From Crambe crambe (taxonomy: Eukaryota > Porifera > Demospongiae > Poecilosclerida > Crambeidae): a stretch of DNA of 64,000 nt. The notes under the pieces were generated by a model, which worked only from the letters and a program-made list of their open reading frames with translations, did not search any database and was not told where the DNA came from. Location of the stretch: assembly GCA_963924555.1 (NCBI GenBank), contig OZ004583.1, positions 8,880,582 through 8,944,581 on the forward strand. The letters run 5' to 3'. The position numbers and the translations under genes were made by a program. This document shows positions 1 through 64,000 of this stretch, piece after piece (position 1 is the stretch's first letter; each line of letters begins with the position of its first letter).

Positions 1-260
1 GTAAATTTGCGTAGTTTTTTCCTGCTCAATTTTTGCTTTGAATGATCATAGTTAGTATCTCGGTCAAATAATGAGGCATGGAAAAAATGACTGTAAGAAA
101 AACCAACTTTATAACTGCACATAGTAAACAAAAACTACATGTAAACACAAAACATTATATATCAATAAAGAGCAAATTTATTGCTCTTTCCAAATGTACC
201 CTTCATAAAATAACATGACTGACACAGTATCAGCAATTTTGGCGTAAATAGATTCTTATT
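1..260. other. AT-rich sequence, no feature seen
   Basis: No coding exon, RNA gene or terminal repeat was recognised here. Confidence 0.5.
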
Positions 261-827
261 GTGGAGGCAGTTACTGGACAGTGAATAATAATGGGTAATG
301 ATCTTTATAATAGGCCATGGTAACAGCAAGGAAGCGGAGAAATTGGAAATCCGAAGATCTGGAGAGAGCTGCAGAGGAAGTTAGAGAGGGGAAGGTGTCT
401 GTCAGAGAAGCAGCAGCAAAATATTGTATACCAAAGAGCATGGTACATGATCACTCCAGCTTGAAGGTTAAGCAAGTTTCAAGTCCTGGACCATCTCCTG
501 TGTTAATGATAGAAGAAGAAACTGAATCATGTTACCTTCTATTATCATTATCATTATCATTTCTTACAATAATAAGCACATGTGCAGCCATTTTACCTTC
601 ATTTTAAGAGCTGTCCGCCAACTGCCTCTATTGTCCGTTAACTGCCTCCAGTAGGCGCCTACTCTAAATCTCTCCCAGAAATCAGCATAATAGGACTTGC
701 TTAGCTTCCTGCCTGGATAGAGCGAGGTAGGCCCATAGCTATCCAAAGCCCCCCTGCAATCTTCCTTGCACTCGCTAACCCGCCGGGAAAAACCACAACT
801 TTGTTAACTGTCCGTTTACTACCTCCG
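261..827 (+). mobile_element. DNA transposon remnant with psq/CENP-B-type helix-turn-helix
   Basis: An ORF beginning at 317 starts with basic residues RKRRNW and continues through LERAAEEV and VSVREAAAKYCIP, the signature of the psq/CENP-B N-terminal helix-turn-helix that precedes the DDE transposase of pogo/Tigger-like transposons. No DDE catalytic region follows; the ORF ends after 96 codons in a low-complexity stretch. A motif resembling TGTCC-x5-ACTGCCTCC is present inverted near 261-282 and direct near 611-630, 631-650 and 808-827, so terminal or subterminal repeats of the element are probably present but its exact ends are unclear. Likely a truncated, non-autonomous copy; a domesticated DNA-binding protein is possible but unsupported. 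Confidence 0.6.
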
Positions 828-1079
828 TTACTCTATCTATGATACGGCCCAGAGAAAACGGGAAGTTTCGGAAAGATGTGAGGGTGCGTATCCAACACTG
901 TGCTTATCTTCGAAGTGAAGAAAACTGTGAGGACCTGGCATTTCTGTCGGCCAGCTCCACCCCAGAGTACAGGGGGTCTGGTCCGGTCTATCCCTTTAGA
1001 GAAGTGGAAGAAGCAAGATCGCGTGATTATTGCTTTTGATGTTTAAAAAAGGAGGCGAGGTAGCAAGATCGGCAGTATC

Positions 1080-4000
1080 ATGGTACCATTCCCGTCTCTC
1101 TTCCTCGTGATGATCTCCTTTATGGGTTTCAGAAGTATTAGTGGTAAGTTCCTGTTGAAGAAGAAAGCGACAGCTCTCTCTCTCTAGACTGTGGCCATTA
1201 TTATTATTATGAAATTAAAGTATTAGAAAGTGTGTGGATATTCATGTGTATAGAGCGGTTTTATAAAATTTGCTGGTGTACACTGCTAGAGTATAGTATG
1301 GTATAGCTGCAATATAGCTAGACGGACAAACTACCCTATAAGTTTGATAGCATATGAGCAAGTTAAACCTTGCTTCTCCTGATATCTTGGCCTTTTTTTC
1401 CAGTTTTCAGTGTAAAAGAACAGCTTGCCATTGCTTAAAGTTATAATATGATGTAATCAAAAGTCACATGTATGATGAAACTGCTCTATATATTATGTGG
1501 AGGGCAATTATAAGGTTAGGGATATCTAAAATATCTTTTTCAGCTGGCCACGGTGTTGTAGTCACATTAAAGGAGCCACACTAAGTTTATATTTCCAAGT
1601 TTATAAGCTGGCTTAGTTTTAGTGATTTTCTACACAACTCTATGCTGCTGGGCTTTCATGGCTGATTAGCTAGCTTTAGCGCTATACCTTTCTACTGTAG
1701 TCTAAACCTAAACTTTGTCAGCATAGCATGTAGGATCATAAGATCAAATTGTACAATTTCAATCTATGTACCTATATGCTATGTAGTCCTGCTGGCCTGA
1801 ACTATCTCAGCAATGGCTGAGAACTAGAAGATGGCATGCATATAATTTTTGGTTCTATAGTATGATAGTAGTACTGTAAGTACTGAGATGGAAAGAGTAA
1901 TGAGAGCAGAAACATTAACATTGTGTTTATTACTTGGTATGTAATTTTTCAAGGTGAAGTTCAGATACTGATTGGGCCAGAAGATGTCAGGATTGAAGAA
2001 GGAGCAACTGCGAGATTTCCTTGTGTGTACAATGGGACAATAAGTGTTCCATTTTGGAAGATTAATGGCATACCATATGTACCAGACCAATTACCATACA
2101 GACACATCTATTCCTATCCAGACCAAACACTAATAGTGACTGATGTTGTTTCAAGCCTGAACTTGACTACATATCAGTGCATATTCTTTTTTGAGGAAAG
2201 CTCTGTAGGTATCTTGACAGTATTGCCAGGTAAAATCCAGGTACAAATAAGATTGACAATACTCAAAATTATTTCAAAACATGCAGGAAATGATACATCA
2301 AAGGATGAACCCACTGTTGGGGGTAAGTCATGAATAACAGATACAACATTTTACTTAATATGAGGCACCTGTCAAGTAAAAATTCTTGTATAATGGATGT
2401 ATAGGTACCATAAACCTGACGAATGTTACAGAGCCCACTGTTGCGGGTAAGTCATGAATAACAACATTTACTTCAACATGAGGCACCTGTTCAAGTAAAA
2501 ATTATTTGATGTATAGGTACCATGAATCTGATGACTGTTACAGTATGGATATGGAAATCAGTCACAGGAAATGATACATCAAAGAAGGAGCTCAATATTA
2601 GGGCCCAGGGTAAGTTGATGTTGCTAGATACAATATCAGTTTTTTTACATCGAAATTTCATGGTACATACATCTATCAAAACACTGATCCATCTGCACCT
2701 GTAAAATTGAATGGTTGCTGCATGTACTTAACCATTATTAAATTTTCCATCAGGATATTATTATGGAATATTCATAACTGTTCTCATCGTTACTGGTGCT
2801 GGCTCTCTGATGATTTGCATATATATGCTGCTCTTCAGCAAAAGATTCAGAAAGACTCTCAGAAAAGGTAAAATATGCTGCTATATCTTTGCATGTTTGG
2901 ATGTTTAACTAGCTGTAAATTATATATTGTACAGATAATGAACAATGCCATGATAGTATGTCTGATGAAGAGTGCCCCAAGATTGGTGTTCTTGATGGGT
3001 AAATTTAAGATTTCTGTACACACTCATTGATTTTTATTAAACAGGGCTACTCTGAAGAGGACAGTACCTATTAGCTTTGCCCTCAGTGGCATAGACTTAG
3101 GCTATCCTTTGTTTATGGGTTGTGATCACAAAGAGAAGCTCAAAATTCTCCAGGAAGCACGTCATCGAACCTGTTACAGTGCTGATGAAATTATGATACC
3201 ATGCTCTTACTCGCTGACCATTTCTGATGGCAATCGATCACGATATTATGGAGCTCTTGACAGTAGTAATGTCCCACTATCATTAACTTATGACGAAGAA
3301 CTTTCCAACGAGGTGTGTGATAGCTCTAAATTGAAACGACCTGTTTGTGTGTTTCCCCAAGCGACATTATGCACAGATTTTTCAGCCTGTGTTCCAATAG
3401 TTTCATCTTGGCAGACTACAACTGGAGTTCTAATGCCTATAACTGATAAGGAATGTAGTGATAATAATGATCGTAGCTGGAGTGTAACCATCATGCTTGA
3501 CAGTGAGAACAGCTACTTGGTTCCCTTTCCCATTCAAAGTGAGGAAATCCATGAATGTACTACCGAGTACCAGTTTGTCCAACCCCAGTATGAGTCACAG
3601 ATCCATCATAGTAACACTGCTTGTGATGACTTTGGCATGCAACATACGAGTTCTTGGGGATGTGCAAACAAAAGCTTAGTGAAGTCAGATATACCGAAAG
3701 ACTCCAGGAAGGTCACAATCTTTGGCATAGACTCTCCATTGTTCTATGGTAAGTTAGTGGTGCAGGTGGAAGGTACCTTATTATGGGTACCTTATTTGGT
3801 CAGTTGTTTACATAATTTGGTTGTAGTAGTGTGCATGTGGGTGCATTCACGCTATACACAAAGTCTCATTCCCATTCCTAAGTGTTGGTATACATGCAGT
3901 TGTAACTCTACAATATACAGAGGTTTTAGGGAATCTTGCAAAATGCTGAGTGTGCATTCTCGCGCATGCTCAACTTTTGAGCCTCGAAAATCTCACCGGA

Positions 4001-5269
4001 GAAGGTGAATGGCATGCTAATAGGTTAGAACTATACTAGAACAGTCACTAGCTAGCTCTTCAAAGCTTACTTCTCTAAAGTCCTTTCCAAATCTGAGCAC
4101 AATTTCAAAAATCAAACAGTGCGCATGCGTAGTAGTCGGACGCCTGACGACCAATTTTTGCAAGATTCCCTAAAACCTCTGTAAAGTTTACATACAACTG
4201 CAGTTAGGACATGCACTCTGCCAACCAGCACTGTCCCACTGCACATGTGCAACAAGGGTTAAGCAATCGGTTTATATAATATGTCTGTCTGTGACAGAAA
4301 ATTTGTGCTTATTCGACACTTATTGCTAGCATATTTCATACTTAGGTTTTCTTGCACCCATAATGCTGATAGCATAGCTCTCTTGGTGACTTGAATGCAT
4401 GTTTTCTTGCTGGCTCCACCTCTAAGGTTATCGATCCTATAGTCAGGAGAGAATTTTTCGTGATGGCTAAGTATGATGTGTTAAATTTGCTCATTCTTTT
4501 GTCAATAGATTCAAAGAAATTAGAAGATGAGAGTGAATACACTTCTACTTGTATACATCAACAATTTCACACGACCAACTGGCCAAAGGGTTCTTCTATT
4601 GATAAAGATGATGCTAAGGCTCTCGTTGAACACTGTACAATCCTGCAAACACTGGATCTCAGTCATAACCCTATTGGTGCTGATGGTGCCAAGGCTCTTG
4701 CTGAAGGTGCCGAGGCTCTTGCTGAAGGTGCCGAGGCTCTTGCTGAAGGTGCCAAGGCTCTTGCTGAAGGTGACAAGGCTCTTGCTGAAGGTCTAAAAAC
4801 CTGTACAAACTTGCTAACATTGAATCTCAGTAGTACTGTTCGATTATGTACACAAATGATGTCGGAGGAAATCAAGAGTACACATGATCCTGGTCAAATC
4901 ATGGCTCCGTATAGACTACAATCGAATTGTCCATCTAATTCTCGTATGTTTTCAGTTGATAGGAAGTATAGGTATAGCAGCACTGGAAGTCGGCTTCGTT
5001 TACGAGAAATGATCTTTGAATATAAAACTTCATATGCTAATAAAGATTTCGAGTTTATTAAGTTGAAACTCAGAAAAATAATCGATGCTGCAGCAGACGT
5101 CAACATTGAATATCTTATCAGCTACCTACTTCAAAAGAACCTAAGCCTGACCTCAAAAACAAACGTGGACAAACCTTTTCTAATGAATGGCCTTGGTCCA
5201 TCGGATGTAGATGTGTGGAGCCTAGCTGCATACAGTATGGTTGGCATTCATTATAGAGCTGGCTTTTAG
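1080..5269 (+). CDS. Ig-domain transmembrane receptor with LRR-containing cytoplasmic region
   Basis: Inferred exons: 1080-1143 (signal peptide starting MVPFPSLFLV), 1954-2229 (Ig), 2287-2322, 2405-2446 and 2517-2609 (stalk), 2754-2867 (transmembrane), 2935-2998, 3045-3748 and 4509-5269. All junctions keep frame, giving about 717 residues. The Ig domain has the B-strand Cys in ARFPC, the C-strand Trp in PFWKING and the F-strand TYQC. The membrane segment runs FITVLIVTGAGSLMICIYM and is followed by basic SKRFRK. The cytoplasmic part holds several tyrosines (LTYDEEL, TEYQFV) and then an RNI-type leucine-rich repeat (LQTLDLSHNPIGADGAKAL). The join over the 760 bp intron at 3749 is the least certain: the LRR exon might belong to another gene. 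Function unknown; a recognition receptor is inferred from its neighbours. Confidence 0.7.
2287..2609 (+). repeat. Tandemly duplicated stalk mini-exons with introns
   Basis: A unit of about 110-120 bp is duplicated. The blocks ACCCACTGTTGGGGGTAAGT and GCCCACTGTTGCGGGTAAGT are each followed by similar intron sequence and a GTATAGGTACCAT acceptor. A GAAATGATACATCAAAG block also recurs at 2287 and 2565. The encoded stalk pieces are rich in Thr and Asn-x-Thr sites. Confidence 0.8.
3918..4181. mobile_element. MITE-like foldback element in the last intron of the Ig-LRR gene
   Basis: CAGAGGTTTTAGGGAATCTT at the left end is matched by an inverted copy at the right end ending CCTAAAACCTCTG, for 25 bp of near-perfect terminal inverted repeat. 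Weaker inverted similarity containing GCAGTTGTA extends about 25 bp outward on each side, so the real ends may be near 3893 and 4206. No coding capacity. Confidence 0.75.
4684..4790 (+). repeat. 21-bp coding minisatellite in the LRR exon
   Basis: Five in-frame copies of a 21 bp unit encode GAKALAE-type heptads (GAKALAE, GAEALAE twice, GAKALAE, GDKALAE) before the repeat resumes with GLKTCTNLLTLNLS. This expands the helical part of one LRR unit by about four heptads. Confidence 0.9.
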
Positions 5270-5745
5270 CCACTACCGAGCCTTATAAGGGGGGGGGGAC
5301 ATATTATTTAAAATTTACATACATGTACCAATAAAAAAAAAAAAAATAAAAAAAGCAAATAGACTCTATTACTTGCTCTTAATTAAAAAGGCAAATAGAA
5401 TGCCATTACTTATACTATTAATTCAAGCTGTGCATTCTTTGTGAAATTACACTTCTCCAGCTAGTTTGTGGAAGATTGCTAATGTGATGAGGTGAGAAAC
5501 CATAAATTTATTTATAATCTAACACTAAAATTTCTTGTTATCTAGGTCTGCACCACCAGTGGATAATGAAAGGAAAACCACCATAGTACACTAATCAGTA
5601 ATTTAGCATAAATTGTCATTTTCATTATGATCAATCATGTATGATTGCCCTTGAAATTAGTTCTCGCGCGCATGAACTCATAAAGGGTGTGACAAATGGG
5701 GTAAAGTTACAGTTTAAAGAAAACTAAAGGTTCAGGAAAACAAAG
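5270..5745. other. 3' flank of Ig-LRR gene; A-rich tracts
   Basis: A G run at about 5290 is followed by AATAAA near 5330 merging with an A-rich tract, a possible poly(A) signal for the upstream gene. No other coding exon was recognised. Confidence 0.4.
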
Positions 5746-5779
5746 TAATTAAAGGGTGTAGAAAACAAATACAAAGAAT

Positions 5780-6930
5780 TCAAGTGTTTCCGTCACCAGG
5801 GAGAGGTGGTGGGCATACGATTGAGCCATAGGCTTGCATTGCCTCTCCACAGGGTGATGGCAAGATGTTGAAAGTGGTTTCTCCTGGGAACGAGCCAGTC
5901 CTCTGACCCAGGTGACGGCCAATTCTGCTGATGGTAAGGGATGCCTCTTCACTCCATCCTCCCAGTGATTCAACAACCATGGGGATGAAGGATACACCTA
6001 CTGCTTGGCAGGGTTCATTATGAGCAGCCATCTTCCTTTCCTCTCCTATGCATAAAGCATGGCCTTGGGTGTTAGCGGCAGCAGGCAGGATAGAGGATTG
6101 CAGGGTGGAAATGACAGTGATGTCTAGGGCAGCAGGACGACCTCTGCACCAGTTGGGAAGGAAAATATCAGCTGGACGGCTGTTGGTCCCGGGAATGAGG
6201 GAAGGGATTTCCTTCCTTGGGGCGAGGGCAGCTGACTGGGTGGCAGAGAAGAGAATGTCCCAAAGGGAATCGTGACGATGGATCCTGTCTCCGTTACCAC
6301 CGCATCCCACATAGTGATCTCCAAAAGAATCCACTATGCCTTCCTTGGCACACACTTAGGACCTTGGGTTCTTGCCAGCCAATAATCATTCACTCTCACG
6401 CATAATCGACGAAGCAACACACTCCTCCCTCCTTGACTCCGCCCCTGACTGCCACTCCGGGGGCTTTGGCCCTGTCCACTGCAATCCCTCATGCCAGAGA
6501 CTGGCTAAATGTAACAGCCTTGGGGCTCCACCTACATGATCCGGAGTTCCGCCTGTGCCTTGCACTGATGGAGAGGGACATCGATCTCCTCCACTGAAGA
6601 CCAGTCTGGCCTCTTAGCAGCATGGGCCAAATCTGAGACAGCTCTGGCCAAATGGGGGGAGGGGAGATGTTAGACTGGCTAATGATTCTGGTGATCAGGC
6701 TGCAGGATTGGGTAAGGGAGCCAATGAAGCTTGGAAGAGAGGCTTTCTTCCAGGCCCAGTCCGAGAGGAGGGTAGATCTGACAAAGTCTCTCTAATCAGA
6801 GAGTCAAAAGCCAAGGTGGCTTGTTGAATGACTGTAGGAGGACAGCATCTCAGGGAGAAATTAAACTTGGGGAGAGAGAAGTGATTTAGAGGTGGCCGGG
6901 CTACTACAGCCTCCGCGGTCTAGCTCCTTG
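5780..6930 (-). mobile_element. Fossil retroelement: 3' part of a reverse-transcriptase ORF
   Basis: The minus strand encodes the region downstream of the reverse transcriptase typical of a retroelement family common in sponges and cnidarians: a GDHYVGCGG zinc-like motif, then RPADIFLPNW and GRPAALDITV, which resemble a PD-(D/E)XK-type nuclease core. A piece normally lying just upstream (HARDWLNV, GLHLHDPEFRLCLAL) is present on the opposite strand at about 6450-6597, and further minus-strand pieces continue to about 6900, so the copy is rearranged. Base composition is much more GC-rich than the surroundings. Broken copy; family placement is from memory of similar proteins. Confidence 0.6.
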
Positions 6931-8136
6931 CTCGGTAGACAGAGGCCGAGCTGGATCCGCTCGTCATCCAAGATGCTTTCCAGTGTCCAGTGTCTGTATC
7001 TATCCCGCTTACCTACTACACGCATGTGCAGATTAGCCCAATACTTTCAGGTTGGTTGACCAAGTACGTGTCAAGCAGCACCACTGTACAGTAGTGCTGG
7101 TCACCTGACTTGTGCCCAATCAGATCTCTGGGGGGGAACTGAGGCTGAAAGGTCATGATCTTCTAGTACTAGTAGCGTTTACAGTAAGGAGCTCTTTAGC
7201 TTTTCAAAACACCTGATGAATATATTTTTAAAATGGCAAATCTTTTTACCCATGTAAATTGTGACACTATAAACAGTAGGTAGTTGGATCCTCTAGCTGT
7301 TTCACCATACTGAAATGTACAGTACAGCCTGAAATACATATTCAGGACAGACCACACACAAATCAGTATTATCCCAGGATAGTTGGGAACTCTGTCAGAG
7401 GGGATCATTATAGCATCATTCAAGTTCACCATGCCTTAAAACACATGGCAGAATGATGAGTCGGGGAAGATTTCAAATTATGCTGGCATTTCAGGACATG
7501 AACAACTGATCAGGATAAATCCAGGAGTCCAGGCCTTCCTCTCACTTGTACGTAGATGTCTCTCATGCTCACCGAAGAAAAAGGTAGTTAAATACTTTTT
7601 AGTGAGGAACACCCAATCTTTAGCCAGTAATAGCAGGTGTCATAATCAAGTGGGAGATGAAAGGCATGATGCCAGCAAGTACAAGATTGGCAGTTGTCCA
7701 AAAGATGGTTTTACATGTAGTGAGGCTTATTCCAAGATTTCGGAGTTAGGGGGGATTATCATGACCCTGACTCCTGACTGCATGCACACATGCAATGCGA
7801 AGTGAGCATATATAGCCAACGCCAAAAAGATAGAAGGTGCTAACTCCTCTGCTCTTCTAATACAAAGCCCCCCCCCCCCCCCCCCCCCCCCCCCAGACTC
7901 ACAGGAAGAGATGCCTGAATCCAAGCAACATCCAAATTCTATCAGCATACGTACATGTCATAGCTAGTCCTGCTGACCAAAATGAAATACCTAGCTAGCT
8001 AAACATTTATAATACCTCTAAATGTTAATAATTATAGCTAGCTAATCAACAACTTTCAGTTTCAATTTTCTGATGCCGTAAAGTAATTTTGGAGATGTAG
8101 CTAGCTACGTAGCTAACTCTTTCAAGGACAAAGAAC
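6931..8136. other. Intergenic, with a C27 homopolymer
   Basis: No coding exon was recognised. An uninterrupted C run spans 7868-7894. Short ORFs here lack signal peptides, domains or matching splice sites. Confidence 0.5.
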
Positions 8137-10284
8137 ATGAGCTATCGTACTATCATGCTTACAGTATATATCCTTTTGACACTGGCAACTTCAAAGTTAG
8201 GTAAGTGTATGCAGCTTAGCAATTATAAGCAGCTGCTTGCAATAACTATTATATTTGTGTTCAAGGAGCAGTACAGATAATACAAGGACCAGTAGATGTT
8301 TCAGTTAGAGAAGGAGAAACTGCTAGATTTCCCTGCATATACAATGGAACAAGAAGTATCCCATTCTGGCGGATAAATCACACTGTTTATTCACCTGATA
8401 TGCTGCCACACAGACACATTTATTCCTATCCTGAACAAACTTTGATAGTGAATGATGTTATTTTGAGTCTGAACTCCACTATCTATCAGTGCGAATTTTT
8501 TAGTGCCATCAGTTCTAAAGGTGTCCTTGCTGTGTTTTCAGGTATTGCATGATGTAGCTGCATGCATGTATATGGACTTGCAAGAATTATTAGCTACCCT
8601 TCACTGTAAAAACTAAAGTGTGCGTGGCACACCATATTGTCGCAATGTTCACACAAAAAAGCATTTTGGTGTGAACATTGTGAATATTTGGTGTGCTTTG
8701 CACTAGTTTTACAGTGTTGTATTGACAAATCACTATTATTGTCAGTGGTATACACACACTTTTGGGACAAGGTATATAGCTGATTTTAAGAACTTGTGTA
8801 CTTGCCTGGGGATACCCAAGCTATTATCATTGCTGTAGTTAGTGGTGGCTAACATGTCAATTCACGGCCTTTTTTTATCTATCACAGTAAATGAAATAAT
8901 AATTACTGAAGCAGAAATGGAGAGAATTACTTTGTCCCTTACAAGTAAGATAATCATTTTACTGCATACAGTCTTACAGCTTACTTTTGACAAATGTATT
9001 TGCAATATTCAGTTAGTAATTATGGTAATTATGTTAACCATGCAAAAGCAACTGAATTAATAGCGACAATTTACTTGACTAATGTAGCTTGTGTTTATTT
9101 TCAGTTTGAAATTATGCTATGTTAATCATGCAAAAGTAACCGAATAACAACCATGCAGTTATAGCTAATTATGGTGTTGAATAAGTCAGGAATCAGGATT
9201 TAGCCGTATCTTTCTCTTGGACATGTATAGCAAATGAGGCAGTAACTACAGAATTGGAAAATACTCAGTTTCACTCATCAAGTAAGCAGTTTCTTCATGT
9301 AGCTATGACTGAACACAATTTCATCCTCAGGACTGCATGACATATACACATGGGTTTGTATAATGCAGGCTACCATCGTATGCAGTCTACAATTGTTCCT
9401 AAACTATTAGCTATAACAAAGCTACAATTCTAATTTCAAGATCCATCTTCATGCATTCATGTTATAGGTATCTTCACCAATATAACTGCTGATTTGGAAG
9501 AAGAAGATTGTGGCAGCACCATGGGTTCATGTTCAAATGGGTTCAACAGCACAATAAGTGCTGTGCATAGGCTTACTCTTGGTTTGTTGACAAAAAATCT
9601 AAGTTGATTAGCTATATGAAGTTGTGAAACATATTATTCTGTCCCAAAAACTAATGAATGCATACACACTTTTTCCTGCCTGAAGATGTAGCTACTAGGA
9701 ACTAGATGAGCTGCATGATGGGTGGCCAGAATAACTCAAGTATAGCCAGCTGCAATTAGCCAGATAGCTATAATAGCTAATTATCATCTCCATAAATAAG
9801 TTTCTGGTTGTGCAATGGCCTGCCTGCATGGCCTGTTTGCCCTACATTACATCAAAACAGTCATCTTACGATTGTTGTCATCCTTGTAAATGTAATAGTG
9901 ATCAGTATATCAGTGGTATCTGCTGCTTGTGTCATCATCTTGTTGGCAGTTTTGATTCTATTTGCTTACATGACATGGAAAAGCAGTCACACTAAAGGTA
10001 AAGTGTAAAGCATGGCATTGTTTAGTTAAAGCACATGCAGTCATAGCATCATTTTCTTGTTCTAATTAGCTCAAAATGGTATTGCTCTGGAAGAGAATCC
10101 ATGCTATGAGCAAGTTAATGTAAAAGTGGAAGAGAACCCATGTTACATACCGAGTAGAATTGAAATGGAGGCAAATCTCTGCTATGGTGATAGATGGGGG
10201 GGCATTCAGCTGAAGAAAAATGAAAACACTGAAAATATACCTGGAAATAATAATGACCAAATAATATATGAAACTATTATTTGA
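8137..10284 (+). CDS. Ig-domain receptor with three ENxCY motifs and an ITIM-like tail
   Basis: Inferred exons: 8137-8200 (signal peptide MSYRTIMLTVYILLTLAT), 8266-8541 (Ig), 8888-8944, 9231-9281 and 9468-9581 (stalk), about 9861-9997 (transmembrane) and 10070-10284 (tail). The Ig exon is 276 nt, identical in length to the Ig exon of the gene at 1.1 kb, with ARFPC, PFWRIN and YQC landmarks. The membrane segment reads VVILVNVIVISISVVSAACV onward and ends before TWKSSHTK. The tail carries ENPCYEQV, ENPCYIPS, ANLCYGD and ends IIYETII, an ITIM-like [IV]xYxx[IV] site. All junctions fit except the acceptor before the transmembrane exon, where the phase does not match the preceding donor, so a small exon may be missed. 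Predicted inhibitory or adaptor-recruiting receptor. Confidence 0.75.
8602..8716. mobile_element. Short foldback element (MITE-like)
   Basis: About 50 bp inverted arms: CACTGTAAAAACTAAAGTG at the left end pairs with CACTAGTTTTACAGTG at the right end, and TGTTCACAC with GTGTGAACA near the centre. It lies in an intron of the Ig receptor gene. No clear target-site duplication. Confidence 0.7.
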
Positions 10285-11176
10285 ATGTGTTATTGTTTCA
10301 TGTGCATTGCATGATTATTGCATGCATGTTGCTGTTTATTAATTATTATTAAAATTGAGGAGTAGTGTACTGCATGCATAGGGGAAAAATAATACTTCCC
10401 AAAGGTGATGCCATGTTTTCTATTTTTGCATCTGGCTTGAAAAACTCTAATACTAGGCTATTAGCTATACTATACTAATTTGCAATAGCTTCCCGGTGCA
10501 TGTGGGTAGGGAAGTTAAATATAATCTGCATGGTCTTCACACTAGCTAATTCTACAGGTCATTGATATGGCATGCTGCATAATGGTCCAAGCCTGCACCA
10601 ATTTTCTACCAGTAATTGTTTATAACTATGCATGACTTTCCCAAAAATGATCATAAATGTTTACAAAAATACATGTTTTCATTTTTATCACAGGGCCCTT
10701 TAGCTAGCTAAATGGCCCACAGGTTGCTTAAAAATTATACATAGCTATAGCTAATAAGTAAAGGGTCTCTGTGTATTTAAACATACCACTCTATTCCCAC
10801 TTACCTTTACACCTTATCCGCATCTTGAGGAAGTCTTGATTTGGTCCATGATCCCCTGTTATGTAGTTTGCCATAGGTACTGGGAAGAATCCCAGCCCAA
10901 CACGATCACATCATTGCAATAACCCAAACGATGGAAAGACCGAGTGCAGATATAAGAGGAAAGGGGGTTGGGTGGGAACTGACTTCAGCTGACAATTAAA
11001 TAACCCACTGATAATTAGCCAAAGATATATCTGCATGGTAATATAGTGGCCCAAATAACACTTAGCTACAGTCCTTACATAGCTACCAAGTAGGGAAAAA
11101 CAAAAAACAAAAACAAAACAAAAACAAAAGCAAAAACAAAAACAAAAAACAAAGAAACAAAAATGTAGCTAATGTA

Positions 11177-11517
11177 AGGCCACATCAACTTAATTGTTTA
11201 TCATCCCCTAATTTTTTCTCTTCTGGACTTTTAATTTTATTTCTACTGAGCATGTGCATGGTGTGCTCTATTAAATTCAGGTGTGATTTCAGTGTGATAC
11301 TAGTTTTAGCAGCTATTAAATTATGGTATTTCTTAGGTGTGCAGCTATTATTTTGAACTTCAGCTTTTTTGGTCAAACTTCTGTGTTTTCACTTGTTTGC
11401 TTTTTTGTGGGATAAGATCATGCATAAATAGTTGCCATGGAAACCAATAAAAAATAGCTTCCTCCCGGCCCCTCTCCTATTTGGGATGATAAACAAGTAA
11501 TTAATTTGATGTGGCCT
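11177..11517. mobile_element. 341-bp MITE with AATGTA target-site duplication
   Basis: The left end AGGCCACATCAA is exactly inverted at the right end (TTGATGTGGCCT), with inverted similarity continuing through TTTATCATCCC for about 35 bp. AATGTA flanks both ends (11171-11176 and 11518-11523). No coding capacity. Confidence 0.8.
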
Positions 11518-12232
11518 AATGTAAAATAAATTCAAAGCACATTTCTTCCCTGAGTAGCTATACTGCTGCCATCACGGATCTATAAAGTACCTTCGTCATT
11601 CTCCATGCTATTAACTTAGACCACCTAACTAATCTAAGAACACGTGCAAGCAGATTCTTACTTTAGCTTTCTCACCTGTAGCAGCAAGCCTTAATTGCAG
11701 ACACTGCTAACCAGTGTGTGTACATGCAAGTCTTGTGGCCATCACATTCACTTCAATTGTAAGGTTTGCAAAAAAATGTACCTCTCCCCTTCAGTAAGAC
11801 ATTTGTAAGTAGTAAAGAATACATTGTAGGCTGTTCTGGTAGGCCGGTGTCAGTGATGGTTACTCTGTAGGCCATTCTGGAGGGCCAGTAGGCAGTTCTG
11901 GAGATAGGCCCAAGGGCACTGGTGCCAGTGATAGGTACTCTGTAAGCCATTCTGGAGGGGCACTGGTGCCAGTAGGCAGTTCTGGAAGCAGAACGGAATT
12001 ACCCGCCGTTCGAAATAGCCCCACTTCACCTTACCTCTTCTTGCAGGCCATCCATCTGAGCCAAATACATTTTGTGCAGGTTGAATCATGCCATTTCCTC
12101 CTGCCACCACTTCCTCCACCACAACACATTATCAGTCCTACTGCACCTCCACCACTGCCCCTTCCACTAGCACCACAAGATTAAAGATACTTCCACGTCC
12201 TACCCTATAACTTATTATTGTAATGAATAATG

Positions 12233-12240
12233 TATAAATA
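12233..12240 (+). promoter_or_regulatory. Possible TATA box upstream of the secreted Ig/FN3 gene
   Basis: TATAAATA lies 273 bp before the first ATG of the next gene. This is only a sequence match in AT-rich DNA. Confidence 0.2.
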
Positions 12241-12512
12241 GGTATGATAAGCACAAATAGCTAATATGTGGTGCATGCTGCTCTACTTGGTATGTTGGTT
12301 ACGCTTGAAAAAACAACAAAAAAAAAACAGTTCACATGGGACACTTTAAGGGATAGCATAATTAATTTCAAAGATTAGCTACCAATTCTGCTGCTTCATA
12401 TGTACTTGACACTACATGATCCTTATAAGCCTAATGCCTAAAAGAGTGAGATCCAAATTAGGCTCATGATTCTACTAAACAGAGGTCCTACATAGCTAGC
12501 TTAGATTTGAAG

Positions 12513-15500
12513 ATGAGGTGTCACTTGATGTTCTTCTCTTTGGTTTCCATATTTCTATGTGAGTTAGCTATGTAACCATTAGCTAACTGAAATCAACCCA
12601 CCTGTATATTGTTGTGTAGGGGACATGATATATTGTCAAACTACAAATGTCATTGAAGGAATCGATACAAACATTGGTATTGGATGTGAACTTAATGAGC
12701 AGAGAGATGCACCATTCTGGAGGATCAATAATGAAGTATATGATCTATTTCATGTCCCCATCTACTTCAGAGTGGACAGCTATGCATTCCTAACAATTCC
12801 AAAAGCTCATCACCTCTTTGACGAGTACACCTTTCAATGTGTCCTCACTGATCACACAACCGACCCAGTATCTGAAATTGCTGGAAGAATCACAGAATTG
12901 ACAGTAGAACATAGTGGCAGAGGTAGCTATAGCTTAGGTATGCATGCAAAATACCAGGTAGTGATATCGTTCTTGCACACTGCACAGGTCCACCATTATT
13001 GATCCCAAGGGACACATTGGAGTTACACTATCAAGAGCTACAAATTGATTCAAACAATATAACAATGGGATGGATTCACAATGTGTCTGGTTCCCAGTGT
13101 GAAGTGGACCATTTCATAATAGAAGCTTTCAATTTGAATGACATCATAGCAAATACTCTGAGACCAGTAGCATCTTATAACTCGACAACTAGCAGCTTCT
13201 CTTTACCTTTTAGAAGTGCATTTATGGAGAACACCAGTGATCCACTGTACTTCAGAATAACTGCATCAGATAGAGAAGGAAGGAATTGTGGATCAGGGGA
13301 TGGATCAGAGCAAACCTTCTACAATTTGCATCCCTTGTTAGGTAAGCTACAATCGTGAGTGGTATACTGATTCTAGTGTATATGTTCCACTCAGGTGTCC
13401 AGAGGACAGTGTATGGACCACTGGGTGGATCAGTGTGTATTCCCATCCCTGACACATTTCCAGAAGGGGAAGTGGCTACTCCTTCCCTCGTCTGGCCAGC
13501 CAGACCTGGTGTTCCTGGAGACTGCTATTGCCCTCCTTATGAGAATGTGACACTCACTAAATTCTCAGACTGCTACAAAACATGTAACACAACATTCACT
13601 ATTCACAGTATCAATGGATCCATCTGCTTCTCAGATTTAAATTCTTCCATGAACGACACTTCAGTTCACTATGTCACTCTAACTGATCGATGTGACTTCC
13701 CAGATTGTTTCATTCGCACTCTAATAGCTTCATATACGATCATAGTTGCTGGTATGTACCTTTCTATAGTATTACCAGAGCTATAGAATGACTATAAGTT
13801 ATTTTATGTACGTACAGGTCCTCCAGATCCTCCAAACATTCTCTACTTTAGTAGCAATGACAGCATATGTTTGACTGCTTCTACGAATCCTCGTTATTGT
13901 GTGCTATTTTATCATGTGACTGTGTCCACCCTCTCAGAGACAGTTGTGGTTGTACTCAGCAGAGAGCAACAATGCTTCACACTGTCAGATGTGCTTTCTA
14001 ATGATTGTGAATCTTTCATGATATCAGCAACAGCAAACAACTCCATTGGAACCTCTCAAGTTTCCTTCCTGAATGGAGGTATTCCATTTAAATTTTTGGC
14101 TCAGGAGCTACTATTTAAAGCATCCATGATCTATGGAGTACCACAATAGTTTATGCTTTGATGTCTACTCTAGAAAGACTTAAATGAAAAATGCATGTGA
14201 CCTATCTAAACCTTTCCTAATAAGTTATTATTTATGAGTACTAGCTAGACAATAATATCATGTTCTTAATTTATATAGTCTGTGCAGGTCCACCTGACAT
14301 GCCCAATGTCACTGTTATCAATAACTCCATTTGCTTCAATGCAAGCTCTGAGCGTTCAGTGGATTATTATGAGGTCAGCATTACTGATGTCACTGATCTA
14401 GACACACCTCTCTCTGGAATCTATACTACTTCACAATGTCTCACTATCACTTCTGACCTCTTCCCTCGAGTGTGTGCACCATTCCAAGTATCTATTGAAG
14501 CAGTAAATGCACTTGGAGCCTCAAATGTGACAAGCATCGTGTATAATTCCATAACAAGGAGTGGACTGAAAGGTAGAATATTTAATGGTTATGTAGCTAG
14601 TAACAAATTATTAATTGCTTTTAAAACCAGGACCCCAAAGGATTTGCGATTGCTTTCATGAAAAAGGTATGGTATGTCTGAATATTTTGTTTCCAGTAAG
14701 AAGTGGGAAGTGCTGGGATGATGATGATGGAGGGAGCAAAATGAATAATTTAATTAATGTTGTTTCTTTAATTTATTGGTATGTAGAACAAATTGAAGTA
14801 TCAGTCCTCACACTATCTCAGTCCAGTGTTGCAATAACACTTACTTGTGGACTGAATGAAACTACTATTGAAGAGCTCATAATCCAATTCCAAAACTCAG
14901 ATATTGAGTTTATTAAAATTACCTGCAATGAGAATGTAACGATTGCTGGTCTCTCTTCCGGCAGACAGTATCTCATAGTTGGAAAATACATCAATCAAAA
15001 TCGTTGTATATTGGCCAACTTCACAACTACAGCAATGAGTATGTGTTACATTCATGATTAACTGACATATACTGTATCATGTAATCTACCTTTAGATATT
15101 CCACTTGTGAATGATACAATCATTGGTGATCCTCTGTTCTCAGTACCAATATCTGTTCCCATTAACCAGCTTCAATTACTGAATGTGTCAAGGCTTTTCC
15201 TATGCTATGAGGTTTATGGTGAGTCTGAACAATGGTTCAACTTAGTAACAGATGAGTGTGTCACAATCAATGCTCATTACACTGCTATTAATGAGGGGAT
15301 CAATGTCATTAATGAGATTGGTGTAAGAGCCGTGGATGACAAGAGTCAGTGTGTGAACATTCATGTATACATTAATCAGACTGAGTGTACTGCTGATATT
15401 AATGGCAATAACCTCAGACTTAAACAGAAATACTCCTCTGGTGGAATCACTGTGAAGAGGTACACTAGTCGCGTTCGTGTTTCAGTTCCAAATTGTGCTG

Positions 15501-16051
15501 ATATCACTCTTGTCATGTGGGTACTCTGCAAGCAAACTTTTGTGCTGGATGATCCCAACATGCCAGGGTCTCAGTCAAGAGAGCCAAGTATGCTTGAATT
15601 TGTGATTATGAGAGGTTTAAATATTGGCCATGAAATAGTTCATGGACTTCTAGGTGAGTGGCTATAGTTACATATTTTATAATTTAATATTGGATGTGTA
15701 GGGCAATTTTGGAAGATTCCTGTTCAGATTAAACCATACACTGGTCTACTTATTGATGGTCAGCAACCAAGAAATTACTACATAGTCAACATCACAACAA
15801 GTAATCAACCACGTAGTTATGTTGGCGAGCTCCACCATTTCACTTGGGGGCTTGAGGGAGGACCTTGTTTATATGTGGGTGACAGGCAATCCGGTCCAAT
15901 CTATGAAGTGCATGAGCCCAATGATGGAGTCATTGAAGGTGACTACAAAGATTATCAAGTAACGAATGCCTTCTCTGAAGTGAACTATAAATTCAGCCGC
16001 TTCAATGAGATGCAATGTGCTATTCCCTCAGCCTCTCCAATCAGGAATTGA
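12513..16051 (+). CDS. Secreted Ig/FN3 protein with ITI_HC_C-like C-terminus (group II, plus strand)
   Basis: Ten inferred exons: 12513-12558 (signal), 12620-12922 (Ig; APFWRIN, TFQC), 12988-13341 (FN3-like), 13395-13751 (Cys-rich Ig-like), 13818-14078 and 14288-14572 (FN3), 14631-14666 (linker RICDCFHEKG), 14787-15038 (beta domain, LTCGLNET), 15096-15653 and 15702-16051 (ITI_HC_C-like). All introns are phase 1 and the sum is 933 codons plus stop. The end has the landmarks of the inter-alpha-trypsin-inhibitor heavy-chain C-terminal domain: DPLF followed by VPI, LCYEV, FNLVTDE, then HGLLGQFW, GPCLYVGD and GDYKDYQV. No transmembrane segment follows, so secretion is predicted. VIT and VWA domains of true ITI heavy chains are absent. 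Matrix association (hyaluronan-like) is inferred from the family only. Confidence 0.85.
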
Positions 16052-16368
16052 AAAAGGAACACATCCTTGTGTTAATAGAGTGTTTTCTAACTGTTAGACT
16101 ATTGACATACATAGACATTCTGATGATGCGTATGAAGTTTTGGGGAAAATACTGTATGAAGTTTTGGGGAAAAGTAGCTATGTAGCTTAGCTAGCTTGCT
16201 GTTCAAAGTGAATGTGATTTATGTATAATTACAATCATGATAAAAAGACAGCAGCAGTATAGCTATTTTCTTTGGGAAGGTTACATGTTTACTCTTTTAA
16301 AAAATGCTTATCTTTTCTAAGGTTGTCACAAAGAAGCAATAATGAACAATTAATTTTACATATTATAT

Positions 16369-16608
16369 CAGGGGTGTATCCACCACTCCGGTTGGTCCGG
16401 TTTTTACCGGACCACTTTATTATCCTACCTATGAAACACTGCACACCTTAAGTAGCTACTTTATTTTCATCGTAAGTTGGACATGGAAGTTAGAATACAT
16501 TGAATCACGATCATCCTTTTTTTTCTTTCAAAATGCACAACATGGCCGTCCAAAAATTTCCATGCACAAGCACACCGGACCACTCAAAATTCTGTGGATA
16601 CACCCCTG
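16369..16608. mobile_element. MITE, family with CAGGGGTGTATCCAC ends, 5-bp TSD
   Basis: CAGGGGTGTATCCAC at the left end is inverted at the right end as GTGGATACACCCCTG. TATAT flanks both ends. A related copy lies at 24785-24979 with its own 5 bp duplication (TACAC). Confidence 0.85.
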
Positions 16609-16679
16609 TATATTAATTGTATGGTTCCTTCTAATACTCTGATTTTCATGGGACTGATCAGTATTTCTCTTCTGAAGTC

Positions 16680-17262
16680 AAGGCTTCTAGCATGAAATGG
16701 TCCACTTCACATGTTGAGATGTAAATCCATCCTATTGTGATGTTCTCTGAATCAACTTGTACGTAACTGTAGATAATCCAACTCCAAAACGTCCCTTCTT
16801 ACTAAAGTAGGTCTTCTGCCAGTAGCTAATAGCTGAATAAAGAAAATGACTATAATTATTTCTCTAGCTAGCTAATGAAAGAAATGAAGACTCACATTCC
16901 TTTACACACAGTTGTGTGATTCTTCCAGGAACCTCAGTGACTGGGTCAGTCATGTGATTAATGAAGACACACTGGAAGGTGTAGTTATGAAAGGAGAGAT
17001 TAACCATGGGAATGGTTAGTAATGGGAAACTGTCCACTCCAAAGTAGATGGACACATGAAAACTGCATGAAACAGATCATACACATTCTCATTGATTCTC
17101 CAGAATAGTGTGCTATGTTAAGGTCAGTAACTGTTTACCTGACAATTCCCTACAGCTGTTGAAGAACATGCATAATAGTTCATATAGCTAGCTATGATTC
17201 TCTCACATGATAGAATAATGATCAAGCAGTACAGCAGTCCCTTAATCTTTCTCCTCTTAGCA
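16680..17262 (-). pseudogene. Decayed Ig/FN3 receptor 5' exons (group III type)
   Basis: The minus strand shows a signal-peptide exon remnant near 17210-17260 that has lost its ATG, an Ig exon remnant (YTFQCVFINHM, DPVTEVPGRITQL) at about 16895-17150 with small insertions and deletions breaking the frame, and an FN3 remnant at about 16685-16830. All align to the gene at 18.4-20.1 kb. It is an abandoned duplicate; no membrane exon was found. Confidence 0.8.
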
Positions 17263-17430
17263 TCTTAGCTAGTTATAATTGCTACATCCACACTACTTCC
17301 ACTTTGACTGGAATATTTTGCCCAATAACTTGATATTGAAATGAAAATTGTCTATGGTAAATACCACAACAAGTACCGCATAATAAATACAGACAGAATT
17401 AGTACACACAATATCAAGCTAATGTTCAAA

Positions 17431-17603
17431 TCAGCTAATTGTTTCATATATCACTGTCGGGTCATCTTTAGTCTTTCTAGTGTCTTCATAGCACATGTTT
17501 TCTTCTAGTTTGATATTTTCCGCATAGCACGGATTTTCCTCCACCTTTCCATAACAAATATTTTCTTCCAAATCAATAACATTGTGCTGTTTTTTGCAGC
17601 TGT
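17431..17603 (-). CDS. Cytoplasmic-tail exon with ENxCY motifs and ITIM-like end
   Basis: A clean phase-1 acceptor (TATAG) opens a reading frame starting SCKKQHNV, then ENICYGKV, ENPCYAEN, ENMCYEDT, and ends VIYETIS before a stop. It matches tails of the group I receptors. It lies downstream of the receptor at 18.4-20.1 kb, and could be joined to it if the weak donor at 18375/18376 (GTACTT) is used: the phases agree, giving a 466-residue protein. Otherwise it is the orphan tail of a receptor whose membrane exon was lost. RNA data would decide. Confidence 0.65.
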
Positions 17604-18355
17604 CTATAATAAAAATAAGAGCAATTAATATAATAATTATACCATACCAGTGAGTGCTGGTGCCTTATGAAGACTTTTAAGGATCACATGATAAATTGAA
17701 TGGTTGGATGTTTATAAACTTTCAGAGGTCAATATTATCCTGAATTCCTTGCTTAAGCACTAAAGTCAAGTGAAAGGAAAACTTTTATGCTAAATAAAAA
17801 GGCCATGTAGGGTTAGTCTGTACTTTAACCTATAGCAGTTTTTCGTGAACAAACATGCTACCTTTGATAATAATCCCTACACCACTGCCTCCCACCAAGC
17901 TGCTTTAATTGTTCATGTCAGTGTAAAAAGTGTTCTGTTTGGTTTAGGCAGTGATGTAGGGATTATTATTTGAAGGCAGTAAGATGTTTGTCCCTTGTTT
18001 AAGCACAAAAGTCTTTTTAAAAGGCACAATTACAATTAATATTACAGTGAATTAGGCCTATATGTACGTATACATATCTATAAATGTCCCAATTTTTCAC
18101 AATCTACTATTAATGGCTACCTGTTGAATGGCAATGTTTCCAAACCTTGCAGGTTAGTAAAGTACAAAGTGCCAATTAAATTAAAGTTGCTACCATAGCT
18201 ACAGTACATAATGAAAAAAATTAGCTATTATGTCAGCTGAAGGTTTTAATGAATGGTTGAATGGTTAATGTTTATAAACTTTCAGAGCTCAATTTCCTTG
18301 CTTAAGCCATTTTCTAGACAAAAGTGTTTGGGTGGTGGGTGGGGGAATAATTGTG
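17604..18355. other. Intronic/intergenic stretch with inverted and direct repeats
   Basis: AATAATCCCTACACCACTGCCT near 17869 is inverted near 17947 (AGGCAGTGATGTAGGGATTA), forming a foldback of about 95 bp. A TGTTTATAAACTTTCAGAG block is directly repeated near 17709 and 18269. No exon seen. Confidence 0.6.
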
Positions 18356-20071
18356 TTATTCGTACATGGAAGTACCCTCTTGATTATTTCCATGAGGAAT
18401 TACTTCATCTTCTCCATTCTGAACAATGTTTTGGTTTTGGTCAATTTCCTTGAGATGGAAGAAATAACAGACTGCAATGATGATGGTTAGTAGCAGCAAT
18501 GCTACTACACTCAATGATGACACGAGAATGTACAATGTGACAACACTTGACTCATCTGTGCAATATAAAATAATTATTGTGAACATGTATAATATTCAAT
18601 AGAATTAATTCTCATAAAATTAGCTTATGAAACAAACCACCAACGTTTCGACCAGAATACTCTAGCCTTCATCACCCTGTATCACCCTGATGAAGGCTAG
18701 AGTATTCTGGTCGAAACGTTGGTGGTTTGTTTCATAAGCTAATTTTATGAGAACTAATTCTATTGAATTTTTATCATGTTAGCTGAGAATAATAAGCAGA
18801 GATGTATAATATTGTAGGCATTACCTGTAGGTTCTGTATCACTATCACTTGTTATTTCTTCCTGGTCATCGTAAACCATAATTTTGTAAGAACCCACTGT
18901 AGTGCGAATGAAGCATTTGGGGAAGTTACATTGTTGTGTCAGAGTGACAAAGTGCACTGATGTATTGTTCATAGCAGATGTTAGATTTGAAAAACATATC
19001 GATCCATTGAAACTGTGAATGGAGTATGTGGTATCACATGTCACGTAGCAGTACGAGAATTTAGTTAGTTCCACGTCATTCTCATAAGGAGGGCAATAGC
19101 AGTCTCTAGGAACACCAGGTCTGGCTGGCCAGACAAGGGATGGAGTACCTTCTGAAGAGGTGTCTGGAATTGGAATACACACAGCTCCACCCACTGCCCT
19201 GTACTCCATATTATACACACCTATGGGAACGGAAAGCTAACTATGATACACAATAACTGTATGGGAGACTCTATCTTTCTCTAGTTGATACCATGATCTG
19301 ATTCCTGTTCCACATTCAAGCCATTCCTGTCAATTGCTGATACTTTGATGTACATGGCACTGAGTATTTCTCCTAATAAAATGGTCACTTTATCATTGGT
19401 GGAGTTATAAGATACCACATTTTCCATATTATTATTGTTGGGATCATCACTGTAGTTAAAAGCTTCCAGCAAGAAATGGTTGATATCACATAATGAGATG
19501 TTGTAAATCCATCCTATAGTGATGTTATCTGAATCAATTTGTAACTGTTGATAATCTAACTCCAAAATATCTCTTCTTACTAAAGTAGCTCTTCTGCCAG
19601 AGATGGCTGAAGAAAAATCAAGATTATTATCTATCTACGTAGCTAGCTAGCTAGTTAAAGAAGTAAAAACTCACATTCACGCACACTGAGTTGTGTGATT
19701 CTTCCAGGGACCTCAGTGACTGGATCAGTCATGTGATTGATGAGGATACACTGGAAGGTGTAGCCATCAAAGGAGAGATTAATCATGGGAATGGTTAGAA
19801 ATGAGAAACTGTCCACTCTAAAGTAGATGGGCACATGAAACAGATCATACACATTCTCATTGATTCTCCAGAATGGTGCACTTCTCTCTATGCTGAGGTC
19901 ACACTCTATAGGAACATTTGTGTCTTCTTCAGTAGCTGTTTGGTTAGTTTTCACCTGGCAATTCCCTATAGCTAGCTGTAGAGGAACATAATAGAGCAGC
20001 AAGAGTTAGTTATATGGCTACTCACATGAGAGTAAAGTGGCCACACAGTACAGCAGTCTTTGAATCCTCAT
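18356..20071 (-). CDS. Ig-FN3-Cys-rich-Ig-like transmembrane receptor (group III)
   Basis: Inferred exons in transcription order: 20071-20026 (signal, MRIQRLLYCVATLLS), 19965-19675 (Ig; APFWRIN, TFQC), 19606-19292 (FN3-like), 19220-18825 (Cys-rich Ig-like; AVCIPIP, SLVWPARPGVP, CYCPPYEN) and 18555-18356 (transmembrane LYILVSSLSVVALLLLTIII and tail). All junctions are phase 1 and the total is 415 residues. The signal exon is 46 nt, the same length as in the group II genes, showing common ancestry. The short tail ends TSMYE and lacks the ENxCY motifs. A separate tail exon at 17431-17603 could replace it by alternative splicing. A palindrome with hammerhead-like cores lies in the last intron. 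Confidence 0.85.
18594..18768. repeat. Large palindrome with two hammerhead-ribozyme-like cores
   Basis: Two ~79 bp arms are inverted copies with only one or two mismatches around a ~16 bp centre. Each arm contains TGATGAAGGCTAGA, a GTAT loop and TCTGGTCGAAACGTTGG. GGCTAGA pairs with TCTGGTC (allowing G-U), giving a stem II between a CTGATGA-like and a GAAA core, the layout of hammerhead ribozymes known from Penelope-like retroelements and retrozymes. Activity is not shown; stems I and III were not resolved. Confidence 0.6.
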
Positions 20072-20099
20072 TTATGAAGTCCAAAGTTTCTAAACCATG

Positions 20100-21866
20100 A
20101 TCAAGGTGTCTGTGAAATCTGAGCAGGGATGTTCCAAAATTATCCTATACAAAGATACCTTTTAAAGAGTGGAGTAGCTATGCTGCGCTGTCAGTAAATG
20201 GCACTACATGCTGTAGCTATCCATGAATAAATTTCAGGGGGTTTAGCTAGAGACTTTCACGGGAACTATCCTTAACTAAGTTAAAAGGTTTAGTGGTCGA
20301 GGTGCAGGTACATAATAAATATTAGCTAGCTGCTTCTCTTCCCTTACCATATCTGTATAGTTAATACAATCCACAAGCATTTGCAGTTTTAGCTAGCTAC
20401 GTTTCCATTATTTGAGGGAGGAAAAATGATCACTTGTAAAACTAAGTTATAGGAGTGTCCTTTATTGAAAGTTCTGAATTAATATTGACTAATTAGCTAG
20501 TAGCTACTGTACAGGAGTATAGCTCTGAAGTCTTCAGAAAGACACTATAATATTATACATGGAGTCGATCTATTTTTCTGCAACAAAAATTGTCATTTTG
20601 ATTACAGACAGTTAATATAAGGGTCATCAGCATAATTATACACATACATACATACATACTAGCTATAGAAACCACTGAAGGATATTCTAGGTGGCTATCT
20701 AGTTATACTCCCTTCCCTGAATATCATGCATATGAAATCCTTTCAGAACCTGATAGCTACGTATATCGTATATAAATAAGGCCCAGAGGGACAGTGAGGG
20801 TTACTGTACACACTTCAGCATTTTTCATATTAAATTAAATTGAAATGGTCAGGATTCCTGTTATAAAGATCAATCTATAAAAAGCTAAAAAATAAAACAA
20901 GTTACTATGGACTTCTAGCGTGTGAATGGATTGTTAGCTAATCATTATCATTCCACCCAGCATTCCATCATGGACAAATTATGACTGCATTTGAAGATCC
21001 ATGTGCATTGACAGCTTCAACTGACACTTGGAATGGTGCGCGTGCACACATCTGCAAAAGTGATAGTTAGACATTGAGACCCCACTATCTATAGATTGCA
21101 ACCATATATATATACCATGCATAGCTAGCTAGCTTGTTGTAGCTGTCTACCGTGTAGTCTAGCTTCCATATAAGCCAAATGTCCTACTGTGGAGCTAGCT
21201 AAAAAGTTCTACAGTCCTGACATAGCCATATTACATTATCCTAGCCCCTAGCCCCTAGCCCTAGCCCCTAGCCATTACCCCTGATTGTCTTGTAATAAGA
21301 CAACATAAAGCAGGGGGTCCCTGATTCTCTAAAAATATGATCCCCAAATCACTAGACATCTGGGTCTGTGGGGGCCCCAAATCTCTAGTTATTAAGGGGC
21401 CCCAGTCCCCATGTCCCTAGGGATCTAGGGATGGGGGTCCCAAATTAGGGGGTCCCCATATCACTTTGACAAAAACTCAACAATCATGTGCAGTACCAAA
21501 AAAGATAGAAAGTATATCACTTAACAGCATTGGAGTGAGTTAAAGACTCGGATTCAGTGCAGGGAACTAGCTAAATAATGAATGTTAGGAGTGAAATCTG
21601 TGCAAACTTTTGAGATATTTAGGATCAGAAGTTAAAAATCTTATAAAAATCATGTCCATTTGCTGCATCTCTCCAGCTCCATAGGACTTGTACAATCTGC
21701 AGAAGGTACATGAAACAACTGCATTAGTTTGATATGAATACACGTATAGTTAGACACAACTATAGTATTCATCAATGCAATGTCTTTATTAGGAAGGTTA
21801 CACATGTCACATAGACATCAAAGTAATCAAACATCCTAGATCATGAATGTTTATAGCTAATAGTAG
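20100..21866 (-). pseudogene. Decayed copy of a group II (ITI-type) gene, interrupted by a LINE
   Basis: The stretch follows the order of the gene at 30.1-34.1 kb: start of the last ITI exon near 20110 (GAGCAGGGATGTTCCAAAAT), intron text with TTTGAGGGAGGAAAAA near 20413, the edge of the beta-domain exon near 20560 (ATGGAGTCGATCTATTTTTC), FN3 exon text near 20955-21085, then FN3-intron text (TTTATTAGGAAGGTTACACA) to about 21860. The main ITI exon and several others are missing. A LINE begins where the similarity stops. Confidence 0.75.
21240..21480. repeat. CCCCTAG-like short repeats and G/C-tract-rich patch
   Basis: CCCTAG/CCCCTAG units recur at about 21240-21276 and are followed by a patch rich in GGGGGTCCC-like words to 21480. 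It lies inside the decayed group II copy and does not match its intact relative, so it is probably an insertion. Confidence 0.4.
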
Positions 21867-22746
21867 CTACTGAAACTCAAGGCCTGAGATTGAATGCCAC
21901 CAGAACTAAAGCAATGCTGGTGACAAGGAAGAAAAAGCCACTTGTCCTAAAAATAGACCTTGGAAAGAAGGCTATTGAGACTGTGTCCTCAATCAAATAC
22001 CTAGGAATCATCCTCTCCAACGATCTCTCCTGGTCTACACACATTAATGCAACCTGCTGTAAGGCAAAACGCATCATTGGCTTCTTATATCAGCACTTTC
22101 ACCTAGCAGACTCCAATTGCCTTACCCGCCTCTACTATGCTATAGTAGTCCCAATCCTAGACTACGGAGCCAGTATCTGGGATCCACATCACACTACTTA
22201 CATCGGCAAACTGGAGCGGGTACAGGAGCTTGCTGCCAAAGTTGCTACTAGAAGATGGACAGATGATGGCCCCAACCTTGTAAAACAGCTCACATGGCCA
22301 TCATTGAAAATGAGGCGACAATATCTGAAGCTCTGCCTATGCAGGCGAATTCTTCATGGTGGGTCACTAATACCACCAAGCGTTTTCACACCCCACCCTT
22401 CATCCACAGTTCGTCATGTCAACTCATCGCCAATATTTCTTCCTAGAGTGAGAACAAATTACCATCGTGGCTCCTACTTTATAAGTACGATCCCCCTCTG
22501 GAACAATGTCCCAGACGAAATCACGAGCCTAACATCTCACCTGGCTTTTAAGAAACACTTGAAACTACAACTTTTTAAACGCTGACTACAATAGTAACTA
22601 TTACATTTGTTTCATTTTGTTGTTTGTTTGCTCTGTTTTGTTTGACTCTTTATTTAGGCAGCCTTAGTATTAGCCAGTGGCTAGTTGGTTCGCCTTGTGC
22701 CCATTTGGACACTAAAGTTATAAAGAAAAAAAAACAAAAAAAAACT
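21867..22746 (+). mobile_element. 5'-truncated LINE (CR1/Jockey-like RT C-terminus) with A-rich tail
   Basis: An intact 231-codon frame from 21890 starts near ATRTKAMLVT and includes IKYLGIILSNDLSWSTHI, PILDYGASIW, LERVQELAAK and IPLWNNVPDEI, the palm/thumb-to-C-terminal end of non-LTR reverse transcriptases of the CR1/Jockey kind. A ~150 bp 3' UTR ends in an A-rich tail (AAAAAAAAACAAAAAAAAAC). There is no catalytic YADD region, so this is a 5'-truncated insertion. The unbroken frame suggests a relatively young copy. It interrupts the decayed group II gene. Confidence 0.85.
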
Positions 22747-22884
22747 GTATGGACTTAAAATAGCTTTTTAAAACTTACAATCATATTATGTAATTGTGTA
22801 GGGGGAGTTCCATTAAAAATTTTGAAACAACAAAACAGTTAGTTTAGAAGGAACACATAGCTTATAGCTAGCAACTCAGCTGGG

Positions 22885-25800
22885 CTAGGCTCCAAAAAAT
22901 TTCTGACGAGATATCTTGGGGGTAATGCATTGACTCTCATTAAACAGGCTGAACCGATAGTGGGCTTCAGAGAAGGCATTGTTTACTCGATACATCTGGT
23001 AGTAGCCTTCAATAACTCCATCATCAAGTGCAGAGTCTATCTCATGAAAACTTCCTGCCTGCCGGTTGCCCGCGTATAAGCATGGTCCTGGTCTACCCTC
23101 CCAATCAACTGGATGTAAAATACCACAAAAACCGCGTGATAGTCGTGATATTGACAGCATAAATATAATATTCAGGAGAAGCTCTTGTATCATCATAAAG
23201 AAGTGGTGAAATCTGAACTGGGACGTTCCAAAATTGTCCTATGAAATAATACAAAATTATCATTTAAGAAGCAAAGCTATACATTTGCATGCTAGCTATA
23301 TGTAAATTTCAGGGGTTTAAAAACTTTCATGGTCCACAATAACAAAAGAGGTTAAAATTAGCTAAGATCAACTGAAGTGTACGTAGGTATATTGTGCTTT
23401 CTCTTCTTTATTATGTCATAATTTATATACATTAGACCACTTTGTACATCATGCATTAGCTACTTATTTCATCCTCAATATTCCTTCTAAATTACTTCAG
23501 GTGGTTCACTGGGTTCAAATGGTTCAGTGGTTCACTGGTTCATGCATACGTTTCCTCTCTTGGAGGAAAAATTTTTTTGTAAAAGTTCAGAGCTTGTAGC
23601 TACGTAACTAAGAACTTGACTAAAATAGCTAGCCATATTGTCTATTTACCAATAAGTCCATGAGATGCTCTGTGGCCAACATTCAAGCCTCTCATTATTA
23701 CAGTTTTAATTGCTTGAGGATAATAACCCTCAATAAACTGTCGCTCACAGATTACCCACATGACGAGGGCAATGTCAGCACAATTTGGGACTGAGATATG
23801 AACACGTTTTAAATGCCTTGTCACTTTTATCCCACCAGATGAATATCTCCTATTAAGTTTGAGGATTTTGCCATTGATATGAGGAGTACACTCATTGAGA
23901 TTTACTCCGATATTCACACACTGGCTATTCTCATCCACAGCCCTTACACCAACACTGTCAATGACATTAGTGCTAGTGTTTTGGTTGAAAGAAACATAGT
24001 GAGCATTGACTGTCACACACTCATTTGTAACAAGGTTGAACCATTGGCCAGATCTGCCATTAACTTCATAGCATAGCCTTCTTGTGTACAGATTCGGAAG
24101 TTGATCATCAGGAATAAGAATTGGTACTATGAAAGCTCCAATGAGGAATGAATCATTTGCTCGAATAATATCTATAGTATAGGTAATTTGATGATTTTAA
24201 GTGATTATCAGACTCTTATGATAGCCACTTACGAGGTAATACAAAGTTGGCCAATACACAGTGCTTCTGATATGTGAATCTTTTTATTATACGATATCTT
24301 CCACCATCAGTGAAATCGGTAACAGTTTTGCTACTATTGCAAATGATTTCAAGAGCTTGCTCTGCACCCTGTCCTCGATCACTCAGGAGTATGAACTCTT
24401 GAGAAAGAGTCTCATTAAGCCCACAAGACAGTGTTATAGTGACGCTAAAGTGGAGTACATGGACTGATAGATCTATTTTTTCTGCAATGATAATTGAAGA
24501 TATGACATTTTGATTAGAGACAGATAGCTAGTCTGAGATTACAGCCAGCTTATAGAATTGTACATACTAATTTCAAAGCTAGAAAACCACTGGAGAACCT
24601 TCTAGGTAGCTATATAGCTATAGCCTGTTGTACTTCCATGATCGTAGTTACCTTTTTCATGATAGGAGTAACACATCCTTTCAGGATCTGTTATTTAAAG
24701 AATGAAATTGAAAAGTGCATGTAGCTAAGTGTCTAGGCCCTGCACTGCAAACATGCTAAAGGCACAATGCCGGTCATTATACACCAGGGGTGTATCCACC
24801 ACTCTGGTTGGTACAATTTTCACCGGACCACTTTTACGTATATGAAACAACACACATCTTAAATAATCATCTATATTTGCAAAATTCACACTAGCATAAC
24901 TTTACTGATTGTATGGCCATCTGAAAATTTCCATGCACCAGCACACTGGACCACTCAAAATTCTGTGGATACACCCCTGTACACTCATACCTCTTTCACG
25001 ATAGCAGTCACAAATCCTTGGAGGGACCAGAACTTGAATAAAAAAGAAGCTGATGTTCAATATTAGTTATATAATAGTTAGCTAGCTAACACCCACTTCT
25101 GGTTAAGGAAGAATTCAGCACGATATTTGTCACATTTGAGGCTCCAAGTACATTAACAGCTTCAATCGATACTTGGAATGGTGCACACACATCAGGGAAG
25201 AGTTCAGAAGTGATAGTGAGACATTGAGAAATATTGTAGACTCCAGAAAGTTTTGTGTCTAGACCAGTGACATCAGTGATGCTGACCTTATAATACTCCA
25301 CTGGATGCTCAGCAGAATTAGAGCTTGCATTGAAGCAAATGGAGTTATCTATAACAGTGATGTTGGGCATGTCAGGTGGACCTGCACAGACTAAGACATT
25401 AGAAATACAGTTAGATCCTTAATGTGAACACTCTGAAATGCCCATTAGTTAAAGGTTACATCATGTCTATTTCACTTAGTTTGAGACTGTACAGGATATC
25501 CAGCTACATCTGTACACATCAAATACTATGGGTGCTGGGCCCATAACCTATTAGTAAAGTTTAATAGAATCAGAAAGACTGAAACACGTGGCACACACAA
25601 AAATCAGAGAATGTTCTAGATGATTACATAATAAGTTCAAAGTTCAGATAAGATTAAATTACACTATGATAGCTTAGTTACAAGTGTTTCCACAACAAAT
25701 AGATCATGGATGTTTACATAGTAATGATCATACATAAAAGGACCAGGTAGCTATTTTTTTTTTTGAAAATACCTCCATTCAGGTAGGAATTTTGAGAGGT

Positions 25801-27344
25801 TCCAATGGAGTTATTTGCTGTTGCTGATATCACGAAGGATTCACAATCATTAGAAATCACATCTGATAGTGTGAAGCATTGTTGCTCTCTGCTGAGTATG
25901 ACCATGGCTGTCACTGAGAGAGTGGAGACAGTCACATGATAAAAGAGCACATTATAACGAGGATTCGAATAAGCAGTCAGACATACGCTGTCATTACTTC
26001 TAAAGTAGAGAATGTTTGGAGGATTCGGAGGACCTGTACATTAGCAATAACTTTAGTCATTCTATAGCTCTGATAATACTGTAGAAAGGTACATACCAGT
26101 AACTACGATCGTATATGAAGCAATTATAGTGCGAATGAAACAATCTGGGAAGTCACATCGATCAGTTAGAGTGACATAGTGAACTGAAGTGTCGTTCATG
26201 GAAGAATTTAAATCTGAGAAGCAGATGGATCCATTGATACTGTGAATCACAAATGTTGTGTTACATGTTTTGTAGCAGTCTGAGAATTTAGTGAGTGTCA
26301 CATTCTCATAAGGAGGGCAATAACAGTCTCCAGGAACACCAGGTCTGGCTGGCCAGACGAGGGAAGGAGTAGCCACTTCCCCTTCTGGAAATGTGTCAGG
26401 GATGGGAATACACACTGATCCACCCAGTGGTCCATACACTGTCCTCTGTACACCTAAGATGGAACATATGCACTAGTACTCACATGAAATAGTATCTAAC
26501 TCTAGTTACCTAATAAGGGATGCAAGTTGTAGAATGTTCGCTCTGATCCAGCTCCTAATCCACAACTCCTATGTGATGCAGTTATTCTGAAGTACAGTGG
26601 GTCACTGGTGTTCTCCATAAATCCACTTCTAAAAGGTATAGAGAAGCTGCTAGTTGTGGAGTTATAAGTTGCTATTGGTTCTAGATTGGTATTTGCTATG
26701 ATGTCATCCAAATTGAAAGCTTCTATTTTGAAATAATCCACTTCACACTGGGAACCAGACACGTAAATCCATCCCATTGTTATATTGTTTGAATCAATTT
26801 GTAGCTCTTGATAGTGTAACTCCAATGTGTCCCTTGACATCAACAATGGTGGATCTGTGCAGTGTGCAAGAGCATTAGCTATCATTAGCTATTTACTTAT
26901 ATTGCTGCATGTATGCCCACCTTCATCAAGCTGAACTACTCTCAATTCTGTGATTCTTCCAGGGATTTCAGATACTGGGTCAGTCGTATGATCAGTGAGG
27001 ACACATTGAAAAGTGGAGCCATTAAAGAGGTGATGGACTTTTGGAATTATTAGGAATGAATAGCTGTCCACTCTGAAGTAGATGGAGACATGAAATAGAT
27101 CAAATACTTCATCATTGATCCTCCAGAATGGTGCATCACTCTGCCTGTCATGTTCGCATATAATAACAACATTTGTATCGATACCTTCAACAGCATTTTG
27201 AGTTTGTCTATTCTGACAACTTATCATGTTCCCTATATACAAAATAGCTGGAGATGACTCGATTCCTGCTAGCTATAGCAAATGGCTACATAACTCACAT
27301 AGGATCATGGAAACCAAAGAGAAGAACATCAAGTGATGCTTCAT
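22885..27344 (-). CDS. Secreted Ig/FN3/ITI_HC_C-like protein (group II), C-terminus damaged
   Basis: Inferred exons: 27344-27299 (signal MKHHLMFFSLVSMIL), 27232-26921 (Ig), 26854-26510 (FN3-like), 26453-26097 (Cys-rich Ig-like), 26033-25773 and 25381-25097 (FN3), 25032-24991 (linker ICDCYRERG), 24481-24233 (beta domain), 24171-23650 (ITI part 1) and 23238-22885 (ITI part 2). Phases fit until the last exon. There NVPVQISP and YAVNITTI are in one frame while GPCLYAGNRQAG, DDGVIEGYYQMY and SEAHYRFSLFNE are in another, so a frame break near 23100-23150 probably truncates the protein. The linker exon has lost the usual AG (TCTG instead of CTAG), but an upstream AAG would restore frame. Likely a recent duplicate of the 30.1-34.1 kb gene undergoing decay. 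Confidence 0.75.
24785..24979. mobile_element. MITE, CAGGGGTGTATCCAC family, 5-bp TSD
   Basis: Ends CAGGGGTGTATCCAC and GTGGATACACCCCTG, flanked on both sides by TACAC. About 195 bp, shorter than its relative at 16369. It sits just downstream of the linker exon in an intron of the damaged group II gene. Confidence 0.9.
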
Positions 27345-27559
27345 TTTCAAATCCAAGCTAACTCTGCATTGGAATTCGGTGAGTAAAATGCCTAATTTGG
27401 ATTTCACTCTTAAGGCATAAAACTTATAGGGATCATGGAATTGAGGTAACCGAATTTGTCGTGTAATTGCAGTCATGATGTTAACTGTAGCTAATAGTAT
27501 TCATAGTATCAATTAGTTGGCTGCAAGATTAAGCCAAAAATATTATAGCTATAGTCAGT

Positions 27560-28125
27560 GAAGTTACATCCCTATGACTGAACAAAAAAATAAATAATCA
27601 TAGCTATATAGTTTTGCTCAAAAGAAAGGGAATGGCGAGAGCTAGAGAGCTAGCTAGCTACTAACCTATGCTGTTAGTCTTTCTTGAGCACATTGCAATT
27701 CTCAACTGGATCAAAATTTATAGATAAGGAACTGTAGCTATATAGCTATAAGAACAGCCACAGAATTCTTGATATTAGCAATTTGACATTGATATTTGGT
27801 CAAGTTTAATGATTGGTCACCAACAATGTCTGGTTTCTGTAAAAGTGTTCACTGGGTAACTCATCGATTGAGTACACAGTGTTATTTATCTTCCCAAGAG
27901 GAATATTTGAAGTAGCTACCCATAAAGAAACATGGGAATTCTGCAGCACTTCCCTTCAATAACCGATATATCTTCTGGCCCATACTGTAGAATGATATCT
28001 TTATTACAAGCATGAATAGGGGGCTTATTAAAGAAAGAAACAAACAACAACAACAACAAATCCTTTACCAGTATTCACAACTACTCTTATTTCTGGTCCT
28101 ATTATTAGACCACCATGGCCTAAGC
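27560..28125 (-). pseudogene. Decayed copy of the Ig-Ig receptor at 50.8-52.3 kb
   Basis: Intron and stalk text from CCTATGACTGAACAAAAAAA onward, an Ig2 exon remnant at about 27770-27990 (minus strand; matches the SLN-T-YQC and FFVGTSNIP regions of the intact gene with frame-breaking changes) and the 3' end of Ig1 at about 28065-28125 align with 51160-51965. The rest of Ig1 and the signal exon are missing: at about 28120 the copy jumps to sequence matching 52650. It lies directly upstream of the damaged group II gene. Confidence 0.85.
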
Positions 28126-30099
28126 TACCTCTGAGGATTCAAACTGATGATATCATGCAAGCAGCAGTCCTGGGTCCAGATGTCCAGGTGCTGATACATC
28201 CTAGGACACTTTTCTTTGTCATTGATTGATAGCTACTGACTTTAATATGATAAATTAACCTTAATTAACTTATTAACACACCTTGAAAATGTAACAGGAC
28301 TATATACTTATTATTTGATTGAGCACATAAAGGGGATAGGCACAGATTCACTCTCAGCCATGCACTCTCATAACTCCCCAAAGCAGGATCTTGATATGAT
28401 GGGGAGTGGATTGTGTGCTGTCCTTTATTCTCTGTGTGCCTGTGGTGGGTGTGGGCTGCCTCTATGATTAATATTAGGTTTTTAATTTAGACTTATTAGG
28501 CAATATTTAATTGCATTCATACTAACTCCAGACAATGCATGCAGCTGTGCACAGTGTCAATGTGTATGGGGAATCAGCCCTGAATACGACTGATTAATTT
28601 AGCTACCTTACTGTACATGTGAATTCCTGCTGGGCAAGAGTCATACTTGTCACCTCTGACCTCCACCAAGCATGAGAATTTGACCCACCAGTAAAGCACA
28701 CACCACCCAGGCCCTAGTGAAGACTGGATGGGGGTAACTTTAATACAGAGATAGTAGCACATTACGATCTGCAGATTTGAGTTTCTCAGGCAATGACCAC
28801 TGTCTCATGAATGGGTCCTGGTCCAGTGAACCTTTGCCCAGAGCTTTTTGCCACATTCATAATGGCTGCTGCTTCTGCTGCATCATACTTGTTTAACCAA
28901 GGAGTAAAGGGGTCAGGACCAGGCCTGTAGCCAGGATTTTAGAAAAGGGATGGCTCATGAAGAATTATAGTTGTGTTACTCAGCTAAGATATTTTCAATG
29001 TGTGAGAACTAAATTAATTCAGCAAACTAATGCAAGTGACTATAAGGTATAATTATTTCCATCAAAGGGAGGGGGGGGCGGGGGGCTCAAGCCCATTGAG
29101 CCGCTTGCTGGCTACAGGCCTGAGGACCATCCATTGGATTCTCACTATAATCTCTATAATGACCAGGTATAACTGATAAAACATTTGCCTTGATCTGATC
29201 CGTTTCACACATGCACCTAGCCTTGTACCAGCCCAGGCCCCACTTTTTTTGCATACCACCCCATGAAAAAAGCGGGGCCTGGATATGAGGCAATCAGTGT
29301 TGAGTAGCTGTTACCTATTATGAATGTTATGATGATAACCCAGAGGCACACACTCACTGAAGGTCTCTCGTGGTATTTTTACAATCCTGGCCATTTCTTG
29401 ATTGATTTGCTCTACCCAATAAGCACAGGTATCTCACCATTGACATATATAATTATTCATTACAAGTATAGGAATTGGTATGAGATTTTGTGTAGCATTC
29501 TTTGTGATGAATCTGCCTATAATAGCTGGCAGTAATCAACACCCACATTACTAAGTATTCCAGACTATACATTCCATTCCAATCCACTGAATCCATGATT
29601 TCATGTAGTTCAAACCCCCATAGACTATAAGCTGTAGCTAGCTACAGTACATACGTAGCTATAATGTGGAGTTTCATGGTTGCTCAATAAGAGAGTCCAT
29701 TAGCTAGGTTGGGGGTGTAGCTACGAGCTAATCTGGCATGTCTTTATCAGTATTTTGTTATTACTTTCTCCACTAATAGGAAATCAGTGAAAGGTCTACA
29801 GCTAAGTTTACTGTGCTCCCATTTTTTCCCCCTTCACCCACAGCTCAGTTAGTATAGAAGCATGCATGTGAAGAATGGCTGCCAGACCAAGGTTCAAAAT
29901 GTGTAAGATAACTCAAAGTTAATCATTCTAGACATAGTAATGCCGGCAGCAGATAGAGAGTATGCACTGCTGCAAATAAGCACCTGTATCAAATGAGCTC
30001 CATGTGCAGCAAGTGATTATTGGACTTTTGATAGGTGTATGTTTAGTTTAGTGGACTCTAATGAATTACATAAAATGGAAAGATACATGTACCAATTCC
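28126..30099. repeat. Non-coding duplicate of 52.65-53.75 kb
   Basis: Blocks such as CCTCTGAGGATTCAAACTGA, CTGGGCAAGAGTCATA and GACCTCCACCAAGCATGAGA occur here and at 52.65-53.75 kb in the same order. No exon was recognised. A 203 bp element at 28920-29122 interrupts this copy only. A 17 bp foldback (CCAGGCCCCAC..., inverted as GCGGGGCCTGG) lies at about 29235-29282. From 29.55 to 30.1 kb I see nothing identifiable. Confidence 0.7.
28920..29122. mobile_element. 203-bp MITE with AGGAC target-site duplication and known empty site
   Basis: The perfect 15 bp terminal inverted repeats CAGGCCTGTAGCCAG and CTGGCTACAGGCCTG are flanked by AGGAC on both sides. The paralogous segment near 53396-53406 reads GGTCAGGACCATCC with no insert, which is exactly the sequence predicted before insertion. 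A G-rich tract lies at 29067-29086. Confidence 0.92.
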
Positions 30100-33000
30100 T
30101 CAATTCCTGACAGGAGATATTCTAGAGTTAATGCATTGACTCTCATTGAACAGGCTGAACAGATAGTGGGCTTCAGAGAAGGCATTGTTTACTCGATACA
30201 TCCAGTAGTGACCTTCAATAACTCCATCACTATAGATGTTTCCTGCCTGCCGATTGCCTGCATATAAACACAGCCTTCTCGTATTATCGATTAAAAAACC
30301 AATAAAATCACGCGATTGACTGTTAGTTGTGATGTTGATAGCATAGAATCCGGGAGGAGCTTTTATACCATTAGAAAGTCCAGTGATTGGTGAAATCTGA
30401 GCAGGGATGTTCCAAAATTGCCCTATGAAATAATTATACAGTGGTACCTTTTAAAGAGTTGAGTGCATGCATGCTGTCAGTAAATGGTAGAAATTTCAAG
30501 GGGATTTAGAGACTTTCTCGGGCCGTCCACAGTAACAACCATCCTTAACTAATGGTCTAGCTCTCTCTCTTCCCTTACCATGTCTGTACATTTGCAATTT
30601 TAGCTAGCTACGTATAAGTTTCCACTATTTGAGGGAGGAAAAAATACTGAATGATCCACTTGTAAACTGATTTAAGTTATCAGAGTGTCCTTTTTGAAAG
30701 TTCAATGCTTCAAGTGTAGCTAAGAACTATCCAATTAGCTAGTATGTATACTCTCATGCTGTCACTTATTTTACTCTATACTCACCAATAAGTCCATGAG
30801 ATGCTCTATGGCCAACATTCAAGCCTCTCATTATTACTATTTTTATATTATCACCATATAAAATAGATCGCTCACAAATTACCCACATGACGAGGGCAAT
30901 GTCAGCACAATTTGGGACTGAGATATGAACATGATTTGAATGCCTTGTCACTTTTATCCCACCAGATGAATATCTCCTATTAAGTTTGAGGATTTTGCCA
31001 TTGATATGAGGAGTACATTGGTTGAGATTTACTCCGATATTCACACACTGGCTATTTTCATCCACAGCTCTTACACCAACACGATCAATGATGTGATTGT
31101 ATTGGTAGACAGAGACAGAAGTGTAATGAGCATTGACAGTGACACACTCATTTGTAACAAAGTTGAACCAATTGCCAGATATGCCATGAACTTCATAGCA
31201 TAATGAAATCCTTCTTGTGTGCAGATCTAACTGAAGCTTATCACTGGGAACAAGAATCGGTACTGCGAAATAGCCAAATAGCATGAGTGAATCATTTACT
31301 CGAACAATATCTACAGTACAGATAAAAAGGTGATTTTAAGGGATTATCGGACTCCTATGATAGCCACTTACGAGGTAATACAAAGTTGGCCAATACACAG
31401 TGCTTCTGACTTGTGAATCTTTTTACTATATGATATCTTCCACCATCAGTGAAATCGGTAACAGTTTTGCTACTATTGCAGATAATTTTAAGATCTCGCT
31501 CCACATAATCACCAAGGAGTATGAAGTCTTCAGAAATAGTCTTATTCAAACCACAAGACAGTGTTATAGTGATACTGTAGTAAAGTACATGGACTGATAG
31601 ATCTATTTTTTCTGCAACAAAAATTTACATTTTGATTTGAGACAGTTTGCTGAGGTCATCAGCATAATTATGCATACTAATTTCATACCACATATACTCA
31701 CTTCCGGTTCCCTATACTTTTTTGCAGTTAGCTAATCACAATTAATTTATTTTAGCTATGTATTCATTTATTAAAAGACATGGTAGCTACCTTTTTCATG
31801 ATAGCAGTCACAAATCCTTTCAGGACCTAGATATTAATCAATATAATATGAAAAGTGCTGAAGTTAATTTTACGTAACCCTCAGTGCTGCACATGTGAGT
31901 GCCTAGCTAGGCCCTGCACACTTAAATTGAAAAGGTCAGAATTCCTGGTTACAAGGCTCAATCTATAAAATAAAACAGACTAGCACAAGTATTATGGGCC
32001 TCTAGCATGCGAGTGCTGTATGGATAGGTAGTTGGCTTATCATACCATTCCACCCAGCATTCCTTATCATGGATAAATTTGTGACATTTGAAGATCCATG
32101 TGCATTAACAGCTTCAATTGATACTTGGAATGGTGCACACACATCAGGGAAGAGCTCAGAAGTGATAGTGAGACATTGAGAAGTATTGTAGACTCCAGAA
32201 AGGGGTGTGTCTAGACCAGTGACATCAGTGATGCTGACCTTATAATAATCCACTGGATTCTCAGAATTAGAGCTCACATTAAAGCAAATGGAGTGATTGA
32301 CAACAGTGACATTGGGCATATCAGGTGGACCTGCACAAACTAAGTGGTACTTATAAACAATTGTCTTTATTAGGAAGGTTACACATGTTGTAAGTCACAT
32401 GAAATTTCTATAGAGTAGACATCAAAGTGATCAAACTTAATGGTACTCTAGATCATGGATGTTTATAGTACTGAGCCAAAAAATCATAAAAGGATTACCT
32501 CCATTCAGGAAGGAAACTTGAGAGGTTCCAATGGAGTTATTTGCTGTTGCTGATATCATGAAAGATTCACAATTATCATTAGAAAGCACGTCTGACAGTG
32601 TGAAGCATTGTTGCTCTCTGCTGAGTACAACCACAACTGTCTCCAAGAGAGTGGACACAGTCACATGATAAAAAAGCACATTATAACGAAGGTTCATACA
32701 GGCAGTCAAACATATGCTGTCATTACTTCTAAAGTAGAGAATGTTCGGAGAATCTGGAGGACCTGTATATTAGTAGTCATTCTATATGTAACTCTGATAA
32801 TACTGTAGAAAGGTACATACCAGCAACTATGATCGTATATGAAGCTATTATAGTGCGAATGAAACAGTCTGGGAAGTCACATCGATCAGTCAGAGTGACA
32901 TAGCGAACTGAAGTGTCGTTCATGGAAGAATTTAAATCTGAGAAGCAGATGGATCCATTGATACTGTGAATCACAAATGTTGTGTTACATGTTTTGTAGC

Positions 33001-34075
33001 AGTCTGAGAATTTAGTGAGTGTCACATTCTCATAAGGAGGGCAATAACAGTCTCCAGGAACACCAGGTCTGGCTGGCCAGACGAGGGAAGGAGTAGCCAC
33101 TTCCCCTTCTGGAAATGTGTCAGGGATGGGAATACACACTGATCCACCCAGTGGTCCATACACTGTCCTCTGTACACCTAAGATGGAACATATGCACTAG
33201 TACTCACATGAAATAGTATCTAACTCTAGTTACCTAATAAGGGATGCAAGTTGTAGAATGTTCGCTCTGATCCAGCTCCTAATCCACAACTCCTATGTGA
33301 TGCAGTTATTCTGAAGTACAGTGGGTCACTGGTGTTCTCCATAAATCCACTTCTAAAAGGTATAGAGAAGCTGCTAGTTGTGGAGTTATAAGTTGCTATT
33401 GGTTCCAGATTGGTATTTGCTATGATGTCATCTAAATTGAAAGCTTCTATTTTGAAATAATCCACTTCACACTGGGAACCAGACACATCATAAATCCATC
33501 CCATTGTTATATTGTTTGAATCAATTTGTAGCTCTTGATAGTGTAACTCCAATGTGTCCCTTGACATCAACAATGGTGGATCTGTGCAGTGTGCAAGAGC
33601 ATTAGCTATCATTAGCTATTTACTTATATTGCTGCATGTACGTATGCCCACCTTCATCAAGCTGAACTACTCTCAATTCTGTGATTCTTCCAGGGATTTC
33701 AGATACTGGGTCAGTCGTATGATCAGTGAGGACACATTGAAAAGTGGAGCCATTAAAGAGGTGATGGACGTTTGGAATTATTAGGAATGAATAGCTGTCC
33801 ACTCTGAAGTAGATGGAGACATGAAATAGATCAAATACTTCATCATTGATCCTCCAGAATGGTGCATCACTCTGTCTGTCATGTTCACATATAATAACAA
33901 CATTTGTATCGATACCTTCAACAGCATTTTGAGTTTGTCTATTCTGACAACTTATCATGTTCCCTATATACAAAATAGCTGGAGATGACTCGATTCCTGC
34001 TAGCTATAGCAAATGGCTACATAACTCACATAGGATCATGGAAACCAAAGAGAAGAACACCAAGTGATGCTTCAT
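30100..34075 (-). CDS. Secreted Ig/FN3/ITI_HC_C-like protein (group II), intact
   Basis: Inferred exons: 34075-34030 (signal MKHHLVFFSLVSMIL), 33963-33652 (Ig; APFWRIN, TFQC), 33581-33234 (FN3-like), 33177-32821 (Cys-rich Ig-like), 32762-32499 and 32330-32046 (FN3), 31826-31791 (linker RICDCYHEKG), 31611-31372 (beta domain), 31310-30786 and 30422-30100 (ITI_HC_C-like). Every junction is phase 1 and the total is 911 residues. The end carries HGLIGQFWNIP, CLYAGNRQAG and DGVIEGHYWMY and stops after SPVRN, matching SPIRN of the plus-strand relative. The Asp-Pro pair seen in the 12.5 kb gene is replaced by a hydrophobic stretch here. Predicted secreted, no membrane segment. Its first four coding exons are nearly identical to those at 26.1-27.3 kb. 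Confidence 0.88.
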
Positions 34076-34309
34076 TTTCAAATCCAAGCTAACTCTGCAT
34101 TGGAATTCAGTGAGTAAAATGCCTAATTTGGATTTCACTCTTAAGGCATAAAACTTATAGGGATCATGGAATTGAGGCAACCGAATTTGTCATGTAACTG
34201 CACTCTTATAGTGTAATTATCATGATATTATTAACTGTATTAGTATTCATAGTATCAATTAGTTGGCTGCAAGATTAAGCCACAACTAGTCAGTGAAGTT
34301 ACATGGTAA

Positions 34310-34930
34310 CATATATGCATTGGGTGGATCAGTGTGTAATGTGTTCCTCCCATTCCTGATACCTCATCTGAAGGTATGACACCTTCACTTATCTGGCTAG
34401 CAAAACCTGATACAGCAATGTGACTTCCAGAGTACATCATTCACACTATACACTGACTTGGTCCTTACAGCATTATGATTATTGTTCATGAGGACCAGGA
34501 AAATATAGTAGCTAAGTATGATACAAAATCTGCTAATGCCTTAATACTAAACTCCAGTGGTCCATCTACAGCTACGTAGCTACATAGTGAATTATAGACC
34601 AACAAAAAGCAAATGATTGAGAAATTGATATTCTGAAAGCACAACACACCTATAACTAAACAAAAGAATAATTATAGCTAGTTTTGCTCAAAAGAAAGGG
34701 TATGGCTATCTTATGAGAGAGTTAGAGAGCTAGCTAGCTACTAACCTATGTTTATAGTCTTTCTTGAGCACATTGAAGCATTGCAATTCTCAACTGGATA
34801 CCTCACCTGAAGGTATTCGTCTTCCCTTATCTGGCTAGCAAAACCTGATACAGCAATGTGACTTCCAGAATACATCATTCACACTACACTTGGGTTCTTA
34901 TAACATTATAATAAAGACCTGGAAAGCATG
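34310..34930 (+). pseudogene. Two decayed Cys-rich Ig-like modules and a TM-exon remnant
   Basis: On the plus strand GGGTGGATCAGTGTGTAA, CCTGATACCTCATCTGAAGG and CTTATCTGGCTAGCAAAACC at 34318-34420 match the GGSVCIP and SLVWPARPG parts of the Cys-rich Ig-like module, and GATTATTGTTCATGAGGACC near 34480 matches its end in the 18.4 kb gene. A second, shorter copy is at about 34797-34930. Between them, 34595-34800 matches the minus-strand transmembrane exon and adjoining intron and stalk exon of the 50.8 kb receptor. All are non-functional. Confidence 0.75.
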
Positions 34931-35374
34931 GATTTCATTAGCTTATTAGGATCATGGAATTGAGATGACATAACAACTGCGTGCACTGTTACCAATTTAA
35001 TAAACCATACAAAAATCAACAGTGAAGTTAATATATACAATATCACAGTGACTACCAATTAAGGTACAGATTAGTAAAGTGGTACGTGGCATCACCTTGT
35101 ACATTCATTGAATGTATCTACAAGTAATGACCTCAAAAGTTCGATGAGATTCCATAGCTAAATTATCATTCCCGGATGCATAAACTTTCATCATGTGATA
35201 TCTATCTAGCACCTGCATGTACACATAACAATTTTTGTAGCAGCTGCATGTGCATAACAAGATAATTATAATCACTGAATAACATGTTTGTATAATAATC
35301 AGCTAGCTACTGGCTATAGGCAATAGTTTATGATTAAGTAAAAAACCAAAAACAAAACAACAACAAAAAAACAG
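34931..35374. other. Intergenic, no feature seen
   Basis: A CAACAAAAAA-type A-rich patch is at about 35341-35371. Nothing else was recognised. Confidence 0.5.
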
Positions 35375-37104
35375 CTACTGAATAACTTCATACACAACAG
35401 TCAGGTCATCAGTGTGACCTCTCACATTTTCTCTCAGTTCAATATCTTTTTGAACATTTCCATAGCAGACATTCTTCTCCACTTTGATATCGTTCTTCTG
35501 TCTACTTTCATAGCATACGTTCTCCTCCATGTCCACATCATTTTCATGGTTTCCAGATCCATTATCACAGGTATCTATAGCAGTTTGAAGTCAATAAAGT
35601 TTGCAAAATTCTGCATAATTAGGGTGGCAGGCCTTGCTTAAGTTACAACTCTAACTATACATGTACCTTTTGAATGAAATATCCAAGCTTTATAGGTCAA
35701 CAATAGACAAGCAGTCAAGAAAAGGAAGATGCCAAAAATAGCTGCCACAGATGCACCTATTACTGTTACATCATATATTATAGCCAGTAACAATTTGCTT
35801 AATTCTATTTCAGATTCACAGAGCACACTTATCGCTCAAATCCAGGATGAATTTACTCACCGATGCCGATAATATTCCTTCCTGAGCATGTGGTATTACA
35901 ATCTTCTTTAGGCTCATTGGGCTGAAAATCATAACTCCCTATATTCATTGAGTTATAATGAAATGGTTAGCTAGTGGCCTCTACTATTATTATTATGACA
36001 CTTACTCAGTTCAAAAGTCTGGGAATCTTCTAATTCAAATTCTCTAGCTATTAAAAACAAAATGGAATATTCGAATATTATGGTTAATGGCTGCAATATG
36101 ACACTTAACTCAGCTGCGAAGTCTGGGAAGCTTCTATTTCGAATTCTCTGTCTAATTATATATGGGTACAGTAGGTTATATAACATGAGTGAAAATCAAA
36201 CATTATTTATGGTATAAATCACCTGGAAATACCATGAGAATGGCTATAGAACTCTCGATCTGAAGAATGACACATTGATATGTGGTTGAATTCAGTGATG
36301 TACTGACATTGGCTACTATCAATGTTTGGTTATGTGAACTGTAGGAATGCCCACTGGGTAATTGGTTGACTAAAATTAGAGAGCCGTTTATCTTCCATTG
36401 TGGAATAATTGAGAAAGTCCCAGTGAAGAGACAAGGAAATTCTGCATCACCTCCTTCCTCAATGGAAACATCTTCTGGTCCTTTTAATATCCTTACAGCA
36501 TCTTAAATTACAATAATATTTATTTGAAATTATTTAGCTATATACGTATTATAGCTAGCTCTGAGATCTTATCGCTAAACAAGTCAGACAAGTGAACTAG
36601 TAACGACTAGCTATAACTGTTATTTGGTATGCCCTCGCTCATAATCTATATCTATATGGCTGAGAAGCCTTTATAATATTAATCTCATGCAGCATGTTTA
36701 TACCTGTAGGTACCACATACAAAATTCCAGTTCCACTCGACACTTCTTGAAAGAAGCACTGATATGTAGTCCCATTGTCAGATACTTTCACTGATGAAAC
36801 TCTCAGGATTCCATTGACATATTTATGTCTTGAAGGCAACAATACATGAGATCTGCCATTGATAAGCCACAGTGGAATTTCATTGGTTCCAATATAGCGG
36901 CAGCTGAAATATGCAGTGCCATTTACCAGGACATACTGATTGTTAGGAGAGTCTGTTATGATTATCCTCTGTGCTGAAACTGTTTTCATGAATAATTAGT
37001 AGTTTAATATCATTATACTTTGGTCTAGGCAAACCTGCTCCTGAATTTCTGTGATTAATAAGTAAGAGTATAGTGTAGAGCAACAGAAGACATAGACTTT
37101 TCAT
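35375..37104 (-). CDS. Two-Ig receptor with duplicated stalk exon and ITIM-like tail (group I)
   Basis: Inferred exons: 37104-37035 (signal MKSLCLLLLYTILLLIN), 36979-36704 (Ig1; FSCRY, PLWLING, TYQC), 36501-36223 (Ig2; EFPCLF, PQWKING, TYQC), 36151-36110 and 36047-36006 (duplicate 14-codon stalk exons, REFEIEASQT and REFELEDSQT), 35938-35861 (stalk with two Cys), 35762-35667 (transmembrane GASVAAIFGIFLFLTACLLL) and 35574-35375 (tail). All phase 1; 360 residues. The tail has ENVCYESR and KNVCYGNV and ends TVVYEVIQ, an ITIM-like site. Predicted plasma-membrane recognition receptor with phosphotyrosine or PTB-type signalling, by motif only. Confidence 0.85.
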
Positions 37105-37408
37105 TCTGAACTTCTTCCACATACTGGGGAGGCATAGCTTCTTAAGGATGTAAATCTTTGAGTAAAGTACTGGGGAGGCATAGAATCTTTAGGATGAGTT
37201 TATTGAGCTTGAGGTGGTACATAATTGTTATGCACTGGAATGAATTAGCTACATAACTGTCAAGGAAGCAGAATGTTCGCAGCTCCTACTTCATAATATT
37301 ATTTTTAGAAAATACCAATCTGATATCAGTAGCAACTTACTAGTCACAGCGGCCTTTTAGAATGGACAACACAAGTGACCCACTGTACTTTGGATGCATC
37401 ACATAGAA

Positions 37409-37482
37409 TCGTGGTTTAGTCCACTTCACACTCGTGGTTTAGTCCACTTCACACACACTGGATTAGTCCACTTCACACTCGG
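37409..37482. repeat. Three tandem copies of a ~24-bp unit
   Basis: Units resembling CGTGGTTTAGTCCACTTCAC repeat three times (the third reads GGATTAGTCCACTTCACAC). Each contains the dyad TTTAGTCCA. Followed by a T-rich tract at 37505-37518. Confidence 0.75.
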
Positions 37483-37632
37483 CCCCAATCAAGTTGGGGG
37501 GAATTTTTTTTTTTTTTACAATGTCATTATGGAATACATACTATTCACTTAAAGAAGTTGCACAATGCTAGTGATATGGCATACAGCTACAAATCTCTGT
37601 ATATAATTATAATGAATGTTGAATCCATTGCA

Positions 37633-40176
37633 TTAGCTAGTAACTCCATATGCAGAGCATTGGGTCAAGTCAAATTCAGTTGAATTGCTTTCATTAGTGT
37701 TGCTTCTCATCTCCTGCAGTTCTTGGACATCCTCGTATTCATGGACACGTTTATTCATTATGCTCTCTTCTAGAGAGGGAGGAGATGATGATGATGGTGG
37801 ATCATTGGCCTCTGCATCTTCCCCATGTAATCCAGGACCACTTGGACTCCTTTAAAAATTTGCAATAACCAGTGGTGGATCCAGGATTTTTTGAAGGGGA
37901 GGGCACATATAAATGGAGGCTCATGGTGAAATCAGCGCGCTTGTGCACGGAAAAAATTTTTTTACCCGGCACTTTTCCTAACCACACCCTTTTGGGGGAA
38001 ACTGATGCTTAGCCAGTCTGCAGCTTACTTGCAAACTATCATGCACCACTGTAATTCTTATAAGTGGCCACGCCAAAAAAGGGGGGAGGGGGCATGTGCC
38101 TGAAATGCCCCCTCCTACGTAGATCCACCACTGATTAATGGATCGATATATTTTGGAAGGAGTTAGCTATGCATAAATTTAAGCTAACTGCTCCAAAGAA
38201 TATTTCATAATATTATGCCATCAGCTAAATAAACTTACATTTGAGTAGAGATCCTGTATTTTCTGAAAATCAATGCTGAGCAAACCAAAACCATTATTAG
38301 TAATGTTGATGCCACTATAATTACGGCTGATAAACCTCCAGCAAAAGCACCGAGAGAGAGAGAAATAGGTGCTTTAACTGAGCACTCTTCCACATTAACA
38401 GATTCTATTATGGTGGGACATGTATCATCTACTTCCAGTTCCATTCCTTGTATGATAACAGAGTGTTTCTTCACTGGCCAGTTATTAAGGATTGATGTTA
38501 GATTACTGTACTGGAATGCAGTGCTGTTGATGTGAGATCTATACGTCACATAGTGAGGGTTGTCTTTGAAGCATTTGAATCTTTCCATAGATACATCTTC
38601 TATGTTGAACTGACAACTGCACTGCTGTTGTATGTATCTGACTACTTCACGAGTGATTATGGTGAGTTTGTTATGAATATCTTCAGCTATCCATTGTAAA
38701 CAGTTTGATACACCATAGAGAAGAGTTTGGAAAGTGACTATACAAAAAGATAGATAAGTAAGTTATGACAATAGCTGTGCATGGGAAAATCACATGCAAG
38801 TCTGTCATACATGTGAGCATGGTAGTGGTGTTCTTTATATACGAGTATGATAATCTTTCTAGCTCAGTAAGTGACAGTTTTATACCTGATGTTGCATGTG
38901 AATCACCAGATCTAGTAATGTCACTACTTTCTAATGTGACGTCAGCAGTACTGCTGTCCTGCTGGTGATCAGAAATAACTATATCATAAGATGTTATAAC
39001 AGTACGGATGAAGCATTCTGGGTAGCGACAGGGAGATGTCAGAGTGACAAAGTGCACTGGTGTATTGTTCATGGTAGATGTTAGATTTGAAAAACATATG
39101 GACCCATTGATGTTGTGAATGGAGTATGTGGTATCACATGTCACGTAGCAGGCTGAGAATTTAGTTAGTTCCACATCATTTTCATAAGGAGGGCAATAGC
39201 AGTCTCCAGGAACACCAGGTCTGGCTGGCCAGACGAGGGATGGAGTAGCCACTTCCCCTTCTGAAGCAGTGTTGGTGTAGGGTATGGGGATACACACTGA
39301 TCCACCTACAACTCCATTCACCACTCTCCATGCATCTGAAATAGAAAAGAAAACTATAGCTATATCTAAGGTTGGTAGTAGCTGCAGATGTGTTTACCTC
39401 CTTTGTATAAGTAGTAGAATGTCCGCCTTGCTCTTCCACACACTACGCCATTGCTGTTAAATGCAGATAGTTTGATGTACTTTCCATGTATCTCTCTAGA
39501 TGGAAGAGTTATCTCATTGATGGTGGAGTTATAACTTGATACTGGTGCCATGTTATTGATTATATTGCTAAAGTTAAAACCTTCCAGTGTGAAACGATCC
39601 ACTTCACATGTTGAGATGTTGTAAATCCATCTTATAGTGATGTTCTCTGAATCAACTCTTATTTGTTGATAATCCAACTCCAAAACATCCCTTCTTACTA
39701 AAATAGGTCTACCAGTAATGGCTGAAGAAAGATAATGATTATCTAGCTAGCTAGCTGGTTAAAGAATTGAGGACTTACATTCACGTACACTGAGTTGTGT
39801 GATTCTTCCAGGAACCTCAGTGACTTGGTCAGTCATGTGATTAATGAGGACACACTGGAAGGTGTAGCCATCAAAGGAAAGATGTATGACAGGAATAGTT
39901 AAAGATGAGTAGCTGTCCACTCTGAAGTAGATGGGGACATGAAACACATCATACACTTTCCCATTGATTCTCCAGAATGGTGCATCTCTCTGTGTGCCAT
40001 GGTTACAAGGAATAACAACATTTGTGCCACCTTCAGCAACTCGAATTTCTTGCTGACATTTCAATCCATTCCCTGTGGAGGCACATGAATAGCAATAGCT
40101 ACATAACTGATATAGCTAGTCTCATCTTACATGATAGCACAGTGAGCAAGCAGTAGAAGTCCAGTGCCCAAATCAT
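37633..40176 (-). CDS. Ig-FN3-Ig-like receptor with SEA-like region and alternative tail
   Basis: Inferred exons: 40176-40131 (signal MIWALDFYCLLTVLS), 40072-39779 (Ig; APFWRING, TFQC), 39721-39398 (FN3-like), 39335-38886 (Cys-rich Ig-like plus Ser/Thr-rich end), 38737-38239 (extracellular membrane-proximal region, transmembrane GGLSAVIIVASTLLIMVLVC, RKYRISTQ) and 37849-37633 (tail). Total 609 residues. The membrane-proximal region has FKCFKDNPHYVTYRS, ILNNWPVKKHSVIIQG and VDDTCPTIIESVN, resembling a SEA-like Cys-paired module I recall from other sponge receptors. The tail has a poly-Ser/Pro stretch and HEYEDVQEL, a YxxV site. The donor at 38238 is ATGTAAGT: if unspliced, ATG TAA ends the protein at once. 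Confidence 0.85.
37870..38133. mobile_element. MITE-like element in the last intron of the SEA-like receptor
   Basis: CAGTGGTGGATCC at the left is inverted at the right as GATCCACCACTG. About 264 bp, no coding capacity, no clear target-site duplication. It lies 20 bp upstream of the final tail exon acceptor. Confidence 0.75.
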
Positions 40177-43100
40177 CTCAAGTTAGCCAGACTACAAAAA
40201 TTACTAGTTATATAGTGAACTTTTCAGGATGAAACTGAAACTAGTCGGGAACAAACATACAATGAACTGTGCATTCACATAAATTATCCTGTTAGCCTTG
40301 TTGAATAGTTAGTAGAACTATTCATGAAACTGAACAAACCTCAATACAATCAATGGTTTCCTGTTCTCTGTAATATACATTTCTATACTGCTGCTTACAA
40401 TAATAATAGCTGCTGTTTTTCTTATTCACATCTTGGAATCTCCTCATAGAGTTTCCTGGGATAGCTATATTGCCCAGGAAGTGCTCATACCCACAATTCT
40501 GGGAAATCATTTCCTGGATTTGATCCACCCACACACATAACTAGCTACTCATGCATGTGATGTCTACCCAATCCAGATTCTTAGTCTCCCAGAGGAAGAG
40601 CCTCCAACCGTACTGATTCCTCAGACCGAAAATACCGAAGAATTTTTAATAACATTACTTTATATTAGTTAGCATTAACTATTCATGAAATGAGTAAAAT
40701 ACTGTAAATGGGAGCACTTTATAGTGAAACCTCTGAATAACAGCCAAGTTCAGGACAGGTTTTTTGGCCCTTTTTGGAGGTCATAATAGCTATTATAGGA
40801 AAGGTCATTTTGTTCCATTCAGTTTTGCTGTTGCTGCTATAGCTACAACCATTTTGGTGGTCAGCCTGCGACATAATTTTTAAATTAGAACTGCATACAG
40901 GGCAGCAAGGAGAAGCTTCTGAGAAGTTTATGATGTCAATGACCTGGAGGTGACCCTTCAGAAATTCTACATTCTACTACAGACCACACTGTTTCTGAGG
41001 GAAATGTGACCTTTTAATTGTTAATTAATTTCAGGCCTTCATCAGGGTGATACAAAAACCTTGTGTTGACTCAAAGTCAACAAAAACTCAAAAAAACTTG
41101 TGTCACCCTGAGCATCAGGTTGAAATGTTGGTTATCGAATGAGTTTTTTGGAAGCTCATTCCAGTTCCAAATGAGAAGAGGATTCAGTTTAATATTTTGT
41201 CGATACCAAGCACATCTCCATAGCAGCCATTTACCCATCTGCTGCATCTGTGGTAATTCACAGGAGACAATCAGCCATCTATGGTCTATGTGTAAAAGGG
41301 TATTTCTGACTCAGTGAAGTTAGACCCACACATGTAAAAGATTTTTTGCTATAGGTTCTTGACACCTTAATGGAACTGAAGGAAGCATAAAATATTTGTC
41401 TTCTGATTCATGTGCACACAGTCAATGTAGAGCTACAGGTGTTAGATTAAGACATAGTGAATTGAGTAAGGACATTACCCATTGGAATGGGGATTGACTC
41501 ACCTTGCTGTAGCTACATGTGGATGATGAAGATGATTCCTTATCAATGAGTGCCGTAGGTTACCAAATATTTGATATCAAACCACTGTCCCAAGTGGAAC
41601 CTTGATGCTCTGAAAAAGACTGAAAGAGGTGTCCATTGTTTGGGGTTCTTGCTATATATTCAAGTATGAAGACCCTTTACCTACACATTAGTATGATGAC
41701 CTTTTTATCATTCCAATCACTGAAGTCTGAAGCCATTGTTGGGGGATGTACGTCCATTATTTGGACACTTGTTTAACATATAACTAACATGGAGGCTTAA
41801 GCATGAATGGATCCTGGTCCAGCGAACCCTCATCATTAATCCAGAGCTTTTGCAAGTCAATATGACATGTGACTGTACAAAAGCAGGGTGCTTTTCTGCC
41901 AATATCGCTTCTTTTCCTCTATCTTTCAGTAATATTACAGTTAGTAAATTCTGGTGTACACTGTAAGGATAATGAATCCACACATTGCTAATAAATAACA
42001 CAATATTATTATGCACAATAGGAAATGTATATCCAGCCAACAATCCTTACATAGCTACGTATACATTTACTTAAGTATGATGTCTTGTTGGCTGGATGTA
42101 CAGAACAAAGATTGACCCCATTTCCTTCCCGTTTGAAAGTATATCCCCCTCCCCAAGAGGTTTACTTATACCACCAGCTGTCTGTTGGACCCCGTGTACC
42201 AAAATAGGATAGATACACTAAAGTGATAGCACATGTGATAGAAGGCTTGGACCTTATTAGCCAGTGCACCACAACTTTCCTTTAACTCTACCACTCCCAC
42301 TGTCACCTTTCCTACCATGCAGTCGAATCATGGAGGAGACACTTAGCTAGCTAATTACATAACTGATGGAAATGAAGTTCTGTGCAATATCAATTCTTCA
42401 TCAGCTCATCAGCTACCAACTCAATGCATCTGTTGAGTAGCTAATAATGAGTAAGCATTTTATACTTATACAAATTTTTGCAGGAACAACAGTATGCATT
42501 CATCAAGAGTTCATATGCAAAGTCACATACAGCACTATATGAATATGAAAATGCATCTAGAATAATTGGTCAGTTAAAATTTTGTAATGGGAACTTACTC
42601 TTTAAGAAAGTCTTCTACTGCGTAGTTAATGCCAAGGGTGCCTGTCACTCTCACATGGTTACCGATCACCCCGCATCACAATACACTAGCAGCGTGGGAA
42701 GGGCTTTCTCCTTCTGTATAATTCATTATCACAGACAACAACATTTCCCATTGCCCCATCATTTAATATGAGAGTATGTACATGTGATTCATGCCAAGTA
42801 TACTGTCCAAGGCATGGGCTACCTCTGTATGATTAAGTTTTTAATTAGGCAATACATAATTGCATTCATGCTAACTCCAGACAGCTCAAAATATGTCTTT
42901 AATTTACCATGTGGCTCTTTCATTTAAACCACACAGCTATATTGCACCATGCAGTGTGGGTAATGGTAATGGAAAAGCGGGGGGGGGGGGGGGGGGGGGG
43001 CAGGTCCCTTAGGCCCCTACCTGGATCAGCCCCTGATGGTAGACACAGTGTGCAATTAGATTATGGGTATGATTAGCTAAAGTAATGCATGATTATCATT

Positions 43101-44174
43101 AGGCAGACACTGCATGGTCTTACTACTATTCATCACCTGCTACACGAAGTCTCATTCCGATTCCTAGCTAGGCTAACTAGCTATCATGGCTTTGCAACAT
43201 TCACAACTCATAGCATGCATGCTAATGCACCAGTCAAGCTTGTGTGACAGGATAATGACCCCATGCATGCAGACTGTGGAAATTACTTGGCCATGTAGCT
43301 ATATCCACAGTGGCCCGGTATGAGATCGCTTTATCCTTCACCCACTTACAAAGACTCCAACCGTCAGTATTTTTACTGAAATTTGACCAAAAATACTGAA
43401 GAATTTTCAAAAACACTGAAATTTAGATAAACTTACTATACACATTTTATATTAGCATTACTATGAAAATGGCTGAAATTCATGGTAGAATACTGAAAAT
43501 GGGAGCACTTTATACTGAAATCAAAGTTCACAGGCTGGACACCGGAGGTACTGCACTTAGCTATCAGAAGATATAGCTATGCTAGTGCGATCATGATTCT
43601 TGAAGGTCATGGTGCTTAGCTAACTCTGCAAGTGGTGGATACACCCCTGTGCATGATGTTTCAGGAAGATGATAATGGATATAATGAAGACTGATGGTGA
43701 AGGGTTGTGCTGTTAAAGGATTCAACATTTGGGTTTTCAAGATGCTCAGTGGTAGAGCAAATTAACAATGAACTAGCTACTATAAGTGAAGAAACCCTCT
43801 TCAGTTTTTTTCTTCATTTTTTTAGTGCTAGAATTTTTCATATGTAGCTACCTAGCTACATATATACATAGTTATGTCATGTAACATAGCTACTTGTAAA
43901 CTTCTAAACAAACTTTATCCCTTATGAATTTCATAGATAGCTACAGCTCCATTCATACAATTGAGAGTCGCTTTTTAGATAGTTATGAGAAAATAGCAAT
44001 TCTGAAACATCAACTCTGAGATTTGTGGTGTATATGTAATATCAATTCCTCTGGAAAATCTTAGAGTAAAATTATTATTGAAAACATCATCTAAGCACAA
44101 AAAAGAATAACTGAACATAATTATTCTCAAAGCATAAAAATCACCCACACACACAAAATAATCATGCCAAGTGT
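40177..44174. other. Repeat-rich intergenic region
   Basis: No gene was recognised. A ~130 bp dispersed repeat at about 40600-40735 recurs at about 43345-43530 (shared TACTGAAGAATTTT and GGGAGCACTTTATA). About 42240-42890 resembles 54060-54870. A G run of about 23 spans 42978-43000. About 43110-44100 resembles 56040-56800 and 57650-58060 and is the shared 3' flank of the group III genes. A lone GTGGATACACCCCTG end of the MITE family of 16369 is at about 43635-43649. Confidence 0.6.
41060..41317 (+). mobile_element. Possible LINE C-terminal fragment beside a hammerhead-like motif
   Basis: The frame ends RYQAHLHSSHLPICCICGNS, then QETISHLWSMC, a C-x2-CG-x3-ET-x2-H-x4-C pattern typical of the C-terminus of many non-LTR reverse-transcriptase ORFs. 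No upstream reverse-transcriptase core is seen. The preceding 41108-41140 holds a degenerate CTGAGCATCAGGTTGAAATG motif related to the hammerhead-like cores in the window. Weak call. Confidence 0.35.
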
Positions 44175-47100
44175 TTATGTTGAATTATAATAGACAACAG
44201 GAAAATTCACTTTTGTCCTCTTTTTGGGACAACGAATAATTACAATAATTACTATTATAACTATTGTACTTGTAAGTATAGCAGCAGACACTACAGTTCC
44301 AGCTATTGTTGGTATGGGGATGGTTGATTGTGGAGATGTAGTAGCTAAAAACAGATTATGTAAACAGCATTCATTAATAGCTTCATTCATTGAGGTATAG
44401 TAGCTATTTCTAGTCGCATCATGGGATAAGCAACCATACTCTGTTTACCTGGATTAAATTGATAGGAAACCTCTCCCCCTACAAAATGCTAATACTAGTA
44501 AAGGGACTCCTGTGCATGGGAGTGGTCCTGCCCCTTCCATGGTCAGGAGATAAATAGGATCGAAACCCAGAAACAGTGATAATTGTATCAGCCTGGTTGG
44601 AGTAGATTATAGCTATAGGCCTGATCATGAGAATTTAGGCTGTAGCTAAGTGGACAATTCATTTCTATGCAAAAAACAACAACAACACATTGTAACTATA
44701 ACCTTTATTTTCAGGTTTCTGCAAATTTTTTTCTGCTGTATCTGAAGTTCCAGCTAAATTAGTAGCAGAAATGGACACATTTAATGATCCATACATCTCA
44801 AGAAGTCTGGAGGCGTCAAAGCATTGATTAAGAATTGTCAATGAATCATTTAGAACAAGTGACCCTTCATTTGTCACATTAACATTGTATCTCAATACTG
44901 GATGGTGTGGACTTGAGTATGCTTCGAAACATAACACAGAATTGTTGGAATAGAAGATATCTGGTGTACTTGGTGGTCCTGCAGTAAATATTATTATGGA
45001 GATATTAGCTATAGTTTGCCCGTACAGTATGGAACTATCAGTAGAACTGATGTAGTTTATTATAATATTTACAATAATTATGGGATTTGCTATAGATAGA
45101 GCATGTTGCTACTTACCATCAATTATGATCTTGTGTGAAGACAAAATAAAGTAAACAAAGCAATCATTCTCAGGTGAATCGCAGAGATTTAAGTTACAAT
45201 CATAATAAATGGAGGTATTATTCATTCCCACATTATGGAAGCACACTTCGTTATTAACAAGTTCAATGTTATAGGTTGTGCTACTACAATTACCAATACA
45301 CTCAGCAGATGTATTATAATCATATAGGGAACAAATGCAGCTTTTATCTTCGTCCACAGTCGGCAAATTTATAGCTACGACAGTTTCATCGCAGATATGA
45401 AGAGACTCAGGAATGGGAATGCACGCATCCCCATTTGGCACTGTATGCTCAAGTGTCTCAGACTCTGTAAATTGTTAGAATATCTACTAATAAAAAATAA
45501 GAAATAAGCTTTAAATAGAACTATACCAACATTAGTTTTGACAGCGAGCGAGCAAGTAAGTTAGTGCTACAACTCTTTAGAAGATTTTGCTGTTGTAACA
45601 AGTACTTAAATAAGCCAGGCTAGAGCCTCTACAACTACTACTATAGCAATGTGCAGCATTCGACAGTGAGCAAGTGAGCAGCTGATAGGCTCCAGTGCTT
45701 GATATTGCTATCAGAGATAAAGTTGTGGTTCCAACCGGGAAGCTCCATACATAGAAAGCTGTAAATACTTACAAGCGCCTACAATCTATTTAGATAAGCC
45801 TAGCGCCTCTATGACAAAAGGCTGTAGAAAACAATCTATATAGCTTGATTACAATTGGAGCACACGTGCTACTAATTCGGTATATATACCGTGGGGCATT
45901 TTGGAGTGTAGACCATAGATATAATTATATATATATATATTTACAATTTCAATGAGTCATGACCTGAGAGTCAGCTCGCTCGCTGCAATCAAGTGGGAAA
46001 GAGGTTTGAAATAGAAATCTATCTGCTGGCTCTATGTGAAGTTATAATGTCACAGTAGGTGTGGCTTGGGTGTAGCTTTTCATAGGAAGCTACCCATGTT
46101 GGAGAATAGCTGGAGGGTGGGGTCTGACTCTATAAGTATGAAAGCTATAAGTTTATTTCATTCAGACAAACCACAAGACAGTGTTGCTAGCAACAGCTAT
46201 GAGTTAAATATTAGCAGATTTAATTGTGGTAACCCAGTAATCGCAGGTAGCATGCATCAATTGTGGGATCAGGTACGTATTCTGCTTTGGCATTGTTACA
46301 AAAATCATTACAGGTAATTGAGTTACTAATATCGTCCAGTCATTATAATATTTGCGTACACATTTACCACCCCAGTGATAATGCATGGCAAAGGATATGT
46401 TATGCTGTATCATACCATTAAAATGATAAAAGAAATTTCCTGCAAGTGGTTGTGAGCATATCATATTATCTCCATCTTTTGCAATAACTCGGAAATATAG
46501 ATCTATTAGCTCTTCAGTTTCTATTGAAAAATTATTGTTGGTATTAGAGCGATATATCTGTGGCTCCAGAAGATCGTATTCTTCAAGATAAGATAATTGG
46601 TATCCCTCCAATATGAACGTAGTGCAGGAATCTCTATTATATCGTTTTAGAGAAATGCTTGTTGTGATATCTCCAATTTCAAAATCAATGTAATTTATTC
46701 TCAGAGCCATTTCTGAATAGGAAGAACATATTCAGTCGTGGAGTCATGAAACAAAAAATGGTATGGGGACTATTATCTTTTAACAGTCATACTGTAGTGG
46801 AACTAATTTCTTATTGGGGGGAGATTAGCTTTGCTACATGGTTTCATCTAGCTTCTCATTCCACCAATTATTAATGACATTCATGTTTCTGGTCAGGATT
46901 TTTCCCCACAACTATGCGGGCGGGTGGTAATTATTATCCATTATACCATTATAAAATGTCCATTTTCTAGCCACAAAATCATCACACTTTAAGTCTGCAG
47001 CTGCCCGGCTGAATAGCTGTATAATTAATGGGTGCCAATTTTCCAATGCAGGCGGTTGACCAGAAACATGAATATCATTAACACTGGCCTAGTATTGAAC

Positions 47101-47660
47101 TCCAATAATAATTTTTGTTCTAGATTCTAGATATAGCAGGGCCTTCAATACTGGGAGTCTTCACCAAGTCTGCTTCTGTAGTTACAGGGCTAGGGAGAAC
47201 CAAAAAGGTGTGGTTAGGCAAAAGTGGGTGTGGCCAGGCAAAAATTTCAAGTGTACAGATATTCTTCCACCCCTAATCAAAATTCCTAGATGAAACCCTA
47301 TTAGCTAACATATAATTTCTTTTTACCTGTCAGTGTGGTATTCACAATCAGCAGTACTTTAGGTCCAGTAATTTCACCTTTGACCAATGCACATTGATAG
47401 GTTGATCCATTATCACTTCGCAAAAGTGGATAAATATTGAGATTCTGCTCTATTATTTCATGCCTTGAAGGCAGTTCATCTTGTCTCAAAGGTCTACCAC
47501 CATTAATTATCCAGTGTGGTACAATCCTGCTGCTGCCTGTCACAGGGCATGTGATAATAGCTCTGTCATATAGACTTACTATGATTATTGTCTCATCAGA
47601 CTCCAAAAGACCTGTAATAGCAACTTGGATAAAACTAGCTATGGCTATGTAATTAGGCAT
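44175..47660 (-). CDS. Ig-FN3-Ig-like-FN3 transmembrane receptor (group III)
   Basis: Inferred exons: Ig exon ending 47327 (start either ATG at 47660 or a phase-1 acceptor giving 47611), 46712-46416 (FN3-like), 45464-45117 (Cys-rich Ig-like; ACIPIP, YYDCNLNLC), 44978-44703 (FN3) and 44344-44175 (transmembrane TIAGTVVSAAILTSTIVIIV, short basic tail ending VYYNST). Ig landmarks are IITCPV, PHWIING, DNGSTYQC. No separate signal exon was found. The ATG at 47660 opens MPNYIAIASFIQVAIT, a weak signal-like stretch running straight into the Ig domain, so the 5' end is uncertain. The tail lacks ENxCY and ITIM motifs. Closest relative is the gene at 58.1-61.6 kb, with FN3-like exons of equal length (297 nt). 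Confidence 0.78.
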
Positions 47661-48121
47661 AATGGGTTGGCAAGTAAAGCATTTTTGTACCCTCCATGCT
47701 CAGGCTCTAAGTCTTCACTTTTTGGAGACTGGACATGTATTTTTCTTCCTTATAGCTAGCTGGTTGGTCCCCCCTCTAATGCTTCAATTAAACTGGTTTT
47801 GTTTTGTTTTGTTTTAGTCGGCAAGCAAGTGAAGCAAGCGAGCCACACACTTGTGATGCAAATTGAGATTCGTGATATTATGCTAATTGCACTCATAGTT
47901 TATATTTAATTGCACATGTGCAGACTAGCCATAGTAACACCGTATCTGAAGATGGTAGGCTAGCTTGATTTCTTTCAAAGTGAATTGTAGGTGCTAGGCT
48001 GATTGTCTGTTTAGTAGGCAACCCACTAGGCTTTTGTAAGCATTTTGTGGCTAGCATTACAGGTTCACGCTTCCTACATGCAGCTGCCTGGCTGATACAA
48101 GTAATCTACCACATGATTAAT

Positions 48122-48248
48122 AGGCAATCACATGCTTTTTCGTGCAATTTGGGTATAATTGCATTCAAACTGTTTAAAATTGCACTCAATTCGTGCAATT
48201 ACCTAGCCAGTTTCTCATGCAATTATACCCAAATTGCATGTGATTACA
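48122..48248. repeat. Foldback around TGCAATTTGGGTATAATTGC
   Basis: GTGCAATTTGGGTATAATTG at 48142 is inverted at 48217-48240 (GCAATTATACCCAAATTGCA), and the outer CAATCACATG pairs with CATGTGATT. Central words AATTGCACTCAATTCGTGC are also self-related. Confidence 0.75.
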
Positions 48249-48730
48249 TATACTAATTGGTACGTCAATAGCTAGCGTACATGCTCGATACGCCCAAGCA
48301 CTCGAGTTTCTAGCTATGGACTTGACTCACAATGAATCTTGATGCTCTAAGAGTCCAACGCTACAGAGAGGTGAGAAAGAAAAAGAGAAATACGGTTCAA
48401 AGGTCAATAGCTACTGCGCCTTTGGCTTTAGTTGGTAAAAGGTCGGTCCGCGAGACTACTGTGACTGCATGCAGCATATGACTGCATGCAGCATATGACT
48501 GCAGCAAGCCTAGCCAAAGGGGCCAGAGACTGCTGTAAGCCTAGCCCAGCGAAGAATGCAGGGCTGCAGCAATCCTATTTAACAAGCAAGATACAAGAAA
48601 ACTGCATAGGAAAAGCCTCACTGCATAGGCCTAGCTAGAAGAAACCAGCCCCAATAGCATGCAATTTCAAATACAAAATAAGATTGCCACAGATTTTCTG
48701 TGGGTGCAGGCTAGTTTGTTATTACTACCG

Positions 48731-49792
48731 GGCCTGTCATGCCATATTTGGTCCTGCTAGATTTGGTCCACGAGGACAAGATATGGCAGCCATATTTTGT
48801 CCGATATGGCAGCCATATTTTGTTCTCATGGACCAAATCTGGTTGCAATATTTGGTCCCCTCTTGCCATATTTTGTTCCCCAATAATTATCCCCTTATTT
48901 TTTGTCCAGACCTATTGCAATTTCATCCAGATAGCTAATTACATGTAAGCAGTTATATCTTGCTCAGACAAAATATAACTGCTACATTCTGTCCAGGAGA
49001 CTCTATAATGCTCAGACATTTTTTTATCTGGACGATTATAAATAACAGCTATAGCTATCAGTCAAATCACATGCACATATAAAGTAACTAAGTTTTGCAG
49101 CTGGCTATTTCTGCAATAAATGCAAGGCATTAGCTATCATGTGAGATTCAGTTATTCTACCGATGGCATGTGCAAACTTTATAAGTGAAATTTATTGTAC
49201 AAATATTTTAATTTTAACTTGTACCCTTCACAAAAGACATGGCTAGTTAGCTACTCCACTGAATTCTTGGAACTGAGACAGGATCCACCGCCCCGCAAAA
49301 AAAGCGGGCCTGGGTACGAGACTAGAACCATGTATGAATTCTGAAGACTTCTGCTAATGTATAGCTATTAGAGATATACTTATGTTTGTTGTTGTTGTTG
49401 TTGTTTTGTTGTTTTTGTATGACCCTATTGCATATTGGAAGCTGATATGGCTACTTTATAATTATACAGACAAAATATGGCTGCCGTATGTATTTTGTCC
49501 CACTGGACAATTATGATAACTTGGTCCCCTCCAGATATTAGCTAGAGCACAGATGATAAAAACCAGAGTTGGTATGGAGGGGTTTGAACTTGGTTGAACA
49601 AACTGTTATGATACCCAGAAGACTGCATGCAGTGATCAATAGCTAGTAGCTATATGTATATAGCTAATGCATGCAAAGAGGTCAATCAGGGAAAAGATAG
49701 CACAGTTTTATGAAGAGAGGCTTTGTTCTCAAGAGGACAATTTATGAAAAAATTGCGAATTTTTCCCTGGACCAAATATTTTGTGACAGGCC
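48731..49792. mobile_element. Non-autonomous element with GGCCTGTCA ends
   Basis: GGCCTGTCAtgccATATTTGG at the left is inverted at the right, which reads CCAAATATTTTGTGACAGG and ends in CC. Inside, ATATGGCAGCCATATTTTGT and GGACCAAAT words recur in both orientations (for example 48783, 48804, 49470). About 1.06 kb, no transposase seen. Ends are inferred, target-site duplication not found. Confidence 0.5.
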
Positions 49793-50120
49793 ACAAGCTG
49801 AAATTATCACAAGTATCAAGTGGACAAAATTATGATAACAAATTCGGTCTAGGAGCTGGAACTATCAAACCAGATTTGTATATATAAAAACAAATAACTT
49901 GCATGTTGGTATACTGGTCATCAATGCCAAGAAGATGAAAATTGCACCCATCATAATAACTATAGTATAGTTGTCATCTTGCTCGATAATATAGCTCTTA
50001 TAACTGTAGCTAGTTGTATGGCTATAGTTACGTAGATACTAACAGAATGCACGTGATAGCTAGTCTATACTATACTAGTGAATAAACTCTGCTCACCGTA
50101 AGCCTAAGCCTAAGGTCATT

Positions 50121-50554
50121 CAGGGGGGGTCGGACAAGCTTTTCGCGAAATTGGCTCGCAAAGCTTTGCAAGAATAGGCGCGCAGTAAAGAATGGTTGGA
50201 ATGTAATTAACCTGATGTTTGACAGGCTGTTTCTCCAGCTTTAAGCGTTTGTAGATGATTTTACCTTGGCACAAGAAAGATCTAGTAAGCTAGTTGCTAG
50301 AAAGCAAACCAGTTTTAGCTGGGCTTTGAAATTCAGTTAGCAATTAACTTTTTTCTGAATCTCCAAAACAGGACGGGGATGGATTAGGTTCAGTCGATTT
50401 TCAGAAATCTACCTGTTAGATCTATCTACAGTCCAATTCAAGTTCATTCAAAGCGTACACATCTCGAGGAATAGCAACTTCAAAAAATGTATGAAATTCT
50501 ATGTGAATAAAAAGTGCCTACTCAGCAATAATTGACCTTGTCCGACCCCCCCTG
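50121..50554. mobile_element. 434-bp MITE with 9-bp TSD (Mutator-like)
   Basis: CAGGGGGGGTCGGACAAG at the left is exactly inverted at the right end. AAGGTCATT flanks both sides (50112-50120 and 50555-50563). A 9 bp duplication is typical of Mutator-like (MULE) transposons. Internal sequence is non-coding. Confidence 0.92.
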
Positions 50555-50756
50555 AAGGTCATTAGCTAGCTATGTAGCCAGACCATCTGCGCACTCAAAA
50601 TCATAAATACTGACTAGTTATTCATTATACAGCCACAAAACTATAGTTATCTAGTAGCTAGCTAGCTATGATATTATTATCCACAGTATGACACGTGCAC
50701 TATTATGTGTATTCTTATCAGCTACTAGCCCTAGCTATGAGTATACTTTGTAGCTT

Positions 50757-52344
50757 TTAATAAACAGTTTCATACAAAACTTCAGAATTACTGACATTAT
50801 CAAATTGTTTTCCAACATTGCTGTAACATATATTTTCGGTGAGTTCAATATTCTTTTGTTCAGTGGCATAGCATGGATTCTCCTCCAACCCCACATCAGA
50901 TCCACCAGTGCTGACAGCTATAATAAAAAAAGTACACAAGTTTGAGAGTCAGTCATCTGTCTCCCATGCATAATGCCATTACAGTCTCTCAAGACTAGTA
51001 CATATATCTTGCTATATAGCTACACACTCTATACAAAATGACTGACAACCTCTCTATAATATTATATAGCTATACCTGTTGAATGATAACACTTATAGAC
51101 CAACAAAAAACAAATTATTGGGAAACTGATGATTCCGAAAGCAGCAACTACCAACACACCTATGACTGAACAAAAAAAATAATTATATATAGTTCAAAGG
51201 AAAGGGTATAGCTAGCTATCTTGTGAGAGAAAGAGGTATAGCTAGCTACTAACCTATGCTTATAGTCTTTCTTGAACATATTGAAGCATTGCAATTCACA
51301 ACTGGATCAAAATTGTTGTAAACCAATGTTGAATTTTCAAAAGTAGAATTCCCAAAGTGTATAGGATTACCTATGGAATAAACTGCATGCAATCATAACT
51401 TTTGACTGCAGAGAGAAGTGACTTACTTGGTGTTAAAAGATAAGTAGTGATATCTTCTGTTGTTCCTGAAATAATGTTATTATTATTATAAATAAGAAAC
51501 TGTATACTTTCATACCAGGTCCTGGAAATACAATAAGAACAGCCACAGAACTCTTGATGTTAGCAATTTGACATTGATACTTGGTCAAGTTTAATGATAG
51601 ATTAACATTAGTCACCAACAATGTCTGGTTTCTATAAAAGTGTTCACTGGGTAACTCATCGATTGAATACACAGTGTTATTTATCTTCCAAAGAGGAATA
51701 TTTGAAGTACCCACAAAGAAACAGGGGAATTCTGCAGCACTTCCTTCAATAACTGACGTATCTTCTGGCCCTTCAATTATCCTCACACCTCCTGCAGGAA
51801 TGAGAGGAATAATACTATAGAATGGTATCTTTATTATAAGCAATAAATAGAGTCATGAATAAGCTAACAAAAAACAACAACAACAACAAAAACAACTAGC
51901 TATAATTTCTTTACCTGCATGTACAACTAGTCTTATTTCTGGTCCTAATATTAGAACACCATGGCTGAAAAAAACACACTGATAAGTCGATCCATTATCA
52001 CTCTGCTTCACTGGAGAGATTTTAAGGTTCTGATTTGTAATTTTGTGCCTTGGTGGCAATTCATCTTGTCTCAAAGGTTGACCTCGATTTATTTTCCAAT
52101 GTGGTACAAATCTCCCTGTTTGATTACAAAGACACTCAATTATGGCAGTATTATTGACTTCAACTGTTGTCATCTCAGAGCCATGTGGATAGCAAGTTGG
52201 TTGAGTCACTAGAGGCAAAAAATCAGAAATGCAGTTTCTGTAAGAGCATGTATATACAGGTCTAGTTTAATGAGAATGTTTTAACTTACATGACTTCGTA
52301 GCAAATCCTGTGATCATACAGATAATGCTTGTTATCATGATCAT
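50757..52344 (-). CDS. Two-Ig receptor with ENxCY and ITIM-like tail (group I)
   Basis: Inferred exons: 52344-52290 (signal MIMITSIICMITGFATKS), 52208-51915 (Ig1; PHWKINRGQPLRQDELP, STYQC), 51791-51516 (Ig2; EFPCFF, PLWKIN, KYQC; 276 nt), 51465-51427 and 51370-51254 (stalk, with N-glycosylation sites and Cys), 51159-51076 (transmembrane VLVVAAFGIISFPIICFLLV) and 50917-50757 (tail). All junctions are phase 1; 341 residues. The tail carries ENPCYATE and ENICYSNV and ends VLYETVY, fitting the ITIM pattern. Parent of the decayed copy at 27.6-28.1 kb. A predicted inhibitory or NPxY-adaptor receptor; ligand unknown. Confidence 0.87.
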
Positions 52345-55300
52345 AGTGTTGTTAATATCTTGACATATGTAACTCTGAGAAATGAAAAAGAACTCATTCA
52401 CTAGCTATAACAGAGCTGATTATTGTGAAAGTTAGCTACTGAAATTTCAATATGCCACACAAAATCTCATTCCAGTTCCAAACAAGCTTAATATTCTACA
52501 CGAATTGTGATCTCCAAAGCAGAGAACTCTCTCCATGAACTGCTATGAATCACTTCTAAGAGCTATAGCTATCATAAATATATCAAGCATGAGCTTATTG
52601 TGCAACTCCACAACCAGTGTGCACAGAAAATATTGCTATCTTATAATTACCTCTGAGGATTCAAACTGATAATATCATGCAAGCAGCAGTCCTGGATCGC
52701 AGATGTTCACATTCTGAGACACTTTTCTTTTGTCATCTATTGATAGCCACTGATTTTAACAAAAATAAATTAACCTTAATTAACTTGTTTTTCCAAACAT
52801 AATTGTGATTGTATCCCCTGAGGGAGGCTGAGCACCAGGCCGAAACGTCAGATGTGAAAAGGCTATAGTAGCTATCTAGAAAATTTTTACATTACATATT
52901 TGTCAGGCCTGGGCCTGCACCTCTATGATCAATATTATTTAGACTTATAAGGCAATACTTAATTGCATTCATACTAACTGACAAATTCCAGACAATGCAT
53001 GCAGTTATGCACACAGTCAATGTGTATTATGAGGAATCATGCAGCCCTAGAATGGGAATAGGACTGATTGATTTAGCTAACCTTATCATGTATGTGAATT
53101 TCTGCTGGGCAAGAGTCATAGCTACTTGTCACCTCTGACCTCCACCAAGCATGAGAATTTGACCCACCAGTAAAGCACACACCACCCAGGCCCTAGTGAA
53201 GACTGGATGAGGGTAACTTTATACAGGTATAGGAGCACAGGCTGCAAATTTAGGTTTCAGGCGATGATGTCTCATGAATGGGCCCCGGTCCAGTGAACCT
53301 TTATCCGGAGCTTTTTGCCACATTCATAGCTAATGGCTTCCGCTGCTTCTACTGCATCATAGCTAGCTACTTGTTTAACCAAGAAGTAAAGGGGTCAGGA
53401 CCATCCATTGCTATAATCATAAAGACCGTAACTGATATAAAGCACTAGCTGTTCACACATGCACCTAGCCTTGTAGCTACCCAGGCCCCACTTTTTTGCA
53501 CACTGCTCTATAAAAAAAGGGGATGAGGCTATCACACTATGCCATTCCTACATATGCTCCATAACCTTTTCTTTTATTAGCTGTTAGCTACCTGTTAATG
53601 GTCTCTCATGATTAGCTAATTTTCCCGACCCAACAAGCACACTCACCATTGACATACATAATTATTCATAACAAGTAGTCATTTTGTAATCTAGGAATTG
53701 GTATATGTGATTTTGTGTAGCATTCTTTGTGATGAATCCGCTTAGAATAATTATAAAGGAAAAAATATTTATTCTAAATAAAAAAGGCAAGATGGGATGG
53801 CTAATGTGTGTGGTCCAAAAAAGTTCAGCAACAAGAGAGTCAAATAACCCCTTACCCATCACTAACTACGAGCTAACTATTCCCCTTTATATCTCATCTT
53901 GGCCTGTCATGGGAGTGAAGTAGGTATAGTTATAGCTCGTAGTTTTGGTAATATTGGTGATGGGTAAGGGGTTACTTGACTGACGTTCACCACAACAGGA
54001 TAGATACACCAAAGTGTTATATTCTTCAGTAACTTAATATGTGATAGAAGGTTTGGACCTGATTGATATAATTAGTCGATCAATTCAGTGCACCATGGCT
54101 TTCCTTTAACTTTCCCATCAAATTATGGAGGAGACAATTAATTACATACCGGATGGAAATGGAGTTTTGTGCAATATCCATTCTTCATCAGCTCCTCAAC
54201 AAATTCTTACTACCAACTTAATGCATCTATTGAGTGGCTATTATTATCAATAATGAGTATAAGCATCGATTTTTTTATATAGCTACTTATACTCAATTTT
54301 TTGAAGCACCAGGAACAAAAGTATATCTATGTACCCATATACCACCAACTTCACATGAGTTCATTTGGCCTGGAAATGGCCTACATTCTGTCCATAGGTG
54401 ATCCCTAGGATTTTATTAGCACTTCTCAATCCACTCCCCATCATATCAAGATCCTCTTTCTCCAATTCAGGAGGCACTAGGCAGACAGTGTTTCCTGCAA
54501 AGACACATTAGTAGCAATACGAAAATGTATCTAGAATAAATTGGTCAGTTTGATTATTAAATTTTTGTAATGGGAACTCACTCTTACTCCGTAGTTAGTG
54601 CCAAGGGTGCCTGTCACTCTCACATGATTAGCTACCAATCACCTCTCCATCACAATACACTAGCAGTGTGGGACTCTCTCTTTCTGTATAATTCATTATC
54701 ACAGACAACAACACTTCCCATTGCTCCCTCATTTAATATGAGAGTATGTACATGTAATTCATACCAAGTATAAAATCCTGTAAGGCCAAGGTATGAGCTG
54801 CCTCTATGATTAAAATAATTATTAAGTTTTCAATTAAGACTTATTAGGCAATATATAATTGCATTCATGCTAACTCCAGACATGTGATGAATATTATTAT
54901 TGCATGCAGAGACTCACACATAGTCAATGTATATAGCTGCAGGAATGAACACAAGAGTGCAACAGTGGCGTAAGGAATGAGTATGGGAATCAGCCCTGGA
55001 ATAGGAATGGGACTGATTGACTCACCTGGTACCTCGCTGATGATGAGAATAACTCATGCTGGGTACCAAACTCATCTTGTTCTGTAGCTAATGAGAGTTT
55101 GACCCACCAGTAAAGCACTCACCATCCTATATAGCCTCGTCCTCAGGCTCTGGGGACGAGGCTATCACCATCCTAACAGTGGATGTGTCTTTATACAGGG
55201 ATGGGATCACAGCCATATCATTACAACTTCTTGTGCAATTAATACGTGTTCACTAATCTGCACTTAATTTCTTCCCTTATAGCTACTAAGCACTACTGAC

Positions 55301-58134
55301 TCTATTGGCACCAATTAACTTAAATTCTGTAGGTACAGGTTGACCACTGAGGAAGCTATTGTTGGGATAGTGATAGGAATCGTAATAATACTGGCAGTGA
55401 TATTGTCACTGATTATTGTACATCAACTTATAATAGCTAGTATAGTCACGAACAAAAAAAACAAAAAACAAAAAAAGAAGTGAAGAAGAAGAAGATGAGT
55501 GTGATAATTTAACATTGTGTTTTGCTATGCTAGCTAATATGATTTTCACAATACAATTCTACAGGATGCACATGAAGAAAGAATAAATAAAAGAATAAAA
55601 GAATAAGGCATGCATAAAATCCTAAGGAAGGATTTATCAAGTTTGAGGTACACTGTAATGAATTAGCTATACATATTAACCATAGCAACCTGTCAAGGGA
55701 TGAAAATATATGTTTGCCCTCTAATCCAGCACCTGCATGATCTCCTCTATCCAATGCTAATTATGGTCACTTGTGTTGTCCATTCTAAAGGCCACCACTA
55801 GCTATAGTTGTCAAGTAGTGACTAGTAATATACATAAGTCACTACTGGTTCCAAATTATTTTTTTCAACTAGCTAGCCTCATTACAGACAAACAATCTAT
55901 GTATTCACTTAAACACAATGCAAGTGATATGGCATGATGCTACAGCTACAAATCTCTGTTATTATAATGAATGTTGAACCCATTGCATTCCACTACTTCA
56001 AGATTGTATTGAACTCTAGGAGAATTAACAATGATGATTATCATTAGGCACTGCTATTCATCACCTGCTACACGAAGTTTCATTCCGATTCCTAGCTAGC
56101 TAACTAGTTATCATTGTATAAAGACATTCATAATTCTTACTCATAGAAGTCATAGCATGCCAATGCACCAGTCAAGCTTGTGTGGATGCACTGGACAGAA
56201 TAATGAGCCCATGTGCAGACTGTGGAAATTAGAGACTCTCGAACACACACCTTATTTGCCTACTACACTGCATAAATCCATTGTTAACCATACACTTCGT
56301 ATACACCTCGTGTAATTTATATTTGTACTCCTATCCATGCTACTGGATAATAAAGGTGTACATCAAGATGATAATGAAGACCAATGGTGAAGGGTTGTGC
56401 TGCAAGATTCTGTTCATGTATGCATGGGTTTGATGGTGAAATAGCCATCCATTCTCAGTGATAGAGGAAATTAACAATATACATAAGCTTTAATCTACTA
56501 TAAGAGAAGAAAGCCCTCTTCAATTTTTTCTTTTTTAGTGCTAAAATTTTTCATATGTACCTATCATGTAACATAGCCACTTGTAGAAACTTTATATTTC
56601 ATATATAGCTACTGACCAGCTCATACAATTGAGAGTCACTTATTAGCAATTTTGAAGCATAATATAAGTTGACAGAGATTTGTGGTGATATAAGTTTTGT
56701 GTAATATAAATTCCTCTGGAAAAACTGATGTCAATCTGATTATTGAAAACATCATCAAAAAAGATAACTGAACATAATAATGATTATTCTCAAATGAAAA
56801 TCACCTACACACATAACTAGCTAGTTAGCTACACACATAATAATCATGTAAACAATGCTACATTCATGCTTGAATTGAAGATTAATATTGGAGGTACAGC
56901 TATTTCTGGTCACACCAAAGGATAAGCAACCACCAAATTAATGTAACAGTTTTACACTTCTCACTGTGCTGAGGTCACACTGCATACAAGTCTGACTATT
57001 ACATACATTATTGTGTGAATGAAGGTCTAAGAAATGATAATAGCTTTCATGAATAAACCATAGCAGCATTAGCTTACTAGCTATAGTGTACACATCACAT
57101 CAAGAGTGTACATCTGCCACTCTGAAAGAGTGATAAACTCTGCTACTTGGAGAACCCACCATATCACTTTGGAAATGAGCTAGGGGAGGAAGGTGTCAGT
57201 GGGAGATATCATCAGGTCTCAAATTCCAGACCTTTGATCAGATTCAGCCGACTGATGAATAATCATAGCTAGTTAGATAAGATAACCAACTTATACCAAG
57301 CTGTCTAGATAATATCATACATTAGCTACAAGCATACACTCCCTTCACTGCATCCTCCCTTAATGAACATACGTAGCTATGTAGCTAATATGCACATTTT
57401 ATGCATACAGTGAAAGATCAATCCATATGACACAAATTTTTGCTACCCTTAACCCTTGGATGTGATCATCATCATTGCAACGATTCATTTATGATGCCAC
57501 CTGTAACAAAATGATTTTCCATCAATGAGATAATTTAAAAGATGGGACAGGGAGACTATATGCACATGGCTACAGCATACATGCTATAGTTTACCAGGAT
57601 TCAAGCTAAAATCATGGATTCAGTAGATTGGAATGTTATAATGTTACTGGTAGCTATATTCATCACCTGATACATAAAGTCTCATTCTGATTCCTAGCTA
57701 GCTATTCATGATCATGCATGGCTAAAGCTATAGATGCACAACATTCATAGAAGTCATCATAGCATGCCAAATTTGTGTGGATGCACTGGACAGAATAATA
57801 TTCAGACTGGGGAAATAAAAAATGTGTCCAACTTGTTTGTAGTGAGCAGATCTCAAATAGGGATAATTGGTAATCACATTAGATAAGTGAGAGACAAAAT
57901 TAGCAGAGTTGTGATTACACCTTAAGTTACCCCTCTCCTAATAATTATAGGAAAAGGAATTAATCATAAGTGTATGTCCACTGATTCCACTCCTCTTCTC
58001 CACTCTTTTTCTTAGCTATTTTATGAGTGGAAAACCTGATGTCACTCTTGCAGTTTATTATTATCTTGTGAATACACACATTCTCAAAGAATAATCATCC
58101 ATACATACATTTATTCATACCAATTTTAGCTAGC
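52345..58134. other. Long intergenic region of diverged segmental duplicates
   Basis: 52650-53750 is the counterpart of 28130-29530. 54060-54870 resembles 42240-42890, and 55890-55990 resembles 37520-37640. 56040-56960 and 57650-58060 are two further copies of the 3' flank of the 44.2 kb gene, suggesting that complete group III genes were once present and deleted. A degenerate hammerhead-like motif (CTGAGGGAGGCTGAGC, then CAGGCCGAAACGTC) is at 52818-52850. A hairpin CCTCGTCC...GGACGAGG is near 55136-55162. Apart from an orphan exon at 55331 no coding sequence was recognised. Confidence 0.6.
55331..55483 (+). pseudogene. Orphan transmembrane exon on the plus strand
   Basis: After a TAG acceptor the phase-2 frame reads LTTEEAIVGIVIGIVIILAV and on into LSLIIVHQL, then a lysine-rich end NKKNKKQ and stop. 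This resembles the final exon of the group III gene at 58.1 kb (EEKIIVGSVVGGIVIIAAAV then Lys/Arg-rich). No matching extracellular exon was found upstream on this strand, so it is probably a relic left by an inverted duplication. Confidence 0.55.
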
Positions 58135-61100
58135 TTATTGATTAGGATAGTTCACGAAATTAATTATCCCTCTTCTTCTCCTCTTCTTGTAAGTACAACA
58201 CCCGATCATGATACATGTAATTACAGCTGCTGCTATTATTACTATTCCACCTACTACACTTCCAACTATTATTTTTTCTTCAAGGGAGATTGTAGGGATT
58301 GTAGATGGATCTGCACAGTAACAATACATTATGTAAACAATGTTACATTCATACATGAAGATCAATTTTGGATTGGAGGTACAGCTATTTCTGGTCACAT
58401 CAATTGAGGGATAAGCAACCACCAAATTAATGTAACAGTTTAATATCATACAATAGGATGATACAAATAATTTCATAACAAGGCCACCTCCTAGAGAGGT
58501 TATAGCCTATTCCTTGGGGGTATTGTATTGGAACACCAGCATTTTTTGATAAATCTATAGTCCTGGGGCATATAGCTGCTAAACCTATGTACATATATAG
58601 TATAGATCGTGCACTATAGTCTTACTATAGAAAATAATTATAACTCTGTTTTCTTACCCTCTTTGCTTAGAGTGTATTCAGTCACATTTGATGTCCCAAT
58701 TGAATTATCAGCTGAAACGAACACTTTTATTGTATCATTGTGTTCAAGGAGGTCACTGACATTATGGCACTGAGTGATTGTATCATTAATACGGGAATAC
58801 ACTTCATTTTCAAGATGCTGAACTTTATCATCGGTCACATTAACATAGTAGTGTTGAACTGGATGGCGTGGACTTGAGTAAGCATCAAAACAGACGAAAG
58901 AATAATTGTTTGCAGGAGAATACACAGTTGGTGCACTTGGTGGTCCTGCAGAATTTAAAAGTACGATATCAAAAAGTACGACATCATAGTCTATGGCTGC
59001 ATGGCAGTGGAACTATTAAGAAAAAGAATATGCATAGCTATAATATGGCTACATAACTAGTTAGTTATTTATTAGTTACCATCTATAATAATCTCATGTG
59101 ATGACAGTATGGAGTGAATGTAGCAATCTGATGGACACAGATCTTGTACACACTCAAAGAAAATGGAGGTGTTGTTCATTTCCAGGCTTAGGTTAGTAAA
59201 ACAGACTTCATTGTTGACAATTTTGGCTGAAATACTTGAATCACAGTCCTCCATGCATGTAGAAAATGGATAAAAGGAATCTTCATATGGTCCACATATG
59301 CAGCTATGAGTGTTAGCCATGGTTTGAGGCCAAATAATGTAAATAGGAGCACAGGACTGCTCAGGAACTGGAAAGCATATATCTTGTTTCGGCACAGTGT
59401 AACTGATGTTGAAGATGTGAGAATCTACCAACATAAAAAATAATGTTAACCAGTAACTTTTCATACCAGCATGGCTCTCATGCTAACAAGACTTGCTCTC
59501 TATTTGGGATTAAACAAGGAGGGGAAAAAAATGGGGGTTTATCTTATCCTACCAGTTAAAAATTGGATAGCCAGGACCTAAATAAACACTTACAGAGGAG
59601 CTACCATTAGGGCAACTGCCCAGTAAAATTAGTATGACTGAAAATGGGTGTGGTCAGCAAAAAGTGTATTTATGTTTTTCACTTTTAGCTGATCATGGAG
59701 CTTGAGAGCTAGAGATGATCAGATATGTTTATTTTGTTGTTAAATAATTATTTTGTACACTTGTACATGTAAGAAAATTATTCACAACAAAAAAGTGTAG
59801 CTAATTGGTTATTAACATGAACACACGAATATTAATTCTATTACATGACTTGAAATATTAACGAATTAGGTAAAAGGCAGCCAAACCCAAGGCTTAGTCT
59901 ATACCTAAACTATGCTAATTTCTATTAGACATGCACTTACATGCACTTGATCTAAGCAAGTGTCTAAGTCAGGGGAGTAGCTAGGATTTATGATTTGGTG
60001 GGGCAAATGACCTACCAACACATACCATCGAAGTAGTAAAATGTTGCTTCAGTTCTCTCTGAAGTGCATGCTTCGTTGAAATTATTCACTGCAAATACTT
60101 CAAAGTAAAAACCTTGCAATTCTTGTGCTGGTATTATGATATAGTTTTTAGTTGTAAAATTGAACGATCTATCTGGATGTGTCAGATTATCTGTTGCTAT
60201 TTGGGAGTACGTAAATCTTTTCACAATAGATTGCACACAACTTATGTCATATCGCTTCAAAGTTATATTTATATAGCTCTCCTTGAATTTCAAGTCGATA
60301 TAATTCCTTCTCACAAGTGACCCTGTATGAAACAAAACACAACAATATCAATCTGCTCGTTAGCTACATAATTTTATGTAGAATAATAATGAACATGCTG
60401 AGTATGCAGTATCTCAAACTATATACCAACTGTCAATAGCTAATTACTTATTTCCAGTTATTCAGCAAGCAAGCAAGCTGACTCTCAGGTCTAGGTACAC
60501 CCCTAGGTATAGTGTCGTGCATGCGCAGCACTCCAATTATAATGATATCTAGCTATAGCCTTTTGGATATGGTAGGCGCTAGGGTAATATAAGTGCCTTA
60601 TTCTTTATTAGTCTGGCTTATGAGTATCAACTATAAAAGCCTATAAGAATACTTGCTCGCTTGCTGACATTGCCCTAGTTAATTATTTGTCCGTCAAGAT
60701 CACCAAAATATTTACTGAGTGAATTATAAGAAAGAGCTATTGATGTTAGGCATAAAATAACAGTTTACCTTTCACATCTAAAGTGGAATTCACTATTAGT
60801 TTTACTTCACCTCCAGCTGGACTATCAGGAACATTGAAAATACATTGGTAAGTCGTACTATTGTCACTTTGTTCCACTTTAATTACAAGATCCTGATCTT
60901 TAACTTTTAGCCTTGAAGGCAGTTCATCATATCTGAGAGGTTGAGAACCATTTATCTTCCATTGTGGCAAATTATTTTCTGTATTATTGCAGCGACATGA
61001 AATTGCTACTCGATCACCCAACTGTGCATGCTTTATTCCATCAGTAGAGTTGCATTGTGGCTGAGAAACTAAAAAAAAGAATTATAATATTATTTTAGTA

Positions 61101-61607
61101 GTTCCCAATAAGGCTGATGATCAAATCACAAATCACACAAAGCCATGAGACTGATGGTGAAATGCCAATGCTTAGCTACTAGTTTTAAAGAATGGACTTA
61201 GATCACATGGCTCCAAAATATTCAAAGCTATGGAGCTACAAGTTAAAGAATTAGGCATGAGTTTGACCTAGCTAGCTCTGTGTACAATTTTATTTGTAGC
61301 AACTGTCACCATGTAGCTATATAAATGTGCTTTGAAATTCTCTACCTTCGAGGTAGCTATCTAGCTTCCACCAAATACTAAATGTGAAGGGAGTCTGATG
61401 AAAATCACAGTTTCTACATAAAGCGGTCATCAAGGTAATAAACACAGGCCTACTACGCATGCGCCAATATTAACTACTATGCATGGCTAGGCTGCGCTGC
61501 ACAGTTGTCTGCGACCTCGTTAAGATTAGATCACATATAAACTCACTTGCTGCACTGATAATCAATAAAAAGATGATTATCGCTATCTCGATCCGTCTCT
61601 CGATCAT
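58135..61607 (-). CDS. Ig-FN3-Ig-like-FN3 transmembrane receptor (group III)
   Basis: Inferred exons: 61607-61547 (signal MIERRIEIAIIIFLLIISAA; an in-frame ATG 21 bp upstream is also possible), 61068-60769 (Ig; AISCRC, PQWKINGSQPLRYDELP, TTYQC), 60322-60026 (FN3-like), 59424-59080 (Cys-rich Ig-like; ICFPVP, SCICGPYED, FFECVQDLC), 58945-58658 (FN3, SADNSIGTSN) and 58310-58135 (transmembrane IVGSVVGGIVIIAAAVITC, tail KKRRRRG to NYPNQ). All phase 1; 488 residues. In the Cys-rich module the F-strand Cys is present (FFEC), supporting that this module is an Ig derivative. The tail is short, with no ITIM. Paralog of the 44.2-47.7 kb gene. Confidence 0.85.
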
Positions 61608-61907
61608 GAAAAATTCCTCCCGCCGCATCCGTAATTTGTCCGCCCTACAATTACAAGACGTTTGCATAGCTAGGTAGCTATCTCTCGACAAAAATTCGCT
61701 TCGATTCTTTTGGTGGTATCTTCCGAGCTATCTACCTTTACTTCAAGGGGACAAGACGGTACGGCAGCATTGACACAAATCCGCGATCTAGACGGAAGAG
61801 GATAATCGCAAACTGCGCATAGACTTATATAGCATGCAGGCTCTAAAATTATGCGGAGAATTTGTCCGCCTCCGCAAAACTTATATAGCTAAATATGGCG
61901 CATGCTC

Positions 61908-62211
<304 letters not shown>

Positions 62212-62440
62212 TTGTGTGGTATGTTTAATGCAGTAGCTACACCCGGTAGCTACCCATCTGCATGCTACAACTGTATATTGAGGATCTGGTCTTCAGTAGC
62301 ATACATAGCATGGATTCCAAGTTCAACGTTACAGTATTTCGCTGTTTTCAAAAAAAACTTGGAGAATTAGCTGTATACAGCTATATAGCTATAATAGCTA
62401 GCTACGTATAGCTATTGATACAGAAGTCTGTTGTCAGAAG

Positions 62441-62680
62441 TCTAACAGAGACATGGAACTGCTACTCTCATCCTGTCTAGAGCACACAAGTACAAGAACA
62501 GCAGCTGCGGTTGCTAAGGAGTCTAGCTGGATGAAACTCTGGGACACAGCCCTGGATAGAGGCACAGCCAGCACCACTGCCTTACAGAACCTGTGTAGGG
62601 AGCTGACCAGGCCCTCACATGGTTCCAGTCCTTGCCCTCGATGTGATGTGTCAGATTTGGAGGGCAATTCGTACTTTGAA
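62441..62680 (+). mobile_element. Possible fossil ORF fragment, retroelement-associated
   Basis: The frame from 62453 includes LEHTSTRTAAAVAKESSWMK, LWDTALDRGTASTTALQNL and SPCPRCD, reminiscent of C-terminal pieces with a Cys-x2-Cys end that I associate with repetitive retroelement proteins in sponges and cnidarians. No catalytic domain is present. Truncated and of uncertain family. Confidence 0.35.
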
Positions 62681-62760
62681 CACTAGCTATATCGCAACTC
62701 ACTCCTCTCTCATCACCAGAACCCAACTTGTCACTTGTGTGCATAAGCCATAAACCAGCT

Positions 62761-62802
62761 GGGCACGGCATGTTTCTGTGTTTCATGAAATATGCCGTGC
62801 CC
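62761..62802. repeat. 16-bp-stem perfect-type hairpin
   Basis: GGGCACGGCATGTTTC pairs with GAAATATGCCGTGCCC (one G-U/A position) around a 10 nt loop. It lies just downstream of the putative retroelement fragment. Confidence 0.85.
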
Positions 62803-62999
62803 TTGCGAATATATTGTGTTTCCTTCAAGTTTCTCTTCAAGACGCAAGGGAAATCTCATAGTGTCAATGAATGATAATCTATTCAACCATGAATTGGCTG
62901 AACAAGCTATACATAGCTACAAACTAATGGCAATAATGAATGACTGGTCTTAGCTATTGAGTCATGTGGATCAAGTCTATAGCTATTCCGTAACATTGG

Positions 63000-63790
63000 C
63001 ATTGAGTTCTGTAAAGCATGGATTCCCCTCCATTTCAAGATTACTTGAGATCCACCATTTCCTACATCAAATAATTATTGGTCAGCAAGGTAGCTGTAGC
63101 TAGCTAAAGAGAGCAACAACAGATAAGACATCAAAAAGGTAGAGATGCCAAATACAGCCACCATGTAGAGAAATAAGTACTGGTATTGTAGCTAAATTCA
63201 AAATGCCTGAGACTATAGCTATATAATAGTTTTCTCTGATGTGCATGGAGGATATATACTGAACCATTCTGCTATATAGCTTACAACTAGGTCTCTTTTG
63301 TGCATGAAAGTGAAATGTTGCAATCTTGAACTGGAATACTTAATGTGCCGAGGCTTTGAATAGCTTCAGAAGTAGCAACCTGCAGTTGAATTATCTGCAT
63401 TTTGAAAAGTAGTTAATTCAATGAAGGGATAAGCTAGCTATAGCTAGCTTTGCTTAGGTACCAATTCTCTTACTTAGGATCCCCAAAATTTACTCCATTA
63501 AGTGATGTTTGTATCATGGTAGCTGAAGTGAATTTTAAGAACTGCTGCTGCAAAAGCAATGCTGCTCTAAGTAAGGGAGTTCAACATTATAATGAAATTG
63601 ACATTGAACTTGTATGCTAAGATTCTCCATATTATTCTTGGATTCTCCTGTGCCCATGAAGCCTAGCTATACTATTTACTTAGTGGAGTAACCCTGAAAA
63701 TGTACCTGGAAATACAGTGAGATCTGCAATATTTCCTTCCTCAACTGTAATGTCCCTTGGCTATACATTCCACTATCCTCACAGTTTCTG
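63000..63790 (-). pseudogene. Decayed group I receptor with collapsed Ig exon
   Basis: On the minus strand, 63790-63700 begins like an Ig2 exon (TVRIVE, DITVEEGN) but jumps straight to its end (LTVFPG), so the Cys-Trp-Cys core is deleted. A degraded membrane exon near 63110-63170 reads AVFGISTFLMSYLLL, like the 35.4 kb gene. A tail remnant near 63000-63050 has GNPCFTEL in place of ENPCY and stops early. Upstream exons may lie beyond the window. Confidence 0.7.
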
Positions 63791-64000
63791 AAATAGGCAC
63801 AGAATCTTATTATCATAGTTTATGTATAGATGGACACATGATGACCCGCCTCTGAGATTATCTCCAAGGCATACATTAATCATGAATCTGAACCTCAGAA
63901 TTTTTTCTGTAGAGCAGAGTGATAATGGATCAACTTATCAATGCATTTTTTCATCTTAGCACTATCAATTCACATACCATCACAGTTAGCTAGCTACACT
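63791..64000. other. Window edge, no feature assigned
   Basis: May contain an upstream intron of the decayed receptor. Words near 63910-63960 (GTGATAATGGATCAACTTAT) resemble the SDNGSTYQC region of an Ig1 exon on the plus strand, too short to call. Confidence 0.3.

What the first reader, a model, noticed from the sequence alone, without database searches (positions are those of the whole stretch)
8137..52344. A receptor family with a repeated ENxCY code plus a terminal ITIM-like motif
Four tail exons (10070, 17431, 35375, 50757) share two or three E-N-x-C-Y motifs, some being true NPxY (ENPCY), and each ends within a few residues of a [IV]-[ILV]-Y-E-[TV]-[IV] motif (IIYETI, VIYETI, VVYEVI, VLYETV). 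ITIMs recruit SH2 phosphatases and NPxY motifs recruit PTB adaptors in other animals. Their pairing in clustered, variable Ig receptors of a probable sponge would be an immune-receptor-like system at the base of animals.
Basis: partly seen in the sequence, partly recalled or inferred. Interest (0 to 1): 0.92.

Follow-up and report, generated by a model that had tools for sequence, protein, structure and literature searches.

The report
Sponge receptor cluster with ITIM-like tails
A sponge chromosome carries a cluster of cell-surface recognition genes whose inner tails share tyrosine switches like those of inhibitory immune receptors in other animals, with the same tail swapped between different outer parts; worth testing as a self/non-self system, not yet shown to be one.

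Summary
Confirmed and refined. All four tail exons are real; each closes an in-frame, GT-AG spliced, phase-1 gene model with a leader, ectodomain and membrane span (A, C, D Ig; B Ig/FN3-like). Genome searches find two more homologous tails (E, F). All six end in an ITIM with tyrosine fifth from the end. The 'ENxCY code' is really [IV]x[LMV]EENxCY with two readings: proline at x gives NPxY (6 of 15 units); a hydrophobic x with hydrophobic +3 gives a second ITIM (B, C, D, E). The genome encodes a SHP-2-type phosphatase, the classical ITIM reader, and PTB domains. The tail behaves as a shuffled cassette: A's membrane-tail exons recur on a cadherin receptor (F), while B's and E's ectodomains have paralogues (H, G) with other tails. 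Most likely the tails dock SHP-2-type and PTB proteins on recognition receptors. Expression, phosphorylation, inhibition, polymorphism and any immune role are untested; endocytosis is the main rival. Ig/ITIM allorecognition candidates are already in print for Hydractinia and Botryllus. New variant of a known kind.

The parts
8137..10284 (+). Gene A: leader 8137-8200, Ig 8266-8541, stalk 8888-8944 and 9468-9581, TM 9899-9997, tail 10070-10284 (NPCY, NPCY, NLCY, IIYETI); 274 aa
   Evidence: In-frame model, introns GT-AG in phase 1; Ig only sub-threshold in Pfam, I-set 14 bits against cut-off 23.7, but 55% identical to D's second Ig
17431..20071 (-). Gene B: leader 20026-20071, Ig-like 19675-19971, FN3-like 19292-19606, Cys-rich 'CIPIP' exon 18825-19220, TM 18376-18555, tail 17431-17603 (NICYGKV, NPCY, NMCY, VIYETI); 468 aa
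   Evidence: In-frame, GT-AG, phase 1; domain names Ig-like/FN3-like are by eye, no Pfam domain passes its cut-off
18121..18196 (-). Decayed TM-like exon with an in-frame stop, between B's TM and tail exons
   Evidence: Translation and donor-like GT after it; 71% identical over 55 bases to the 3' half of E's TM exon, ending at the same donor
35375..37104 (-). Gene C: leader 37035-37104, Ig 36704-36973, Ig 36223-36501, stalk 36006-36047 and 35861-35938, TM 35667-35762, tail 35375-35574 (NVCYESR, NVCYGNV, VVYEVI); 344 aa
   Evidence: In-frame, GT-AG, phase 1; first donor GTTTGC is weak; Pfam Ig_3 and I-set over cut-off
50757..52344 (-). Gene D: leader 52290-52344, Ig 51915-52208, Ig 51516-51791, stalk 51427-51465 and 51254-51370, TM 51076-51165, tail 50757-50917 (NPCYATE, NICYSNV, VLYETV); 343 aa
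   Evidence: In-frame, GT-AG, phase 1 (which moves one donor of the model by six bases); Pfam Ig_3 and I-set over cut-off; AlphaFold model of second Ig pLDDT 94.6
37633..38399 (-). Gene H, 3' end: TM exon 38239-38399 and tail exon 37633-37849 (HEYEDV, CSAYGVTS), no ITIM; ectodomain paralogue of B with another tail
   Evidence: In-frame junction; H ectodomain exons 76, 55 and 70% identical to B, TM and tail unmatched
1887..4008 (+). Gene A': Ig frame 1887-2330, TM 2754-2867, then 2935-2998 and a long tail exon 3045-4008; same Ig family as A, unrelated long tail
   Evidence: 3' exons join in frame; a second copy at C5:8.839 Mb (L018), long-tail Ka/Ks 0.37 over 232 codons; Pfam Ig_3 sub-threshold

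Best explanation
A clustered family of single-pass cell-surface recognition receptors in a demosponge, very probably Crambe crambe, sharing a transmembrane-plus-tail cassette. The tail is a phosphotyrosine docking strip: one constant C-terminal ITIM ([IV]-[ILV]-Y-E-[TV]-[IV]-x-COOH) and two or three upstream [IV]x[LMV]EENxCY units that read as NPxY when x is proline or as a second ITIM when x and +3 are hydrophobic. Proposed mechanism: ligand contact leads a Src-type kinase to phosphorylate the tail; the ITIM(s) recruit the tandem-SH2 phosphatase SHP-2; NPxY units recruit a PTB adaptor (the hydrophobics at -6 and -8 fit the IRS class, recalled). Shown: exons, in-frame models, motifs, cluster, homologous tails, tail exchange, and that SHP-2-type and PTB genes exist. 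Inferred: expression, kinase, phosphorylation, partner choice, sign of the signal, and a role in cell-cell or self recognition.
For: Six homologous tails, each open to its stop, all ending in the ITIM with hydrophobic -2 (6/6), Tyr (6/6), Glu (6/6) and [IV] +3 (6/6); motif identity 0.68 against 0.12 upstream. Hydrophobic -2 is required by SH2/ITIM consensus, not by YxxPhi. Second ITIM in B, C, D, E and P0004, 14-35 residues from the first in B-E. SH2-SH2-phosphatase locus on C18 with PTPN11 as best PDB match for both SH2 exons, 2.1e-31 and 1.3e-57; 8 PID and 17 IRS-type PTB matches. I-set Ig with Kirrel/SYG-1-like cell-recognition Igs among the top, tied rows. Five complete in-frame models A-E.
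Against: No RNA, phosphorylation or binding data. The ITIM consensus is loose: 0.13-0.23 expected per shuffled tail, and A and F have just one. A/F tail Ka/Ks is 0.70 and TM 1.2 on five changes, so constraint on the tail as a whole is weak, and one NPCY was lost between them. C has no NPxY. The phosphatase exon matches LAR/PTPRS ahead of PTPN11. SIT (SHP2-interacting adaptor) matches for 4 of 6 tails are below the Pfam cut-off and G's non-ITIM tail gets one too, so I give them little weight.
Confidence: 0.55

Rival explanations
1. Endocytic sorting tails: NPxY and the terminal YxxPhi act without phosphorylation through clathrin adaptors and set surface level or uptake of ligand or microbes; no SH2 signalling.
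For: Both classes of signal are present: NPxY in 5 of 6 reference tails, YETI/YEVI/YETV (YxxPhi) in 6 of 6.
Against: The hydrophobic -2 (6/6) and Glu +1 (6/6) of the terminal motif, and the hydrophobic x of 8 of 15 NxCY units, are not needed for sorting. 9 of 15 units lack the proline.
Confidence: 0.2
2. Positive phosphotyrosine scaffold: SHP-2 and GRB2-type adaptors drive adhesion or growth signalling; the tail is ITIM-like in sequence but not inhibitory.
For: The only SH2-SH2-phosphatase locus I followed up is SHP-2-type, which in other animals often acts positively (recalled); Y-x-N, the GRB2 motif (recalled), occurs in C, D and F. The same tail on a cadherin (F) suits adhesion.
Against: Y-x-N is absent from A, B, E and P0004; no assay of either sign.
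Confidence: 0.15
3. Inherited but largely unconstrained tails: the motifs are shared by descent and shuffling, and little or nothing reads them.
For: A/F tail Ka/Ks 0.70 and motif gain and loss; decayed copies lie nearby (Ig relic C5:8908322-8908549; relic TM exon).
Against: The paralogues are old (Ig Ks 0.8-1.0 for D/E, D/C, A/A', D/G), yet the terminal motif is 0.68 identical against 0.12 just upstream; 24 of 25 Tyr lie in motifs; no stop in any of the six tails.
Confidence: 0.1

Closest known systems
Hydractinia Alr family, allorecognition complex (cnidarian)
   Same: Clustered Ig-superfamily single-pass receptors, pseudogenes nearby, and ITIM/ITAM motifs reported on candidates (PMC12065747 passages; PMC11067881 passages).
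   Different: No Alr sequence was compared. Here polymorphism and genetics are unknown, NPxY units accompany the ITIM, and the tail also sits on FN3-like and cadherin receptors.
Botryllus fester co-receptors, FcoR (tunicate)
   Same: Ig receptors with ITIM or core Yxx[ILV] tails in a cluster (PMC12065747 passages).
   Different: FcoRs are described with a sushi domain and three Ig domains; A, C, D, E have one to three Ig and no sushi domain was found in A, C or D by Pfam (E not scanned).
Vertebrate inhibitory Ig receptors (KIR, LILRB, SIRP; recalled)
   Same: Type I, Ig ectodomain, one or two ITIMs, SHP-type phosphatase in the genome.
   Different: No orthology claimed; C-terminal position of the ITIM, NPxY units and cassette shuffling differ.
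[quoted passage not shown]
   Same: Sponge Ig-domain surface proteins linked to grafting (PMC2248247 passage).
   Different: Tails here stop 53-71 residues after the TM-tail junction, so no kinase domain.
LKENPAYGT-repeat receptor tails of the same genome (C17)
   Same: Tandem L-x-E-N-P-x-Y units; in L072 behind a TM-bearing frame.
   Different: No terminal ITIM in the two tails read (L072, L073); Thr/Pro-rich stalk in L072; 15 strong rows on C17.

Membership tests
ITIM-bearing Ig receptors | [SIVL]xYxx[ILV] in the cytoplasmic tail | tested here: met
   6 of 6 reference tails plus P0004
ITIM-bearing Ig receptors | Single-pass type I protein with Ig ectodomain | tested here: met
   Models A, C, D, E by exon anatomy and Ig homology; Pfam over cut-off for C and D only. 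B and F carry the tail but are not plain Ig receptors. Leaders and TMs judged by eye
ITIM-bearing Ig receptors | Phospho-dependent recruitment of SHP-1/SHP-2/SHIP | not testable with these tools
   A SHP-2-type gene exists; binding unknown
ITIM-bearing Ig receptors | Inhibits co-triggered activation | not testable with these tools
   Needs cell assay
NPxY / PTB ligand tails | N at -3 and P at -2 of Tyr | tested here: met
   6 of 15 NxCY units in five of six tails; the other 9 units and all of C fail the proline
Hydractinia Alr family | Sequence homology to Alr1/Alr2 | not tested
   Alr sequences were not fetched; Huene et al. not held
Allorecognition receptors (general) | High polymorphism, genotype predicts fusion or rejection | tested here: inconclusive
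   P0001/P0004, 74-86% and 75% identical to E, may be a divergent haplotype; no population or graft data
ITAM receptors (gene G as activating partner) | Yxx[LI]-x(6-12)-Yxx[LI] | tested here: not met
   Gap is 13 in G and J; K has lost the first motif; J and K also fit ITIM
PDZ-ligand tails | Conserved hydrophobic C-terminal residue | tested here: not met
   Last residues I, S, Q, Y, T, I

The most novel reading that the evidence does not exclude
C5:8.84-9.12 Mb is a sponge self/non-self recognition complex: clustered, haplotype-divergent I-set receptors in which ectodomains are combined with a small set of exchangeable phosphotyrosine tails (ITIM/NPxY, YEEL-YGML, long tail), read by SHP-2 and PTB adaptors. 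That would place ITIM-type control of recognition receptors in sponges and give sponge allorecognition a locus.
Probability: 0.2. Interest if true: 0.92.

Novelty: new variant of a known kind. Interest (0 to 1): 0.62.

Why it matters
Sponges reject grafts, but the review I read in passages says the candidate allorecognition proteins of sponges, cnidarians and ascidians are not conserved, while cnidarian and tunicate candidates share ITIM-type signalling (PMC12065747). Receptors with ITIM tails in a sponge that also has a SHP-2-type gene would extend that signalling logic to sponges and offer a physical locus where segregation with fusion or rejection can be tested. The tail exchange between Ig, FN3-like and cadherin receptors would show how signalling tails spread between receptor families.

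Tried and rejected
PDZ reading of the C-terminus: rejected on residue variation. ITAM reading of G: gap 13, first motif lost in K. P0001/P0004 as a sister-species orthologue: not excluded, but less likely because none of the other 119 listed rows for F's cadherin exon exceeds 59% identity (2050 passed, 120 listed). Positive selection on Ig domains: nine pairs, Ka/Ks 0.24-0.77, none above 1. ENPCY as a DNA word: not enriched. PDB sequence search with D: nothing at E 0.1. VIA-align: top rows tied within 1 Z; no Alr structure among the 50 rows shown, which is no test. Foldseek proper was not run. Sponge Ig receptors with ITIM or NPxY tails in print: none seen (listings, and passages of some hits); that library holds open-licence papers only.
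Full report
WHERE. The window is C5:8,880,582-8,944,581 of a 143,139,886-base genome in 119 contigs. Five contig lengths (C5 9.494, C13 7.569, C15 7.245, C18 6.568, C20 6.341 Mb) equal Crambe crambe chromosomes 3, 10, 12, 15 and 17 (9.49, 7.57, 7.24, 6.57, 6.34 Mb; PMC12166358, passages). The paper gives 143.20 Mb and 124 scaffolds, so the held copy is slightly smaller. The species is an inference from lengths.

RELATIVES. Three tail queries return six homologous tails, all on C5: A-D, E (C5:8,952,838) and F (C5:4,873,038). E is also a complete in-frame model, three Ig exons, 439 aa. Other rows of those calls: an ENPAYGT-repeat tail and its kin on C17, an NTPase-like frame on C1, and C5:6.41 Mb with a stop. 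An Ig query gives 22 matches; the ten best (E under 1e-9; two overlap one decayed copy) all lie at C5:8.84-9.11 Mb. The public protein search returned tails identical to E and F and parts of D and C, and one further tail, P0004, on a contig of the same stated length (2,571,004) as P0001, an Ig pair. P0001 is 77, 74 and 86% identical to E's three Ig domains, P0004 75% to E's tail. For F's cadherin exon the database has a 100% entry with two members, and no other of the 120 listed rows exceeds 59%. That favours a divergent haplotype or an absent paralogue of the same species over another species, without proving it.

THE CODE. In N-x-[CS]-Y (15 units in six tails) x is position -2: P in 6, I/L/V/M in 8, E in 1. 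-6 is hydrophobic in 15/15 and -8 in 14/15, which I recall as the IRS-type PTB ligand pattern. With hydrophobic x and +3 the unit is an ITIM: ICYGKV (B), VCYGNV (C), ICYSNV (D), LCYGII (E), LCYGIL (P0004); A and F fail at +3. So five of seven tails have two ITIMs, 14-35 residues apart in B-E. The terminal motif is the constant part (0.68 identity against 0.12 upstream). Between A and F one NPCY was lost and one NECY gained; tail Ka/Ks is 0.70 (66 codons, 22 changes), TM 1.2 on five changes; TM and tail exons are 95 and 90% identical, the intron between them 46%.

READERS. PF00017 gives 135 matches and PF00102 183 (150 candidates scored in each; lower bounds). On C18, minus strand, two SH2 stretches precede a phosphatase domain within 1.9 kb. 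The SH2 exons hit PTPN11 best in the PDB (2.1e-31, 1.3e-57); the phosphatase exon hits PTPRS/LAR first and PTPN11 after. PTB domains: 8 PID and 17 IRS-type matches. Presence is shown, binding is not. Sub-threshold SIT matches in B, C, E, F and also G get little weight.

TAIL EXCHANGE. (i) A and F: near-identical TM and tail exons, but F's follow cadherin repeats (seven stretches), Ig and EGF domains in an in-frame GT-AG chain of the last four exons; one acceptor there lacks a pyrimidine tract, and I saw no other cadherin end in the next 7 kb fetched, which holds transposon pieces. (ii) B and H: ectodomain exons 76, 55, 70% identical, TM and tail unmatched; H's own tail joins in frame; a stop-bearing TM-like exon lies between B's TM and tail. 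(iii) E and G: Ig 70-72% and 84% identical, tails different. G's tail (YEEL-x13-YGML, NPKY) has relatives J and K at C5:9.115 and 9.096 Mb. I considered G an activating partner of E, but the ITAM gap is one too long and J and K also fit ITIM.

FUNCTION. Phosphotyrosine docking of SHP-2 and PTB proteins on recognition receptors 0.55; endocytic tail 0.2; positive SHP-2/GRB2 scaffold 0.15; no reader 0.1. Nothing here shows expression, inhibition, polymorphism or an immune role; Ig Ka/Ks is below 1 in all nine pairs tested.

KNOWN. ITIM/ITAM motifs on clustered Ig allorecognition candidates are reported for Hydractinia and Botryllus (PMC12065747, passages; Hydractinia cluster, and divergent Alr1 alleles kept as separate scaffolds, PMC11067881, passages). 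Sponge Ig kinases and adhesion molecules upregulated after grafting are mentioned in PMC2248247 (passage). I saw no sponge Ig receptor with such tails in nine searches of an open-licence library. Verdict: real; a known kind with a new tail design and tail exchange, in a sponge.

Noticed in passing
G000 C17:2.56-2.66 and 3.41-3.60 Mb (L072, L073): A second receptor cluster whose tails carry tandem LKENPAYGT (NPxY) repeats in varying number: 15 strong rows, two in what looks like one frame, three with a stop.
   Followed up: partly
G000 C5:9,096,416-9,115,644 (L015, L078-L080): Three genes (G, J, K) share another Tyr tail, YEE[LP]...YG[MI]L plus NPKY or NLNY; G has E-like Ig domains, J and K a different Ig.
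   Followed up: partly
G000 C5:1.42-1.66 Mb: About 30 SH2 matches in one stretch of the same chromosome: a tandem SH2-gene expansion.
   Followed up: no
G000 C12:0.07-0.38 and 2.5-3.2 Mb, C9:2.6-3.4 Mb, C13:3.6-3.9 Mb: Large clustered expansions of tyrosine phosphatase domains, 183 matches as a lower bound.
   Followed up: no
G000 C1:678354-679730 (L083): Three IRS-type PTB matches in one 1061-residue open frame.
   Followed up: no
window 18582-18780: Inverted repeat with 93-base arms, 95% complementary, 13 bases apart, inside gene B's intron; looks like a small transposon.
   Followed up: partly
window 27741-27968 (-): Decayed Ig exon of the C/D/E type with several stops.
   Followed up: no
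window 21857-22582 (+): Open frame that looks by eye like the end of a retroelement reverse transcriptase; no Pfam match at E 1.
   Followed up: no
window 61889-62233: Long GT/CA dinucleotide repeat.
   Followed up: no
window 3045-4008 and L018: Long, Tyr-rich tail exon on gene A', with a second copy at C5:8.839 Mb, Ka/Ks 0.37; no Pfam match for the frame.
   Followed up: partly
L076 (C5:4874601-4881600): Transposon pieces by eye (CCHC gag-like and transposase-like frames) downstream of gene F.
   Followed up: no
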